NCBI GenBank assembly: GCA_021202155.1 | Contig: JAJQDP010000027.1 | Span: 1-43,452, forward strand | DNA length: 43,452 bases | DNA from: Oscillospiraceae bacterium | Lineage (GTDB): Bacteria; Bacillota; Clostridia; Oscillospirales; Ruminococcaceae | Direction of reading: 5' to 3' | Part shown: in pieces, positions 1 through 43,452 of the stretch | Position numbering within the stretch: position 1 is the first letter of the stretch | How the letters are laid out: every line of letters starts with the position of its first letter | Program-made: the position numbers and the translations under genes | Notes under the pieces: generated by a model | What the model was told of the DNA's origin: nothing | The model's database searches: none | The model's input: only the letters and a program-made list of their open reading frames with translations

Positions 1-15
1 TTGTATATACCTTAT

Positions 16-36
16 CGCTAAGTGTACGCGGATGCC
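16..36 (-). repeat. Left copy of the terminal junction repeat (E)
   Basis: The stretch reading CGCT-AAGTGTACGCG-GATGCC joins directly to half of a family A element. The same junction occurs in inverted orientation at 43401-43422, with one extra base and one substitution. Seen directly; what element the outer sequence belongs to cannot be told from the short piece present. Confidence 0.6.
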
Positions 37-140
37 CTGAAAGGGGAGGGGGACCATCGCCAAAGGCGATGGTGGAGGGGTGCGATTTTGCCTTCGGCAA
101 AATCGCTTCGGCAAGGCGACATCAGTCGCCGTAGCCGAAC
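34..140. repeat. Family A palindromic element, partial (A1)
   Basis: Right half of a family A element: a GGGGAGG arm, a hairpin with ACCATCGCC/GGCGATGGT arms, the conserved GGAGGGGT end, then an outward chain of two more small hairpins (GCGATTTTGCC/GGCAAAATCGC and GGCGAC/GTCGCC). The left half is replaced by the E junction sequence at the window edge. Confidence 0.7.
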
Positions 141-142
141 TT

Positions 143-213
143 TGTAGGGGCGGATACCATCCGCCCGCTATGGATTGCCGAGGGCTTTCGGGCGGATAAT
201 ATCCGCCCCTACA
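143..213. repeat. Family B palindromic repeat (B1)
   Basis: About 71 bp bounded by TGTAGGGGCGGATA and its inverted copy TATCCGCCCCTACA. Each arm is itself close to a palindrome (GGGCGGATAnnATCCGCCC). Three further copies lie at 16139, 21520 and 25918. The left arm has ACC in place of the usual ATA/ATT centre. Confidence 0.85.
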
Positions 214-275
214 CCCATTTACCCTATTATACGCCATTTTTTCGCCCATTTCAACCCCATCAGAATTATTAAGGA

Positions 276-307
276 CGAAAAATCGGCGGAGAACATCTCT
301 CCGCCGA
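276..307 (-). terminator. Intrinsic terminator after the zinc-ribbon gene
   Basis: A perfect 10-bp stem (TCGGCGGAGA at 283-292, TCTCCGCCGA at 298-307) with a 5-nt loop. On the minus strand it is followed by a T run (277-282 read as TTTTTC). It lies about 55 nt downstream of the stop of the 88-residue protein. Confidence 0.85.
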
Positions 308-361
308 CGAAAGTCTTGGTTTAAGCCACAGTCTTTTCCTTCCACCTGGAACCACTCAAAA

Positions 362-628
362 TCAGTGCTGTCTCTGCTTTGCAAAGCAATCGCTGCAATA
401 TACAGGGCGGTCGTCATAGGGCTTGAAGGGGACTCTTGCTTCCTTACCACAGGATGCACAGGTAGCGGTATAGTACTGCTTGCCCTCTTCCTTCTTGGCT
501 CTTCTGCAATCCTTGCACATCTTGGGCTCGTTCTCGAAGCCCTTTTCTGCATAGAATTCCTGCTCGCCGGCTGTAAAAACGAATTCTTTTCCGCAATTAC
601 GGCATACCAATTTCTTGTCTTCGTACAT
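362..628 (-). CDS. Small zinc-ribbon protein (CxxC repeats)
   Basis: An 88-residue protein with four CxxC pairs: C9/C12, C38/C41, C57/C60 and C78/C81. The spacing suggests two zinc ribbons in series, each formed by two pairs. The N-terminal half matches my recollection of the 'probable zinc-ribbon' family, and the C-terminal half the CxxC-x17-CxxC family, both common in Clostridia; neither has an assigned function that I know of. The protein is highly charged, with no signal peptide or membrane segment, so it is probably cytosolic; nucleic-acid or protein binding is inference. The ATG is preceded by a GAGGG ribosome site. It is followed by a strong terminator and is probably expressed alone or together with the sigma gene upstream of it. 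Confidence 0.85.
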   Translation of the reverse strand: MYEDKKLVCRNCGKEFVFTAGEQEFYAEKGFENEPKMCKDCRRAKKEEGKQYYTATCASCGKEARVPFKPYDDRPVYCSDCFAKQRQH

Positions 629-830
629 ATGATTCCCTCACTTCTTAGTATTTGCCGTGCGGACTAAACCAGCAATCAGAGCATTTAAACAATTTTTGCG
701 AATTAGTTGACATGGCTTATTATTATAGAACCCTGGGATTGGGTTTCTACCTTAGTTATTGGGCTTCCCCGGCGAATCGGTTCACTCAGGCTCATCACCC
801 CTGTGAAGTCCGTTCTCGCGGGCTTGTCCC

Positions 831-1376
831 TTATTTGCGGAGCTTCCGCCGGATTCTTTGCAGAGCATTGTCGACCGACTTTAGGGTTATTCCAAGTTCA
901 TTTGCAATCTCCGCGTGGCTCTTTCCTTCAAGATAGCACCGGAGGACACTGTCCTCAAGACTACTCAGCCTGCTCTCTGCTATCTCCATGAGCTCCGATG
1001 CACCCTCGTTCGAGAGAAGAATGCTCTCGGGAGAGCTCGTCACCGCGACCTCCAAGTCGTCAATCGGCTCTTCACTGCCGTGGATTCTCTTTGAACGTCT
1101 CATCGAGTTCATCATCCGATTGTTTATGCAGGAGTAGGAGTACGTTCCGAACGTCGCACCCTTCGATTCGTCAAAGGTTTTCACGGCGTTCATCAGCCCC
1201 ATAAGTCCCTCGGAATAAAGGTCGTCAAAGTCAAACCCACCCGTCGAATAGATACCGGCAAGGCGTTTGACCGTCTCAAGGTGTCTCGAAATCAGTTCCG
1301 TATACGCGTGCTCGTCGCTCTCAGCTACTTTCAGAAGCTCCCGTTCGGTATAAGCTTGGTAATCACTTTGCCTCAA
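831..1376 (-). CDS. SigH-like sigma-70 family RNA polymerase sigma factor
   Basis: Sigma factor of 181 residues from a TTG start at 1376-1374. Region 2 is about residues 23-95, with the core-binding and -10 recognition stretch DDLYSEGLMGLMNAVKTF and the GATFGTYSY segment. Region 4 is about 130-181, with the helix-turn-helix KSHAEIANELGITLKSVDNA. The C-terminus SVDNALQRIRRKL closely resembles SigH (Spo0H) of Bacillus and Clostridium, so a transition-state or sporulation-type role is likely but inferred. The frame stays open upstream to 1568, but that extension is translated repeat A2 and lies upstream of a consensus promoter (1408-1436), so it cannot be the N-terminus. GAGGTGG lies 5 nt before the TTG. 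It follows ftsZ in the same direction but is separated from it by a terminator. Confidence 0.85.
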   Translation of the reverse strand: MRQSDYQAYTERELLKVAESDEHAYTELISRHLETVKRLAGIYSTGGFDFDDLYSEGLMGLMNAVKTFDESKGATFGTYSYSCINNRMMNSMRRSKRIHGSEEPIDDLEVAVTSSPESILLSNEGASELMEIAESRLSSLEDSVLRCYLEGKSHAEIANELGITLKSVDNALQRIRRKLRK

Positions 1377-1407
1377 CCGAACCACCTCGCACTTAGTTTC
1401 ATCCAAT

Positions 1408-1436
1408 ATAATATCATTAATCAGCGCAAATGTCAA
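1408..1436 (-). promoter_or_regulatory. SigA-type promoter of the sigma factor gene
   Basis: On the minus strand TTGACA (1431-1436), a 17-nt spacer and TATTAT (1408-1413). The sigma gene starts 32 nt downstream of the -10 box. This promoter decides the choice of the internal TTG start. Confidence 0.85.
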
Positions 1437-1482
1437 GTAGTCCGAGCAATAAATGTGAAAATTTCGTGGAGAAATTTTTAGA

Positions 1483-1758
1483 GCCCTCTCAGTCTGCGCC
1501 TGCGGCGCAGCCAGCTCTCCCAGAGGGAGAGCCAAGTAAACTCTGCCTGCCGCAAAATCTCGGCTCACCCCTTTGGGGAGCTGTCAAGAAGTTCACAATG
1601 CAAACAGAAATTCACCTTATGGTGAATTTCGGGAGATTTGCTTCGCAAACTCCGCGACTGAGAGGGCGCGCGACCAACGGGAGCGCGTTTTGCATGTTGC
1701 GAAAAACTTTCAGCCGGTGGTGGAGGGGTTTCCGCAGAGCTGTCGCCCAAAGGGTGAC
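1483..1758. repeat. Family A palindromic element, degenerate or composite (A2)
   Basis: Begins CCCTCTCAGTC, followed by a TGCGCC/GGCGCA hairpin and a CTCCC/GGGAG arm. It continues through several further hairpins, among them AAATTCACC/GGTGAATTT and GGGAGCGCG-type modules, to a GGTGGTGGAGGGG end and an additional outer module. It lies between the sigma gene promoter and the ftsZ terminator and looks like two overlapping or nested copies. Confidence 0.65.
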
Positions 1759-1790
1759 TAATTACGCATTACGCATTACGAATTCCGAAT
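1759..1790 (-). repeat. Family C heptamer repeat (C1)
   Basis: Read on the minus strand, tandem TAATGCG/TAATTCG-type heptamers (one unit degenerate), directly abutting A2 and just beyond the ftsZ terminator. Confidence 0.75.
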
Positions 1791-1792
1791 TG

Positions 1793-1829
1793 AAAAAAGT
1801 TCCCGGCAGTCAGTTCTCCGACCACCGGG
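1793..1829 (-). terminator. Intrinsic terminator of ftsZ
   Basis: On the minus strand CCCGGTGGT pairs with ACTGCCGGG (nine pairs including two G-T wobbles), followed by AAC and a run of six T. It begins 19 nt after the ftsZ stop and separates ftsZ from the sigma gene. Confidence 0.85.
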
Positions 1830-1847
1830 GCTATATATCCTACCCTA

Positions 1848-2924
1848 TTAATTGTTGAAGAAGTCCTTCCAGACGTTATCGAACGCTATCTTGCTGTCCT
1901 CCTGCTTGGTCTTGGGCTCTTCGCCCTGAGCTTCAGCGGGAGTCTCGCCTGCCTCCTCCTCGGGGACAGCGTAGGTTTCAAAATCTGACGCAATGACAAT
2001 GATGTCGATTGTGTCGGAGAGCTCTTCATTGAAGTCAGTACCGAAGATGAGGTCAACATCATCCGCCGCCGCCTTGGTGATGGTGTCGGTGAGCTCGGCG
2101 ATGTCGCTCGTTCCGATGTCCTCGCTCATGGTGATGTTGATAAGGAGTCTCTTCGCGCCGTTGATAGAGGTCTCAAGAAGCGGGCTGGAGATGACCTGCT
2201 GAACAGCGTCGGCAACCTTGTCCTTGCCTTCGCCGTGACCAATTGCCATGTGCGCATAGCCGGCGTTAGACATGATGGACTTGACGTCCGCAAAGTCGAC
2301 GTTGATTTCGCCGTGTCTGAGAATAAGCTCGGTGACGCTCAGGACTGCTGTCTTGAGAATGTCATCCGCCAAGCCGAACGACTGACGCATGGTGAGGTTC
2401 TCTCTGCCGGTGAGAAGCTTCTGGTTCGGGATAACTACCAGGGAGTCAACATTCTTTACGAGTGCGTCGATTCCCTTTTCAGCCTGAGCCGCCTTCCTCT
2501 TGCCTTCAAAGGCAAAAGGCTTTGTTACAACCGCAACGGTAAGGATGTCCATATCCTTTGCGATTTCCGCAACTACAGGAGCCGCACCTGTTCCGGTTCC
2601 GCCGCCCATACCTGCTGTGATGAATATCATGTCTGCGCCCTTGAGTGCATCCTGAATCTCGTCCTTGGACTCCTGAGCCGCGGCTTCGCCAACCTCGGGC
2701 TTTCCACCTGCTCCAAGACCGTGGGTCAGCTTCTGACCGATCTGAATCTTGGTGGTTGCCTTAGAATTCTTGAGAGCCTGAGCATCGGTATTGATAGAAA
2801 TGTACTCAACATTCTGAATTCCCGTCGCCACAATGCAGTTCAGAGCGTTTCCGCCGCCGCCGCCTACTCCGACGACTTTGATTTTTGCAAGGTCTATGCC
2901 TTCATTTTCCATGATAAAGCCCAT
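1848..2924 (-). CDS. ftsZ: Cell division protein FtsZ
   Basis: Tubulin-like GTPase that polymerises into the division ring. It has 358 residues from the ATG at 2924, with GGAGGAAG 5 nt upstream; an earlier in-frame TTG overlaps the ribosome site and was rejected. Visible: the N-terminal G-rich loop [11 protein letters not shown] (19-29), the tubulin signature GGGTGTG (107-113) and the T7 loop NVDFADV (208-214) with the two catalytic aspartates, so GTP binding and hydrolysis look intact. The region before the T7 loop differs from the usual form, which has GLINLDF where this one has HGEINVDF. After about residue 312 comes an acidic linker, and the tail ends [14 protein letters not shown] rather than the usual DIPxFLR-type peptide that binds FtsA and SepF. 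It is the last gene of the dcw cluster and has its own promoter (3154-3182). Confidence 0.97.
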
Positions 2925-2979
2925 TTCTACTTCCTCCAATAGTCTATAGTTAATCCCGAGGGATAATGTTCTTTGTGGA

Positions 2980-3143
2980 AACCCCTCAGTCTGCGCCTGC
3001 GGCGCATCCAGCTCCCCTTTCAGGGGAGCCTTTTTGTGCTTCTCTCAGAAGTCACATAGAGGCATTTATAGCCTCCCCTAAAATGGGGAGACAGTTCGGC
3101 TTCGCCGAACCGGGACCGCCGGCGAAGCCGGTGGTGGAGGGGT
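2980..3143. repeat. Family A palindromic element (A3) in the ftsZ leader
   Basis: Left end CCCCTCAGTC with a TGCGCC/GGCGCA hairpin, then CTCCCCT/AGGGGAG followed by CCTTTTT on the plus strand, the conserved spacer (CTTCTCTCAGAAG, GAGGCA-TTATAG), CTCCCC/GGGGAG, an inserted GGTTCGGC/GCCGAACC-type module and the GGTGGTGGAGGGGT end. It lies between the ftsZ promoter and the ftsZ start, so it should be transcribed as part of the 5' leader. Confidence 0.85.
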
Positions 3144-3153
3144 CTTCTTTAAT

Positions 3154-3182
3154 ATTGTACCACGAAAATTTCGGTTTGGCAA
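3154..3182 (-). promoter_or_regulatory. Promoter upstream of ftsZ
   Basis: TTGCCA (3177-3182), a 17-nt spacer and TACAAT (3154-3159) on the minus strand, each one mismatch from consensus. It lies between the ftsQ stop and ftsZ and would give a leader of about 220 nt containing element A3. Confidence 0.7.
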
Positions 3183-3211
3183 TAGTTTTGTGAGATTATT
3201 TCGCGATATTT

Positions 3212-4081
3212 TTATGATTCAGTCTCTTCGGAGGCTTCCTCATCCTCCGCTTCGTTTTCAGCCATGTCATTGCTCTGCTCCAATTCCTCAAGACCCTCGT
3301 CCGGAATGAACGAAACTCCGGAGGACGAGCTGATATAGATAAGCCTTCCGCTCGCGTCGGCATCAAGATTTGCCTCGATGATGGTGATAAGATACCTCAT
3401 CTTGTACTCATAGTCAAGAGAGCTTCCGAAATCGATGATGATTCTCCCGCCGTCGTAGCTCATGGTGATGTCGGTACGGTCGGTGATGTCGATATAGTCA
3501 ATCTTCCCGGGACAGATGCTGTCGATGACGTCGAAAAGATTCATTATGATGGTCTTCTTGTTGTCGTCTGACGAGGTGAACTCGTCGCCAAGAGAGACGT
3601 CGATGAGGTCGAGCCCATAGACCTGCAAAAGCTCCTCGTTCGGGTCAGCCTGCTCTGTGCTTAGGTATCTTCCCGTCCGGCTGATGACGGCATAGCGGTT
3701 GCCCTCATACTGACAGCAGGCGTACTCCTCCGACTCGGTCACCTCAATAGCAATAGTGCTGGGAAGCTCCCTTGAAACGGTGACGTCGTCGATGTAAATC
3801 AGCGTCTTCTTTATCTTCTGCTCGGTCGCCGAGAGGTCGATGCTGTAGAGATTTTCGCTGTCAGAAAGCCCTGCCGCGGCTAAAATTTCCGCATCGGAAT
3901 ATCTCTCGTTTCCGGAAATGTCGTAGCTCTCGACCTTGAAGAAAACAGTTCTTGAAAGGATATAGAGAAAGACGACAATGAATATAAATATCATAAGATA
4001 GTACAAAGACCTGTTGCCGTGGCGTCTGCGCTTTTTTCTGCGCTTCTGGCTTTGCGGGTTGGTCTTTACAACGTCCTGCAC
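3212..4081 (-). CDS. ftsQ: Cell division protein FtsQ/DivIB
   Basis: Bitopic divisome protein that links FtsB/FtsL to septal wall synthesis. It has 289 residues from a GTG start with GGAGG 8 nt upstream; a nearby ATG is out of frame. A basic cytoplasmic tail (KRRKKRRRHGNR, about 13-24) precedes one membrane segment (about 25-48), then a POTRA domain that starts at VESYDISGNERYSDAEIL, then the beta domain. The C-terminus is a Glu-rich tail of about 30 residues, as in many Firmicutes DivIB proteins. It starts 17 nt after murA, which suggests co-transcription. The family assignment is firm from position, topology and the POTRA start; the beta domain is divergent. Confidence 0.9.
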   Translation of the reverse strand: MQDVVKTNPQSQKRRKKRRRHGNRSLYYLMIFIFIVVFLYILSRTVFFKVESYDISGNERYSDAEILAAAGLSDSENLYSIDLSATEQKIKKTLIYIDDVTVSRELPSTIAIEVTESEEYACCQYEGNRYAVISRTGRYLSTEQADPNEELLQVYGLDLIDVSLGDEFTSSDDNKKTIIMNLFDVIDSICPGKIDYIDITDRTDITMSYDGGRIIIDFGSSLDYEYKMRYLITIIEANLDADASGRLIYISSSSGVSFIPDEGLEELEQSNDMAENEAEDEEASEETES

Positions 4082-4097
4082 TTTGTCATCCTCCCTT

Positions 4098-5414
4098 CTA
4101 AATTCTCCTTAGGTCCGCTCCTACTGACGAAAGAGCCGTCTCTATACTCTCGTAGCCTCTGTCTATATAGTGTACGTTTGAAATCTCTGTCTGACCCTCT
4201 GCCCCAAGAGCCGCAACGACAAGTGCCGCTCCCGCTCTTAAGTCGTGCGCCCTGACCGGTGCGCCATAGAGGGTCTTCACTCCCTCGATAACGGCGACCT
4301 TGCCCTCGGCTTTGATGTTTGCGCCCATCCGCCGTAGCTCCGGAGCCGCCATGAATCTGTTCTCAAATATGTTTTCAACAATAACGCTTGTGCCCTGGGA
4401 CTTGCTCAGAACCGCCATAACAATCGGCTGGCAGTCGGTGGGAAACCCGGGATAGGGCATCGTCCGCACCGTTCTCACCGCTGAAATCGGCTTTCTCGCG
4501 CTTATAAAAATCTTGTCGTCATAAGGGTATACCCCACAGCCCATCTCCGAGAAAACCGACATGCAGGAGTACATATCCGCCGGTCTGACGCCGGTTAACA
4601 TAAGCTCTCCGCGGGTGATAGCCGCCGCGCCCATATAGGTCGCCGCCTCAATTCTGTCCGGCATCACGGAATATTCGCACCCGTGGAGCTCGGGGACGCC
4701 GTCAATGACGAGTGTTGAAGTCCCCTGCCCGGAGATTTTCGCGCCGCATTTGATGAGATACCCCGCCAAATCGGAGATTTCCGGCTCTCTTGCGGCGTTT
4801 CTGATAACCGTCTCGCCGCTTCCAACCGCCGAATAGAGCATGATGTTCTCGGTAGCTCCCACTGACGGAAGAGAAAGAGTTATGTCCGCACTAAGCGGTC
4901 TTACACCCGCAGTGCAATCCAGGATTCCGTGACCCTCGGTTATCTTAACGCCCAGGCGTCTTAAAGCCTCTAAGTGCAAATCTATGGGTCTCGGACCGAG
5001 CTCGCACCCACCGGGAAACGACAGCCGGCATCTTCCGACCCGTCCCAGAATCGCTCCTAAGAAAACGATTGACGAGCGCATCTCGTGCATCAGCCCATCA
5101 GAAACGATGTCGCCCTCGGCGTTCGCAGAGCACACGGTAACGGTGCTCCCCTCGCGAGAAATTTCGCATCCAAGCGAGCGCAAAATTCGCATAGCGGCGA
5201 AAGCGTCGGAAAGTGAAGCGGTGTTATGTATAACACTGATCCCGGCTTCGCCGGTACGAGTGCGACTAATTCCGGCGTTGCCGGAATTAGTGTGCCTTAT
5301 ACCACAAAGTAATGTAGCCGCCAATATCGGCAAAACACTGTTTTTCGCACCGTGAACCCGAATTTCGCCTTCAATCTTCCTGCCGCCCTCAACCAAAAGC
5401 CTGCTACTCTCCAT
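4098..5414 (-). CDS. murA: UDP-N-acetylglucosamine 1-carboxyvinyltransferase (MurA)
   Basis: Transfers enolpyruvate from PEP to UDP-GlcNAc, the first committed step of peptidoglycan synthesis, in the cytosol. It has 438 residues from the ATG at 5414, with GGGAG 8 nt upstream. Conserved sites: K24 and N25 in HGAKNSVLPIL, the catalytic loop GGCELGPRPIDLH with C137 (the cysteine alkylated by fosfomycin in the family), and GFPTDCQPIVMAVL with the general-base aspartate. The reaction centre is therefore complete. Odd: residues about 39-59 form an extra segment of about 19 residues absent from the usual alignment. It is encoded by palindromic DNA (5233-5292) containing the same ACCGGC/GCCGG hairpin as family A. 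The protein is probably still functional, since the insert sits in a surface region between early secondary-structure elements (inference). Confidence 0.95.
   Translation of the reverse strand: MESSRLLVEGGRKIEGEIRVHGAKNSVLPILAATLLCGIRHTNSGNAGISRTRTGEAGISVIHNTASLSDAFAAMRILRSLGCEISREGSTVTVCSANAEGDIVSDGLMHEMRSSIVFLGAILGRVGRCRLSFPGGCELGPRPIDLHLEALRRLGVKITEGHGILDCTAGVRPLSADITLSLPSVGATENIMLYSAVGSGETVIRNAAREPEISDLAGYLIKCGAKISGQGTSTLVIDGVPELHGCEYSVMPDRIEAATYMGAAAITRGELMLTGVRPADMYSCMSVFSEMGCGVYPYDDKIFISARKPISAVRTVRTMPYPGFPTDCQPIVMAVLSKSQGTSVIVENIFENRFMAAPELRRMGANIKAEGKVAVIEGVKTLYGAPVRAHDLRAGAALVVAALGAEGQTEISNVHYIDRGYESIETALSSVGADLRRI
5233..5292. repeat. Palindromic sequence inserted in frame within murA
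   Basis: A perfect inverted repeat with 12-nt arms (ACTAATTCCGGC and GCCGGAATTAGT around a 3-nt loop) next to a second hairpin (ACCGGC, GAA, GCCGGG-type). Together they account for the extra residues of MurA. The length is compatible with an in-frame insertion of about 57-60 nt. Confidence 0.7.
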
Positions 5415-5476
5415 CTCAACCGCTCCCAAAACATGATGTTATAGAGCATAATATGTTGAGACGGGGATTTGGGTGA

Positions 5477-5720
5477 AACCCCTCCACCACCGGCTTTCAG
5501 CCGGCGGTCCCCTCCGGAAGTTCGCTTGCGAACTTCATTTCAGAGGGAGGCTATTTTCCTTCTCTCGAAGGCTCTCATAGTAGGAAGGGTTGCGAAATCA
5601 AAGCTGTGATTCTCTCAGAAGCTGCGATAGAAGCAGTCAAAGCCTCCCCCGAAGGGGGAGGGGGACCGGCGAAGCCGGTGGAGGGGTGCGCCTCCGCAGG
5701 AGGCGCGTCGCCGAAGCCGC
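5477..5720. repeat. Family A palindromic element (A4)
   Basis: Both ends are of the CCCCTCCACC type. The left half has ACCACCGGC/GCCGGCGGT and CCCTCCGGAAGTTCGC/GCGAACTTC...GAGGGAGG modules; the core runs CTTCTCTCGAAGG to GCAGTCAAAGCCTCCCCC; the right half ends GGTGGAGGGGT with an outer GCGCCTCC/GGAGGCGC hairpin. It occupies most of the 330 bp between murG and murA. Confidence 0.8.
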
Positions 5721-5753
5721 TAATTACGCATTACGCATTACGAATTACGCATT
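5721..5753 (-). repeat. Family C heptamer repeat (C2) providing the murG stop
   Basis: On the minus strand four to five tandem TAATTCG/TAATGCG units. The first TAA is the murG stop codon. Confidence 0.85.
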
Positions 5754-6878
5754 CAACACTTCCTCAATAACACTCCCCACCCTATCCGGCGTATCTTTGA
5801 TATAAAGCTTTCCCGCATTGGCTGAGAGCTCTTCAAGCCTCTTGGGATCATGAATCAGATCGCTTACCGTCTGGATGAGAAGTTCAGATGTCAGGTCTTT
5901 CTGCTCAAACATGATAGCCGCGCCGGCGTCGGCAAGGACTTTGCCGTTATAGAACTGGTGGTTCTCGGCAACTATCGGGGACGGAACCAAGATTGAACCG
6001 CAACCGACAGCCTCAATCTCCGTCAGAGCACCCGCTCCGCAACGGCTGATAATCAGGTCTGCCGCCTCCATGCAGGTGGACATGTTGTCGATGTATTCTT
6101 TTACGATGAAATTTGGATGTTCGGAGAGGTTTACTCCATTAGTCTGGAGAGAAGCCGCAAAGCTTCCCCTGCCGTTCTTGCCGTAGGAGTGAATGTGGCT
6201 GACTTTAATATCATTCTTGCAGTACCATGCAATCAGGTCTGAAACAGTCTCGTTTATCCTCCCCGCACCAAGGCTTCCGCCGGTCGAGAGAATGCAGAGC
6301 TGATCAGCCGGCAATCCGAGTGCCTTCTTAGCTTCAGCCTTGGGAAGCCTGTCCACAAACCCGTGACGTACAGGAAGACCGGTCACAACGCACTTGTCCT
6401 TCTCTTTTATGTAATCCTTTGCCCGCTCAACCGTGAGCATGACTTTATCGGCTTTCTTTGCCAAAATTTTTGTAGTAACTCCTGGGAAAGCGTTCTGCTC
6501 GTGAATGACGGTCTTGATTCCCATAGCCGCCGCCTTGTGGACAATCGGCTCGCAGGCGTAGCCGCCAGTTCCTATAACAATATCCGGCTTGAAATCGTCA
6601 ATAATTTTCTTTGCCTTGTGCCCCGATTCGATAAAATATTTGGTGGCAACGGCGTTGCGCTTCAGATTGTTGAAATTGATCTTGCGCTGGAAGCCTGCCA
6701 CTTCCATGGATACAAATCTGATGCCCTCCTGCTCGATAAGCTTTTTCTCGATTCCGTTGGGAGTCCCGACGTATAGAAACTCGGCGTCGGGATGATGCGA
6801 TTTTATTATCTCACATATGGCAATGGCGGGGTTGACGTGCCCCGCTGTTCCTCCGCCGGAAAGTATCACTTTAAGCAT
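5745..6878 (-). CDS. murG: UDP-GlcNAc:lipid I N-acetylglucosaminyltransferase (MurG)
   Basis: Converts lipid I to lipid II on the inner face of the membrane. It has 377 residues from the ATG at 6878, with GGAG 8 nt upstream; 23 upstream codons in frame are part of the ftsW end and were rejected. The N-terminal domain carries the G loop SGGGTAGHVNPAIA (7-20). The C-terminal domain carries STGGSLGAGRIN and the UDP-GlcNAc binding stretch RCGAGALTEIEAVG...PSPIVAENHQFYN. Length and domain order are normal for the family. It starts 16 nt after ftsW, so the two are probably co-transcribed. The last residues (LNA) and the TAA stop lie at the edge of a family C repeat. Confidence 0.96.
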   Translation of the reverse strand: MLKVILSGGGTAGHVNPAIAICEIIKSHHPDAEFLYVGTPNGIEKKLIEQEGIRFVSMEVAGFQRKINFNNLKRNAVATKYFIESGHKAKKIIDDFKPDIVIGTGGYACEPIVHKAAAMGIKTVIHEQNAFPGVTTKILAKKADKVMLTVERAKDYIKEKDKCVVTGLPVRHGFVDRLPKAEAKKALGLPADQLCILSTGGSLGAGRINETVSDLIAWYCKNDIKVSHIHSYGKNGRGSFAASLQTNGVNLSEHPNFIVKEYIDNMSTCMEAADLIISRCGAGALTEIEAVGCGSILVPSPIVAENHQFYNGKVLADAGAAIMFEQKDLTSELLIQTVSDLIHDPKRLEELSANAGKLYIKDTPDRVGSVIEEVLNA

Positions 6879-6894
6879 AATATTTCTCCATTCT

Positions 6895-8235
6895 CTAAAT
6901 ATTTTCGCACTGCCGTGAGACCGCCAGGACAACCCCCATCTCGACAAGCTGAATCATCAGTGCCGAACCGCCATAGCTGAAGAACGGCAGCGAAACACCG
7001 GTATTCGGGAATGCATTGCAGGCTACACCTATATTGAGTATCGCCTGAAGCCCTATGTGGAAGGTAATTCCGGCGGTAATAAGCGAGCCGAATTTGTCGG
7101 GAGCAGTTTTTGCGATTCTGAAGCCCCTGTATATGAACAAGCCAAAGAGAATTACAACAACCAATCCGCCGACATAGCCCAGTTCCTCGACGATTACGGA
7201 GATGATGAAGTCGTTCTGTGCCTCAGGAAGCCAGGCGTACTTCTGCCTCGACTCGCCGAACCCAAGACCGAACCATCCGCCCGAACCCATCGCGATAAGC
7301 GACTGCATGGTCTGCCAGTTATCATCGTCAATTGAACCGCTTTCTGTTGTGCTCATACTTTCAAGTCTGGTGGAGATATAGTCGAGTCCACCTCCACTGA
7401 GAATCGAGTAGCCCAAAAGAACCACAAGCCCTCCGACCACGACTATTCCCAACATCACCGCAATATCCTTATAGGGTACTCCAGAGAGCAGGACAACGCA
7501 CAGCCAGAGCGCGCACATTATAAGAAGTCCCGAGATGTGTCTCTGCAGAACCATGTTAACTCCGACAAGTGCCAATACGACAAGAAGCCAGAAGTATTTT
7601 TGCAGAAAGCCCTTATGCTGTCGCTTCGGGTCTTCCATAATCCTGACACAAATAAATGCAGTTACAACTATAAGAACCGGCTTCATAACCTCAGACGTCT
7701 GGAACGAAAGCGATTCGGTGATTTTGATCCAGCGACGTGCACCGGCGTTTTCCTCTCCAAAGAGTGATGTATAGCAAAGGAGTAAAAATACAACAGTAAA
7801 GCCGAACGTGACGAGCTTTGAATTACTCAGTATATGATAGTCAAATATCGAGACAAAAAACATGATAATGACGCCAATGACCGCCGCCAGTGCCTGCCTC
7901 TTGACAAAATAATATCCGTCATTGTAATTTGTGAGACCCTCTATGTAGCTCGCCGAGAATACCATAATGAGCCCGTAGACGAGCATGACGACAACGAGGA
8001 TAAAGAATATAGGGTCAACTCTACCGTCAATAACCCGGATTCCCGGCTCTCTTATCTTCCCGGCTCTCTTTGATTCTCTGCGGGCTTTTCTCTCCGACTG
8101 CTTTGAGGTCGCGTTCTTAGAACTGCCCCCTCTTGAAGCATTCCTGATCCGGGCACTGCCATTCTGAACAGTGATATTTCTTCCCGTCCCCTCAACGCCC
8201 GAGCCGATTATGTAGTTTGTTCTGTTTTCAGCCAT
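6895..8235 (-). CDS. ftsW: SEDS-family septal peptidoglycan glycosyltransferase FtsW
   Basis: Polymerises lipid II glycan strands at the septum with its partner PBP. It has 446 residues from the ATG at 8235, with GGAGG 11 nt upstream. An N-terminal cytoplasmic extension of about 70 residues, rich in Ser, Arg and Lys, precedes about ten membrane segments that start at VDPIFFILVVVMLVYG. Hallmark stretches are GSGGWFGLGFGESRQKYAWLPEAQNDFI (large extracellular loop), the VEELG sequence, and NTGVSLPFFSYGGSALM near the C-terminus. FtsW rather than RodA is favoured by its position between mraY and murG. The long basic tail is longer than in most FtsW proteins; its role is unknown. Confidence 0.94.
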   Translation of the reverse strand: MAENRTNYIIGSGVEGTGRNITVQNGSARIRNASRGGSSKNATSKQSERKARRESKRAGKIREPGIRVIDGRVDPIFFILVVVMLVYGLIMVFSASYIEGLTNYNDGYYFVKRQALAAVIGVIIMFFVSIFDYHILSNSKLVTFGFTVVFLLLCYTSLFGEENAGARRWIKITESLSFQTSEVMKPVLIVVTAFICVRIMEDPKRQHKGFLQKYFWLLVVLALVGVNMVLQRHISGLLIMCALWLCVVLLSGVPYKDIAVMLGIVVVGGLVVLLGYSILSGGGLDYISTRLESMSTTESGSIDDDNWQTMQSLIAMGSGGWFGLGFGESRQKYAWLPEAQNDFIISVIVEELGYVGGLVVVILFGLFIYRGFRIAKTAPDKFGSLITAGITFHIGLQAILNIGVACNAFPNTGVSLPFFSYGGSALMIQLVEMGVVLAVSRQCENI

Positions 8236-8280
8236 GGGCGTTATTGCCTCCAACCTTATTATTCCGCTCCACGTGGTAAA

Positions 8281-8534
8281 ACGACTTGGCTAACGCCAAG
8301 TCGGCAGTTCGCCTTTGGCGAACTGCGCGCTCCCTGCGGTCGCGCACCTCTCAGTCAGCCTGCGGCTGACAGCTCTCCTTGAAAAGGAGAGCCTTTTTTA
8401 TCCCCTCGCAGATACTTTTGAGAGAAGACTTCTGGCTCCCCTTTTTAAGGGGAGCTGTCGCGAAGCGACTGAGAGGTGCGCCGACCAAAGGGAGGCGCAT
8501 CGCCCGCAGGGCGACATTGTCGGCAGTAGCCGAC
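8281..8534. repeat. Family A palindromic element (A5)
   Basis: Outer chain of hairpins (GACTTGGC/GCCAAGTC, CAGTTCGCC/GGCGAACTG, GCGCTCC-type), then CCTCTCAGTCAGC/GCTGACAGC, CTCTCCTT/AAGGAGAG followed by CCTTTTTT on the plus strand, core, GGCTCCCCTT/AAGGGGAGC and a GCGAAGCGACTGAGAGGT end with more outer hairpins. It fills the ftsW-mraY gap. Confidence 0.85.
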
Positions 8535-8540
8535 TCCACC

Positions 8541-8572
8541 ATTGTACATAGTACAATTGTACATAGTACATT
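8541..8572. repeat. Short TGTACATAGTACA repeat (D)
   Basis: Two direct copies of the near-palindrome TTGTACATAGTACA, next to A5 and just beyond the mraY stop. Only this copy was seen in the window. Confidence 0.6.
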
Positions 8573-8577
8573 TTACA

Positions 8578-9594
8578 TTAATCCGCTGTATACAGCCACG
8601 TCGCCAGCACTCCCAGTGCGCCTGCCACGAGTGTGACCCCCGAGAACACCCAGAGAATCTTGTACTCGCTCCAGCCGCAGAGCTCAAAGTGGTGGTGAAT
8701 CGGTGCCATCTTGAAGACACGCTTCTTTCTTATCCTGATGCTCAGAATCTGGATTATGTCAGACAGCATCTCTATAACATATATAATTCCGACCAGCGGC
8801 ATAAGAAGCTCCAAGCCGCTTGCCATTCCCATTGCGACTACCGCGCCGCCTAAGAACATCGAACCGGTGTCTCCCATGAAGACCTTTGCGGGGTGCAAGT
8901 TCCAGATAAGAAAGCCTAAGCATCCTCCCGCAACAGCCATCGAAAAAGCTGACATCTCCCAGTTGTCAAGAAGAACGAATATCAGAACGAACGCGAGCGA
9001 ATACACCGTCGTGACCGAGCCCAACAGTCCGTCTACACCGTCGGTAAAGTTGACGGCGTTCACGAGCAAATAGATGCACACGCCCATCAGCGGATAGTAG
9101 AACCAGCCGAAATTGACCTCCCCAATGAACGGAAATACAACCGAGGTGGTGTTCCCGAGGAAGTAGAGTGCCACTAAATAGCCGACAACTATCACGACCT
9201 GCATGGCGGTTTTCGCCTTGATGCTTAAGCCTAAGTTTCTCTTCTTGACTACTTTGATATAGTCGTCGATGAAGCCTACGAGCATAAAGAGCATTGCCAC
9301 ACCGACAGCCAAGAGTAGCTTGAGTCCCGAGTTTTCAGGAGTCTCCATCATGTGCGCCGAGCGGTATGCCTTGATGATGAGATAGCCTATCCAGGTACAA
9401 ATCGGAACGGAGACAATAAACATAAACCCGCCCATCAAAGGAGTCCCCTCCTTCGACTTGTGCCAGGCAGGACCTATGTCAAGTATATGTGACCCCGCTT
9501 TAAGCTTGCGGAGATAAGGGATGAGAATCACCCCGAGAGCCCCGGCAATGACGGCAGATAGTATTCCGACTATAATGTTTATCCAGTATGGCAT
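8578..9594 (-). CDS. mraY: Phospho-N-acetylmuramoyl-pentapeptide-transferase (MraY)
   Basis: Integral membrane enzyme that transfers phospho-MurNAc-pentapeptide to undecaprenyl phosphate, giving lipid I. It has 338 residues and about ten membrane segments. Conserved cytoplasmic motifs are present: GPAWHKSKEGTPLMGG near residue 42, FIDDYIK with the paired aspartates (about 108), NFTDGVDGLLG (about 182) and PIHHHFELCGW near residue 300. The ATG start has AAGGA upstream. murD, which often follows mraY, is missing here; ftsW comes next, after element A5. Confidence 0.96.
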   Translation of the reverse strand: MPYWINIIVGILSAVIAGALGVILIPYLRKLKAGSHILDIGPAWHKSKEGTPLMGGFMFIVSVPICTWIGYLIIKAYRSAHMMETPENSGLKLLLAVGVAMLFMLVGFIDDYIKVVKKRNLGLSIKAKTAMQVVIVVGYLVALYFLGNTTSVVFPFIGEVNFGWFYYPLMGVCIYLLVNAVNFTDGVDGLLGSVTTVYSLAFVLIFVLLDNWEMSAFSMAVAGGCLGFLIWNLHPAKVFMGDTGSMFLGGAVVAMGMASGLELLMPLVGIIYVIEMLSDIIQILSIRIRKKRVFKMAPIHHHFELCGWSEYKILWVFSGVTLVAGALGVLATWLYTAD

Positions 9595-9631
9595 GGCTTT
9601 TCCTTCTTTTTATGCTTATTGTCGCCGCGGA

Positions 9632-9772
9632 CACCCCTCCACCACCGCCTTCGGCGGCGGTCCCCCTCCCCCTTCGGGGGAGGCTTTTTGTGCTTCTATC
9701 AGAAGCTTTTGGGAGCGGCAGCTATAGGCTCCCCTGAAAGGGGAGCTGTCAGCCGCAGGCTGACTGAGGGGT
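9632..9772. repeat. Family A palindromic element (A6) overlapping the murE 3' end
   Basis: Left CCCCTCCACCACCGCC/GGCGGCGGT, then CTCCCCC/GGGGGAG followed by GCTTTTTG on the plus strand, core TTCTATCAGAAGC to GGCAGCTATAGG, CTCCCCT/AGGGGAG, and right GTCAGCC/GGCTGAC-TGAGGGGT. The right end encodes the last residues and the stop of murE. Confidence 0.85.
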
Positions 9773-11212
9773 TTCCGCAAGTGCTTCCGCCACAACTTCC
9801 CTCTCATCAAAATGTATCTTCCCAGTCGAAAGAATCTGGTAATCCTCGTGACCCTTTCCGCAGAGGACGATGACGTCGTCCTTTTTAGCGTTTTTGATCG
9901 CCCAGAAGATGGCGTCGCGGCGGTTGTCTATTTCAATATATTCCTTGAAGCCAGACGTTAGACCGGCTATTATGTCCATGATGATGGCGTGGGGGTCTTC
10001 ATTTCGAGGGTTATCCGAGGTGACGACTAAGAAATCTGCGCCCTGCTCTGCCGCCTGAGCCATCAGCGGACGCTTTTTCGCGTCGCGGTTTCCGCCACAG
10101 CCGAACAGGCAGACGATTCTTCTGCCAGCCCCCGCGCTCTCGCGGACATTTCTTAAAATATTCGTGATCGCATCGGGAGAGTGGGCATAGTCAATGATGA
10201 CGATGAAATCTCTTCCCGTCGGGACGACCTCGCACCTGCCTCTGACGCCTTTTATATCCGGGATGAGGGGGACTGTTCTCTCAGCACCGATTCCGGCAAG
10301 CTCCAAAACAGCGATAGCCATCATGGTGTTCGAGACGTTGTAGCTCCCCGGAAGAGGAATGCTGACCTTGTAGCTCTTGAGCGCGTTCGAGTACCAATAG
10401 GTCGACTCGTGCGCGGATAGCTTTATCATGTCGGCAAAGAAATCGGCTTCCTTGCGGATGGAAAGGGTGTATTTCGGGCAATTGATTTCATTGAAAAGCC
10501 GTTCGCCGTAAGGGTCGTCTATGTCGATGACGGCGTTCTTGCTCCTCCCGAAGAGGAGCTTTTTCGCCTGGTAGTAGTTCTCCATGCTCCCGTGGACGTC
10601 AAGGTGATCCTGCGTAAGATTCAGGAATGCCGAAACCTCAAAGACGCACTTTCCCAAGCGTTCCTGTTCAAGCCCTTGTGAAGACGCCTCCATAACAGCG
10701 TACTCACAGCCGGCGTCGACCATCTCTCTTAGTAGCTCAAAGAACTCGTTCGGAAGCGGCGTTGTATTCTCGGTGGGGATGAACCGGTCGCAGATTTCGT
10801 TTCCGCAAGTGCCGATAAGCCCAGCCTTGATTCCGAGAGCGTCTAAAAGCTGTTTTATGACGGTAGTAGTCGTGGTCTTGCCGTTTGTTCCGGTGATGCC
10901 GATGAGCTTAAGCTTACGCTCGGGGTTGTGGTACCAGTTCGCCCAGAGTGAGGAAAGTGCCAGGCGAGTATCTCTCACAACTATCTGATGCGGAACGCCG
11001 CAATCATGCTCGACAACAAAGACCTGAACGCCCTTTTCGCTCAGGCTCTTGACCTCGTTGTGCGCATCAAACTTCGCCCCCTTGAGAGCGACAAAGAGCG
11101 TATTTTCAGTGATTTCATCCCTTGAGTCGGAGGAAATCTTTTCAATTTCAATGTTAGGAATATCCTCCGGAGTAACCGGGCATATGCCGGATAATAGGTC
11201 ATATAGTTTCAT
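9749..11212 (-). CDS. murE: UDP-MurNAc-L-Ala-D-Glu:meso-diaminopimelate ligase (MurE)
   Basis: Adds the third residue of the stem peptide in the cytosol, using ATP. It has 487 residues. The Mur ligase P-loop is GITGTNGKTTTTT (about 105-117); the UMT-binding and carbamylated-lysine region is around VMEASSQGLEQERL; the C-terminal domain carries SDNPRNEDP. DNPR is the established signature for meso-DAP rather than lysine, so the wall is predicted to be DAP-type. The C-terminus TPQSACG and the stop codon are encoded by the end of repeat element A6, so the native protein probably ended a few residues earlier before the element was acquired (inference). Confidence 0.95.
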   Translation of the reverse strand: MKLYDLLSGICPVTPEDIPNIEIEKISSDSRDEITENTLFVALKGAKFDAHNEVKSLSEKGVQVFVVEHDCGVPHQIVVRDTRLALSSLWANWYHNPERKLKLIGITGTNGKTTTTTVIKQLLDALGIKAGLIGTCGNEICDRFIPTENTTPLPNEFFELLREMVDAGCEYAVMEASSQGLEQERLGKCVFEVSAFLNLTQDHLDVHGSMENYYQAKKLLFGRSKNAVIDIDDPYGERLFNEINCPKYTLSIRKEADFFADMIKLSAHESTYWYSNALKSYKVSIPLPGSYNVSNTMMAIAVLELAGIGAERTVPLIPDIKGVRGRCEVVPTGRDFIVIIDYAHSPDAITNILRNVRESAGAGRRIVCLFGCGGNRDAKKRPLMAQAAEQGADFLVVTSDNPRNEDPHAIIMDIIAGLTSGFKEYIEIDNRRDAIFWAIKNAKKDDVIVLCGKGHEDYQILSTGKIHFDEREVVAEALAETPQSACG

Positions 11213-11258
11213 TTTATCACCCTTTTCAGTGATTAGTGGTTAGTTGCTATGGCTATTT

Positions 11259-11481
11259 GTCGCGCTTCGCGCGACGCGCCTCCTTTGGAGGCGCACCCCT
11301 CCACCGGCTTCGCCGGTCCCCCTCCCCCTTCGGGGGAGGCTTTAATTCGCTCGGGGATAGTTTCCGGTAGAGGATAAGATTGCAAATTAAAGTTGTGCAT
11401 AAGTCAAAAGTTGCAAAGAGGCAGTCATAGCCTCCCCTGAAAGGGGAGGGGGACCGCCGGCGAAGCCGGTGGTGGAGGGGT
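11259..11481. repeat. Family A palindromic element (A7)
   Basis: Outer GCGCC/GGCGC hairpins, CCCCTCCACCGGC/GCCGGT, CTCCCCC/GGGGGAG, an unusually long core of about 80 bp ending GAGGCAGTCATAG, CTCCCCT/AGGGGAG and ACCGCCGGC/GCCGGTGGT-GGAGGGGT. It fills the gap between the PBP gene and murE; its final T is part of the PBP stop codon TGA. Confidence 0.85.
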
Positions 11482-13715
11482 CAACCTGAGTCCTCATTAA
11501 CAACAAAGTACGCTTCAATAACCGTCCCGACCTCTACTGTCGTTCCGACGGAATAGTTGGAGGTTCCGGTGCAGACGGCTCCGCTCTTTTCAGCGGCTCC
11601 TCCGAGCGGCAGCAGGTTCAGACCTGCCTTTGTAATCAGCCTGTTTGCCTCCGAAAGCGAACAGCCGGAAATGTCGGGTACTGTCGTGTACTGGACATCA
11701 TAGTCCTCATCTGTATAGACGACAACCGTGCATCCTGTCGGCATGGTGCTTCCGCTTGCGGGCACCTGCCTTATTACTGTGTCTCCATCGCCGATGACCT
11801 CGATTTCGAGCCCGAGAGCTTCAAGAGTAGCAGTTGCCTGCGAGACAGTTGAGCCTCTTATATAAGGGACGGAAACGTCCATATCTTCCAGATCTTCTTC
11901 TGTATACTCGGCGTAATATCCCAGATATGGGAGAATTTCAGTCAGAGCCTCAACTACAACAGGAGCGGCGACGGCAGAGCCATAGTAGAGCCCGTTCGTC
12001 GGCTCATCGACCATTACGAGCATGATTATCTCCGGGTCGTCGGCAGGATAGAATGCGACGTATGACGACACATACGTAGTACCTGATGAATCCTCATCCA
12101 GCTTCTGTGATGTTCCCGACTTTCCGCCGATTGAGTAGCCCTTGATGTAGGCGTTGCTTCCCGAGTTTGTATTTACGACAGTTTCGAGCACCTCGCGCAT
12201 GGTTTCGGAGGTCTCCTCCGAGATAACCTGCCGTTTGATTGTGGTCTCGTTCTGCATGATTATATTTCCCTCACTGTCGACGACCTTATCGACGACATAG
12301 GGGGTGAGCAAATATCCGCCGTTGATGACTGCCGCATAAGCGCAGAGCATCTGAATAGGAGTTATCTTGTTTGCCTGACCGAACGAGCTCGACGCCAAGT
12401 TGACGAGGGTCATGTTGTCAGAGTCGATATAAAGGCTGTTCGGCTCCGCCGGAAGGTCGATTCCCGTCTTCTGGGTGAGACCGAAAGCCTCAAAGTATTT
12501 GCAGAATGCCGTCGCTCCCAACTTCTGTCCGATAAGGACGAACGCCGGGTTGCAGGAGTTGGTCATCGCTTCAACGAAGGTCTGGCTTCCGTGCGAGCTT
12601 GAGCTCCAGCAATGGTATATCGTGTCCATGACGGTGATAGAGCCGGAGCAGTAGAAGGTGTCGCTGAGGCTTATTGCGTTCTCCTCAAGAGCCGCCGAGC
12701 CGGTTACTACCTTGAAAACAGAGCCCGGGAAGTAGAGCGATGAGATTGCCTTGTTCGTCCACTGGGTATTCCACGCTTCAGAAAGTGCCGCGCTGTATTC
12801 TTCATCCGTAACCGTTCCGTCAAGACCGGCTAAGTATTCTGAAAGCGATTCATCGGTGATGACCGTCGGCTCGTTCAGATTATATGTCGGCGAAGAAGCC
12901 ATCGCATAGATAGCACCCGTCTTGCAGTTCATGACTATTGCACATGCGCCGTCCTCCGGGTCGTTCGCCGAGACTGCGTTCGCAAGTGCCTCTTCAACAT
13001 AATACTGAATCGTCGCGTCGATTGTCGAATATACTGAGTAGCCATCAACTGCGTCGTAGCTTTGCTTGTACTTGTACTGGATTTCCGAGCCGTTCGCGTC
13101 GATAGCAGTGACGATGGCACCGTCCGTACCGGTGAGGTAATCGTCATATGATGCTTCAATTCCGTAGATGCCGTAGCCGTCATAGTGCAGATGCCCGATG
13201 ACGTTCGCCGCAAGGTCGTCCTGCGGATAATATCTCTCGGTAGTCGCCGTCGCACCAACAGAGGTGATTCCCGCCTCGCTCATGATTGAAAGGATTGATG
13301 TAGCCGTGGTCTTGTCGACCTCGGTGGCTATTACCTGATAGGCGTTGTCCTTTGAGAGCTTTGTTTCGATTACGTCCTCGTCCACTCCGAGATACTCGGA
13401 AAGAGTTTCGACGATGAGCTCCTTCTGCTCGGTATCCCTGTCGCGATAGGTGGTCGGGTCGACGAAAACGGTGTAGACCGTAACGCTCTGCGCCAAAACC
13501 TGACCGTTGGAGTCATAGATTGTTCCTCTTGTTGAGCTGATTGTTGTCGTTTTGAACTGCTGACTGTTGGCAAGAGCCTGGTACTTTTCGCTGTCAACAA
13601 CAGCGACCTGGTACATGCTGTAGGTGACGTACACAAGGGTCGCAATCATGACCAAAAGCAATGGTGCAAACAGTCGCCGCTTCATTTTTGGAGTCGGTTT
13701 TTGAGTTTCTGCCAT
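11481..13715 (-). CDS. Class B penicillin-binding protein with two PASTA domains (FtsI/SpoVD type)
   Basis: Septal transpeptidase that cross-links peptidoglycan outside the membrane, partner of FtsW. It has 744 residues: a short basic tail, a membrane anchor (about 15-36), a PBP dimerisation domain (about 55-215), the transpeptidase domain (about 255-590) and two PASTA domains (about 613-668 and 676-738). Active-site motifs: S332-V-F-K335, S387-C-N389 and K532-S-G-T535. The third motif reads KSG where KTG is usual, a conservative change. By position after ftsL it should be the vegetative septal PBP (PBP2B-like), but PASTA-bearing SpoVD has the same architecture; only one such gene is in the cluster. 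The stop TGA abuts repeat A7. Confidence 0.93.
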   Translation of the reverse strand: MAETQKPTPKMKRRLFAPLLLVMIATLVYVTYSMYQVAVVDSEKYQALANSQQFKTTTISSTRGTIYDSNGQVLAQSVTVYTVFVDPTTYRDRDTEQKELIVETLSEYLGVDEDVIETKLSKDNAYQVIATEVDKTTATSILSIMSEAGITSVGATATTERYYPQDDLAANVIGHLHYDGYGIYGIEASYDDYLTGTDGAIVTAIDANGSEIQYKYKQSYDAVDGYSVYSTIDATIQYYVEEALANAVSANDPEDGACAIVMNCKTGAIYAMASSPTYNLNEPTVITDESLSEYLAGLDGTVTDEEYSAALSEAWNTQWTNKAISSLYFPGSVFKVVTGSAALEENAISLSDTFYCSGSITVMDTIYHCWSSSSHGSQTFVEAMTNSCNPAFVLIGQKLGATAFCKYFEAFGLTQKTGIDLPAEPNSLYIDSDNMTLVNLASSSFGQANKITPIQMLCAYAAVINGGYLLTPYVVDKVVDSEGNIIMQNETTIKRQVISEETSETMREVLETVVNTNSGSNAYIKGYSIGGKSGTSQKLDEDSSGTTYVSSYVAFYPADDPEIIMLVMVDEPTNGLYYGSAVAAPVVVEALTEILPYLGYYAEYTEEDLEDMDVSVPYIRGSTVSQATATLEALGLEIEVIGDGDTVIRQVPASGSTMPTGCTVVVYTDEDYDVQYTTVPDISGCSLSEANRLITKAGLNLLPLGGAAEKSGAVCTGTSNYSVGTTVEVGTVIEAYFVVNEDSG

Positions 13716-13769
13716 TTTGAGTCCTTTCTCCGAAAACTGTCACGGTTCGCCATTTTACCTCTGACTGAA

Positions 13770-13818
13770 GAAAGCTAAGTTTACCCTTCAATATTCAAGA
13801 AGGCAAAACTTAACTTTC
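13770..13818. other. Long hairpin between ftsL and the PBP gene
   Basis: Arms GAAAGCTAAGTTT (13770-13782) and AAACTTAACTTTC (13806-13818) pair over 13 positions with one wobble. Inside, CCTTC (13785-13789) pairs with GAAGG (13799-13803). There is no T run on either side, so it is not a standard terminator; an RNA processing or stability element within the operon is possible. Confidence 0.6.
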
Positions 13819-13855
13819 CCTCAACACTATCCACTATACTACTAATATTATTTTT

Positions 13856-14359
13856 TCAGAACCCCAGATATTCAAAAACATCGGAGAACCAGTTCTTTAT
13901 GATTACGAAAATATTCGAGCTTTCTGTTTCAACAACCTCGATGACGGTGTCCGCCTCTACCTCGACATATTCAATCTGGGATTTATCAAGCTTTTCAAGT
14001 CCCAAGACGTTCTGCGCGTATTCCTCAACGCTCTTGAGGGACGTCTTTGACTCGTACTCCGCCGCAAGACTTGCGTTGTCGCTCTCAAGCTCCGCCAAGG
14101 TGCTCTCAAGGGAGCTTATCTCGTTGAAGAGCCGGTTGGTCTCGACATTGCCATAGAGAAGCGCGAAGAAAACAGCAAGGAAGATAGCCGCATACACGAT
14201 TATTCTGACCAGGTTCTGCGGCAACGCAACCGAATTGTTCCGTATTACAACAATAGACCTTCTCTTCTGCTCAGGCTTTGGCTGTGTCTTAGGCACAGCA
14301 TTGCTTTTCGGCTCGTAAACCGACAGGTCATAAGCTAAATTGTCATCACGATACGCCAT
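13856..14359 (-). CDS. ftsL: Cell division protein FtsL (septum formation initiator family)
   Basis: Small bitopic coiled-coil protein of the FtsQ/FtsB/FtsL complex. It has 167 residues from the ATG at 14359, with AAAGGA 9 nt upstream; an earlier TTG was rejected. A basic, Pro-rich cytoplasmic tail (about 1-45) is followed by one membrane segment (about 55-74) and a coiled coil with heptad-like leucines (LFNEISSLESTLAELESDNASLAAEYES). The extracellular tail of about 45 residues is longer than in typical FtsL. FtsL and DivIC cannot be told apart by sequence; position between rsmH and the PBP gene favours FtsL. Confidence 0.85.
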   Translation of the reverse strand: MAYRDDNLAYDLSVYEPKSNAVPKTQPKPEQKRRSIVVIRNNSVALPQNLVRIIVYAAIFLAVFFALLYGNVETNRLFNEISSLESTLAELESDNASLAAEYESKTSLKSVEEYAQNVLGLEKLDKSQIEYVEVEADTVIEVVETESSNIFVIIKNWFSDVFEYLGF

Positions 14360-14402
14360 GTTTTCACGTCCTTTTTCGTTCAACTCTTCTTATGCAGAGC
14401 CG

Positions 14403-14600
14403 GCTATTTTCGCCGAAGGCGAAAATAGCACCCCTCAGTCAGCTTCGCTGACAGCTCCCCTTATCAGGGGAGCCATAATTCTTTCTCCCGAAAGCCTCTG
14501 AGAGAGGCAGTTATAGCCTCCCCTGAAAGGGGAGGGGGACCGCCGCCGAAGGCGGTGGTGGAGGGGTGCGCCTCCTCAGGAGGTGCGCATCTGCCGCAGG
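14403..14600. repeat. Family A palindromic element (A8)
   Basis: Outer GCTATTTTCGCC/GGCGAAAATAGC hairpin, CCCCTCAGTCAGC/GCTGAC, CTCCCCTT-AGGGGAGCC, core TTCTTTCTCCCGAAAGC to GAGGCAGTTATAG, CTCCCCT/AGGGGAG, ACCGCC/GGCGGTGGT-GGAGGGGT and an outer GCGCCTCC/GGAGGTGCGC hairpin. It fills the rsmH-ftsL gap. Confidence 0.85.
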
Positions 14601-14618
14601 AAATGCATTTCTGCAGGT

Positions 14619-15542
14619 TTACAATTTCTCCACTATCCTCAGTTTCGCTGAATGGCTTCGGCTGTTGCTTGCAAGCTCTGCCTCGGTGGGCTCTATTGGC
14701 TTGCGGGTGATTATCTTTCCTCTTGGAGTCCTTCCGCACACGCAGACCGGGAATTCCGGCGGGCAGATACAGCCCTGAGCAAAGCTCAGAAATCTCTGCT
14801 TCACCATTCTGTCCTCAAGCGAGTGGAATGTGATTACGCACAGTCTCCCGCCCGGCTTGAGCCGCTCAAAGCCCTTGTCAAGAGCCTCGGAAAGCTCCGA
14901 AAATTCGTTATTTACTTCTATTCTTATCGCCTGGAAGGTCTTCTTGCAGGGGTTCTTCTCCCGCCTTACCTTCGCAGGGACCGATTGTCTTATAATCTCG
15001 TCAAGCTCTCCTACTGTCCTTATCTCTGCCTTTTCACGCTCTTTGACGATGTTCGAGGCGATGCTCTTAGCAAACCTCTCCTCGCCGTACTCGAAAAGAA
15101 TCCGGGTCAGGTCTTCATAGGAGTAATTGTTGACGACATCCTTGGCACTTAGTCCGCTCTCGCTCATTCTCATGTCGAGTTCACTCTCTTCCGAGTGATA
15201 GGAGAATCCTCTGTCCGGGTTGTCAAGCTGATATGAGCTGACTCCTATGTCCAAAAGAAGCCCGTCAATCGAGCCGATGCCCTGCTCGTCAAGTATCTTG
15301 TCGACATTTCCGAAAGTTCCCTCCACAACCGTGGCGTTCAGCCCGAAAAGCCGCTCGCGCGCAACCTCCACAGCCTCGGGGTCTCGGTCAATCGCTATGA
15401 GCATCCCGGTAGTGAGCTTTTTCGCAATCGCTCTTGAGTGACCCGCGCCGCCGGCGGTTCCGTCAACATAGATTCCGTCCGGCTTGATGTTCAAGCCTTC
15501 TATACATTCATCCAAAAGAACCGGTATGTGCCGAAATTCCAT
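14619..15542 (-). CDS. rsmH: 16S rRNA (cytosine-1402-N4)-methyltransferase RsmH
   Basis: Methylates N4 of C1402 in the 16S rRNA decoding centre, using SAM. It has 307 residues from the ATG at 15542, with AAGGA 7 nt upstream; five earlier codons start at a TTG inside the ribosome site. Motifs: HIPVLLDECIEGL at the N-terminus, the SAM loop YVDGTAGGAGHSRAI (25-39), LLLDIGVSSYQLD and PDRGFSYHSEESELDMRM. The C-terminal KIITRKPIEPTEAELASNSRSHSAKLRIVEK is typical of RsmH. It starts 19 nt after mraZ, its usual operon partner. Confidence 0.97.
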   Translation of the reverse strand: MEFRHIPVLLDECIEGLNIKPDGIYVDGTAGGAGHSRAIAKKLTTGMLIAIDRDPEAVEVARERLFGLNATVVEGTFGNVDKILDEQGIGSIDGLLLDIGVSSYQLDNPDRGFSYHSEESELDMRMSESGLSAKDVVNNYSYEDLTRILFEYGEERFAKSIASNIVKEREKAEIRTVGELDEIIRQSVPAKVRREKNPCKKTFQAIRIEVNNEFSELSEALDKGFERLKPGGRLCVITFHSLEDRMVKQRFLSFAQGCICPPEFPVCVCGRTPRGKIITRKPIEPTEAELASNSRSHSAKLRIVEKL

Positions 15543-15560
15543 GAAACTGTCCTTCAATAA

Positions 15561-15998
15561 TTACTGTTCAAGTGCCGCTAAAGCCGCATAGAGGTCGTCA
15601 GGCGAAATCGACTGAGTGAACTCTTCATAGGTGTTCTTGTCCCATATCTCCGCGGTTTCGATAGCTCCGACAACATAGACGTCCTTAAGGAGTCTTGCGT
15701 ATTCTCTCAGAGCCTGAGGCACTAAAATTCTTCCGAGCTTATCCGTTTCGACCGGAATCGCTCCTTTGATGTAAATCTGCTTGAGGATTTCCTTGTCCTT
15801 GCCCTCGCGCATCCGTGAAATCTTGTCGCGAAGAGCGTTCCAATCCTCGATGGAGTAGGCGACCAGGCGGTGGTCAGCTCCTCTTGTCAGCATGAATCTG
15901 TCGCCCAAGACATCGCGGAACTTCTGGGGAAAGCTCATTCTGCCCTTAACGTCAATCGTATAAGGAAGCTCCCCGCTCATATTCTTATCTTCCGGCAT
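15561..15998 (-). CDS. mraZ: Transcriptional regulator MraZ
   Basis: DNA-binding protein of the AbrB/SpoVT-like swapped-hairpin class that controls the dcw operon from its first position. It has 145 residues from the ATG at 15998, with GGAGGTGA 5 nt upstream. Two tandem MraZ domains carry the DxxxR motifs: DVKGRMSFPQKFRD (16-29) and DKLGRILVPQALREY (86-100). In other bacteria MraZ forms a ring and binds direct repeats with about a 10-bp period in its own leader; a matching four-unit array lies at 16011-16049. Autoregulation is therefore likely, though not shown by sequence alone. Confidence 0.96.
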   Translation of the reverse strand: MPEDKNMSGELPYTIDVKGRMSFPQKFRDVLGDRFMLTRGADHRLVAYSIEDWNALRDKISRMREGKDKEILKQIYIKGAIPVETDKLGRILVPQALREYARLLKDVYVVGAIETAEIWDKNTYEEFTQSISPDDLYAALAALEQ

Positions 15999-16010
15999 CA
16001 GATTCACCTC

Positions 16011-16049
16011 CATTTACCACCTTTTAACACCCGATACCACTCGTTACAC
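16011..16049 (-). promoter_or_regulatory. Four 10-bp tandem repeats, candidate MraZ operator
   Basis: On the minus strand, between the -10 box and the mraZ ribosome site: GTGTAACGA, GTGGTATCGG, GTGTTAAAAG, GTGGTAAATG, all in register. The period and the leader position match the known mode of MraZ binding (TGGG-type repeats at 10-bp spacing in E. coli). The identity of the binder is inference. Confidence 0.6.
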
Positions 16050-16051
16050 CA

Positions 16052-16080
16052 ATTATAGCATCATATTTTCCAAAATGCAA
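16052..16080 (-). promoter_or_regulatory. Promoter of the dcw cluster (mraZ)
   Basis: TTGCAT (16075-16080), a 17-nt spacer and a perfect TATAAT (16052-16057) on the minus strand, 54 nt upstream of the mraZ start. Confidence 0.8.
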
Positions 16081-16138
16081 TAGGGAATTTCGAGGTATTT
16101 TCGATTTCGGGGAAATTTTTTCTGCAACGGCAACTCAT

Positions 16139-16207
16139 GTAGGGGCGGATAATATCCGCCCGAAAAGCTGCCGACGAAATCACGGGCGGATAATATCCGC
16201 CCCTACA
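16139..16207. repeat. Family B palindromic repeat (B2)
   Basis: A 69-bp copy with TGTAGGGGCGGATAATAT and its inverted copy at the ends. It sits between the divergent mraZ and argC promoters, about 10 bp before the argC -35 box. Confidence 0.9.
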
Positions 16208-16217
16208 AAAATAACTA

Positions 16218-16246
16218 TTGCAAAAAAAGTGCATATGATGTATAAT
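16218..16246 (+). promoter_or_regulatory. Promoter of the arg operon
   Basis: TTGCAA (16218-16223), a 17-nt spacer and a perfect TATAAT (16241-16246). AAGTG and CACTT flank the -10 region symmetrically, and the stretch is AT-rich, so an ArgR-type operator could overlap it, but I cannot match a clear ARG box. Confidence 0.75.
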
Positions 16247-16249
16247 ACA

Positions 16250-16297
16250 CTTCGGGATGTGAAACATCCCGAAGCGGGAAGTTGCTTCGCAACTTCC
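16250..16297 (+). other. Two perfect hairpins in the argC leader
   Basis: Hairpin 1: CTTCGGGATGT and ACATCCCGAAG around a 3-nt loop (16250-16274). Hairpin 2: GGAAGTTGC and GCAACTTCC around TTC (16277-16297). They begin almost at the predicted transcription start. Neither is followed by a T run, so they look like a 5' RNA stabiliser or repeat modules rather than an attenuator. Confidence 0.7.
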
Positions 16298-16323
16298 ACT
16301 CTTCGTTCGGGAGATTGATATAC

Positions 16324-17364
16324 ATGGATAAGATAAAAGTCGGCATCATCGGTGCTACCGGTTATGCGGGTGCTGAATTAGTGCGACTGCTCAGACAGCG
16401 CGACGATATAGAAATAGTGAGCCTTGGCTCAAGAAGCTACTCGGGAACGCCGTTCTCGAACGAATATGGCTCTCTCAGAGGCTATGAGGACGACGAGTGC
16501 GCGGGGGAAGACATGCTTGAAATGTCGAAAAACTGCGACGTCATCTTCACTGCGACTCCGCAGGGCTTCTGTGCCTCACAACTGACCGAGGAGATTCTCT
16601 CAAACTGCAAGGTCATCGACCTCAGTGCCGATTTCAGAATAACCGATCCGGAAATCTATGAGGAGTGGTACAAAATTCACCACCCCTGCCCCGAATTCAT
16701 AAAGGAAGCAGTTTACGGCTTGCCGGAGATTAACCGTGAGAAAATCAGGTCTGCCCGGCTTATTGCAAACCCCGGTTGCTACCCCACCTGCAGTTTTTTA
16801 AGCATCTATCCGTTGCTGAAAGCGGGCTACATAGACCCCGATTCTATCATTATTGACGCGAAGAGCGGAACCTCCGGTGCCGGAAGAGGAGCGAAAACCG
16901 CGAATCTCTTCTGCGAGGTCAACGAGAGCATCAAGGCATATTCTGTCGCCGCTCACCGGCACGTCCCCGAGATTGAGGAACAGCTCTCAAATGTCGCCGG
17001 TCGCGACCTGAGAATCAGCTTCACCCCGCACTTAGTCCCGATGCAAAGAGGAATTTTGGTGACTGCATATGCAACCCTCACAAGTCCGGTCACCCCGGAA
17101 GAGCTGAAAGCGGCGTACGACGCCTGCTATAATGACGAGTATTTCGTCCGCGTCCTCCCCTATGGCACTCCTCCGGAGACAAGATGGGTCAGAGGAAGTA
17201 ACTTAGCCGACGTCTCCTGCAAGATGGACCCAAGAACCAACCGCGTCATCATGATAGGAGCTATCGATAACATGGTCAAAGGCGCGGCAGGTCAGGCAAT
17301 TCAGAATATGAATCTGATGTTTGGACTTCCTGAGACTAAGGGGATTGAGCAGTTGGCGGTTTGA
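16324..17364 (+). CDS. argC: N-acetyl-gamma-glutamyl-phosphate reductase
   Basis: Third step of arginine synthesis: NADPH-dependent reduction of N-acetylglutamyl phosphate to the semialdehyde. It has 346 residues from the ATG at 16324, with GGGAG 10 nt upstream; the upstream in-frame codons run through the leader hairpins and were rejected. The Rossmann motif is GIIGATGYAGAELVRLL (8-24); the catalytic cysteine is C152 in ANPGCYPT; the C-terminal NMVKGAAGQAIQNMNLMFGL is the conserved end of the family. First gene of the arg cluster and next to its promoter. A family C repeat follows the stop. Confidence 0.97.
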   Translation: MDKIKVGIIGATGYAGAELVRLLRQRDDIEIVSLGSRSYSGTPFSNEYGSLRGYEDDECAGEDMLEMSKNCDVIFTATPQGFCASQLTEEILSNCKVIDLSADFRITDPEIYEEWYKIHHPCPEFIKEAVYGLPEINREKIRSARLIANPGCYPTCSFLSIYPLLKAGYIDPDSIIIDAKSGTSGAGRGAKTANLFCEVNESIKAYSVAAHRHVPEIEEQLSNVAGRDLRISFTPHLVPMQRGILVTAYATLTSPVTPEELKAAYDACYNDEYFVRVLPYGTPPETRWVRGSNLADVSCKMDPRTNRVIMIGAIDNMVKGAAGQAIQNMNLMFGLPETKGIEQLAV

Positions 17365-17372
17365 TTAAATGT

Positions 17373-17400
17373 GTAATTCGTAATGCGTAATTCGTAATTA
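17373..17400 (+). repeat. Family C heptamer repeat (C3)
   Basis: TAATTCG/TAATGCG/TAATTCG/TAATTAT in tandem on the plus strand, between the argC stop and the ribosome site of the GNAT gene. Confidence 0.85.
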
Positions 17401-17414
17401 TTTAGGAGCACAAA

Positions 17415-17879
17415 ATGGAGAATATATCGGGGGCGATTCTTCGCCCCATGACAATAAGTGATTACCCCGAGGTGTTCGCTCTCTGGGAGAGCATCGAGGG
17501 GTTCGCTATCAGGAGCATCGACGACTCTTATGACGGCGTGAAGAGATTTCTTGCAAGAAATCCCGGGCTGAGCGTTGTCGCGGAAATCGGCGGCAAGCTC
17601 GTCGGAACTATCCTCTGCGGAAGCGACGGAAGAACAGGATATTTCTACCACGTCTGCGTCGAAAGAAGCCACCGTAATAAAGGCATCGGCACAGAGATGG
17701 CTCGATTCTGCACCAACGCCCTCAAAGCCGACGGCGTCAACAAAATAAGCCTCATCGCCTTCAAGCAGAACCGCCTCGGCAACTCCTTCTGGCAGTCGAC
17801 CGGCTGGTCGCCGAGGGAGGACGTAAACGTCTATGATCTGGTGCTGAATGATGAGAACAAGATTAGAAAGAATTCGTAA
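17415..17879 (+). CDS. GNAT-family N-acetyltransferase in the arg operon
   Basis: A 154-residue GCN5-related acetyltransferase. Motif D/A is visible: VVAEIGGKLVGTILCG, then YFYHVCVERSHRNKGIGTEMARF with the acetyl-CoA pyrophosphate loop RxxGIG (the R/Q-x-x-G-x-G/A motif), then ISLIAFKQNRLGNSFWQSTGW. The substrate is not evident. Its place between argC and argJ suggests a short, stand-alone acetylglutamate synthase that tops up the acetyl cycle, but similar GNATs act on many amines and ribosomal proteins, so this is inference. AGGAG lies 6 nt before the ATG. The last Asn-Ser and the TAA stop are formed by a family C repeat. Confidence 0.85.
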   Translation: MENISGAILRPMTISDYPEVFALWESIEGFAIRSIDDSYDGVKRFLARNPGLSVVAEIGGKLVGTILCGSDGRTGYFYHVCVERSHRNKGIGTEMARFCTNALKADGVNKISLIAFKQNRLGNSFWQSTGWSPREDVNVYDLVLNDENKIRKNS

Positions 17880-17953
17880 TGCGTAATTCGTAATGCGTAA
17901 TTGTTGTTTGCGATAATAATTACGAATTACGAATTAAGAATTACGCATTATCA
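17871..17953. repeat. Family C inverted pair (C4)
   Basis: Sense-oriented TAATGCG/TAATTCG heptamers (17871-17910) and an inverted array (about 17923-17953), separated by about a dozen bases; they can fold into one long hairpin. The left arm contains the stop of the GNAT gene. Confidence 0.85.
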
Positions 17954-17968
17954 GTTAGGGGAATTACT

Positions 17969-19213
17969 ATGATAAACAATTCAAAAAAGTTTGAGATACT
18001 GGCTGGCGGCGTCACTGCCGCTATCGGCTTTTCTGCGGCTTCTTATGCCGCGGGGATAAAGTACCAGGGTCGCGACGACATGGCTATGATTTATAGCTCT
18101 GTCCCTGCCGTCACTGCGGGAACGTTCACGACAAATCTTGTGAAAGCCGCTCCCGTTCTCTGGGACAAACAGATTATTGATAACTACGAGACCTCCCAGG
18201 CGGTGGTCATCAACTCGGGAATTGCGAACGCCTGCACCGGACAGGAGGGCTTGGACTGCTGTTGGATGGTCGCCGACGAGGCAAGAGAGGCTCTTGGCTT
18301 GGGCGTCGGCTCAGTCTTGGTTGCCTCAACAGGAGTTATCGGAAAACAGCTTCCTGTCCTGAAGCTCCGCGCTGGCGTCAGAGAGCTTTCAGGAAGACTC
18401 GGTACAACCCTTGAGCACGGCACAGCGGCTGAAAAAGCAATCATGACTACAGATACAAAACCCAAAGAGGTTGCCGTCAGATTCACCCTTGGCGAAAAGA
18501 CCGTCACAATCGGCGGAATGTGCAAGGGCTCGGGAATGATTCACCCGAACATGTGCACGATGCTCGCATTCATCACCTCCGACATTGCCATCTCGAAAGA
18601 GCTTCTGAACAAGGCTCTCAGGGCGGATATTCAAGATACATTCAACATGATTTCGGTCGACGGAGACACCTCCACGAACGATACGGTAATACTCATGGCA
18701 AACGGTCTTGCCGGAAATCCCGAAATTACCGCCGAGAATGAGGATTACGATGCTTTCTGCCAGGCTCTTCACATCGTCACCGAGACGCTTGCGAAGAAGA
18801 TCGCCGGCGACGGCGAGGGCTGTACCGCCCTTCTTGAGGTCAAGGTCGTGAACGCTTCGGATAAAGAAACCGCAAAGACACTTGCAAAGTCGGTCGTCTG
18901 CTCAAGCCTCACTAAAGCGGCTATCTACGGTCACGACGCAAACTGGGGAAGAATCCTCTGCGCGCTCGGATATTCGGGAGCGAAATTTGACCCCGACAAG
19001 ACAGATTTATACTTCATAAGTGCCGCAGGAAAATTAAGAGTCGTCGAAAACGGCATGGCTACCGACTATTCGGAAGAGTTTGCCACGAAGATTCTCTCCG
19101 AGCCGGAGGTCACCGTTATTGCAGACGTCCACGACGGCAAGGCAACAGCCACCGCATGGGGCTGTGACCTCACCTATGATTACGTGAAGATTAACGCAGA
19201 TTATCGTTCATAA
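17969..19213 (+). CDS. argJ: Bifunctional glutamate N-acetyltransferase / ornithine acetyltransferase
   Basis: Moves the acetyl group from N-acetylornithine to glutamate, and in bifunctional forms also makes acetylglutamate from acetyl-CoA. It has 414 residues with AGGGG upstream of the ATG. The self-cleavage site lies in [17 protein letters not shown]: the new N-terminal nucleophile is T197, and the residue before it is Cys196 where Ala is the common form. The oxyanion-hole region [10 protein letters not shown] (120-129) and the C-terminal [17 protein letters not shown] are intact. One nucleotide change class aside, the protein looks functional. Whether it is bifunctional cannot be read from the sequence; the adjacent GNAT may be relevant. 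It ends 13 nt before argB. Confidence 0.96.
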
Positions 19214-19226
19214 AGGAGACAGAGAC

Positions 19227-20138
19227 ATGACAGAAAATACACCAACCGTCCCGGATATGGACGTAATGCAGAAGGCACAGGTGCTCATTGAAGCACTGCC
19301 CTACATCCAGCGGTTCAACCGCAAAATTATCGTCGTCAAGTACGGCGGAAGCGCGATGGTCGACGAAAGCCTCAAGCACTCGGTCATCCAGGACGTCGTT
19401 CTTTTAAAGCTTGTCGGATTCAAGCCAATCATCGTCCACGGCGGAGGAAAAGAGATAAGCCGCTGGGTCGGAAAGGTCGGAATGGAGCCGCACTTTGTGA
19501 ATGGACTCCGGGTCACCGACGAACCGACAATGGAGATAGCCGAAATGGTTCTGAACCGCGTCAACAAGAGCTTAGTTCAGCTCGTCAACGAGCTCGGCGT
19601 CAAGGCGGTCGGAATCAGCGGCAAGGACGGAATGCTCCTCAAGTGCGAGAAAAAGCTCTCCGGCGGCGAGGACATCGGCTTTGTCGGAGAGGTGACGGAA
19701 GTCAACCCGAAAATAATTTACGATTTGCTCGAAAAAGACTTCCTCCCCATCATCTGCCCGATCGGCTACGACAACGACTTCTATAGCTACAATATCAACG
19801 CTGACGACGCCGCCTGCGCGATTGCAAGGGCTGTGAACGCCGAGAAATTGGCGTTCCTCACCGACGTCGAGGGCGTCTATAAAGACTTTAGCGACAAATC
19901 GACCCTCATTTCCGAGATGACCGTTTCGGAGGCTCAGAAATTTGTCGAAGAAGGAAGCTTCGGCGGCGGAATGCTCCCCAAAATGCAGAACTGCATCGAC
20001 GCCATCACACACGGCGTCAACCGGGTTCATATCCTGGACGGCAGAATCGCCCACTGCCTCCTCCTCGAAATCTTCACCAATAAAGGTATCGGAACTGCGA
20101 TTATAAGAGATGGTGGGGAGAGGTATTATAAGGGATAA
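19227..20138 (+). CDS. argB: N-acetylglutamate kinase
   Basis: Phosphorylates N-acetylglutamate, the controlled step of arginine synthesis. It has 303 residues; the start has GGAG 8 nt upstream. Motifs: VVKYGGSAM with K38, VHGGGKEIS and the ATP-site stretch [11 protein letters not shown]. The N-terminal helix ([15 protein letters not shown], about 17-31) is the extension that, in the family, forms hexamers and makes the enzyme sensitive to arginine, so feedback inhibition is predicted. The stop TAA overlaps the first bases of repeat A9. Confidence 0.97.
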
Positions 20139-20318
20139 CCTCTCAGTCAGCCTACGGCTGACAGCTCCCCTTATCAAGGGGAGCCAATAGCAACCTCTCA
20201 TAGAATGCAAAAAGGCTCCCCTTTTTAAGGGGAGCTGGCGCGCGAAGCGCGACTGAGAGGTGCCGCGACCGAAGGGAGCGGCGTCGGTGAAGGCGACGTC
20301 AGTCGCCGTAACCGACTA
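20137..20318. repeat. Family A palindromic element (A9), reversed core
   Basis: CCTCTCAGTCAGCC/GGCTGAC, CTCCCCTT-AAGGGGAGCC, core, AAAAAGGCTCCCC-TTTTT-AAGGGGAGC, GCGCGAAGCGCGACTGAGAGGT and outer hairpins. Here the GGGGAGCC-TTTTT half reads on the minus strand, the reverse of the other copies; the neighbouring genes are also in the reverse direction (plus). Confidence 0.85.
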
Positions 20319-20339
20319 ATTCCAGAAAGGATGAAAATC

Positions 20340-21524
20340 ATGCCAGAATCATACATTTCCCGTGCTGAAAGCACTCTTTACAAGACCTATTCCCGCTTCC
20401 CTGTCGTGTTTGAGCGGGGCGAGGGCACAAGGCTATATGACGACAAGGGCATCGAATACCTCGATTTCGGTGCAGGTATCGCCGTTATGGGACTCGGGTA
20501 TCACTATCCCGGAGTTGACGAGGCGGCGAAAAGCCAGATTGACAAGCTCGTCCACACTTCTAACCTGTTTTATAACATCCCCGCCACCGAAGCGGCTGAA
20601 AAGCTGTTGAAAGTCTCCGATATGGACAGGGTTTTCTTCACGAACAGCGGAACTGAGGCTATCGAGGGCGCACTAAAAATTGCAAAGCGTCACGCCTACA
20701 ATCGCGGGCTTCCCTCCGACTACGAAATCATCGCAATGGAGCACTCTTTCCATGGGCGTTCTATTGGCGCACTTTCCGTCACCGGCAACGCCCACTATCG
20801 CGAACCGTTCGACCCGCTCATCCCGAATATCAAATTCGCAGAATACAACAACCTTGACAGTGTCAGGGCTCTCTTCTCCGAGAAGACCGCCGCCGTCATC
20901 ATGGAGACCATCCAGGGCGAGGGCGGAATCTACCCGGCAACTGAGGAATTCCTCTCTGGCGTCCGCAAGCTCTGCGACGAGACCGGTGCGCTCCTCATCT
21001 TAGACGAGATTCAGTGCGGAATGGGAAGAAGCGGCGACATGTTCGCCTGGCAGGGATACGGCGTCAAGCCGGATGTCATGACGGTCGCAAAAGCCCTTGG
21101 CAACGGCTTCCCGATTGGCGCGTTCTTAGCCCATGGCGAAGCCGCAAGCGCGATGACAGTAGGAGACCACGGCTCAACCTATGGCGGAAACCCGCTCGTC
21201 TGCGCCGTCGCCTCGAAAGTCCTTGACATCTATAAAGAAAAAGACATCCCCGGACACGTAAAATCGGTCGGAGAATATCTCTCAGATAAGCTTGAGGAGC
21301 TGAAGTCCTCATCAGATAAAATTGTAGCCCACCGGGGCAAGGGTCTCATCCAGGGACTTGAATTCAACACCCCCGTCGCGGACATAGTCAAGTCCGCACT
21401 CATGGATGAGCACTTGGTTCTCATCTCGGCGGGAAAGAATGTCATAAGGTTCGTACCGCCGCTGGTTATCACAAAAGCGGATGTAGATGAGATGATTGCG
21501 AAGCTTGGTAGGGTTCTCATGTAG
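20340..21524 (+). CDS. argD: Acetylornithine aminotransferase
   Basis: PLP-dependent class III aminotransferase that converts acetylglutamate semialdehyde to acetylornithine. It has 394 residues from the ATG at 20340, with AAAGGA 8 nt upstream; an ATG three codons earlier overlaps that ribosome site. Visible: NSGTEAIEGALKIAKRH (phosphate-binding), FHGRSIGALSVTG, LLILDEIQCGMGRSG with the PLP aspartate D222, and VAKALGNGFPIGA with the Schiff-base lysine K251. Class III enzymes overlap in specificity (succinylornithine, GABA, lysine pathways), but the arg context settles the call. The stop TAG is made by the first bases of repeat B3 (ATG-TAG-GGG). Confidence 0.95.
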   Translation: MPESYISRAESTLYKTYSRFPVVFERGEGTRLYDDKGIEYLDFGAGIAVMGLGYHYPGVDEAAKSQIDKLVHTSNLFYNIPATEAAEKLLKVSDMDRVFFTNSGTEAIEGALKIAKRHAYNRGLPSDYEIIAMEHSFHGRSIGALSVTGNAHYREPFDPLIPNIKFAEYNNLDSVRALFSEKTAAVIMETIQGEGGIYPATEEFLSGVRKLCDETGALLILDEIQCGMGRSGDMFAWQGYGVKPDVMTVAKALGNGFPIGAFLAHGEAASAMTVGDHGSTYGGNPLVCAVASKVLDIYKEKDIPGHVKSVGEYLSDKLEELKSSSDKIVAHRGKGLIQGLEFNTPVADIVKSALMDEHLVLISAGKNVIRFVPPLVITKADVDEMIAKLGRVLM

Positions 21525-21591
21525 GGGCGGATATTATCCGCCCGAACTACGAAGCCAGCACTACAGCGGGCGGATAATATCCGCCCCTACA
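21520..21591. repeat. Family B palindromic repeat (B3) at the argD stop
   Basis: A 72-bp copy bounded by TGTAGGGGCGGATA and TATCCGCCCCTACA. The TAG of its first TGTAG is the argD stop codon. Confidence 0.9.
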
Positions 21592-21602
21592 TAATCCGCA
21601 AT

Positions 21603-21623
21603 AATTACGCATTACGAATTACT
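21603..21623 (-). repeat. Family C heptamer repeat (C5) providing the permease stop
   Basis: On the minus strand TAATTCG/TAATGCG/TAATTAT; the first TAA is the stop codon of the DMT permease. Confidence 0.85.
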
Positions 21624-22542
21624 CCGCCAATCCCTCCGCGACACCCATCACAAGTATTCCCGCCATGACGATAGCTATGGCTACATACTGCTTCGCAGTG
21701 AGCTTTTCTTTCAGGAAGATTCTTGAAAGAACGATTGAGACTATGCTGTATGCCGAGATGAGTGGTGCGGCGACTATCGCGTTGCCGCTCATGGCGTAGA
21801 CATAGAAGTACTGTCCGGCGGTCTCGAAGATTGCGGCGGCGACCTTGTCCCCCTGCTTCGGGAGGGCTATCTTCTCCTTCTTTATAACAAGAACATAGAA
21901 AAGAAGAATCAGCGCGACAATCAGGAACGTGAGCATATAGGAGATGTTCGCAACGTCCTCGATGTTCTCCTCCGTGACATCAACGAGCGGGGTGAGTTCA
22001 ATATCAAGATAGAACGCGTCAAAGAACGTGCCAAGTGCGTCCAAAACCGCATAGACGAGCGGGAAGATGAGTGCGACAAAGCCGTTTATGTACTTCCTGT
22101 CCGACTCCTTGACCTCGCCGACCTCCTGCCTCTCCAAAATTCCGATGTAGACAACGCCGACGGTTACAAGTATTACCGAAACAGCCGACATAAGGTCTAA
22201 GCTCTGTCCTAAGAAAATGATGCAGAGAATGGTGACGACCGCGCCGGAGGAATTCTCGACCGGCGAGCAGATGGAAAGCTCTAAATACCTCAGTCCCGCA
22301 TAGCCGACGACCATCGAAATTATGTACATGAGCGATGTCGGCAGATAGTAGATGAGGTTCATCGGATTGTAGTCAAATCCGTTTGCTATCAGCATGATTA
22401 TCGCCTGAATACCCATGATAAGACCGACAGCGATAGCGGTCAGGTAGTGACTGTATTTCTCCGATTCGTCCGCACCCCTCTTATAAAAAAGGTCGGCGAC
22501 ACCCCAAAGAAACGTCGTCAGAAGCGTAAATAAAAACCACAT
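21619..22542 (-). CDS. DMT-superfamily (EamA-like) permease
   Basis: Integral membrane protein of 307 residues from the ATG at 22542, with GGGAG 8 nt upstream. About ten hydrophobic segments are arranged as two EamA-type halves, e.g. MWFLFTLLTTFLWGVADLFYKRG, SGAVVTILCIIFLGQSL and PLISAYSIVSIVLSRIFLKEKLTAKQYVAIAIVMAGILVMG. An acidic loop (about 185-200) is inserted between the halves. The drug/metabolite transporter fold is clear; the substrate is unknown (amino acids, sugars or nucleosides occur in the family). It has its own consensus promoter flanked by an inverted repeat, so it is probably a separately regulated single-gene unit. It is convergent with argD. Confidence 0.85.
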   Translation of the reverse strand: MWFLFTLLTTFLWGVADLFYKRGADESEKYSHYLTAIAVGLIMGIQAIIMLIANGFDYNPMNLIYYLPTSLMYIISMVVGYAGLRYLELSICSPVENSSGAVVTILCIIFLGQSLDLMSAVSVILVTVGVVYIGILERQEVGEVKESDRKYINGFVALIFPLVYAVLDALGTFFDAFYLDIELTPLVDVTEENIEDVANISYMLTFLIVALILLFYVLVIKKEKIALPKQGDKVAAAIFETAGQYFYVYAMSGNAIVAAPLISAYSIVSIVLSRIFLKEKLTAKQYVAIAIVMAGILVMGVAEGLAE

Positions 22543-22552
22543 ATAATAATCT

Positions 22553-22599
22553 CCCAACTATGAATAGTTTACACGGTTTCAAAGTATAACATAGTTGGG
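22553..22599 (-). promoter_or_regulatory. Inverted repeat around the permease promoter (candidate operator)
   Basis: Perfect 10-bp arms, CCCAACTATG (22553-22562) and CATAGTTGGG (22590-22599), spaced 27 bp. One arm overlaps the ribosome binding site and the other lies in the spacer between -35 and -10. Confidence 0.5.
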
Positions 22600-22611
22600 G
22601 GAAGTTGTCAA
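22583..22611 (-). promoter_or_regulatory. Promoter of the DMT permease
   Basis: Perfect TTGACA (22606-22611), a 17-nt spacer and TATACT (22583-22588) on the minus strand, about 40 nt upstream of the start codon. Confidence 0.85.
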
Positions 22612-22618
22612 GAGGGGA

Positions 22619-22758
22619 AACCCCTCAGTCACGCTTCGCGTGACAGCTCCCCTTTCAGGGGAGCCTTTTTTCATTCTCTCACAAGCCTTTGATTAAGGCA
22701 GTCAATGCCTCCCCTGAAAGGGGAGGTGGATGCGCCGCAGGCGCAGACGGAGGGGTTT
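22619..22758. repeat. Family A palindromic element (A10) overlapping the ppk 3' end
   Basis: CCCCTCAGTCACGC/GCGTGAC, CTCCCCT/AGGGGAG followed by CCTTTTTT on the plus strand, core TTCTCTCACAAGCC to AAGGCAGTCAATG, CTCCCCT/AGGGGAG and TGCGCC/GGCGCA-GACGGAGGGGT. The right half is translated as the C-terminus of Ppk. Confidence 0.85.
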
Positions 22759-24813
22759 CTCCAAAGGCTGTACCTCCTCCTGCATAAATACCTCCTGACA
22801 GCTTCTTGGGCTTGCCGAGTCCTCGATCCGGTGGTATGTTCCATCACTTGCCATCACCCGCGCTTTGACGTTGTCAAGCCTCAGCTCGTCTATTATGTGG
22901 AGGAGGCGTTTGCGGGTCTCTTTATCGGTGACCGGGCAGGCGACTTCTACCCTTCTCTCAGTATTTCGGGTCATAAAGTCTGCGGAGGCGATATAGAGGG
23001 CGGCGTCTGAGCCCCTTCCAAAGCAGTAGATTCGCGAGTGCTCAAGGTAACGTCCAACTATTGAGAACACCTTGATGTTTTCGGTCAAGCCCTCTATTCC
23101 TGGAAGAAGACAGCAGATGCCGCGGATGTTCATGACGACCTCGACTCCCGCCTGGGACGCCTCGGCTAATTTATCGATAATCTCGCGGTCGGTGAGGGAA
23201 TTTAGCTTTAAGAAGATGTAGCCGTCCGACTTCTTCTTGATTTCCTCGTCGATGAGCTCGATAACCCGCTCCTTGAGGCTGAACGGCGAGACAAGAAGGT
23301 GCTGGTACTTTCCGTCCAGGTTCACGGTTGCCATATTTTGGAAGAGCAACGCCGCGTCCTCGCCTATCTCCTGATTCGCGGTCATAAGTGAGAGGTCGGT
23401 GTACTGCTTCGCGGTCTTCTCGTTATAATTTCCCGTGCCAATCTGGGTGATGTATCTGACGTTTCCGCCGCCGCGGCGGCTATGCTCTCTTTTCGTAATC
23501 AGACAGATTTTCGAGTGAACCTTTATCCCCTCAAAACCGTAGAGGATGGTGCACCCTGCCTCCTCAAGCCTTTCAGCCCAGTGGATGTTGTTCTGCTCGT
23601 CAAACCGCGCCCTCAGTTCCATCAGGACGACAACATGCTTGCCGTTCTCGGCGGCGGCGCAGAGGTATTCGACCAGCCGTGCACCAGCGGCAAGCCTGTA
23701 GATAGTAATCTTGATGGAAAGTACGCTCGGGTCGACCGACGCCTCCGCAATCATCCGTAAAAACGGCTCCATCGACTCGTAGGGATAGAACATGAGAACG
23801 TCATGCTTCTCAATCTGCGGGATAATCTTCTCGTTTTTGTTGAGGTACGGTGTGAAATGTGGCTTGTAGACGGGGTCGCACAAAGTCGCTACGCTCTCCT
23901 TCGGGAGTAAATCACTCAGCGAGAAGAGATAGTCAAGGTGAATCGGGTACTTCATCGTGAAGACCTGCTCTCGACTGAGGGAAAGCGTCTTACAGAGCGT
24001 CGAGATGAGCTTTTCGCTTAAAGTCCCCTCGATTTCAAGGCGGACGGGCGCAAGACGACGGCGTTTTTTGACTATCTTCTGCATGAGCCCGCGGAAGTCG
24101 GTCTCGACATCGTATGCCTCGTCCTCCGGAGAGATGTCAGCGTTACGTGTGACCGAGATGACCGCCCGCTCGGTGATTTCATACTCGGAGAAGACTAAGT
24201 TCGCGAACTCGCAGAGAATATCCTCGGTTAAAATGAAGTGCACTCCCCGCTCCTCAAGCCGTAAAAACTTCGGAAGCTCCTGCGGAACGGGAAGAATACC
24301 GATAAGCTCCTGACCGTCCCGCCTTAGCGTCATGATGATGTTGAGCCCCTTGTTCGGGAGGTGCGGGAACGGGTTATGCATGTCGACTATCTGCGGCGAG
24401 AGAATCGGGCGAACCTCGTCCTCAAACCAGGCGGCAACCTGCTTTTTAGCTTTCTCGCTCAAGTCCTGATAGGAAAGTCTGCAGATATTGCAAGCCCGGC
24501 AGAGCGATTCAAGCTCCGCCATGACCTTGTCGCGCTTCTTATATAACGGTATCAACGCCTTGAAGATAGCCGAAAGCTGTTCCGAGGGCGTCTTTCCTGT
24601 CTTATTATCGATGTGCTCTTCTTTCAAGAGACTCATATCGTGGAGAGACCCCACCCGCACCATGAAGAATTCGTCCAAGTTCGACGTAAAAATAGCCGCG
24701 AACTTGAGTCTCTCCATCAGCGGCACGCTCTCGTCCTTGGCTTCCTCAAGAACTCTTTCGTTAAACCGAAGCCAACTGAGCTCTCTGTCCTGCGTATATC
24801 TAAGGTCATTCAT
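22702..24813 (-). CDS. ppk1: Polyphosphate kinase 1
   Basis: Reversibly transfers the gamma-phosphate of ATP to inorganic polyphosphate. It has 703 residues from the ATG at 24813, with GAGAGGG 5 nt upstream. N domain: RELSWLRFNERVLEEA and the FTSNLDEFFMVRVGSL stretch. The two phospholipase-D-like catalytic domains carry the conserved histidines in GIKVHSKICLI (autophosphorylated residue in the family) and YLEHSRIYCFG. RYITQIGTGNYNEKTA is also typical. Odd: the last 18 or so residues (EKPLRLRLRRIHLPFQGRH) are encoded by family A element A10, so the tail is acquired rather than native. It overlaps the end of the ppx gene by 8 nt, which implies translational coupling. Confidence 0.96.
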   Translation of the reverse strand: MNDLRYTQDRELSWLRFNERVLEEAKDESVPLMERLKFAAIFTSNLDEFFMVRVGSLHDMSLLKEEHIDNKTGKTPSEQLSAIFKALIPLYKKRDKVMAELESLCRACNICRLSYQDLSEKAKKQVAAWFEDEVRPILSPQIVDMHNPFPHLPNKGLNIIMTLRRDGQELIGILPVPQELPKFLRLEERGVHFILTEDILCEFANLVFSEYEITERAVISVTRNADISPEDEAYDVETDFRGLMQKIVKKRRRLAPVRLEIEGTLSEKLISTLCKTLSLSREQVFTMKYPIHLDYLFSLSDLLPKESVATLCDPVYKPHFTPYLNKNEKIIPQIEKHDVLMFYPYESMEPFLRMIAEASVDPSVLSIKITIYRLAAGARLVEYLCAAAENGKHVVVLMELRARFDEQNNIHWAERLEEAGCTILYGFEGIKVHSKICLITKREHSRRGGGNVRYITQIGTGNYNEKTAKQYTDLSLMTANQEIGEDAALLFQNMATVNLDGKYQHLLVSPFSLKERVIELIDEEIKKKSDGYIFLKLNSLTDREIIDKLAEASQAGVEVVMNIRGICCLLPGIEGLTENIKVFSIVGRYLEHSRIYCFGRGSDAALYIASADFMTRNTERRVEVACPVTDKETRKRLLHIIDELRLDNVKARVMASDGTYHRIEDSASPRSCQEVFMQEEVQPLEKPLRLRLRRIHLPFQGRH

Positions 24814-25714
24814 GAAATCCCTCTCCAATCACATGCTTGATAAGATAGCCCTCGCGAACTCCACACATGCTCACGGTTATCTCCTCGGCATTAAGTGCTT
24901 TCGATATGGTCTCAAGGACGATAAGTCCGGGGATGATGGTGTGGATTCTGTCGGGGACTATCTTCAGGAGCTCGTGGACGTTGTCGCTGTCTGGCTTCTT
25001 GATTCGCTTCAGGAGCATCTTGAGCTCCTCAACCGAAATGATTCTGTAGTCGTCCGAACGGCAGAAGAAGTGGTTCGCAACCTGTGACGCCGCTCTGACT
25101 GTCCCTCCGACTCCACAGATGTGCGCCACAGGGCTGAGGTCGACGTTCGCGCGCTCAAGCTGTTCTTCAACCGCTTTGCGAATCTTCTTTCGCTCATCCT
25201 CGGTCGGGTAGAAGCCGTTAACATAGCGGTTGAAGAGATTTAAACTTCCAATTGGCAGGCTGTAGGTCGAGAGTATCTTCCCGTCCTCATACCGGAGGAT
25301 TTCGGTTGAGCCGCCGCCTAAATCAAGCATGACGCCACTTTTGTGGGTGATGCCGAGTGTCGCTCCAGTGAAACTTAGAACCGCTTCCTCCTCGCCGGAG
25401 ATAACGTTAACTGAAATCCCCGTCTCCTCAAGTATACTCTCCACGACCTCCTCGGTATTCGAGATGTTTCTTAAAGGCGCGGTCGCGAAGACGTGCATAT
25501 CCGGAATCTCAAGGTTATCAAGAAGCTTCTTGTATTCAAGCAGAGTCTTGCAGATTATCCTGATTCCTTCTGAAGGAAGCCTCCCGGACTTAATGTAGCT
25601 GGCAACTCCCGCCATAGTTTTTCTGTGCATGAGAAGCCGGTTTTCGCCGTTCTCACACTTATAAACCGACAACCGAATGGTGTTCGATCCGATGTCAACA
25701 ATTCCGCAAATCAT
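24806..25714 (-). CDS. Ppx/GppA-family exopolyphosphatase
   Basis: ASKHA-fold phosphatase that releases phosphate from polyphosphate, or pppGpp in the GppA branch. It has 302 residues from the ATG at 25714; a GGGGG run 6 nt upstream serves as the ribosome site. Phosphate-1 motif GIVDIGSNTIRLSVYK (4-19), phosphate-2 motif SGVMLDLGGGSTEIL and GVGGTVRAASQVA. It is the short, single-domain form lacking the C-terminal HD-like domain of E. coli Ppx and GppA. Direct overlap with ppk1 favours polyphosphate turnover, so this pair would make and degrade polyphosphate; the GppA activity cannot be excluded. Confidence 0.92.
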   Translation of the reverse strand: MICGIVDIGSNTIRLSVYKCENGENRLLMHRKTMAGVASYIKSGRLPSEGIRIICKTLLEYKKLLDNLEIPDMHVFATAPLRNISNTEEVVESILEETGISVNVISGEEEAVLSFTGATLGITHKSGVMLDLGGGSTEILRYEDGKILSTYSLPIGSLNLFNRYVNGFYPTEDERKKIRKAVEEQLERANVDLSPVAHICGVGGTVRAASQVANHFFCRSDDYRIISVEELKMLLKRIKKPDSDNVHELLKIVPDRIHTIIPGLIVLETISKALNAEEITVSMCGVREGYLIKHVIGEGFHE

Positions 25715-25770
25715 CAAAATCCCCCGTTATCATATTATTATTTGTCGCAATATTACTCATATTCGGGTTT

Positions 25771-25776
25771 ATTATA
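25771..25776 (-). promoter_or_regulatory. Possible -10 box upstream of ppx
   Basis: A perfect TATAAT on the minus strand about 57 nt before the ppx start; no good -35 at 16-18 nt, so an activator-dependent or weak promoter is possible. Confidence 0.35.
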
Positions 25777-25823
25777 CGCGAGCCCACGTTAAGTCTGATA
25801 GCGCGGGGAGGTTAAATTTGGGT

Positions 25824-25904
25824 AAACCCCTCCACCGCGCTTCGCTCGGTCCCCCTCCGGAAGTTCGCTTGCGAACTTCATTTCAGAGGGAGGCTTTTGT
25901 TCGT
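25824..25904. repeat. Family A half element (A11)
   Basis: CCCCTCCACCGCGC-type end, CCCTCCGGAAGTTCGC/GCGAACTTC, GAGGGAGG-CTTTTG. The right half of the element is missing. Confidence 0.75.
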
Positions 25905-25917
25905 TCTATGTAATTTC

Positions 25918-25989
25918 TGTAGGGGCGGATATTATCCGCCCGAGCCAAAGCGTCAGCACTACAACGGGCGGATAATATCCGCCCCTACA
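25918..25989. repeat. Family B palindromic repeat (B4)
   Basis: A 72-bp copy closely similar to B3 across its inner spacer as well (both carry a CAGCACTACA/AC-GGGCGG stretch), directly following the half element A11. Confidence 0.9.
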
Positions 25990-26048
25990 ATTATCACTAC
26001 CGAAGCCGAATATTACCCTCCGTATACCCTAACTAAGCCGAATAAAGA

Positions 26049-26130
26049 TTGTTGAAAACTCTGTGAGTTTGTTGAAAAGAAAAGCCCGGATTAACGGGAT
26101 TCTCAACATTTTCAACAGAGTTTTCAACAA
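26049..26130. repeat. Nested inverted repeat of TTGAAAA motifs
   Basis: Outer arms TTGTTGAAAACTCTGT (26049-26064) and ACAGAGTTTTCAACAA (26115-26130) match over 16 of 16 bases. Within them lie further GTTGAAAA (26071) and TTTTCAACA (26109) copies and a CCCG/CGGG mini-stem. It is in the spacer beyond the terminator of the AAA gene; the remaining AT-rich 26131-26247 shows nothing else I can identify. Confidence 0.75.
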
Positions 26131-26247
26131 AAATTCAGCGAATACCGATTGTAAATCAAAAAATATGGGACATTCTCCCGAAAAAGCGCGAATAAAATTC
26201 GGAGAAGATTCGTGGATTTTTGGGGAGGGATTTTTGCGATTTTGACG

Positions 26248-26280
26248 AAAAAAGCCCGGGCTCAGGCTTTAAGTCCGGGC
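26248..26280 (-). terminator. Intrinsic terminator of the AAA/DUF4143 gene
   Basis: On the minus strand GCCCGG and CCGGGC around a loop, followed by a run of six T; it begins 6 nt after the stop codon. Confidence 0.8.
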
Positions 26281-26285
26281 TTCCG

Positions 26286-27638
26286 CTATTCAATTATGAG
26301 ATTCTCTTCACCTGACCCCGCTCCAAGGAACATCACGAAATAAATCGGCAGGTAGGTTATCTTACCCTTCGTCGTGATTTCCCGCTCGTTAGAGAGGACG
26401 TACGCCTTTTTCACATGATAGTCTTCGTTTGATACGAACGCGCTCAACGCACTGTGGGTGGTGTAATCCTTACCAGACTTGACCTCGATAGGAACTGCCG
26501 ACAAGCTTTCGTAGTCGTCGATAAGGTAGTCGACCTCTCCCTTCACCCGGTTGTCGTAATAGTAGAGCTTATTCCCGTGTGCCGCAAGCTCGCTCGCAAC
26601 GACCGTCTCATAAACAGAGCCAAGATTCACCGAGCGAATTTCGTCCATGATGGCGCGCATATTGTTCCCATAGAGAATTCCTGAAAGAATCCCCACATCG
26701 TTAAGGTATAACTTCAGGAGATTCTTTCCTTGGGATTGTGAAAGTGGGAACTGTGGGTTCGAGATAGCCTGGACGTTCAGAGCAATTCCCGCACTGATGA
26801 GGTATTCAAACTCGTCCTGGTAGTCGGAAAAGCTCTTGCCCCTTTTCCCTTCAATGCTCTGTGCAACAACCCGCTTCTTCTTGTTCTCCATGTTCGACGG
26901 AATCATGTCGTAAACCCTGCGGATTCTGAGCTTATTCTCAGAATCGTACTTGGAGGCGTCAGCCGCATAATAATCGTGAATTTCCGACTGAATCTCCCTG
27001 ACCCTCTGGATATTCCTGCTTTCCAAAAAAGTATTTACAGCATCGGGGAGTCCGCCGACGAGAAGATACTTCCTGAATAAATCCATCATCTTGTCATGTA
27101 AGCCCTCGTCCAGCGACTCTTTTTTCCGGAATTTGCCCCAAAGTGCCGAAACAGCCGCCTCATTCATCCCGTTTGCGTACAAAAACTCCTCGAAATCAAG
27201 CGGATACATCCTGACTTTTCTGATGCTCCCCATCGGAATTGATGTCGTCTGTGACAGTGTGACGCCAAGTAGCGAGCCGCTTGCGATAAAAGTGTACTTT
27301 CCATCCTGGGACAAGAACTTGAGAAGCGTCAGAAGCCCCGGATATGCCTGAATCTCGTCGATGAAAATAAGCGTGTTCTCTTTTTCGCGCATCTTATTTC
27401 CCTCAGTCATGCTTAGCCGAAGATAGAAATCCTCAACTGTCCTGACATCAGAAAAGAGCCGCTCTCCCAAAGAGTCCTCGACCATATTGATTTCGATAAA
27501 ATTCTCGAACATCCTTCGCCCGACATGCCGGATAATGAAGGTCTTTCCAACCTGCCTTGCGCCATCGATGAGAAGAATCTTCTCGCTATCACCGCGCAAG
27601 TGCTCCTCAATCACAGCTTCAATCTTACGATATAGCAT
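26286..27638 (-). CDS. AAA-family ATPase with C-terminal DUF4143 domain
   Basis: A 450-residue protein from the ATG at 27638, with GAGGTGG upstream; sixteen earlier codons in frame lie beyond the ribosome site and were rejected. The AAA_14 domain has Walker A GARQVGKT (26-33) and Walker B TLIFIDEIQAYP (D94, E95). The C-terminal DUF4143 region (about 370-405) contains GEVDYLI...VPIEVKSG, which matches the core E/D-x(n)-ExK pattern of PD-(D/E)xK nucleases. The family is widespread in anaerobes and archaea, often as scattered single genes; its function is not established. Here it stands alone, with its own promoter, terminator and flanking TTGAAAA repeats, so it may be a recently arrived, self-controlled unit (inference). 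Confidence 0.9.
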   Translation of the reverse strand: MLYRKIEAVIEEHLRGDSEKILLIDGARQVGKTFIIRHVGRRMFENFIEINMVEDSLGERLFSDVRTVEDFYLRLSMTEGNKMREKENTLIFIDEIQAYPGLLTLLKFLSQDGKYTFIASGSLLGVTLSQTTSIPMGSIRKVRMYPLDFEEFLYANGMNEAAVSALWGKFRKKESLDEGLHDKMMDLFRKYLLVGGLPDAVNTFLESRNIQRVREIQSEIHDYYAADASKYDSENKLRIRRVYDMIPSNMENKKKRVVAQSIEGKRGKSFSDYQDEFEYLISAGIALNVQAISNPQFPLSQSQGKNLLKLYLNDVGILSGILYGNNMRAIMDEIRSVNLGSVYETVVASELAAHGNKLYYYDNRVKGEVDYLIDDYESLSAVPIEVKSGKDYTTHSALSAFVSNEDYHVKKAYVLSNEREITTKGKITYLPIYFVMFLGAGSGEENLIIE

Positions 27639-27677
27639 AAAACCACCTCTTCTGAGAGTCCAAGCCCCATCCAAATG

Positions 27678-27835
27678 ACTTTTCAATAGTATTATACCCT
27701 ATTTTCAACCACTTTTCAATACTTTTCAGACCATTTTTTCATGACTTTTCAATACTTTTTTGCCCTCAAAAAAGTCACTTTTCAAACTTGCCTGTTTTGC
27801 ACTATTCTGTAAGCCATCCAAACTCCACTTTTCAC
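27678..27835 (-). promoter_or_regulatory. Cluster of TGAAAAGT repeats upstream of the AAA gene
   Basis: Read on the plus strand, ACTTTTCA occurs six times, starting at 27678, 27711, 27721, 27744, 27777 and 27827; three copies extend to ACTTTTCAATA. One copy overlaps the -35 box and one lies just downstream of the -10 box. The layout resembles an iterated operator or iteron array. Confidence 0.65.
27691..27719 (-). promoter_or_regulatory. Promoter of the AAA/DUF4143 gene
   Basis: TTGAAA (27714-27719), a 17-nt spacer and a perfect TATAAT (27691-27696) on the minus strand, 53 nt upstream of the start codon. Confidence 0.85.
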
Positions 27836-27851
27836 TCCCACCCTCCCCACT

Positions 27852-27881
27852 AAAAAATCCCGCCATTCAGCGGGATTTTTT
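27852..27881. terminator. Bidirectional terminator after the 90-residue gene
   Basis: AAAAAATCCCGC, a short loop and GCGGGATTTTTT. A/T runs on both sides allow termination in both directions. It begins directly after the stop codon at 27883. Confidence 0.9.
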
Positions 27882-27882
27882 C

Positions 27883-28155
27883 TTACCTCGTCGCGATCCA
27901 GTCGTGAGCGAGGTCGACTGCCTCGAAGAGGCTATGCTTTTCGGTGGTCTTGGTGATGCGCTCCATGACGGGGACGTTCTCGTCGGTCAGCATTCTGTAA
28001 ATCCTGACCTTAGTCGCGACGTCGACATCGCCGCGCTTCTCGGAAGCCGCAATCTGCATATACACGACCTCCTTATCACCCATGCTCCCATAATAGAGCT
28101 CGTTGCCCTTCCTCACAAGAGGAAAGCCTTTATATTCAAAGAATTTTTCTGCCAT
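27883..28155 (-). CDS. Conserved-looking hypothetical protein, 90 residues
   Basis: I do not recognise this protein. It is small, soluble and charged, without Cys, membrane segment or signal peptide. The N-terminal half (FFEYKGFPLVRKGNELYYGSMGDKEVVYMQI) looks like a beta hairpin region and the C-terminal half (about 48-90) like two helices. AAAGGAACGG precedes the ATG at a normal distance, and a strong terminator follows the stop immediately, which supports it as a real gene. It lies downstream of the ABC/DUF4340 operon with element A12 between, so it may be the last cistron of that transcript. Confidence 0.75.
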   Translation of the reverse strand: MAEKFFEYKGFPLVRKGNELYYGSMGDKEVVYMQIAASEKRGDVDVATKVRIYRMLTDENVPVMERITKTTEKHSLFEAVDLAHDWIATR

Positions 28156-28208
28156 AATATTCCGTTCCTTTCTGTATTAACTCGGTGAAAAACGCTCGCC
28201 TTTTAGGC

Positions 28209-28351
28209 TCGCGCCCTCTCAGTCACGCCTATGGCGTGCCAGCTCCCCCAAAGGGGGAGCCAAGTATTCGGGGAGCACTCATTCTCGGCTCTCCCTATGG
28301 GAGAGCTGTCAGCCCAACGGGCTGACTGAGAGGGCGCACCCGCAGGGTGCG
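28209..28351. repeat. Family A palindromic element (A12)
   Basis: GCGCCCTCTCAGTCACGCC/GGCGTG, CTCCCCC/GGGGGAG, a divergent core, GGCTCTCCC/GGGAGAGC, GTCAGCCC/GGGCTGAC-TGAGAGGGCGC and an outer GCACCC/GGGTGC hairpin. Core orientation is not clear in this copy. Confidence 0.8.
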
Positions 28352-28376
28352 TAATTACGCATTACGCATTACGAAC
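28352..28376 (-). repeat. Family C heptamer repeat (C6)
   Basis: On the minus strand TAATGCG/TAATGCG/TAATTAC, just after the TGA stop of the DUF4340 gene and abutting A12. Confidence 0.8.
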
Positions 28377-28379
28377 TTC

Positions 28380-29867
28380 TCACCACGCCATCAGTATATC
28401 ATCGCTTGTTCCGCCGTTGATGAACGTCTCGACATTCGTCCTGAGCGTCTGGATGTAGCTTATCGGCTGGCTGAAGGAGGTGATGCCGTTCATCTTTATC
28501 GTGACGCGGTTGTTGCCGTCGTCGTAGAATTCAAGAACATCTCCGCCCGTCTCGGTTATAATCTCCATCTTGCAGACAAGCTCGGCGTCTTCGTCCGGGT
28601 CTTCAAGGCAGAGGTCGTCGATGGGGCACTTCAAGATGAACTGATAGAGCACCTTGAAGGTGTCTATATCGACAAACTCGTTGTCATAAGTCGCAACGAG
28701 ATAGTCTTCATCTTCATCTGCAGTTACATCGAAGTAATAGGCTGTAGTCTCGCCGTCCTCGTAGAACTCGATGTTGATGTAGTCGACTCTGTAGATGTAG
28801 TTCGATGTCATCAGGCTCGACATGATGTCAACCGGCATGAAAGTCACCCACGGGAGGTCGTCGACCGAGAATGTGTAGACACAGTCTATTCCCTCGTAGT
28901 AGCCATAGTAGTATGCCGGCTCGCTCGTGTCATTACCCGAGTCGTCGGTGACATAGGATGCTACGTTTCCGATAATCAGGTGATATGTCTGGAGCTCAGC
29001 CTCGATTAGAACTGTGCAGTAAGGATCTGATAGACCATAGTAGTCCCAGTCCTCCTCGGTCGGGAACGGGCAGACAGCTTCAGTCGCCGTCAGCCCCCAT
29101 AGACCGTAGATAACGTCGTTGGAGTTGGTAATATCAAGATATGCGTAGACCGGAGAGGTCATGACCTGAGAAGATGCCATCGAAACCTCGTCAGTCGCAT
29201 AGTTCTTGGTGTCGTCCTCAAAGGTGACGTCGTAATCCAAATCCTTTCTCGTGACGGTCATATAATCGATGGTGGGCGATGTGCTCGTCGAGGAAAGCTC
29301 GCTCAGGATTATAAGGCTTATGAAGTCTTCCTTCGCGTAGTAGAAGTATCTTGAGGAGTTCGAGAGGACTGTGTAGACGTCGCTACTGCCGCCTAATCTT
29401 ACATAGACAGTGGAGCTCGTCGAGTCTGCCGAGTCGATTCCGTAGTAGACGGTGTAGACGGTGCCATCGGTGAGAGTAACGGTGACCTTTGCGGTCGGGT
29501 CGTCGTCCGAAAGACCGTATTTCTCAAGGTTCTCGGCGTTCTCTTCAACCAAGGACTGAGCAGTGATTGAGGAGATGCAGTTTCCTGCCGCCGCAAGGGT
29601 GGTGGAATTCTGGTTCAAGCCCTCAAGCTCGTCGATAGTGAAGGTTCCGTCATTCTGGGTGACGGTGTACTCGCCGTACTCATTTGAAATGACCATGGTC
29701 GCAATGTCGTCGCGGCTTCCGCTGTAGACGTAGGTCGTCGTGTCAACGGTTTCGTCGTCAGTGCTGACTGAGACATCAACCTGCGTCAGGAGAAGTATTC
29801 CCAAAACAACAAGCAAACTCAGAACAAAAACAGCGACAATTATAAGGCTTCTTTTCTTTGAGGTCAT
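28380..29867 (-). CDS. DUF4340 domain-containing membrane-anchored protein
   Basis: A 495-residue protein from the ATG at 29867, with GGAGG 8 nt upstream; it overlaps the gldG-like stop by one base (TAATG). An N-terminal membrane segment (about 7-28, KRSLIIVAVFVLSLLVVLGILLL) anchors a large extracellular part rich in Asp, Thr, Ser and Tyr. The sequence has repeated DUF4340-type units (e.g. LEKYGLSDDDPTAKVTVTLTDGTVYTVYYGID and YYGLSDPYCTVLIEAELQTYHLIIGNV). Members of the family almost always sit beside GldG-like genes; the biochemical role is unknown. It is probably a cell-surface partner of the ABC system encoded upstream. Confidence 0.88.
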   Translation of the reverse strand: MTSKKRSLIIVAVFVLSLLVVLGILLLTQVDVSVSTDDETVDTTTYVYSGSRDDIATMVISNEYGEYTVTQNDGTFTIDELEGLNQNSTTLAAAGNCISSITAQSLVEENAENLEKYGLSDDDPTAKVTVTLTDGTVYTVYYGIDSADSTSSTVYVRLGGSSDVYTVLSNSSRYFYYAKEDFISLIILSELSSTSTSPTIDYMTVTRKDLDYDVTFEDDTKNYATDEVSMASSQVMTSPVYAYLDITNSNDVIYGLWGLTATEAVCPFPTEEDWDYYGLSDPYCTVLIEAELQTYHLIIGNVASYVTDDSGNDTSEPAYYYGYYEGIDCVYTFSVDDLPWVTFMPVDIMSSLMTSNYIYRVDYINIEFYEDGETTAYYFDVTADEDEDYLVATYDNEFVDIDTFKVLYQFILKCPIDDLCLEDPDEDAELVCKMEIITETGGDVLEFYDDGNNRVTIKMNGITSFSQPISYIQTLRTNVETFINGGTSDDILMAW

Positions 29868-31531
29868 TATCTGTGCCTCCTTCTTGCCCATACGACAATT
29901 CCGATTATTGCTGTAATTACCGGGATGACTCCGGCAAATGCGATATTAAGTCCGTTCTGGACAGACTCGCTGACTACAACTCCGCTCGACGAAATGGTCT
30001 TCGAGGTGATTGTGATACCCTCGGTCTTCTCGGTTATCTCGTTGATAAGGCTTATGAAGAAGTCTCCGTTATTGAACTGCGAGCTCGACATAAGAGTTGA
30101 TGCCAGCATCGTGTCAGAGCCGACAGCTATGACGTGTGTATAGCCGGAAATGTGGGTGTCCTGGTTCAGAACCTTGTAGACGCCCATCGCCACTGAATAG
30201 AAGCTTCCTCTTTCGGTAGCGTCGTCGGTTGACCAGTCGTCGGAGGTGTCATACATGTCCTTAAGGACTGCATTCTCAGAAGTCTGAACCAATATCTGGC
30301 AAGTGTAGTAGCCGTCGCCGTCGTCGAATCTTGTCGAAACAGCGCGTGAGTTCGGAACATAGAGCGAGAGATAGGGGTTGGCTATGTCGTCACTGTAGTC
30401 CTCAGAGACCATCGTCTGGAAGGTGTAGTTCTGATAGCCGGAGTAGTAGTTCGTGTCCGTCTCATAGATGACCTTGTACTCAACGGTCAAGCCGTACTTA
30501 TAGAGAAGTGCGTCTAAGTTCGGAGTCTCAGCCTGCTCAACGGAGGCGACGTAAATAATATCCTTTTCAAGCTGTCCGTTGTTGTTGAGCCAGGTTTCGA
30601 TCTTCGAGATTTCTGAGGTTGTATAGTCAATCTTCGGAGCGGGGATGATGATGAGGTCAACATCCTCGGGAATATCCTCAGTCTGGATGTTAATTTCCGT
30701 CAGGATATAGCCGTTCTTGTCAAGAAGGTCGGTAAGACCCGATACATCCGACTCATCCGCACCGGGATATGTGAGGGTTGCAACCGTTACCGGGTTTGCA
30801 TCGGTTACAGCCATGATGGCACTTGTCAGAGCCTGCTCGGCAATGGAACCGGTTATAAGCCCGTAGGTCTCGAACATTTCGTGTGTGTAAAGCGATCCGT
30901 AATAGTCGGCATATTGGCTCAGATAGCTCTCATAATCCTCGGCAACCTCGATTATATCTGTAAGCGATACAATCTTTACTCTTGTGTGGTCGCCGTCTGC
31001 AAGCTCAACTATGATGTCACCCGTCTCAAGTGACTGGGAATAGTTCGCGACAAAGTCGGGGTTGGAATTTAAATCCTTATAGGAAACGACTATAAGAGGA
31101 TTGTACTGGGTGTATTTGTCGAGGAGCTCCGAGCACTGAACCGCATAGTCGCTTACAGAGCGGTATTCGTCCTCAGTAGCCATAACGGTTATCGAAACCG
31201 CGACGTCAATTCCCTCAATATACTCAATGGTCTCATCAGAAATCGAGTAAATGCTGTCGGAGGTCAGGTCAATTGTAATCGGGAATCTGTCAAAGAGCAT
31301 TGTCATGACTATGTTCACGAGAACAACCGCCGCAACAAACAATACTGTCATCGCAGTCGCGAAAGAACCATGCCTGAGCTTGCGCTTGTTCAGGGGCTTT
31401 CTCTCGCGCTTCGGCTTGACTACCGTTCCTGCAACCGACTTTTTAGCTTTCTTCTCAGCCTTTTCTTCAGCCGCTTCTACTGCCGTAGCTTCCGTCTCCA
31501 CTACTTCGTTTTTCTTTTTTGTATCTTTCAT
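29867..31531 (-). CDS. GldG-like ABC transporter auxiliary protein
   Basis: A 554-residue protein. The N-terminus (1-55) is a very Lys/Glu/Ala-rich cytoplasmic tail; one membrane segment follows (about 60-82), then the extracellular ABC-auxiliary region starting DRFPITIDLTSDSIYSISDETIEYI, and a C-terminal membrane segment (about 525-546) ending WARRRHR. The family is named after GldG of Bacteroidota gliding, but relatives occur in many non-gliding bacteria, so the name does not imply motility. It sits 12 nt after the permease and overlaps the next gene by one base, so the four genes form one operon. Confidence 0.88.
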   Translation of the reverse strand: MKDTKKKNEVVETEATAVEAAEEKAEKKAKKSVAGTVVKPKRERKPLNKRKLRHGSFATAMTVLFVAAVVLVNIVMTMLFDRFPITIDLTSDSIYSISDETIEYIEGIDVAVSITVMATEDEYRSVSDYAVQCSELLDKYTQYNPLIVVSYKDLNSNPDFVANYSQSLETGDIIVELADGDHTRVKIVSLTDIIEVAEDYESYLSQYADYYGSLYTHEMFETYGLITGSIAEQALTSAIMAVTDANPVTVATLTYPGADESDVSGLTDLLDKNGYILTEINIQTEDIPEDVDLIIIPAPKIDYTTSEISKIETWLNNNGQLEKDIIYVASVEQAETPNLDALLYKYGLTVEYKVIYETDTNYYSGYQNYTFQTMVSEDYSDDIANPYLSLYVPNSRAVSTRFDDGDGYYTCQILVQTSENAVLKDMYDTSDDWSTDDATERGSFYSVAMGVYKVLNQDTHISGYTHVIAVGSDTMLASTLMSSSQFNNGDFFISLINEITEKTEGITITSKTISSSGVVVSESVQNGLNIAFAGVIPVITAIIGIVVWARRRHR

Positions 31532-31543
31532 GTCAGTCCCTCC

Positions 31544-32272
31544 TTAGCTCCAACGGCGTCTTTCAACAACACGGACGGTCAGGAACAGGAAGACGACCAC
31601 CATGCTTACAAAGAAGAGGACGTTTGAAAAGTCGAAAATTCCATAGGTGAAGTAAGAGTATCTTGAAAGAACAGACAGCTCATACAGGATATTTGAAATC
31701 CAGTTTACATTGATGATGGAAGCTATCGAAGAGATGAGATACATAACAAGTATTGCAGCGAATCCACCCACAGCGGCAATAAGCTGGTTCTCAGTAAGGG
31801 ACGAGACGAACATGCAGATTGCTATGAACGAAGCACCTATAAGCAGAAGCCCCAAAATCGTTCCCATGACCTCAAGCCAATGTACTTCCACAAAGAAATT
31901 GAGGACTATGGCATAGACAAACGTTGCCGCAACGCCCATCGCATAAACGCAGAATGCCGCCAAAAACTTTCCTACAACAAGCGAACCAAGGCTTATCGGA
32001 GCGGTGAGCAAGCACTGGTCGGTCTTGTTCCTCATTTCCTCTGACATCGTTCTCATAGTAAGTATAGGAATAAGAACCATCAGAACATAGAAGAGAAGAG
32101 TGAACATGGTAGACATGTCAGGGGTTAAGTAGAGAAGTCCGTCAAGTGAACTTGTCGATACGGCTGTTATCCCGAAAAGTACACCAGATGCGGCATAGAA
32201 TGCCGTTAAGAAGATATACCCTATCGGAGATTTGAAGTATGCACTGAATTCTCTTTTAAATATTGCATTCAT
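31544..32272 (-). CDS. ABC-2 type transporter permease (GldF-like)
   Basis: A 242-residue membrane protein with six predicted segments. It starts MNAIFKREFSAYFKSPIGYIFLTAFYAASGVLF, a typical N-terminus of ABC-2 permeases in GldF-type systems, and contains the conserved cytoplasmic RTMSEEMRNKTDQCLLTAPISLGSLVVGKFLAA stretch that contacts the ATPase. The start overlaps the ATPase stop by one base (TAATG). The substrate is unknown. Confidence 0.9.
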   Translation of the reverse strand: MNAIFKREFSAYFKSPIGYIFLTAFYAASGVLFGITAVSTSSLDGLLYLTPDMSTMFTLLFYVLMVLIPILTMRTMSEEMRNKTDQCLLTAPISLGSLVVGKFLAAFCVYAMGVAATFVYAIVLNFFVEVHWLEVMGTILGLLLIGASFIAICMFVSSLTENQLIAAVGGFAAILVMYLISSIASIINVNWISNILYELSVLSRYSYFTYGIFDFSNVLFFVSMVVVFLFLTVRVVERRRWS

Positions 32273-33279
32273 TACTTCTTCGCCTCCCCACTGTTACTAT
32301 TCACGTTGTCCATCGACTCCGCCTTCTGGTTGATGAACTCGTCGACGCTTTCGCCCATCGTGAGTCTTAAGAATATGTCCTCAAGAGTGAGCTCCGAGGG
32401 TCTTAGTCCCATGATGTACCAGTTTCGGGCTGAAAGTCTGCGGTTAAGTTCGCGCCTTATGTCCGTTCCCTCGACAGCCTCGATATTGTATTCCCAGACG
32501 CCCTTTTCGCGTTGCATGTCAGCAAGCACCGAAACAACTCCGGGAATCGCGCTTATAACCTTTATGACCTCGTCTCTTGAACCGTCGATACGTGCTATTA
32601 GCTTGTGGTCGGCGGTGAGAGTGTTCGAGAGGTTGTCTGCGGTGTCGTCCGCAATAATCTTTCCGCCATTTATAATTACAATCCTGTCGCAGACAGCCTG
32701 AACTTCGCTCAATATATGTGAACTGAGAATAACCGTGTGGTTCTTTCCAAGCTTCTTTATAAGCGTTCTTATCTCTATAATCTGCTTCGGGTCAAGACCG
32801 ACTGTCGGTTCGTCAAGGATAAGGACGTTCGGGTTTCCGACAAGTGCCTGCGCCAAGCCGACACGCTGTTTGTAGCCCTTTGAAAGGTTCTTGATGAGGC
32901 GGTCATAGACCTCCTCAATCTTGACAAGCTCGCATATTTCCTGCAGGTGAGTGTTCCGGGGAATCTTGCACCCCTTGAGCTCATACATGAAATTCAGGTA
33001 TTCTTTGACGGTCATATCAAGGTACAAGGGCGGGAACTCGGGAAGATAGCCAATCTCCTTCTTCGCAAGAAGCGGCTCCTCCAAAATTTCCTTTCCGTTG
33101 ATATACGCTTCCCCGCTTGTGGAGGAGAGATAGCCCGTCAGGATGTTCATTGTCGTGGATTTTCCTGCGCCGTTCGGTCCCAAGAAGCCTAAGATCTCAC
33201 CGTTGTGAGCTTCAAAGCTTATGTTGTCGACCGCCAATTTGTCGCCGTAGGATTTGCAAAGGTTTTTTACCTCAATCAT
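32272..33279 (-). CDS. ABC transporter ATP-binding protein (GldA/CcmA-like)
   Basis: A 335-residue cytoplasmic ATPase that drives the permease encoded next to it. Walker A GPNGAGKST (34-42), Q-loop region in EIGYLPEFPPLY, signature LSKGYKQRVGLAQAL (about 138-152), Walker B VLILDEPTVGLDP and the H-loop in ILSSHILSEV. A C-terminal region of about 100 residues beyond the nucleotide-binding domain is typical of this exporter subfamily. First gene of the four-gene unit; palindromic sites lie 35-70 nt upstream. Confidence 0.93.
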   Translation of the reverse strand: MIEVKNLCKSYGDKLAVDNISFEAHNGEILGFLGPNGAGKSTTMNILTGYLSSTSGEAYINGKEILEEPLLAKKEIGYLPEFPPLYLDMTVKEYLNFMYELKGCKIPRNTHLQEICELVKIEEVYDRLIKNLSKGYKQRVGLAQALVGNPNVLILDEPTVGLDPKQIIEIRTLIKKLGKNHTVILSSHILSEVQAVCDRIVIINGGKIIADDTADNLSNTLTADHKLIARIDGSRDEVIKVISAIPGVVSVLADMQREKGVWEYNIEAVEGTDIRRELNRRLSARNWYIMGLRPSELTLEDIFLRLTMGESVDEFINQKAESMDNVNSNSGEAKK

Positions 33280-33313
33280 CGGGTATTACGTCCTTTCCGG
33301 TAAATTCCGATAT

Positions 33314-33348
33314 ATGTCTTAGACATTGTACACCGTTTTTGTGTACAC
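33314..33348 (-). promoter_or_regulatory. Palindromes upstream of the ABC operon
   Basis: A perfect palindrome ATGTCT-T-AGACAT (33314-33326), followed by two direct TGTACAC copies spaced 15 bp (33327-33333 and 33342-33348); the second forms the palindrome GTGTACAC. TACAAT on the minus strand inside the first copy could be a -10 box, but I see no matching -35. Candidate operator for the ABC system. Confidence 0.5.
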
Positions 33349-33375
33349 TCTGTGACCCTTTGAAGAAATACAACA

Positions 33376-34827
33376 CTATCCAAGCATTTCAAGCGAACAA
33401 TGGATTCTCTTTATGGTCTCATCTTTGCCGATGATTTCCGCAATCTCGAATGCGCCGCCTGGAGTGAACTGCTTGCCGCTGATGGCGACTCTCAAAGACC
33501 AGAGTACATATCCGTTCTTGACTCCCATCTCAGCGATGAGCTCAAAAAGCTTGTCGTGAAGATTCTGATAGTTCCACTCGCTCTCGTCGATGGCTTTTAG
33601 AACAGGAAGAGCCTTTGTCAGGGCGTCTATAGCGGTTTCTCTGTTGGTCTTCATCTTCTTGTTCTCATAAAGAGCCAAATCGTAATCAGGCATCTCGTCG
33701 ATAAAGTCGACCTGCTCGGGAATTTCGGAGAAGACCTCGGTGCGGTTCTGGAGCAGTGCCGCAATCTTCGCGATGTCGACATCTTTCTTGACAACCTGTC
33801 CGATATAAGGCTCAGCATACTCGGCGAACTTCTCGGGAGTGAGCGCACGGATATATTCGCCGTTGATGGCTCTTAATTTCAGCGGGTCAAAGATAGCCGG
33901 AGACTTTGAAAGCCCGTCAATCTCAAACTCTTCGATGAGCTCGGGAAGCGAGAATATCTCCCTCTCGCCCTTCGGAGCCCAGCCGAGGAGTGCGATATAG
34001 TTGATGATAGCCTCGCTCAAATATCCCTTCGATACCAAGTCCTCGAATGACGCGTCGCCGTTACGCTTGGAAAGCTTGTTGTGCTTGTCCTTCATGATAG
34101 GTGCGACGTGGATATACTTCGGAACATCCCAGCCAAATGCCTCATAGAGAAGGTTATATTTCGGAGCGGAAGCAAGATACTCGTTGCCTCTTACAACATG
34201 GGTGATTCCCATCAGATGGTCATCGACGACGTTTGCAAAGTTATAGGTCGGCATTCCGTCAGCCTTGAGAAGAATCTGGTCATCCAAAGTCGAATTCTCG
34301 ACGGTTATGTCGCCGAAAAGCTCGTCGTGGAAGGTGGTTGTTCCTTCAAGGGGAATCTTCTGGCGGATGACATAGGGTGTTCCGGCGTCTAACTTTGCCT
34401 GAATCTCTTCTTTGGATAAGTTGCGGCAATGCCTGTCATACATCGGGCTTATTCCCGCCGCTTCCTGGACGGCTTTCAATTCTGTCAGCCTGTCCTTGTC
34501 GCAGAAGCAGTAGTATGCCCCGCCCTTCTCGACCAGCTCAAGAGCGTATTTCTTGAATATCCCCATCCTTTCCGACTGGACATAAGGTCCATAGTCGCCC
34601 CCGACGTCGGGACCCTCGTCCCAGTTGAGACCGACTGCCTTGAGTGTGCGATAAATGGTGTCGACTGCACCCTCGACATATCTCTCCTGGTCGGTATCTT
34701 CGATTCTTAAGATAAACTTTCCGCCATACTTCTTGGCTATGATGTAGGTATAAAGTGCAGTTCTCAAGTTGCCTATATGCATATAGCCGGTTGGTGATGG
34801 TGCAAACCTCGTTCTTACTTCACTCAT
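33376..34827 (-). CDS. gltX: Glutamyl-tRNA synthetase
   Basis: Charges tRNA-Glu, and in many Firmicutes also tRNA-Gln in the indirect pathway. It has 483 residues, normal for the family. Class I motifs: [18 protein letters not shown] (HIGH-type, about 7-24) and KLSKRNG (KMSKS-type, about 252-258). The zinc-site region [10 protein letters not shown]...DRHCRNL is present. It has only a weak ribosome site and follows ribF by 23 nt, with a small palindrome between them, so it is probably the last gene of the rimP-gltX series. Confidence 0.97.
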
Positions 34828-34836
34828 TTTCAGGTT

Positions 34837-34856
34837 GACTGATTAAAAAATCAGTC
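34837..34856. other. Perfect palindrome at the ribF-gltX junction
   Basis: GACTGATT, AAAA, AATCAGTC: 8-bp arms with a 4-nt centre, containing the ribF stop codon. No T run follows, so it is more likely a regulatory or processing hairpin than a terminator. Confidence 0.5.
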
Positions 34857-35723
34857 TTCCTCCCTTCTTTTGTCTATGTCTTTATTGATAGTGGCAGTGA
34901 GTTCCCCGACCGACGAAAATCTCTTTTCGTCGCGATAGAACCTTTTAAGCTCCACTTTTATATCCTTGCCATAAAGGTCGCCGACATCGCCCAAAATGTG
35001 CGTTTCGAGACCTATAACTCCCGAATCGCTGACAGTCGGCTTGACTCCTACATTTGAAATGCCCTTGAACTTTTCGCCGGTCGATGTAACAGTCACGTCG
35101 CTCGAATAAACTCCGAACCTCGGCACAACCTTTTTCGGCGTGAGAGGGATATTGACTGTCCTGATTCCCATCTCCCGACCCATGCTCATTCCGTGGGTGA
35201 CCAAGCCCTCGAAAAAGTACTTGTACCCAAGAAGTTCGTCCGCCTCCGCCATTTCGCCATTCTCAATCAGGCTTCTTATCCTCGTTGTCGAGACAGTTTC
35301 GCCGCCATGGTGAATTAGGCTCACGATTTCGGCTTTCATGCCTGAGCTTTCGCAAAGACTCTTAAGAAGCCCTGCATCTCCCGCGGCATTCTTCCCGAAC
35401 CGGAAATTCTCGCCGCAGAGGACGACGTCAGCATTGAACTCGCCTTCAAGCGTTCCCTTCACGAAATCCTCCGGGCTTGTGTCCCGGACTTCGGGAAAGC
35501 TTGCAAAAATAACTTTATCCGCGCCATATTCAAGTAGCTTCTGCTCTTTTTCTCTATCCGTCAGGACAAAGCTCCGATGCCCTTTTGTGTCAACCTCGCC
35601 AAAGCGGAAGGTGTATACTATCTTTTCGTCTGCGCCGGTGTCCCGAAGAGCCCGGAGAGCCGCCTGATGTCCGATGTGTACTCCGTCAAAGAGCCCAAGG
35701 AGCACCGCCCTTTTAACTTTCAT
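34851..35723 (-). CDS. ribF: Bifunctional riboflavin kinase / FAD synthetase
   Basis: Makes FMN from riboflavin and FAD from FMN. It has 290 residues from the ATG at 35723; a GTG at 35738 that overlaps the truB stop (GTGA) is an alternative start giving five more residues. The N-terminal FAD synthetase nucleotidyltransferase has LGLFDGVHIGHQAALR; the kinase domain begins near YFFEGLVTHGMSMGREMGIRTVNIPL and continues with the YGVYS-type VPRFGVYSSDV and GISNVGVKPTV. Length and two-domain order are normal. Linked closely to truB, as in many Firmicutes. Confidence 0.94.
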   Translation of the reverse strand: MKVKRAVLLGLFDGVHIGHQAALRALRDTGADEKIVYTFRFGEVDTKGHRSFVLTDREKEQKLLEYGADKVIFASFPEVRDTSPEDFVKGTLEGEFNADVVLCGENFRFGKNAAGDAGLLKSLCESSGMKAEIVSLIHHGGETVSTTRIRSLIENGEMAEADELLGYKYFFEGLVTHGMSMGREMGIRTVNIPLTPKKVVPRFGVYSSDVTVTSTGEKFKGISNVGVKPTVSDSGVIGLETHILGDVGDLYGKDIKVELKRFYRDEKRFSSVGELTATINKDIDKRREED

Positions 35724-35734
35724 CTCTATACTAA

Positions 35735-36640
35735 TCACCAGAAATTCTTTACTATTCTGATTTCGCCGTTATTAACGCGGCATAAGCCTAAAAATTCGTC
35801 CCCGTAGATTCTGAACGTTTCGCCCTCGGTAGCTCCCTTGACACGCTTAGCGTCAAGCCTGACGCCGTTTTTATACATCCGGGTCTGCGCCTCCGAAAGC
35901 CGGAGCTCACGATAGCACTCAAAAAGCTTGTCGGTGGGAATAATCCTCTCAGTTGCAACTTCCAAAGCGTTTTCGCAGGCTCTAAGCTCTTCAAGAGGAA
36001 TACAATCATCAATCTTAAAGCCGTGCGCCGAGATTCTTCTCAGAGCCGTCATACATCCGCCAACACCTAAGCTATCGCCCAAGTCGCTGATGAGAGTCCT
36101 GATGTACGTACCCTTGGAGCAGGAAACAAGAAGTGTGCCCGTTCTGGTCTTTTCATCATAGGCTTCCAGACTAAGCTCGAAAACCGTGATTTCCCTCGGC
36201 TTCCTCTCAACGCTGACTCCCTGCCGGGCGAGCTCATAAAGCCTCTTTCCCCCGACAGACACAGCCGAATACATCGGCGGAAGCTGTGAGATATTCCCCC
36301 GAAACTGCGGGAGCTTTCCCAAAATCTCAGCTTCTGAGACCGGCTTGTCGCACTCAGAGAGAACCGTTCCGGTAATATCCTGTGTGTCGGTGGACTTGCC
36401 CAAGACGAAATCGGCTCGATATGACTTTTCATCAATCGGGAGAATGTCCGAAGCCCCCGTCGCCTTGCCGACAAGAACCGGGAGTACCCCGGTCGCCATC
36501 GGATCAAGTGTCCCGGTATGCCCGAGCCTTTTCTCGTGAAGAAGACCTCGCAAAACTGCGATAACATCAAAAGATGTGTACCCCGAGGGCTTGTCTATAA
36601 GGATTACTCCACTCAGCATTGGCAACAATGCTGTGGTCAC
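35735..36640 (-). CDS. truB: tRNA pseudouridine-55 synthase
   Basis: Forms pseudouridine 55 in the T-loop of tRNAs. It has 301 residues from a GTG that overlaps the nrnA stop (GTGA), with AAGGAAG 5 nt upstream, so translation is probably coupled. Catalytic aspartate in GHTGTLDPMATGVLP (about 41-55), then KSYRADFVLGKSTDTQDITG and the YSAVSVGGKRLYELAR motif; C-terminal PUA-like part. Normal length. Confidence 0.96.
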   Translation of the reverse strand: MTTALLPMLSGVILIDKPSGYTSFDVIAVLRGLLHEKRLGHTGTLDPMATGVLPVLVGKATGASDILPIDEKSYRADFVLGKSTDTQDITGTVLSECDKPVSEAEILGKLPQFRGNISQLPPMYSAVSVGGKRLYELARQGVSVERKPREITVFELSLEAYDEKTRTGTLLVSCSKGTYIRTLISDLGDSLGVGGCMTALRRISAHGFKIDDCIPLEELRACENALEVATERIIPTDKLFECYRELRLSEAQTRMYKNGVRLDAKRVKGATEGETFRIYGDEFLGLCRVNNGEIRIVKNFW

Positions 36641-37587
36641 AGATACTTCCTTGTGACTTCAAGAATCCGGGCGTATATTTCCCTCATCTTGCCTTCGATG
36701 GTGCAACCGGCGGCTCTTAAGTGTCCGCCACCGCCAAACTCTCCGCAGATAGCCGCGGCATCGGCATCGGTAGTTCTTAAAGAAACCTTAAAGGTGTTCT
36801 CAACCTGCTTCAGGGTATAGCCGAAACGTACTCCCTCAATCGTGAGAGGAATCTGCGCGAAAGCGTCAAGCTCACTTCTGTCAATATGGAAATCGCTGAT
36901 AGCCTGGTTAGTGATGGTCATGAAGCCAATCTGACCGTCCTCAAAGAATCGCATGTCGCTTATAAGCCTCTGCTCGGCAAGGACTCTGTTACGCGACTTG
37001 ATGTCAAACATTTTGCGGTTGATGTGCTCGAAATCGACGCCCATCTCCATAAGCTTTGCCGCCGCGATGTGTGCCGCCGGGGTGGTGTTCTGGAACTTGA
37101 AGCAACCGGTATCGGTCGCAAGACCTGTATACAGATTCGTAGCAATCGGGAGAGTTATATCCGCTCCCATATGCGTGAGGAGCTCGAAAATAATAAGGCA
37201 AGCCGCAGAGGAGGAAGCGTCAACATAGGACTTCTTTGCAAAGAACCTGTTTGAACCGTGGTGGTCAATGCAGAGGTCAATCTTGTCCGCATAGCTCTCA
37301 AGCTCGTCGCCCAGGAGGGATGTGTCGGAGATGTCGACCGAGATGACGAACTTCTCCTCGAACTCCTCCGGCTGATAGTCAAGGGTCATGAAGTCATATC
37401 TGTCCGGGAAGCCGTCAGAGTTGACGACATTTGCATGTTTGCCAAGTGATCTCAAATAGAGGCAAAGACCCATTCCCGCACCGATGCAGTCGCCGTCCGG
37501 GCTCTTGTGGGTGAGAATGGTGACGTTGTCGCACTCGCGAAGTATTTCTGCTACCTCATCGTAGCTTGTAAGCCTTATATTTTCCAT
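36637..37587 (-). CDS. nrnA: DHH-family phosphoesterase (NrnA-like)
   Basis: Degrades nanoRNAs and, in many Firmicutes, pAp or c-di-AMP products; manganese-dependent. It has 316 residues from the ATG at 37587, with GGAGG 8 nt upstream; 25 codons upstream in frame lie inside rbfA. DHH domain: HKSPDGDCIGAGMGL, FVISVDISDTS and LCIDHHGSNRFF (the DHH motif). DHHA1 domain: GGGGHLRAAGCTIEG near the C-terminus. The order rbfA-nrnA-truB is typical. Which substrate matters in this organism is not visible. Confidence 0.93.
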   Translation of the reverse strand: MENIRLTSYDEVAEILRECDNVTILTHKSPDGDCIGAGMGLCLYLRSLGKHANVVNSDGFPDRYDFMTLDYQPEEFEEKFVISVDISDTSLLGDELESYADKIDLCIDHHGSNRFFAKKSYVDASSSAACLIIFELLTHMGADITLPIATNLYTGLATDTGCFKFQNTTPAAHIAAAKLMEMGVDFEHINRKMFDIKSRNRVLAEQRLISDMRFFEDGQIGFMTITNQAISDFHIDRSELDAFAQIPLTIEGVRFGYTLKQVENTFKVSLRTTDADAAAICGEFGGGGHLRAAGCTIEGKMREIYARILEVTRKYL

Positions 37588-37588
37588 G

Positions 37589-37942
37589 TCAGTCCTCCTT
37601 GATGTCCATTTCCCGCAAAAGCCTGGAAATGTGTGCGGAATATTCGCTCGAATCGTCCGCAATAAACTTGAGCTCAGGAGCCTTTCTTATGTGGAGACTG
37701 TCGGAGATTCTGCGCTTAATCATCCCCGAAGCACTCTCCAAGCCCTTTACGGCTTCCTTGGCTTCTTCTATACCGTTTAAACTTGAAACATAAATTCTTG
37801 CACTTGACCGGTCTCTTGTGACCTCGCATCTTACAACAGTGAGCATTCTGTCTTTGATTCTGGGATCTTTCAGCTCCCCAAGCATAGTGCTCACTATCCT
37901 CTGCAGATCAGACGAAAACCGCTCGGATTTGTGGTCGGGCAT
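37589..37942 (-). CDS. rbfA: Ribosome-binding factor A
   Basis: Binds the 30S subunit during late maturation of 16S rRNA. It has 117 residues from the ATG at 37942, with AGGAGGT 5 nt upstream; the longer frame upstream runs through element A13. Conserved MPDHKSERFSSDLQRIVSTMLGELKDPRI, VTRDRSSARIYVS and the C-terminal PELKFIADDSSEYSAHISRLL with the KH-like fold. One base separates its stop from the nrnA start. Confidence 0.95.
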   Translation of the reverse strand: MPDHKSERFSSDLQRIVSTMLGELKDPRIKDRMLTVVRCEVTRDRSSARIYVSSLNGIEEAKEAVKGLESASGMIKRRISDSLHIRKAPELKFIADDSSEYSAHISRLLREMDIKED

Positions 37943-37954
37943 TTTGTACCTCCT

Positions 37955-38120
37955 AAACCCCTCAGTCAGCCACTTCGTGGCTACCAGCTCCACTTTCAGG
38001 GGAGCCTATTTATATTCTCTCGAAAGCCTTGCGTGAGGCAGTTATAGCCTCCCTCTGAAATGAAGTTCGCAAGCGAACTTCCGAGGGGGACCGCCGCCGA
38101 AGGCGGTGGTGGAGGGGTTA
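37955..38120. repeat. Family A palindromic element (A13) at the infB stop
   Basis: CCCCTCAGTCAGCCAC/GTGGCTAC, CTCCACTT-AGGGGAGCC, core TTCTCTCGAAAGCC to GAGGCAGTTATAG, CCTCCCTC...GAAGTTCGC/GCGAACTTC...GAGGG and ACCGCC/GGCGGTGGT-GGAGGGGTT. Its right end provides the last bases of the infB stop codon TAA. Confidence 0.85.
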
Positions 38121-40604
38121 CTCCGCCTCATTCATCTGATAAGCCTCGAAAACGTCCCCTTCCTTGAAGTCGGTGAACTTCTCAAGGGTGATTCCGCACT
38201 CGTAGCCCTGGGCAACATCGCGGACGTTGTCCTTGAATCGCTTGAGGCTCGACATCTTGTCCTCGGCAATAACTATGCCGTCGCGGACAACTCTGACGAG
38301 GTCGTTTCTTGAAATCTTTCCTGAAAGGACATAGCATCCCGCTACCTGTCCGACGCCGGTTATCTTATATACCTGGCGGACTTCAACACGGGCTGTGTCA
38401 ACCTCAACATACTTCGGCGCGAGCATACCCTTCATGGCGGCTTCAATCTCTTCGATAGCCTCATAGATGACTCTGTAGGTCTTGAGTTCAACTCCGTCGC
38501 GCTCGGCGTTCTCCTTAGCGACAGGGTCAGGTCGGACGTTGAATCCGACGATGATAGCTCCCGACGCGCCGGCGAGCATGACATCCGACTCGGAAATAGC
38601 TCCGACACCGCCGTGGATGACCTTAACCTTGACCTCGTCGTTGGAAATCTTCTCAAGCGACTGCTTGACCGCCTCGACCGAGCCCTGAACGTCAGCCTTG
38701 ACGATGATAGGAAGCTCCTTTATCTCGCCTTCATTAATCTGACTGAACAGGTTATCAAGTGTGACCTTCTGAGCCTGCTTGAAGACCTCTTCCTTTGCTT
38801 CCTGCTTGCGCTTTTCGACCAATTCTCTTGCAAGCTTTTCATCTGCAACTGCGTTGAAGATGTCGCCTGCCGCGGGGACTTCCGCAAGTCCCGTAATCTC
38901 AACAGGGACGGAAGGTCCTGCGGTCTCAACGACTCTTCCCTTGTCGTCGGTCATAGTTCTGACGCGTCCGACAGCAGTTCCCGCGATGATGACGTCTCCC
39001 GAATGAAGAGTACCGTTCTGAACCAGAACTGTCGCGACCGGTCCACGACCCTTGTCAAGCCTTGCCTCAATAACTGAACCCTTAGCCGCACGGTTCGGGT
39101 TAGCCTTGAGCTCTAAGACATCCGCAACCAGGATTATATCCTCCAAAAGCTCATCTATACCCATTCCTGTCTTCGCGGAAACGGGGACACACATGACGTC
39201 GCCGCCCCAGGCTTCAACAACCAAGTTGTGTTCGGTGAGCTGTTGCATGATTCTGTCGGGGTTCGCGCCCTCTTTGTCCATCTTGTTGATGGCGACGATT
39301 ATGGAAACTTCCGCCGCCTTGGCGTGGTTGATAGCTTCTACTGTCTGCGGCATGATTCCGTCGTCAGCGGCTACCACGAGTATTGCAATATCCGTGACCA
39401 TAGCACCTCTGAGTCTCATGGCTGTAAACGCCTCGTGACCGGGGGTGTCAAGGAATGTGATGTCTCTGCCGTTTATAGAAACTCTGTAAGCACCGATGTG
39501 CTGAGTGATTCCGCCAGCCTCGGTTGCAGTGACGTTTGCGTGACGAATCTTGTCAAGAAGCGAGGTCTTTCCGTGGTCGACGTGACCCATTACAACTACG
39601 ACAGGATCTCTTGGCTGGAGATTTTCAGCAGTATCCTCTTCGTCGACAATGAGTCTTTCCTCGATGGTTACGACGACCTCCTTCTCGACCTTCGCGCCCA
39701 TCTCCTCGGCAACCAAAGCCGCGGTATCAAAGTCGATGACCTCGTTCTGAGACGCCATGACTCCCAAGCCGATGAGCTTCTTTATAACATCGGAAACGGT
39801 GGCTTTGAGTCTCGTGGCGAGCTCGGAAACGGTGATTTCGTCCGGAATCTGAACCCTTACCTTAAGCTTTCTTGCGCGCTCAAGCTCAAGACGCTTCATT
39901 CTCTCGGCTTCAGACTCGCGCTTTGTTGAAAGTTTCTCCTTCTTCTGCTGACGGGACTTCTGGGTGAGCTTCTGCTTCTTCTGATAGTTGTCGCCGCCGC
40001 GGTTCTTGGAGTCAGCCAAGTTGTCATAGTGCTCGTTATACTTGTCGATATTGACATAGCTTCCACGGGTGTCGACAACATGTGTCTTCTCCCGCTGTGC
40101 ATAAGTAGTGTTCTCGGTCTTGCCCGTGACAAGCTGGATTCTTTCGCCGCGCTCCTTCTTCTTTGCCGGCTTCTTGTCATCCTTGCGCTTGTCTTTTTTC
40201 TCTTCAACCGGTTCAGCCTTTGCCTCTCCAACAGGAGCGGGCTTCGGCTCTTCCTTCGGCACTTCCACTACAGGGGTAGCGGGAGTCCCGGACTTCTCGG
40301 AAGTCTTCTGAGCCTTGGGAGTTTCCGGCTTCGGTTCAGGCTTCTTAGCCTCCTGCTTCGGGATCTCAGTCTTCGGAGCTTTCGGCTCCTTCGGCTTTCT
40401 CACCGGCTTATAGGAGAAGTAGTCGTCAAAGCTACTGACCTGGTTCTTGTGGGTAAAGACCTCAAAGACATAGTTAATCTCCTCGGGACCGAGTATTGTC
40501 GAACCCTTCTTCGCCCCGTAAACGGGGGTAAGGCAATCGATGACATCGTTCACCGGGACATTCAGGTCTTTCGCAAGGTTGGATAATTTATATTTTGTAA
40601 TCAT
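38118..40604 (-). CDS. infB: Translation initiation factor IF-2
   Basis: GTPase that brings fMet-tRNA to the 30S subunit and promotes subunit joining. It has 828 residues with AAGGAG 9 nt upstream. The first IF2-N subdomain (about 1-55) is followed by a Lys/Pro/Glu-rich low-complexity stretch (about 66-155) and a Lys/Arg-rich helix (about 205-250), then a second IF2-N domain (about 253-305). The G domain has GHVDHGKTS (340-348), DTPGHEAF and [12 protein letters not shown]; two beta-barrel domains and the C-terminal fMet-binding domain follow. Complete. Confidence 0.97.
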
Positions 40605-40657
40605 AGGCAGTTCTCCTTATTTTGTGGATTTGACTCAAAGTGCAGGATCGCTTCCTG

Positions 40658-40960
40658 CTACGCTTCCTGTAGCCTCTTGACAGCCGCCTTGGCGAATCCC
40701 CCATCGGTCACGGACATGACTCCATAGACCTTTCCAAGAGCCGACCCGACGTCGTACATGCTCTCGGGTATCTTGTATATCGGGGTTTCGTGCTCCTCAC
40801 ATACGCGGGTAATTTCGCTGAGCGAGCGTTCTGCCAGATCAGAGGTCACAAGAACGATATATGCTTTCCCCGAATGAACAGTTCCCTTTACTTCGTCCAT
40901 TCCGAGGGTGAGCTTTCCTGCCCTGCGGCAGATGCTCATAAGATTCATTATATCAGCCAT
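40658..40960 (-). CDS. ylxQ: L7Ae/L30e-family ribosomal-type protein YlxQ
   Basis: A 100-residue protein of the L7Ae/L30e/S12e/Gadd45 fold that in related genes binds kink-turn RNA. Start ATG at 40960, overlapping the end of ylxR by 8 nt. MNLMSICRRAGKLTLGMDEVKGTVHSGKAYIVLVTSDLAERSLSEI is typical of YlxQ. The longer frame upstream is the ylxR region in another frame and was rejected. The precise role on the ribosome is not known. Confidence 0.92.
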   Translation of the reverse strand: MADIMNLMSICRRAGKLTLGMDEVKGTVHSGKAYIVLVTSDLAERSLSEITRVCEEHETPIYKIPESMYDVGSALGKVYGVMSVTDGGFAKAAVKRLQEA

Positions 40961-41255
40961 TTTCGCCGCCTTCCAGAGCCTCCAGTTCAACCTCCGAAAT
41001 ATCGTGCCCCAACTTCTCATAGATTTCAGCCGGGATTTCGCACTCAAGGCTTCTCTCAAGGCTTCTTCTCTTTCTCGCCTTTTCGAGGCACTCGGATTTC
41101 GGGCAGATATACGCCCCTCTTCCCGACTTTTTGCCGGTCGGGTCGACGAGTATTTCGCCCTCGGGGGTTCTCACAATTCTTACAAGCGACTTCTTCTCCT
41201 TGGGCTCACCGCACCCAAGACAGGTTCTTATCGGCTTTTTCCTGACTTTCTGCAT
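40953..41255 (-). CDS. ylxR: YlxR-family (DUF448) RNA-binding protein
   Basis: A 100-residue basic protein from the ATG at 41255, with GAGGAA upstream; one base separates it from the nusA stop. RTCLGCGEPKEKKSLVRIV and GRGAYICPKSECLEKARKRRSLERSL are the family signature: an RNA-binding pocket in known structures. In the standard nusA-ylxR-ylxQ-infB order. The C-terminal 20 residues are acidic and less typical. Confidence 0.94.
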   Translation of the reverse strand: MQKVRKKPIRTCLGCGEPKEKKSLVRIVRTPEGEILVDPTGKKSGRGAYICPKSECLEKARKRRSLERSLECEIPAEIYEKLGHDISEVELEALEGGENG

Positions 41256-41256
41256 A

Positions 41257-42417
41257 TTATTCCTCTTCAGGTGAGGTCTCGGTAGGTTCGGCTGGTTCCT
41301 CAGCCGCCTCCTCCTTAGCCTCAGCTTCCTTCTGGGCAAGCGCACTGGGCGAAAGTATATCAATCTTGTAGCCGGTCAACCTTGCCGCAAGCTTTGCGTT
41401 CTGTCCGCGGTTGCCGATAGCGAGCGAAAGCTGTGATTCGGGAACAATGACCTGCGCAGACTTGATCTCGTCGCTGTCGATGGTGACGCTAAGTACCTCT
41501 GCCGGCGAAAGAGCCTGCTTGATGAATTCGGCATCATCCTCGGAGTACTTGATAAGATCGATCTTTTCGCCGCCGAGCTCACTGACAATTGCACCGATTC
41601 TTGAGCGGTGATTTCCGATGCACGCACCGATGGCGTCGACATTCTCGTCGTTCGAGTAAACAGCTATCTTGCTTCGCGAGCCGGGCTCACGCGCTATGGA
41701 TTTTATCTCGACAATTCCGTCATAGATTTCGGGAACTTCGAGCTCAAACAGCCTTCTGACAAAGTCGCGGTGAGTTCTTGAGACCTTGACTGACGGCTTT
41801 CTGTCCGGGTTAAGTATGCCGACGACATAGACCTTGATGATGTCGCCCGGCTTCAATTCCTCTCCGGGAATCTGGTCTCCCTTGGAGAAGTAAATCCCGT
41901 CCTTGTCGATGGAAAGTATCGCGTTGCCGGTTGCCGGCTCGACCTCCTGGACTGTTGCAGTGACAATCTCGTGCTCCTTGTCCTTATACTGTGAGACGAG
42001 GCGGTCACGCTCAAACTGCTTTATATCCGAGCGGATGGACTGCTTTGCCGACGACGCCGCAACTCTTCCGAAAGCGGAAGGCGAAATGGGAATCTCAACA
42101 GTTCCGCCGACAAAGGCGTTTACGTCATATGTCCTTGCCTGCTCAAGAGCGATTTCATTTGCCGGGTCCTCCGGCTCGCCCTCGACAACCGTCTTCATGA
42201 TATGGATTTCAAACTTCTTGGTTTCGGGGTCAAGGTCAACCCTTACGTTCTCGTTTCCGGGATAGTCCCTCTTGACCGCCTTGAGCATTCCCTGCTTTAT
42301 CTTCTCGATAAGCTCCGGTAGCTGAATTCCGCTCTCTTCCTGCAAGCCGTCAATAGCACCAAACAGCTCGTCTACATTAAGCTCATGGCTCTGAGCCGCC
42401 TTAGTTTTTCTCTTCAT
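41257..42417 (-). CDS. nusA: Transcription termination/antitermination factor NusA
   Basis: Binds RNA polymerase and nascent RNA to control pausing and termination. It has 386 residues: NusA N-terminal domain (about 12-150, LPELIEKIKQGMLKAVKRDY), S1 domain (about 155-220, TATVQEVEPATGNAILSIDKDGIYF), and two KH domains (about 235-350, with REPGSRSKIAVYS, IGACIGNHRSRIGAIVSELGGEKIDLI and SLAIGNRGQNAKLAARLTGYKIDI). The C-terminal 30 residues are an Ala/Glu-rich acidic tail. No strong ribosome site lies at the usual distance; AAAGGA lies 14 nt upstream. Confidence 0.96.
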   Translation of the reverse strand: MKRKTKAAQSHELNVDELFGAIDGLQEESGIQLPELIEKIKQGMLKAVKRDYPGNENVRVDLDPETKKFEIHIMKTVVEGEPEDPANEIALEQARTYDVNAFVGGTVEIPISPSAFGRVAASSAKQSIRSDIKQFERDRLVSQYKDKEHEIVTATVQEVEPATGNAILSIDKDGIYFSKGDQIPGEELKPGDIIKVYVVGILNPDRKPSVKVSRTHRDFVRRLFELEVPEIYDGIVEIKSIAREPGSRSKIAVYSNDENVDAIGACIGNHRSRIGAIVSELGGEKIDLIKYSEDDAEFIKQALSPAEVLSVTIDSDEIKSAQVIVPESQLSLAIGNRGQNAKLAARLTGYKIDILSPSALAQKEAEAKEEAAEEPAEPTETSPEEE

Positions 42418-42508
42418 ATTGTTTTAACCAGTCCTTTCTTTGGTTGGTGGTAATTATACTTTGTAAAGCACATGATTTTGCGCCTTTCTGTTACTTTGTG
42501 CTCATCCA

Positions 42509-42653
42509 AATTCGTAATTCGTAATTCGCAATGCGTAATTGATGTGTCACCTCACTGACTTATTTTCAGTAATCTCTCAAATGCACTACGTTTAATACTA
42601 AAAGCGTCGTTTAATGCTCTTAATTACGAATTACGCATTACGAATTACGCATT
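42509..42653. repeat. Family C inverted pair between nusA and rimP (C7/C8)
   Basis: Left array 42509-42540 (TAATTCG heptamers on the plus strand) and right array 42621-42653 (the same on the minus strand), about 80 bp apart and able to pair. The right array contains the rimP stop codon. The spacer has CACTGACTTATTTTCAGTAA, a small hairpin, and no gene. Confidence 0.85.
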
Positions 42654-43133
42654 AAATTCATCGTCATCAAAAAGCGTAATCTTCGCGCAATCTGCGAATT
42701 CGATTCGCTCCTCGTTCTCGTTCTCGTCAATGACGGTGATGCCGTCCTTATCGTATGAGGTGAGTACTCTTAAGATTTCCTTCTCCCCGTCTCTTGGGCG
42801 GATGAAGCGGATTTTTATCGGGTCACCGACGCAGACCTCGAAGTGGTCAAGCCGCCTCAGCTCCCTTCCGAGTCCCGGGCTTGAGACCTCGAAAATGTAG
42901 GACTGCTTTATCGGGTCAAGCTCGTCAAGCTTGTCACTAAGCGGTCGGTGCAACGCCTCGCAGTCGTTCATGTCAACCCCGCCGTCCTTGTCTATGATGA
43001 TTCGGAGATACCAGGAAGCTCCCTCTTTTTCATACCTCACGTCCCAGAGATAGAGACCAAGATCAAGGCATAGCGGCTCGGCAATCTCCCGGACTTTTGC
43101 GACTGTCGGGCTGTCGGATTTAATTACAGACAT
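42645..43133 (-). CDS. rimP: Ribosome maturation factor RimP
   Basis: Assists 30S assembly. It has 162 residues from the ATG at 43133, with AGAGGTGA upstream; the in-frame codons upstream lie in the leader. N-terminal alpha/beta domain: VREIAEPLCLDLGLYLWDVRYEKEGASWYLRIIIDKDGGVDMNDCEALHR; then SYIFEVSSPGLGRELRRLDHF, the family hallmark, and a C-terminal SH3-like barrel. First gene of the nusA operon, as usual. The last two residues (Asn-Ala) and the TAA stop coincide with a family C repeat, exactly as in murG. Confidence 0.95.
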   Translation of the reverse strand: MSVIKSDSPTVAKVREIAEPLCLDLGLYLWDVRYEKEGASWYLRIIIDKDGGVDMNDCEALHRPLSDKLDELDPIKQSYIFEVSSPGLGRELRRLDHFEVCVGDPIKIRFIRPRDGEKEILRVLTSYDKDGITVIDENENEERIEFADCAKITLFDDDEFNA

Positions 43134-43210
43134 ACTTTCACCTCTCTTTAGGCAATTCAAAACAAAAGACCGGAACCACATTCCAGCCTTTCATAAGAGT
43201 TATTAATTAT

Positions 43211-43238
43211 AGTATACCACAGATTTTCAAAAATGCAA
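43211..43238 (-). promoter_or_regulatory. Possible promoter of the rimP-nusA-infB operon
   Basis: TATACT (43211-43216) on the minus strand with TTGCAT (43233-43238) at 16 nt. The -35 is weak. It lies about 78 nt upstream of the rimP start and is the only candidate before the gene. Confidence 0.45.
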
Positions 43239-43330
43239 GAGGAAAATAAAAATTTGTTGAGAAAATCGAAAAAATCCGGGACGACGGAGCAACTTGAGAC
43301 AAGTACAACTTGCGCCACAATCGCACTTTG

Positions 43331-43402
43331 TGGCGACGCGCTCGCCCTTTGGGCTCGCGCACCTCTCAGTCACGCTTCGCGTGACAGCTCCCCTTAAAAA
43401 GG
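43331..43402. repeat. Family A half element (A14)
   Basis: Outer GCGCTCGCCC/GGGCTCGCGC hairpin, CCTCTCAGTCACGC/GCGTGACAGC and CTCCCCTT, after which the element is interrupted by the E junction. The 43134-43330 stretch upstream of rimP otherwise holds only the promoter candidate. Confidence 0.7.
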
Positions 43403-43422
43403 CATACGCGTACACTTAAGCG
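43401..43422 (+). repeat. Right copy of the terminal junction repeat (E)
   Basis: GGCATACGCGTACACTTAAGCG joins the family A half element A14; it is the inverted counterpart of 16-36. The remaining 43423-43452 cannot be assigned. Confidence 0.6.
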
Positions 43423-43452
43423 AAATTGGCAACAAAGTCAACTAAAGCGGGG

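Follow-up and report, generated by a model that had tools for sequence, protein, structure and literature searches.

Why should hairpin repeats lie in the gaps of essential operons with a terminator-like core that mostly faces against the host genes? A 43,452-nt contig of an Oscillospiraceae bacterium (the window) raises this question. It holds 14 full or partial copies of a hairpin repeat, nearly all in gaps of the minus-strand dcw operon, the plus-strand arg genes and later minus-strand genes. A preliminary description, made from the letters alone, had counted about 14 such copies, nearly all intergenic and assembled from hairpin modules, and both points were borne out. What it described as one family falls into at least two subfamilies, A type and B type, the latter (starting at 1484, 8346, 20138, 28212 and 43359) having CTCTC ends and a different core.

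The repeat is a compact unit with two different ends. Inverted ends P and Q, each made of two hairpins, flank the core, and a 9-bp terminal stem, AAACCCCTC/GAGGGGTTT, closes the whole. The end profile reads (GG)AAACCCCTC followed by AGTC or CACC, a motif that is often base-paired; stem lengths vary and GTAG is absent. Ends were unlike (P plus Q) at 104 of 112 typed sites and at 90 of 92 under a stricter parse, an arm being left untyped, neither P nor Q, at 25 of 137 sites. Measured from CCCC to GGGG, the unit has a median of 136 bp (5–95% range 127–156). Only 1 of 137 sites lies within a called gene, though some ORFs extend into a repeat end, and at least one copy is nested within another. Folding of both strands gave z-scores of -5.4 to -7.9 (six folds of three elements), the strands being about equal in strength. 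A model search of the window and fetched stretches of the source genome returned 116 non-overlapping matches, some elements being matched twice.

Stem sequences change while pairing is kept, as the preliminary description had observed. Orthologous arms contain compensating pair changes, with two clear two-base cases. Whole stems have also been replaced beside a conserved core: of 45 arms compared at shared sites, a script flagged nine, of which about six stayed clear on reading and three fell away, and the new stem is still complementary.

Seven copies in the window have the A core; all of them have their highest score on the plus strand and adjoin genes on the minus strand. These copies occupy the ftsZ leader, directly downstream of a promoter-like site, TTGCCA-17-TACAAT (2979..3143); the murG–murA gap, with a long core and an extra hairpin (5478..5687); the mraY–murF gap, with Q left and P right (9633..9773); the gap between murF and a PBP gene, with a long core whose right half alone is matched by the model (11295..11481); the gap between an ftsL-like gene and mraW (14430..14567); that between an EamA-family gene and a polyphosphate kinase gene (22619..22757); and positions 37955..38119, with P left and Q right. 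A plus-strand half element (25825..25895), comprising a Q end and a hairpin 2 with an inserted hairpin, adjoins a C-type repeat. B-type copies without an assigned strand lie between a sigma-factor-like gene and ftsZ (1484..1667, enlarged, with CTCTCAGTC ends), between ftsW and mraY (8346..8477, where a T run follows the plus-strand hairpin 8372–8392) and at 28212..28336 (almost symmetric). The reversed copy reported earlier in the plus-strand operon is probably the minus-strand element within the arg operon (20138..20261), but that element is of B type, with another core. Adapter-like sequence at 1–36 and 43401–43452 cuts both end copies, a plus-strand A-type remnant (right hairpin 2 plus Q end, 37..81) and a B-type P end (43359..43400). 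The 17-base core of this sequence was counted 38 times: 17 copies lie no more than 55 bases from the beginning of a contig, 14 no more than 37 bases from the end of one, and the other 7 were not placed relative to ends.

The core has a terminator-like polarity. Among the 121 of 137 sites at which T tails were read, a run of at least four T followed the hairpin at 78 on the core-forward strand versus 20 on the opposite strand. The G+C stem and T run of an intrinsic terminator, reported in the preliminary description, occur mainly on the core strand. The plus-strand hairpin 2 and T run at 9665..9689 (CCTCCCCCTTCGGGGGAGG CTTTTTG) exemplify this and are directed against mraY/murF. A terminator scan of window positions 1–20000 called the hairpin-2 stems of five dcw-region elements, all on the plus, antisense strand, and one further stem, 1607–1630, on the minus, sense strand within the B-type element 1484–1667; overall it called 28 sites versus 21.2 (sd 4.5) in shuffles. 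These features support a terminator-like polarity, and the core may stop transcription in cells.

Core orientation is biased against the host genes, not invariant. We grouped sites by both flanking genes, giving 137 sites in 9 genomes; this replaced a grouping by flanking DNA (102 groups, 48:23) that had probably chained neighbouring elements. The 46 of 116 source-genome matches below 50 bits were excluded before counting. For the remaining genomes the cut-off was E<=1e-12, and the stretches used were chosen from among the 150 best places, in eight genomes (G009 and G030 left out, G006 represented by one place). Between co-directional genes, 64 cores were antisense and 30 sense (p=6e-4). The preliminary description had every core opposing its operon, which fits the seven A-core copies of the window but not this wider set. 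It had also named a genome-wide ratio near 50:50 as refuting a selected orientation. The source genome departs from that ratio over all matches (45:26, p=0.03) and over those of at least 60 bits (29:12, p=0.01), but clear copies outside the window stand at 22:14 (p=0.24).

The bias depends on the width of the gap. Antisense-to-sense counts were 13:2 in gaps of up to 150 nt, 13:3 at 151–200 nt, 12:6 at 201–250 nt and 26:19 above 250 nt. Tight gaps, those no wider than 250 nt, show a clear and real bias (38:11), and in wider ones it does not reach significance; the contrast between them gave a Fisher p of 0.048 (0.11 without the window). Median gaps were 227.5 nt at antisense-core and 302.5 nt at sense-core sites (one-sided p=0.012). 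T runs of at least four followed the same course: in gaps of up to 200 nt they were found in 5 of 29 sense-facing and 19 of 29 antisense-facing tails, at 201–300 nt in 8 of 25 of each, and above 300 nt in 11 of 30 and 8 of 30. Promoter-like matches lay downstream of 19 of 30 sense-core and 19 of 64 antisense-core sites, a difference confounded by the longer regions at the former. Wide-gap orientation by genome, with copies ungrouped, was 14:4 in G027, 13:11 in the source genome and 3:4 in G024. Both orientations occurred at 4 of 29 multi-copy co-directional sites, some by small strand margins.

A second polarity accompanies that of the core. The P end faces the upstream gene at 55 sites and the downstream gene at 22 (24:14 in tight gaps, 31:8 in wide). 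Repeats also abut stop codons. In 27 of 48 tight gaps the repeat starts 0–6 nt behind the stop codon of the upstream gene, where about 17 would be expected; for wide gaps the figure is 8 of 42, against an expectation of about 1.3. In convergent gaps the repeat follows at least one stop codon in this way at 7 of 16. The junction TAAACCCC recurs at 21 of 44 close stop-proximal junctions.

The family belongs to one group of related genomes and comes and goes at shared sites. The closest named relatives of the source genome are Oscillospiraceae MAGs. Eleven genomes of the genus with at least 91% MurG identity each gave 47–79 matches (about 78 candidates scored per genome), and the remaining 20 gave 0–2 with the same model. 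A patchy distribution of the all-or-none sort was rejected, since presence follows MurG relatedness. Where the source genome carries a repeat, dcw gaps of relatives can measure just 12–13 nt: 12–13 nt between mraY and murF in L061, L062, L064 and L065, and 12 nt between the ftsL-like gene and mraW in L060, L064, L066 and L067. The ftsZ-leader site is occupied in L059/L172 and empty in L065/L066. Across the fetched stretches, 33 of 187 elements had shorter orthologous sites, some of which contain another repeat. The repeat thus shows the insertion polymorphism of MITEs, and transposition by a mobilising enzyme is what we infer.

Searches for such an enzyme and for its traces gave no clear sign within their scope. 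Across 21 sites compared with much-diverged relatives there was no consistent target-site duplication: apparent overlaps measured 16–17 nt at two sites and 7 nt at one, three further, large overlaps were taken as misalignments, and 15 sites had deficits of 1–93 nt. None of the transposase-related families PF01797, PF01609, PF00078 and PF07282 separates the 11 rich from the 20 poor genomes. RAYT (Y1_Tnp, PF01797) had no match in the source genome and one weak match, in G006, among the 11 rich ones. No transposase was seen between the seven end pairs lying 330–5000 bp apart in the fetched stretches; they enclose seven gene calls, the five strongest of which were scanned and are housekeeping genes.

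The build resembles that of known repeat kinds. REPs, as described in PMC3733652, prefer heterodimers in many families, sit close to where the upstream ORF ends and supply stop codons from their termini. Our repeat likewise has many extragenic copies, palindromes paired in inverted order as in REP dimers, BIMEs and REPINs, unlike ends, 3'-ORF proximity and termini that supply stop codons. It differs in its two hairpins per end, its 9-bp closing stem, its often paired AGTC-like motif and its variable stem lengths and sequences, and it lacks both the GTAG-type tag and the RAYT match of RAYT-associated REPs. The CGTC REPs of the same source have no dedicated transposase, just as none was found here; they are defined by an unpaired CGTC (TGTC/CCTC) tag, an 8–9 bp stem beginning with A/T pairs and a CCA tail, and the often paired AGTC/CACC and variable stem lengths place our repeat outside them.

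MITEs are short, gene-less, extragenic elements with terminal inverted repeats, strong folds and nested insertions. Our repeat, with its 136-bp median, AAACCCCTC/GAGGGGTTT ends and absence of an ORF, shares these traits with Correia/NEMIS, ERIC and RUP, elements reviewed in PMC10969869. It departs from them in having ends of different sequence, no consistent target-site duplication and no parent insertion sequence among the four families searched. Compared by description, not by sequence, it also recalls the pneumococcal repeats of PMC3049150, where BOX is modular, SPRITE resembles a Rho-independent terminator, and BOX, RUP and SPRITE insert into each other. Those repeats, and SPRITE most of all, are reported to be located preferentially outside upstream regions and away from the gaps that separate co-transcribed genes; ours is common in operon-like gaps. 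Nearer by taxonomy, the order genomes L242, L243, L244, L245 and L249 and the Ruminococcus MAG L091 carry repeats with similar CCCCTC-hairpin-CTCCCC arms, an inverted counterpart in five of the six and unlike ends in L244 and L091, but with different, mostly shorter cores; their matches are weak (about 30–54 bits, 1–11 per genome, about 16 candidates scored). Rfam gave no match at the gathering score for the window and four element-rich stretches; 12 window matches at a permissive threshold (miRNA and other models), all sub-gathering, were judged chance. A core-pattern scan of viral contigs yielded 12 matches, with hairpin arms in none of the 12 contexts.

The simplest reading is a REP-dimer/MITE-like repeat tolerated in operons mainly with its terminator-like side facing upstream. 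An enzyme would move, or would once have moved, the repeat into intergenic gaps, often against a stop codon. On one strand the core of the repeat bears a hairpin and T run; in operons, purifying selection would remove copies whose terminator-like side would stop host transcription, so that the antisense orientation remains, and wide gaps would tolerate either. We consider it probable that the repeat is such a non-autonomous element of about 136 bp, its orientation left by selection against sense-directed copies. Several observations count against this account: none of the four families searched tracks the repeat as a mobilising enzyme should; target-site duplication is not consistent; the arms have a bias of their own, not foreseen by a model based on termination alone, that goes along with core orientation; the wide gaps of G027 are biased too; the source genome outside the window shows only its 22:14; and without the window the contrast between tight and wide gaps weakens to p=0.11.

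The preliminary description had favoured an RNA-level element with a selected orientation, possibly an antisense terminator or mRNA-processing site. An antisense bias stands in tight gaps, but the non-significant bias in wide gaps, the turnover of copies between species, the abutment on stop codons and the nesting together point to a mobile REP/MITE-type repeat. Antisense terminators kept because they benefit the host would explain the antisense-facing T runs of the narrowest gaps and the uniformly antisense hairpin-2 calls in five dcw-region elements; with the bias fading above 250 nt, close relatives lacking the repeat at the same gaps and one further stem called on the sense strand, we regard this as unlikely. 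Bias through directional insertion beside stop codons, not later selection, is about as improbable: the stereotyped junction and an arm bias strongest in wide gaps argue for it, and a core bias stronger in narrow gaps argues against it, as do the sites holding both orientations, some on small margins. Somewhat less likely still, sense-transcript hairpins might shape operon mRNA through RNase cleavage or 3'-end protection, with polarity explaining both biases. The strong folds, the P-end bias, the stop-codon abutment and the precedents of ERIC and Correia elements in PMC10969869 would suit such a role, but the core is more strongly biased than the arms in tight gaps (38:11 against 24:14) and both strands fold about equally well. 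An artefact of G+C-rich hairpins picked up by a seed-biased model is refuted for practical purposes. Because the arms are palindromic many copies do match on both strands, but the core pattern with up to three mismatches occurs 57+56 times in the genome versus 8+7 for a reversed-pattern control (113 versus 15), its exact 13-mer 12+13 versus 0+0 times, and 20 genomes of the same genus are nearly empty under the same model. More speculatively, and with little expectation that it will hold, the repeat, with its two unlike ends, may have stems that can be exchanged as whole cassettes, and may insulate transcription in one direction through the separate biases of its core T run and its P/Q arms relative to host genes, transposition having carried it across the species group.

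The preliminary description knew of no family with this make-up, and neither the family nor its literal end CCCCTCAGTC is described among the matches listed from open PMC papers; its kind, the REP dimer or MITE, is already known. The finding adds a group of Oscillospiraceae MAGs to the known range of that kind, with essential operons, dcw among them, included. The main text of PMC3733652 contains neither the word Firmicutes nor Clostridi-. That paper asks of REPs why heterodimers should be favoured and what mobilises those without a transposase; the strong preference seen here for unlike ends, together with the stem replacements, is relevant to these two questions. The dependence of orientation on the gap, in turn, offers a natural experiment in the amount of sense termination that an operon can bear.

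The genome carries a repeat of fixed size made of chained hairpins. The draft assembly spans 2.25 Mb in 54 contigs, one of which is the window, and among named genomes it is closest to MAGs labelled Oscillospiraceae bacterium or Ruminococcus sp. The window holds the dcw operon (mraZ to ftsZ) on its minus strand, arginine genes on its plus strand and 14 full or partial copies of the hairpin-chain repeat, nearly all in gaps between genes. A typical copy of the main form (A type) consists, in order, of AAACCCCTC, hairpin 1, hairpin 2 (CTCCCC-loop-GGGGAG), about 40 nt of core, a further hairpin 2 and hairpin 1, and GAGGGGTTT; the median from CCCC to GGGG is 136 (5–95% range 127–156). Predicted folds of three copies on both strands gave z-scores of −5.4 to −7.9 relative to shuffles; in some, the hairpin-2 units pair mutually rather than each folding alone.

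The window contains other repeated sequence. A further palindromic repeat (TGTAGGGGCGGATA-TATCCGCCC...GGGCGGATAATATCCGCCCCTACA) lies at 139–211, 16134–16205, 21520–21591 and 25918–25989, and repeats of this type are likewise present or absent in relatives' dcw gaps. Runs of a short AATTACGCATTACG-like unit occupy gaps at 1759–1804, 5721–5766, 17368–17418, 17871–17962 and 42509–42666, with TGTACATTGTACATT runs at similar places in relatives. The window edges are probably non-genomic: adapter-like sequence sharing AAGTGTACGCGNATGCC lies at 1–36 and 43401–43452. Of its 38 matches in the genome, 31 lie near the end of a contig and the other 7 on contigs of unseen length. It adjoins a repeat hairpin in all five ends read (two of the window, and loci L034, L041 and L045).

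Judged by sequence searches, the A family is abundant within one group of close species. A covariance model of the core plus hairpin 2, built from 15 copies, gave 152 matches on both strands of this genome. At E ≤ 1e-5, the window and fetched stretches of the genome yielded 116 non-overlapping matches; these include weak matches to a related subfamily with other ends and core (B type), and certain elements contribute two. A simple pattern allowing up to 3 mismatches matched 113 times, versus 15 for a reversed control. The genus was covered by 31 genomes, counting this one: 11 were rich, with 47–79 matches (the high counts being lower bounds, as about 78 candidates were scored per genome), and 20 were poor, with 0–2. 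MurG identity of 91% or more picks out exactly the 11 rich genomes; the other 20 stand at 58–75% (one a fragment). An order-wide search of 295 genomes found 14 (own included) with a match at E ≤ 1e-4, the others being weak (best 53.9 bits). Among nine loci returned from other genomes of the order, L242–L245 and L249 (one half of an element only) show related CCCCTC-hairpin-CTCCCC arms around other cores, L250 has hairpin 2 only, and L246 and L247 have no similar hairpin arms; L248 was left out of this comparison. Such arms also occur at L091, in a Ruminococcus MAG, and a wider group of repeats therefore exists.

Most elements join two distinct inverted ends, P and Q. Viewed along the core, 112 fully typed sites comprise 67 Q-P, 37 P-Q, 6 P-P and 2 Q-Q pairs, where the margins predict about 52 like-end pairs; among the six P-P sites, some may have a third kind of end (CCCCTCCGTC) that was taken for P. 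A stricter parse found unlike ends in 90 of 92. With unlike ends, the two arms are kept from forming a single long palindrome, and this may explain why such ends have been retained. PMC3733652 describes heterodimers as preferred in most GTAG and CGTC REP families, and calls this preference without obvious explanation. At one orthologous promoter-proximal site (L113:3240, L197:2493, L170:2530) the order is Q-P or P-Q depending on species, so the element either was inverted where it lies or inserted there more than once.

Stems vary from copy to copy yet stay complementary, as the preliminary description held. Stem halves from the same copy pair at 0.92 (P) and 0.90 (Q), versus 0.73 and 0.78 with halves swapped between copies; the 117 P arms show 51 distinct stems and the 107 Q arms 31. 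Compensatory two-base changes were also found, in two instances. Where orthologous cores are at least 80% identical, scripted arm comparisons called 31 stems identical, 5 with 1–2 bases different and 9 replaced; with less alike cores the counts were 6, 3 and 27. On reading, six of the nine replacements were left: window 9666/L172 is a one-base loop change, L193/L187 has five differing places including a compensating pair, and L188 versus L194 and versus L229 is a single event counted twice. One of the six, L177/L204, has an identical core and a different P stem. Stem exchange stays a lead, because these comparisons lack independence and separate insertions into one gap could account for some of them.

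Core orientation is biased, most strongly in operon-like gaps. Grouping on both flanking genes, called with a custom hexamer script, reduced 187 copies of at least 50 bits from nine genomes to 137 sites. Of these, 94 lie between co-directional genes, 17 between convergent and 12 between divergent ones; 13 are at the edge of a contig or stretch and 1 is inside a gene. The core had been described as always opposing the host operon; "always" fails, with 64 co-directional sites against the genes and 30 with them (p=6e-4), and a bias stands. By gap length, against:with was 13:2 (up to 150 nt), 13:3 (151–200), 12:6 (201–250), 5:3 (251–300), 9:9 (301–400) and 12:7 (over 400), giving 38:11 in tight gaps of up to 250 nt (p=1.4e-4) versus 26:19 in wider ones (p=0.37; contrast p=0.048). 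A strand margin of at least 10 bits gave 57:30 (p=0.005), or 53:30 with the window excluded (p=0.015; tight/wide contrast p=0.11). This genome alone gave 29:12 at 60 bits or more, and 22:14 for clear copies outside the window (p=0.24). Ungrouped tight-gap copies divide 18:3 here, 13:4 in relative G024 and 13:7 in G027, and wide-gap copies 13:11, 3:4 and 14:4; with that last ratio, G027 departs from the tight/wide contrast.

The two sides of the element differ in their resemblance to terminators. The 8-nt tail after the core-strand hairpin averages 5.4 T versus 3.8 on the other strand, with T runs of at least 4 in 78/121 versus 20/121. In gaps of up to 200 nt such runs occur in 5/29 sense-facing versus 19/29 antisense-facing tails; the counts are 8/25 and 8/25 at 201–300 nt, and 11/30 versus 8/30 above 300 nt. 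Promoter-like matches lie downstream of 19/30 sites with sense-oriented cores versus 19/64 antisense-oriented ones (p=0.003), although the sense regions are longer and few matches beat shuffles (7 sense, 12 antisense). The arms have a second polarity, which complicates the picture: the P end points toward the upstream gene 24:14 in tight gaps and 31:8 in wide ones.

Elements often abut stop codons. They begin 0–6 nt past the upstream stop in 27/48 tight gaps (about 17 expected) and 8/42 wide gaps (about 1.3 expected), and lie 0–6 nt past at least one stop in 7/16 convergent gaps; TAAACCCC forms the junction in 21/44 stop-proximal cases. Section 15 of PMC3733652 describes REPs near ORF 3' ends and REP termini supplying stop codons.

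Flanking genes are conserved between relatives and the gaps are variable. Between tblastn ends, the mraW-ftsL gap is 238 nt here versus 12 nt in L060, L064, L066 and L067, and the murF-mraY gap 157 nt versus 12–13 nt in L061, L062, L064 and L065. Among fetched stretches, 33/187 elements have a shorter orthologous site, some of these carrying other repeats, and at L117:4801 a B-type hairpin has an A element within its loop. At 21 sites compared for target-site duplication, the overlap was 16–17 nt at two and 7 nt at one, 15 showed a deficit of 1–93 nt, and three further large overlaps were taken for misalignments. Y1_Tnp had no match in this genome; among the 11 rich genomes, the distribution of DDE_Tnp_1 (own genome only), RVT_1 (4/11) and the TnpB family (2/11, below cut-off) does not follow that of the repeat. 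The families searched yielded no mobilising enzyme, and movement of the repeat by transposition is therefore an inference. Half elements with one end, in the pbp-murF gap (L065, L067), the mraW-ftsL gap (L063) and the mraY-ftsW gap (L066), are probably deletion remnants. One gene pair (L171:2574 versus L190) seemingly overlaps at ATGA in one species; in another an element lies between the two genes, and there the downstream gene has a ribosome-binding-site-like stretch, GGAAAGGAG.

We read these elements as REP-dimer/MITE-like repeats that form one family, confined to closely related species. The family is not a confirmed member of RAYT-REP or CGTC-REP, because their defining features were not found. 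Of the earlier proposal of an RNA-level element with a selected orientation, the orientation bias in operon-like gaps holds, but an RNA regulator is not demonstrated. On our reading, the repeat's terminator-like side is mostly tolerated when it faces away from operon transcription.
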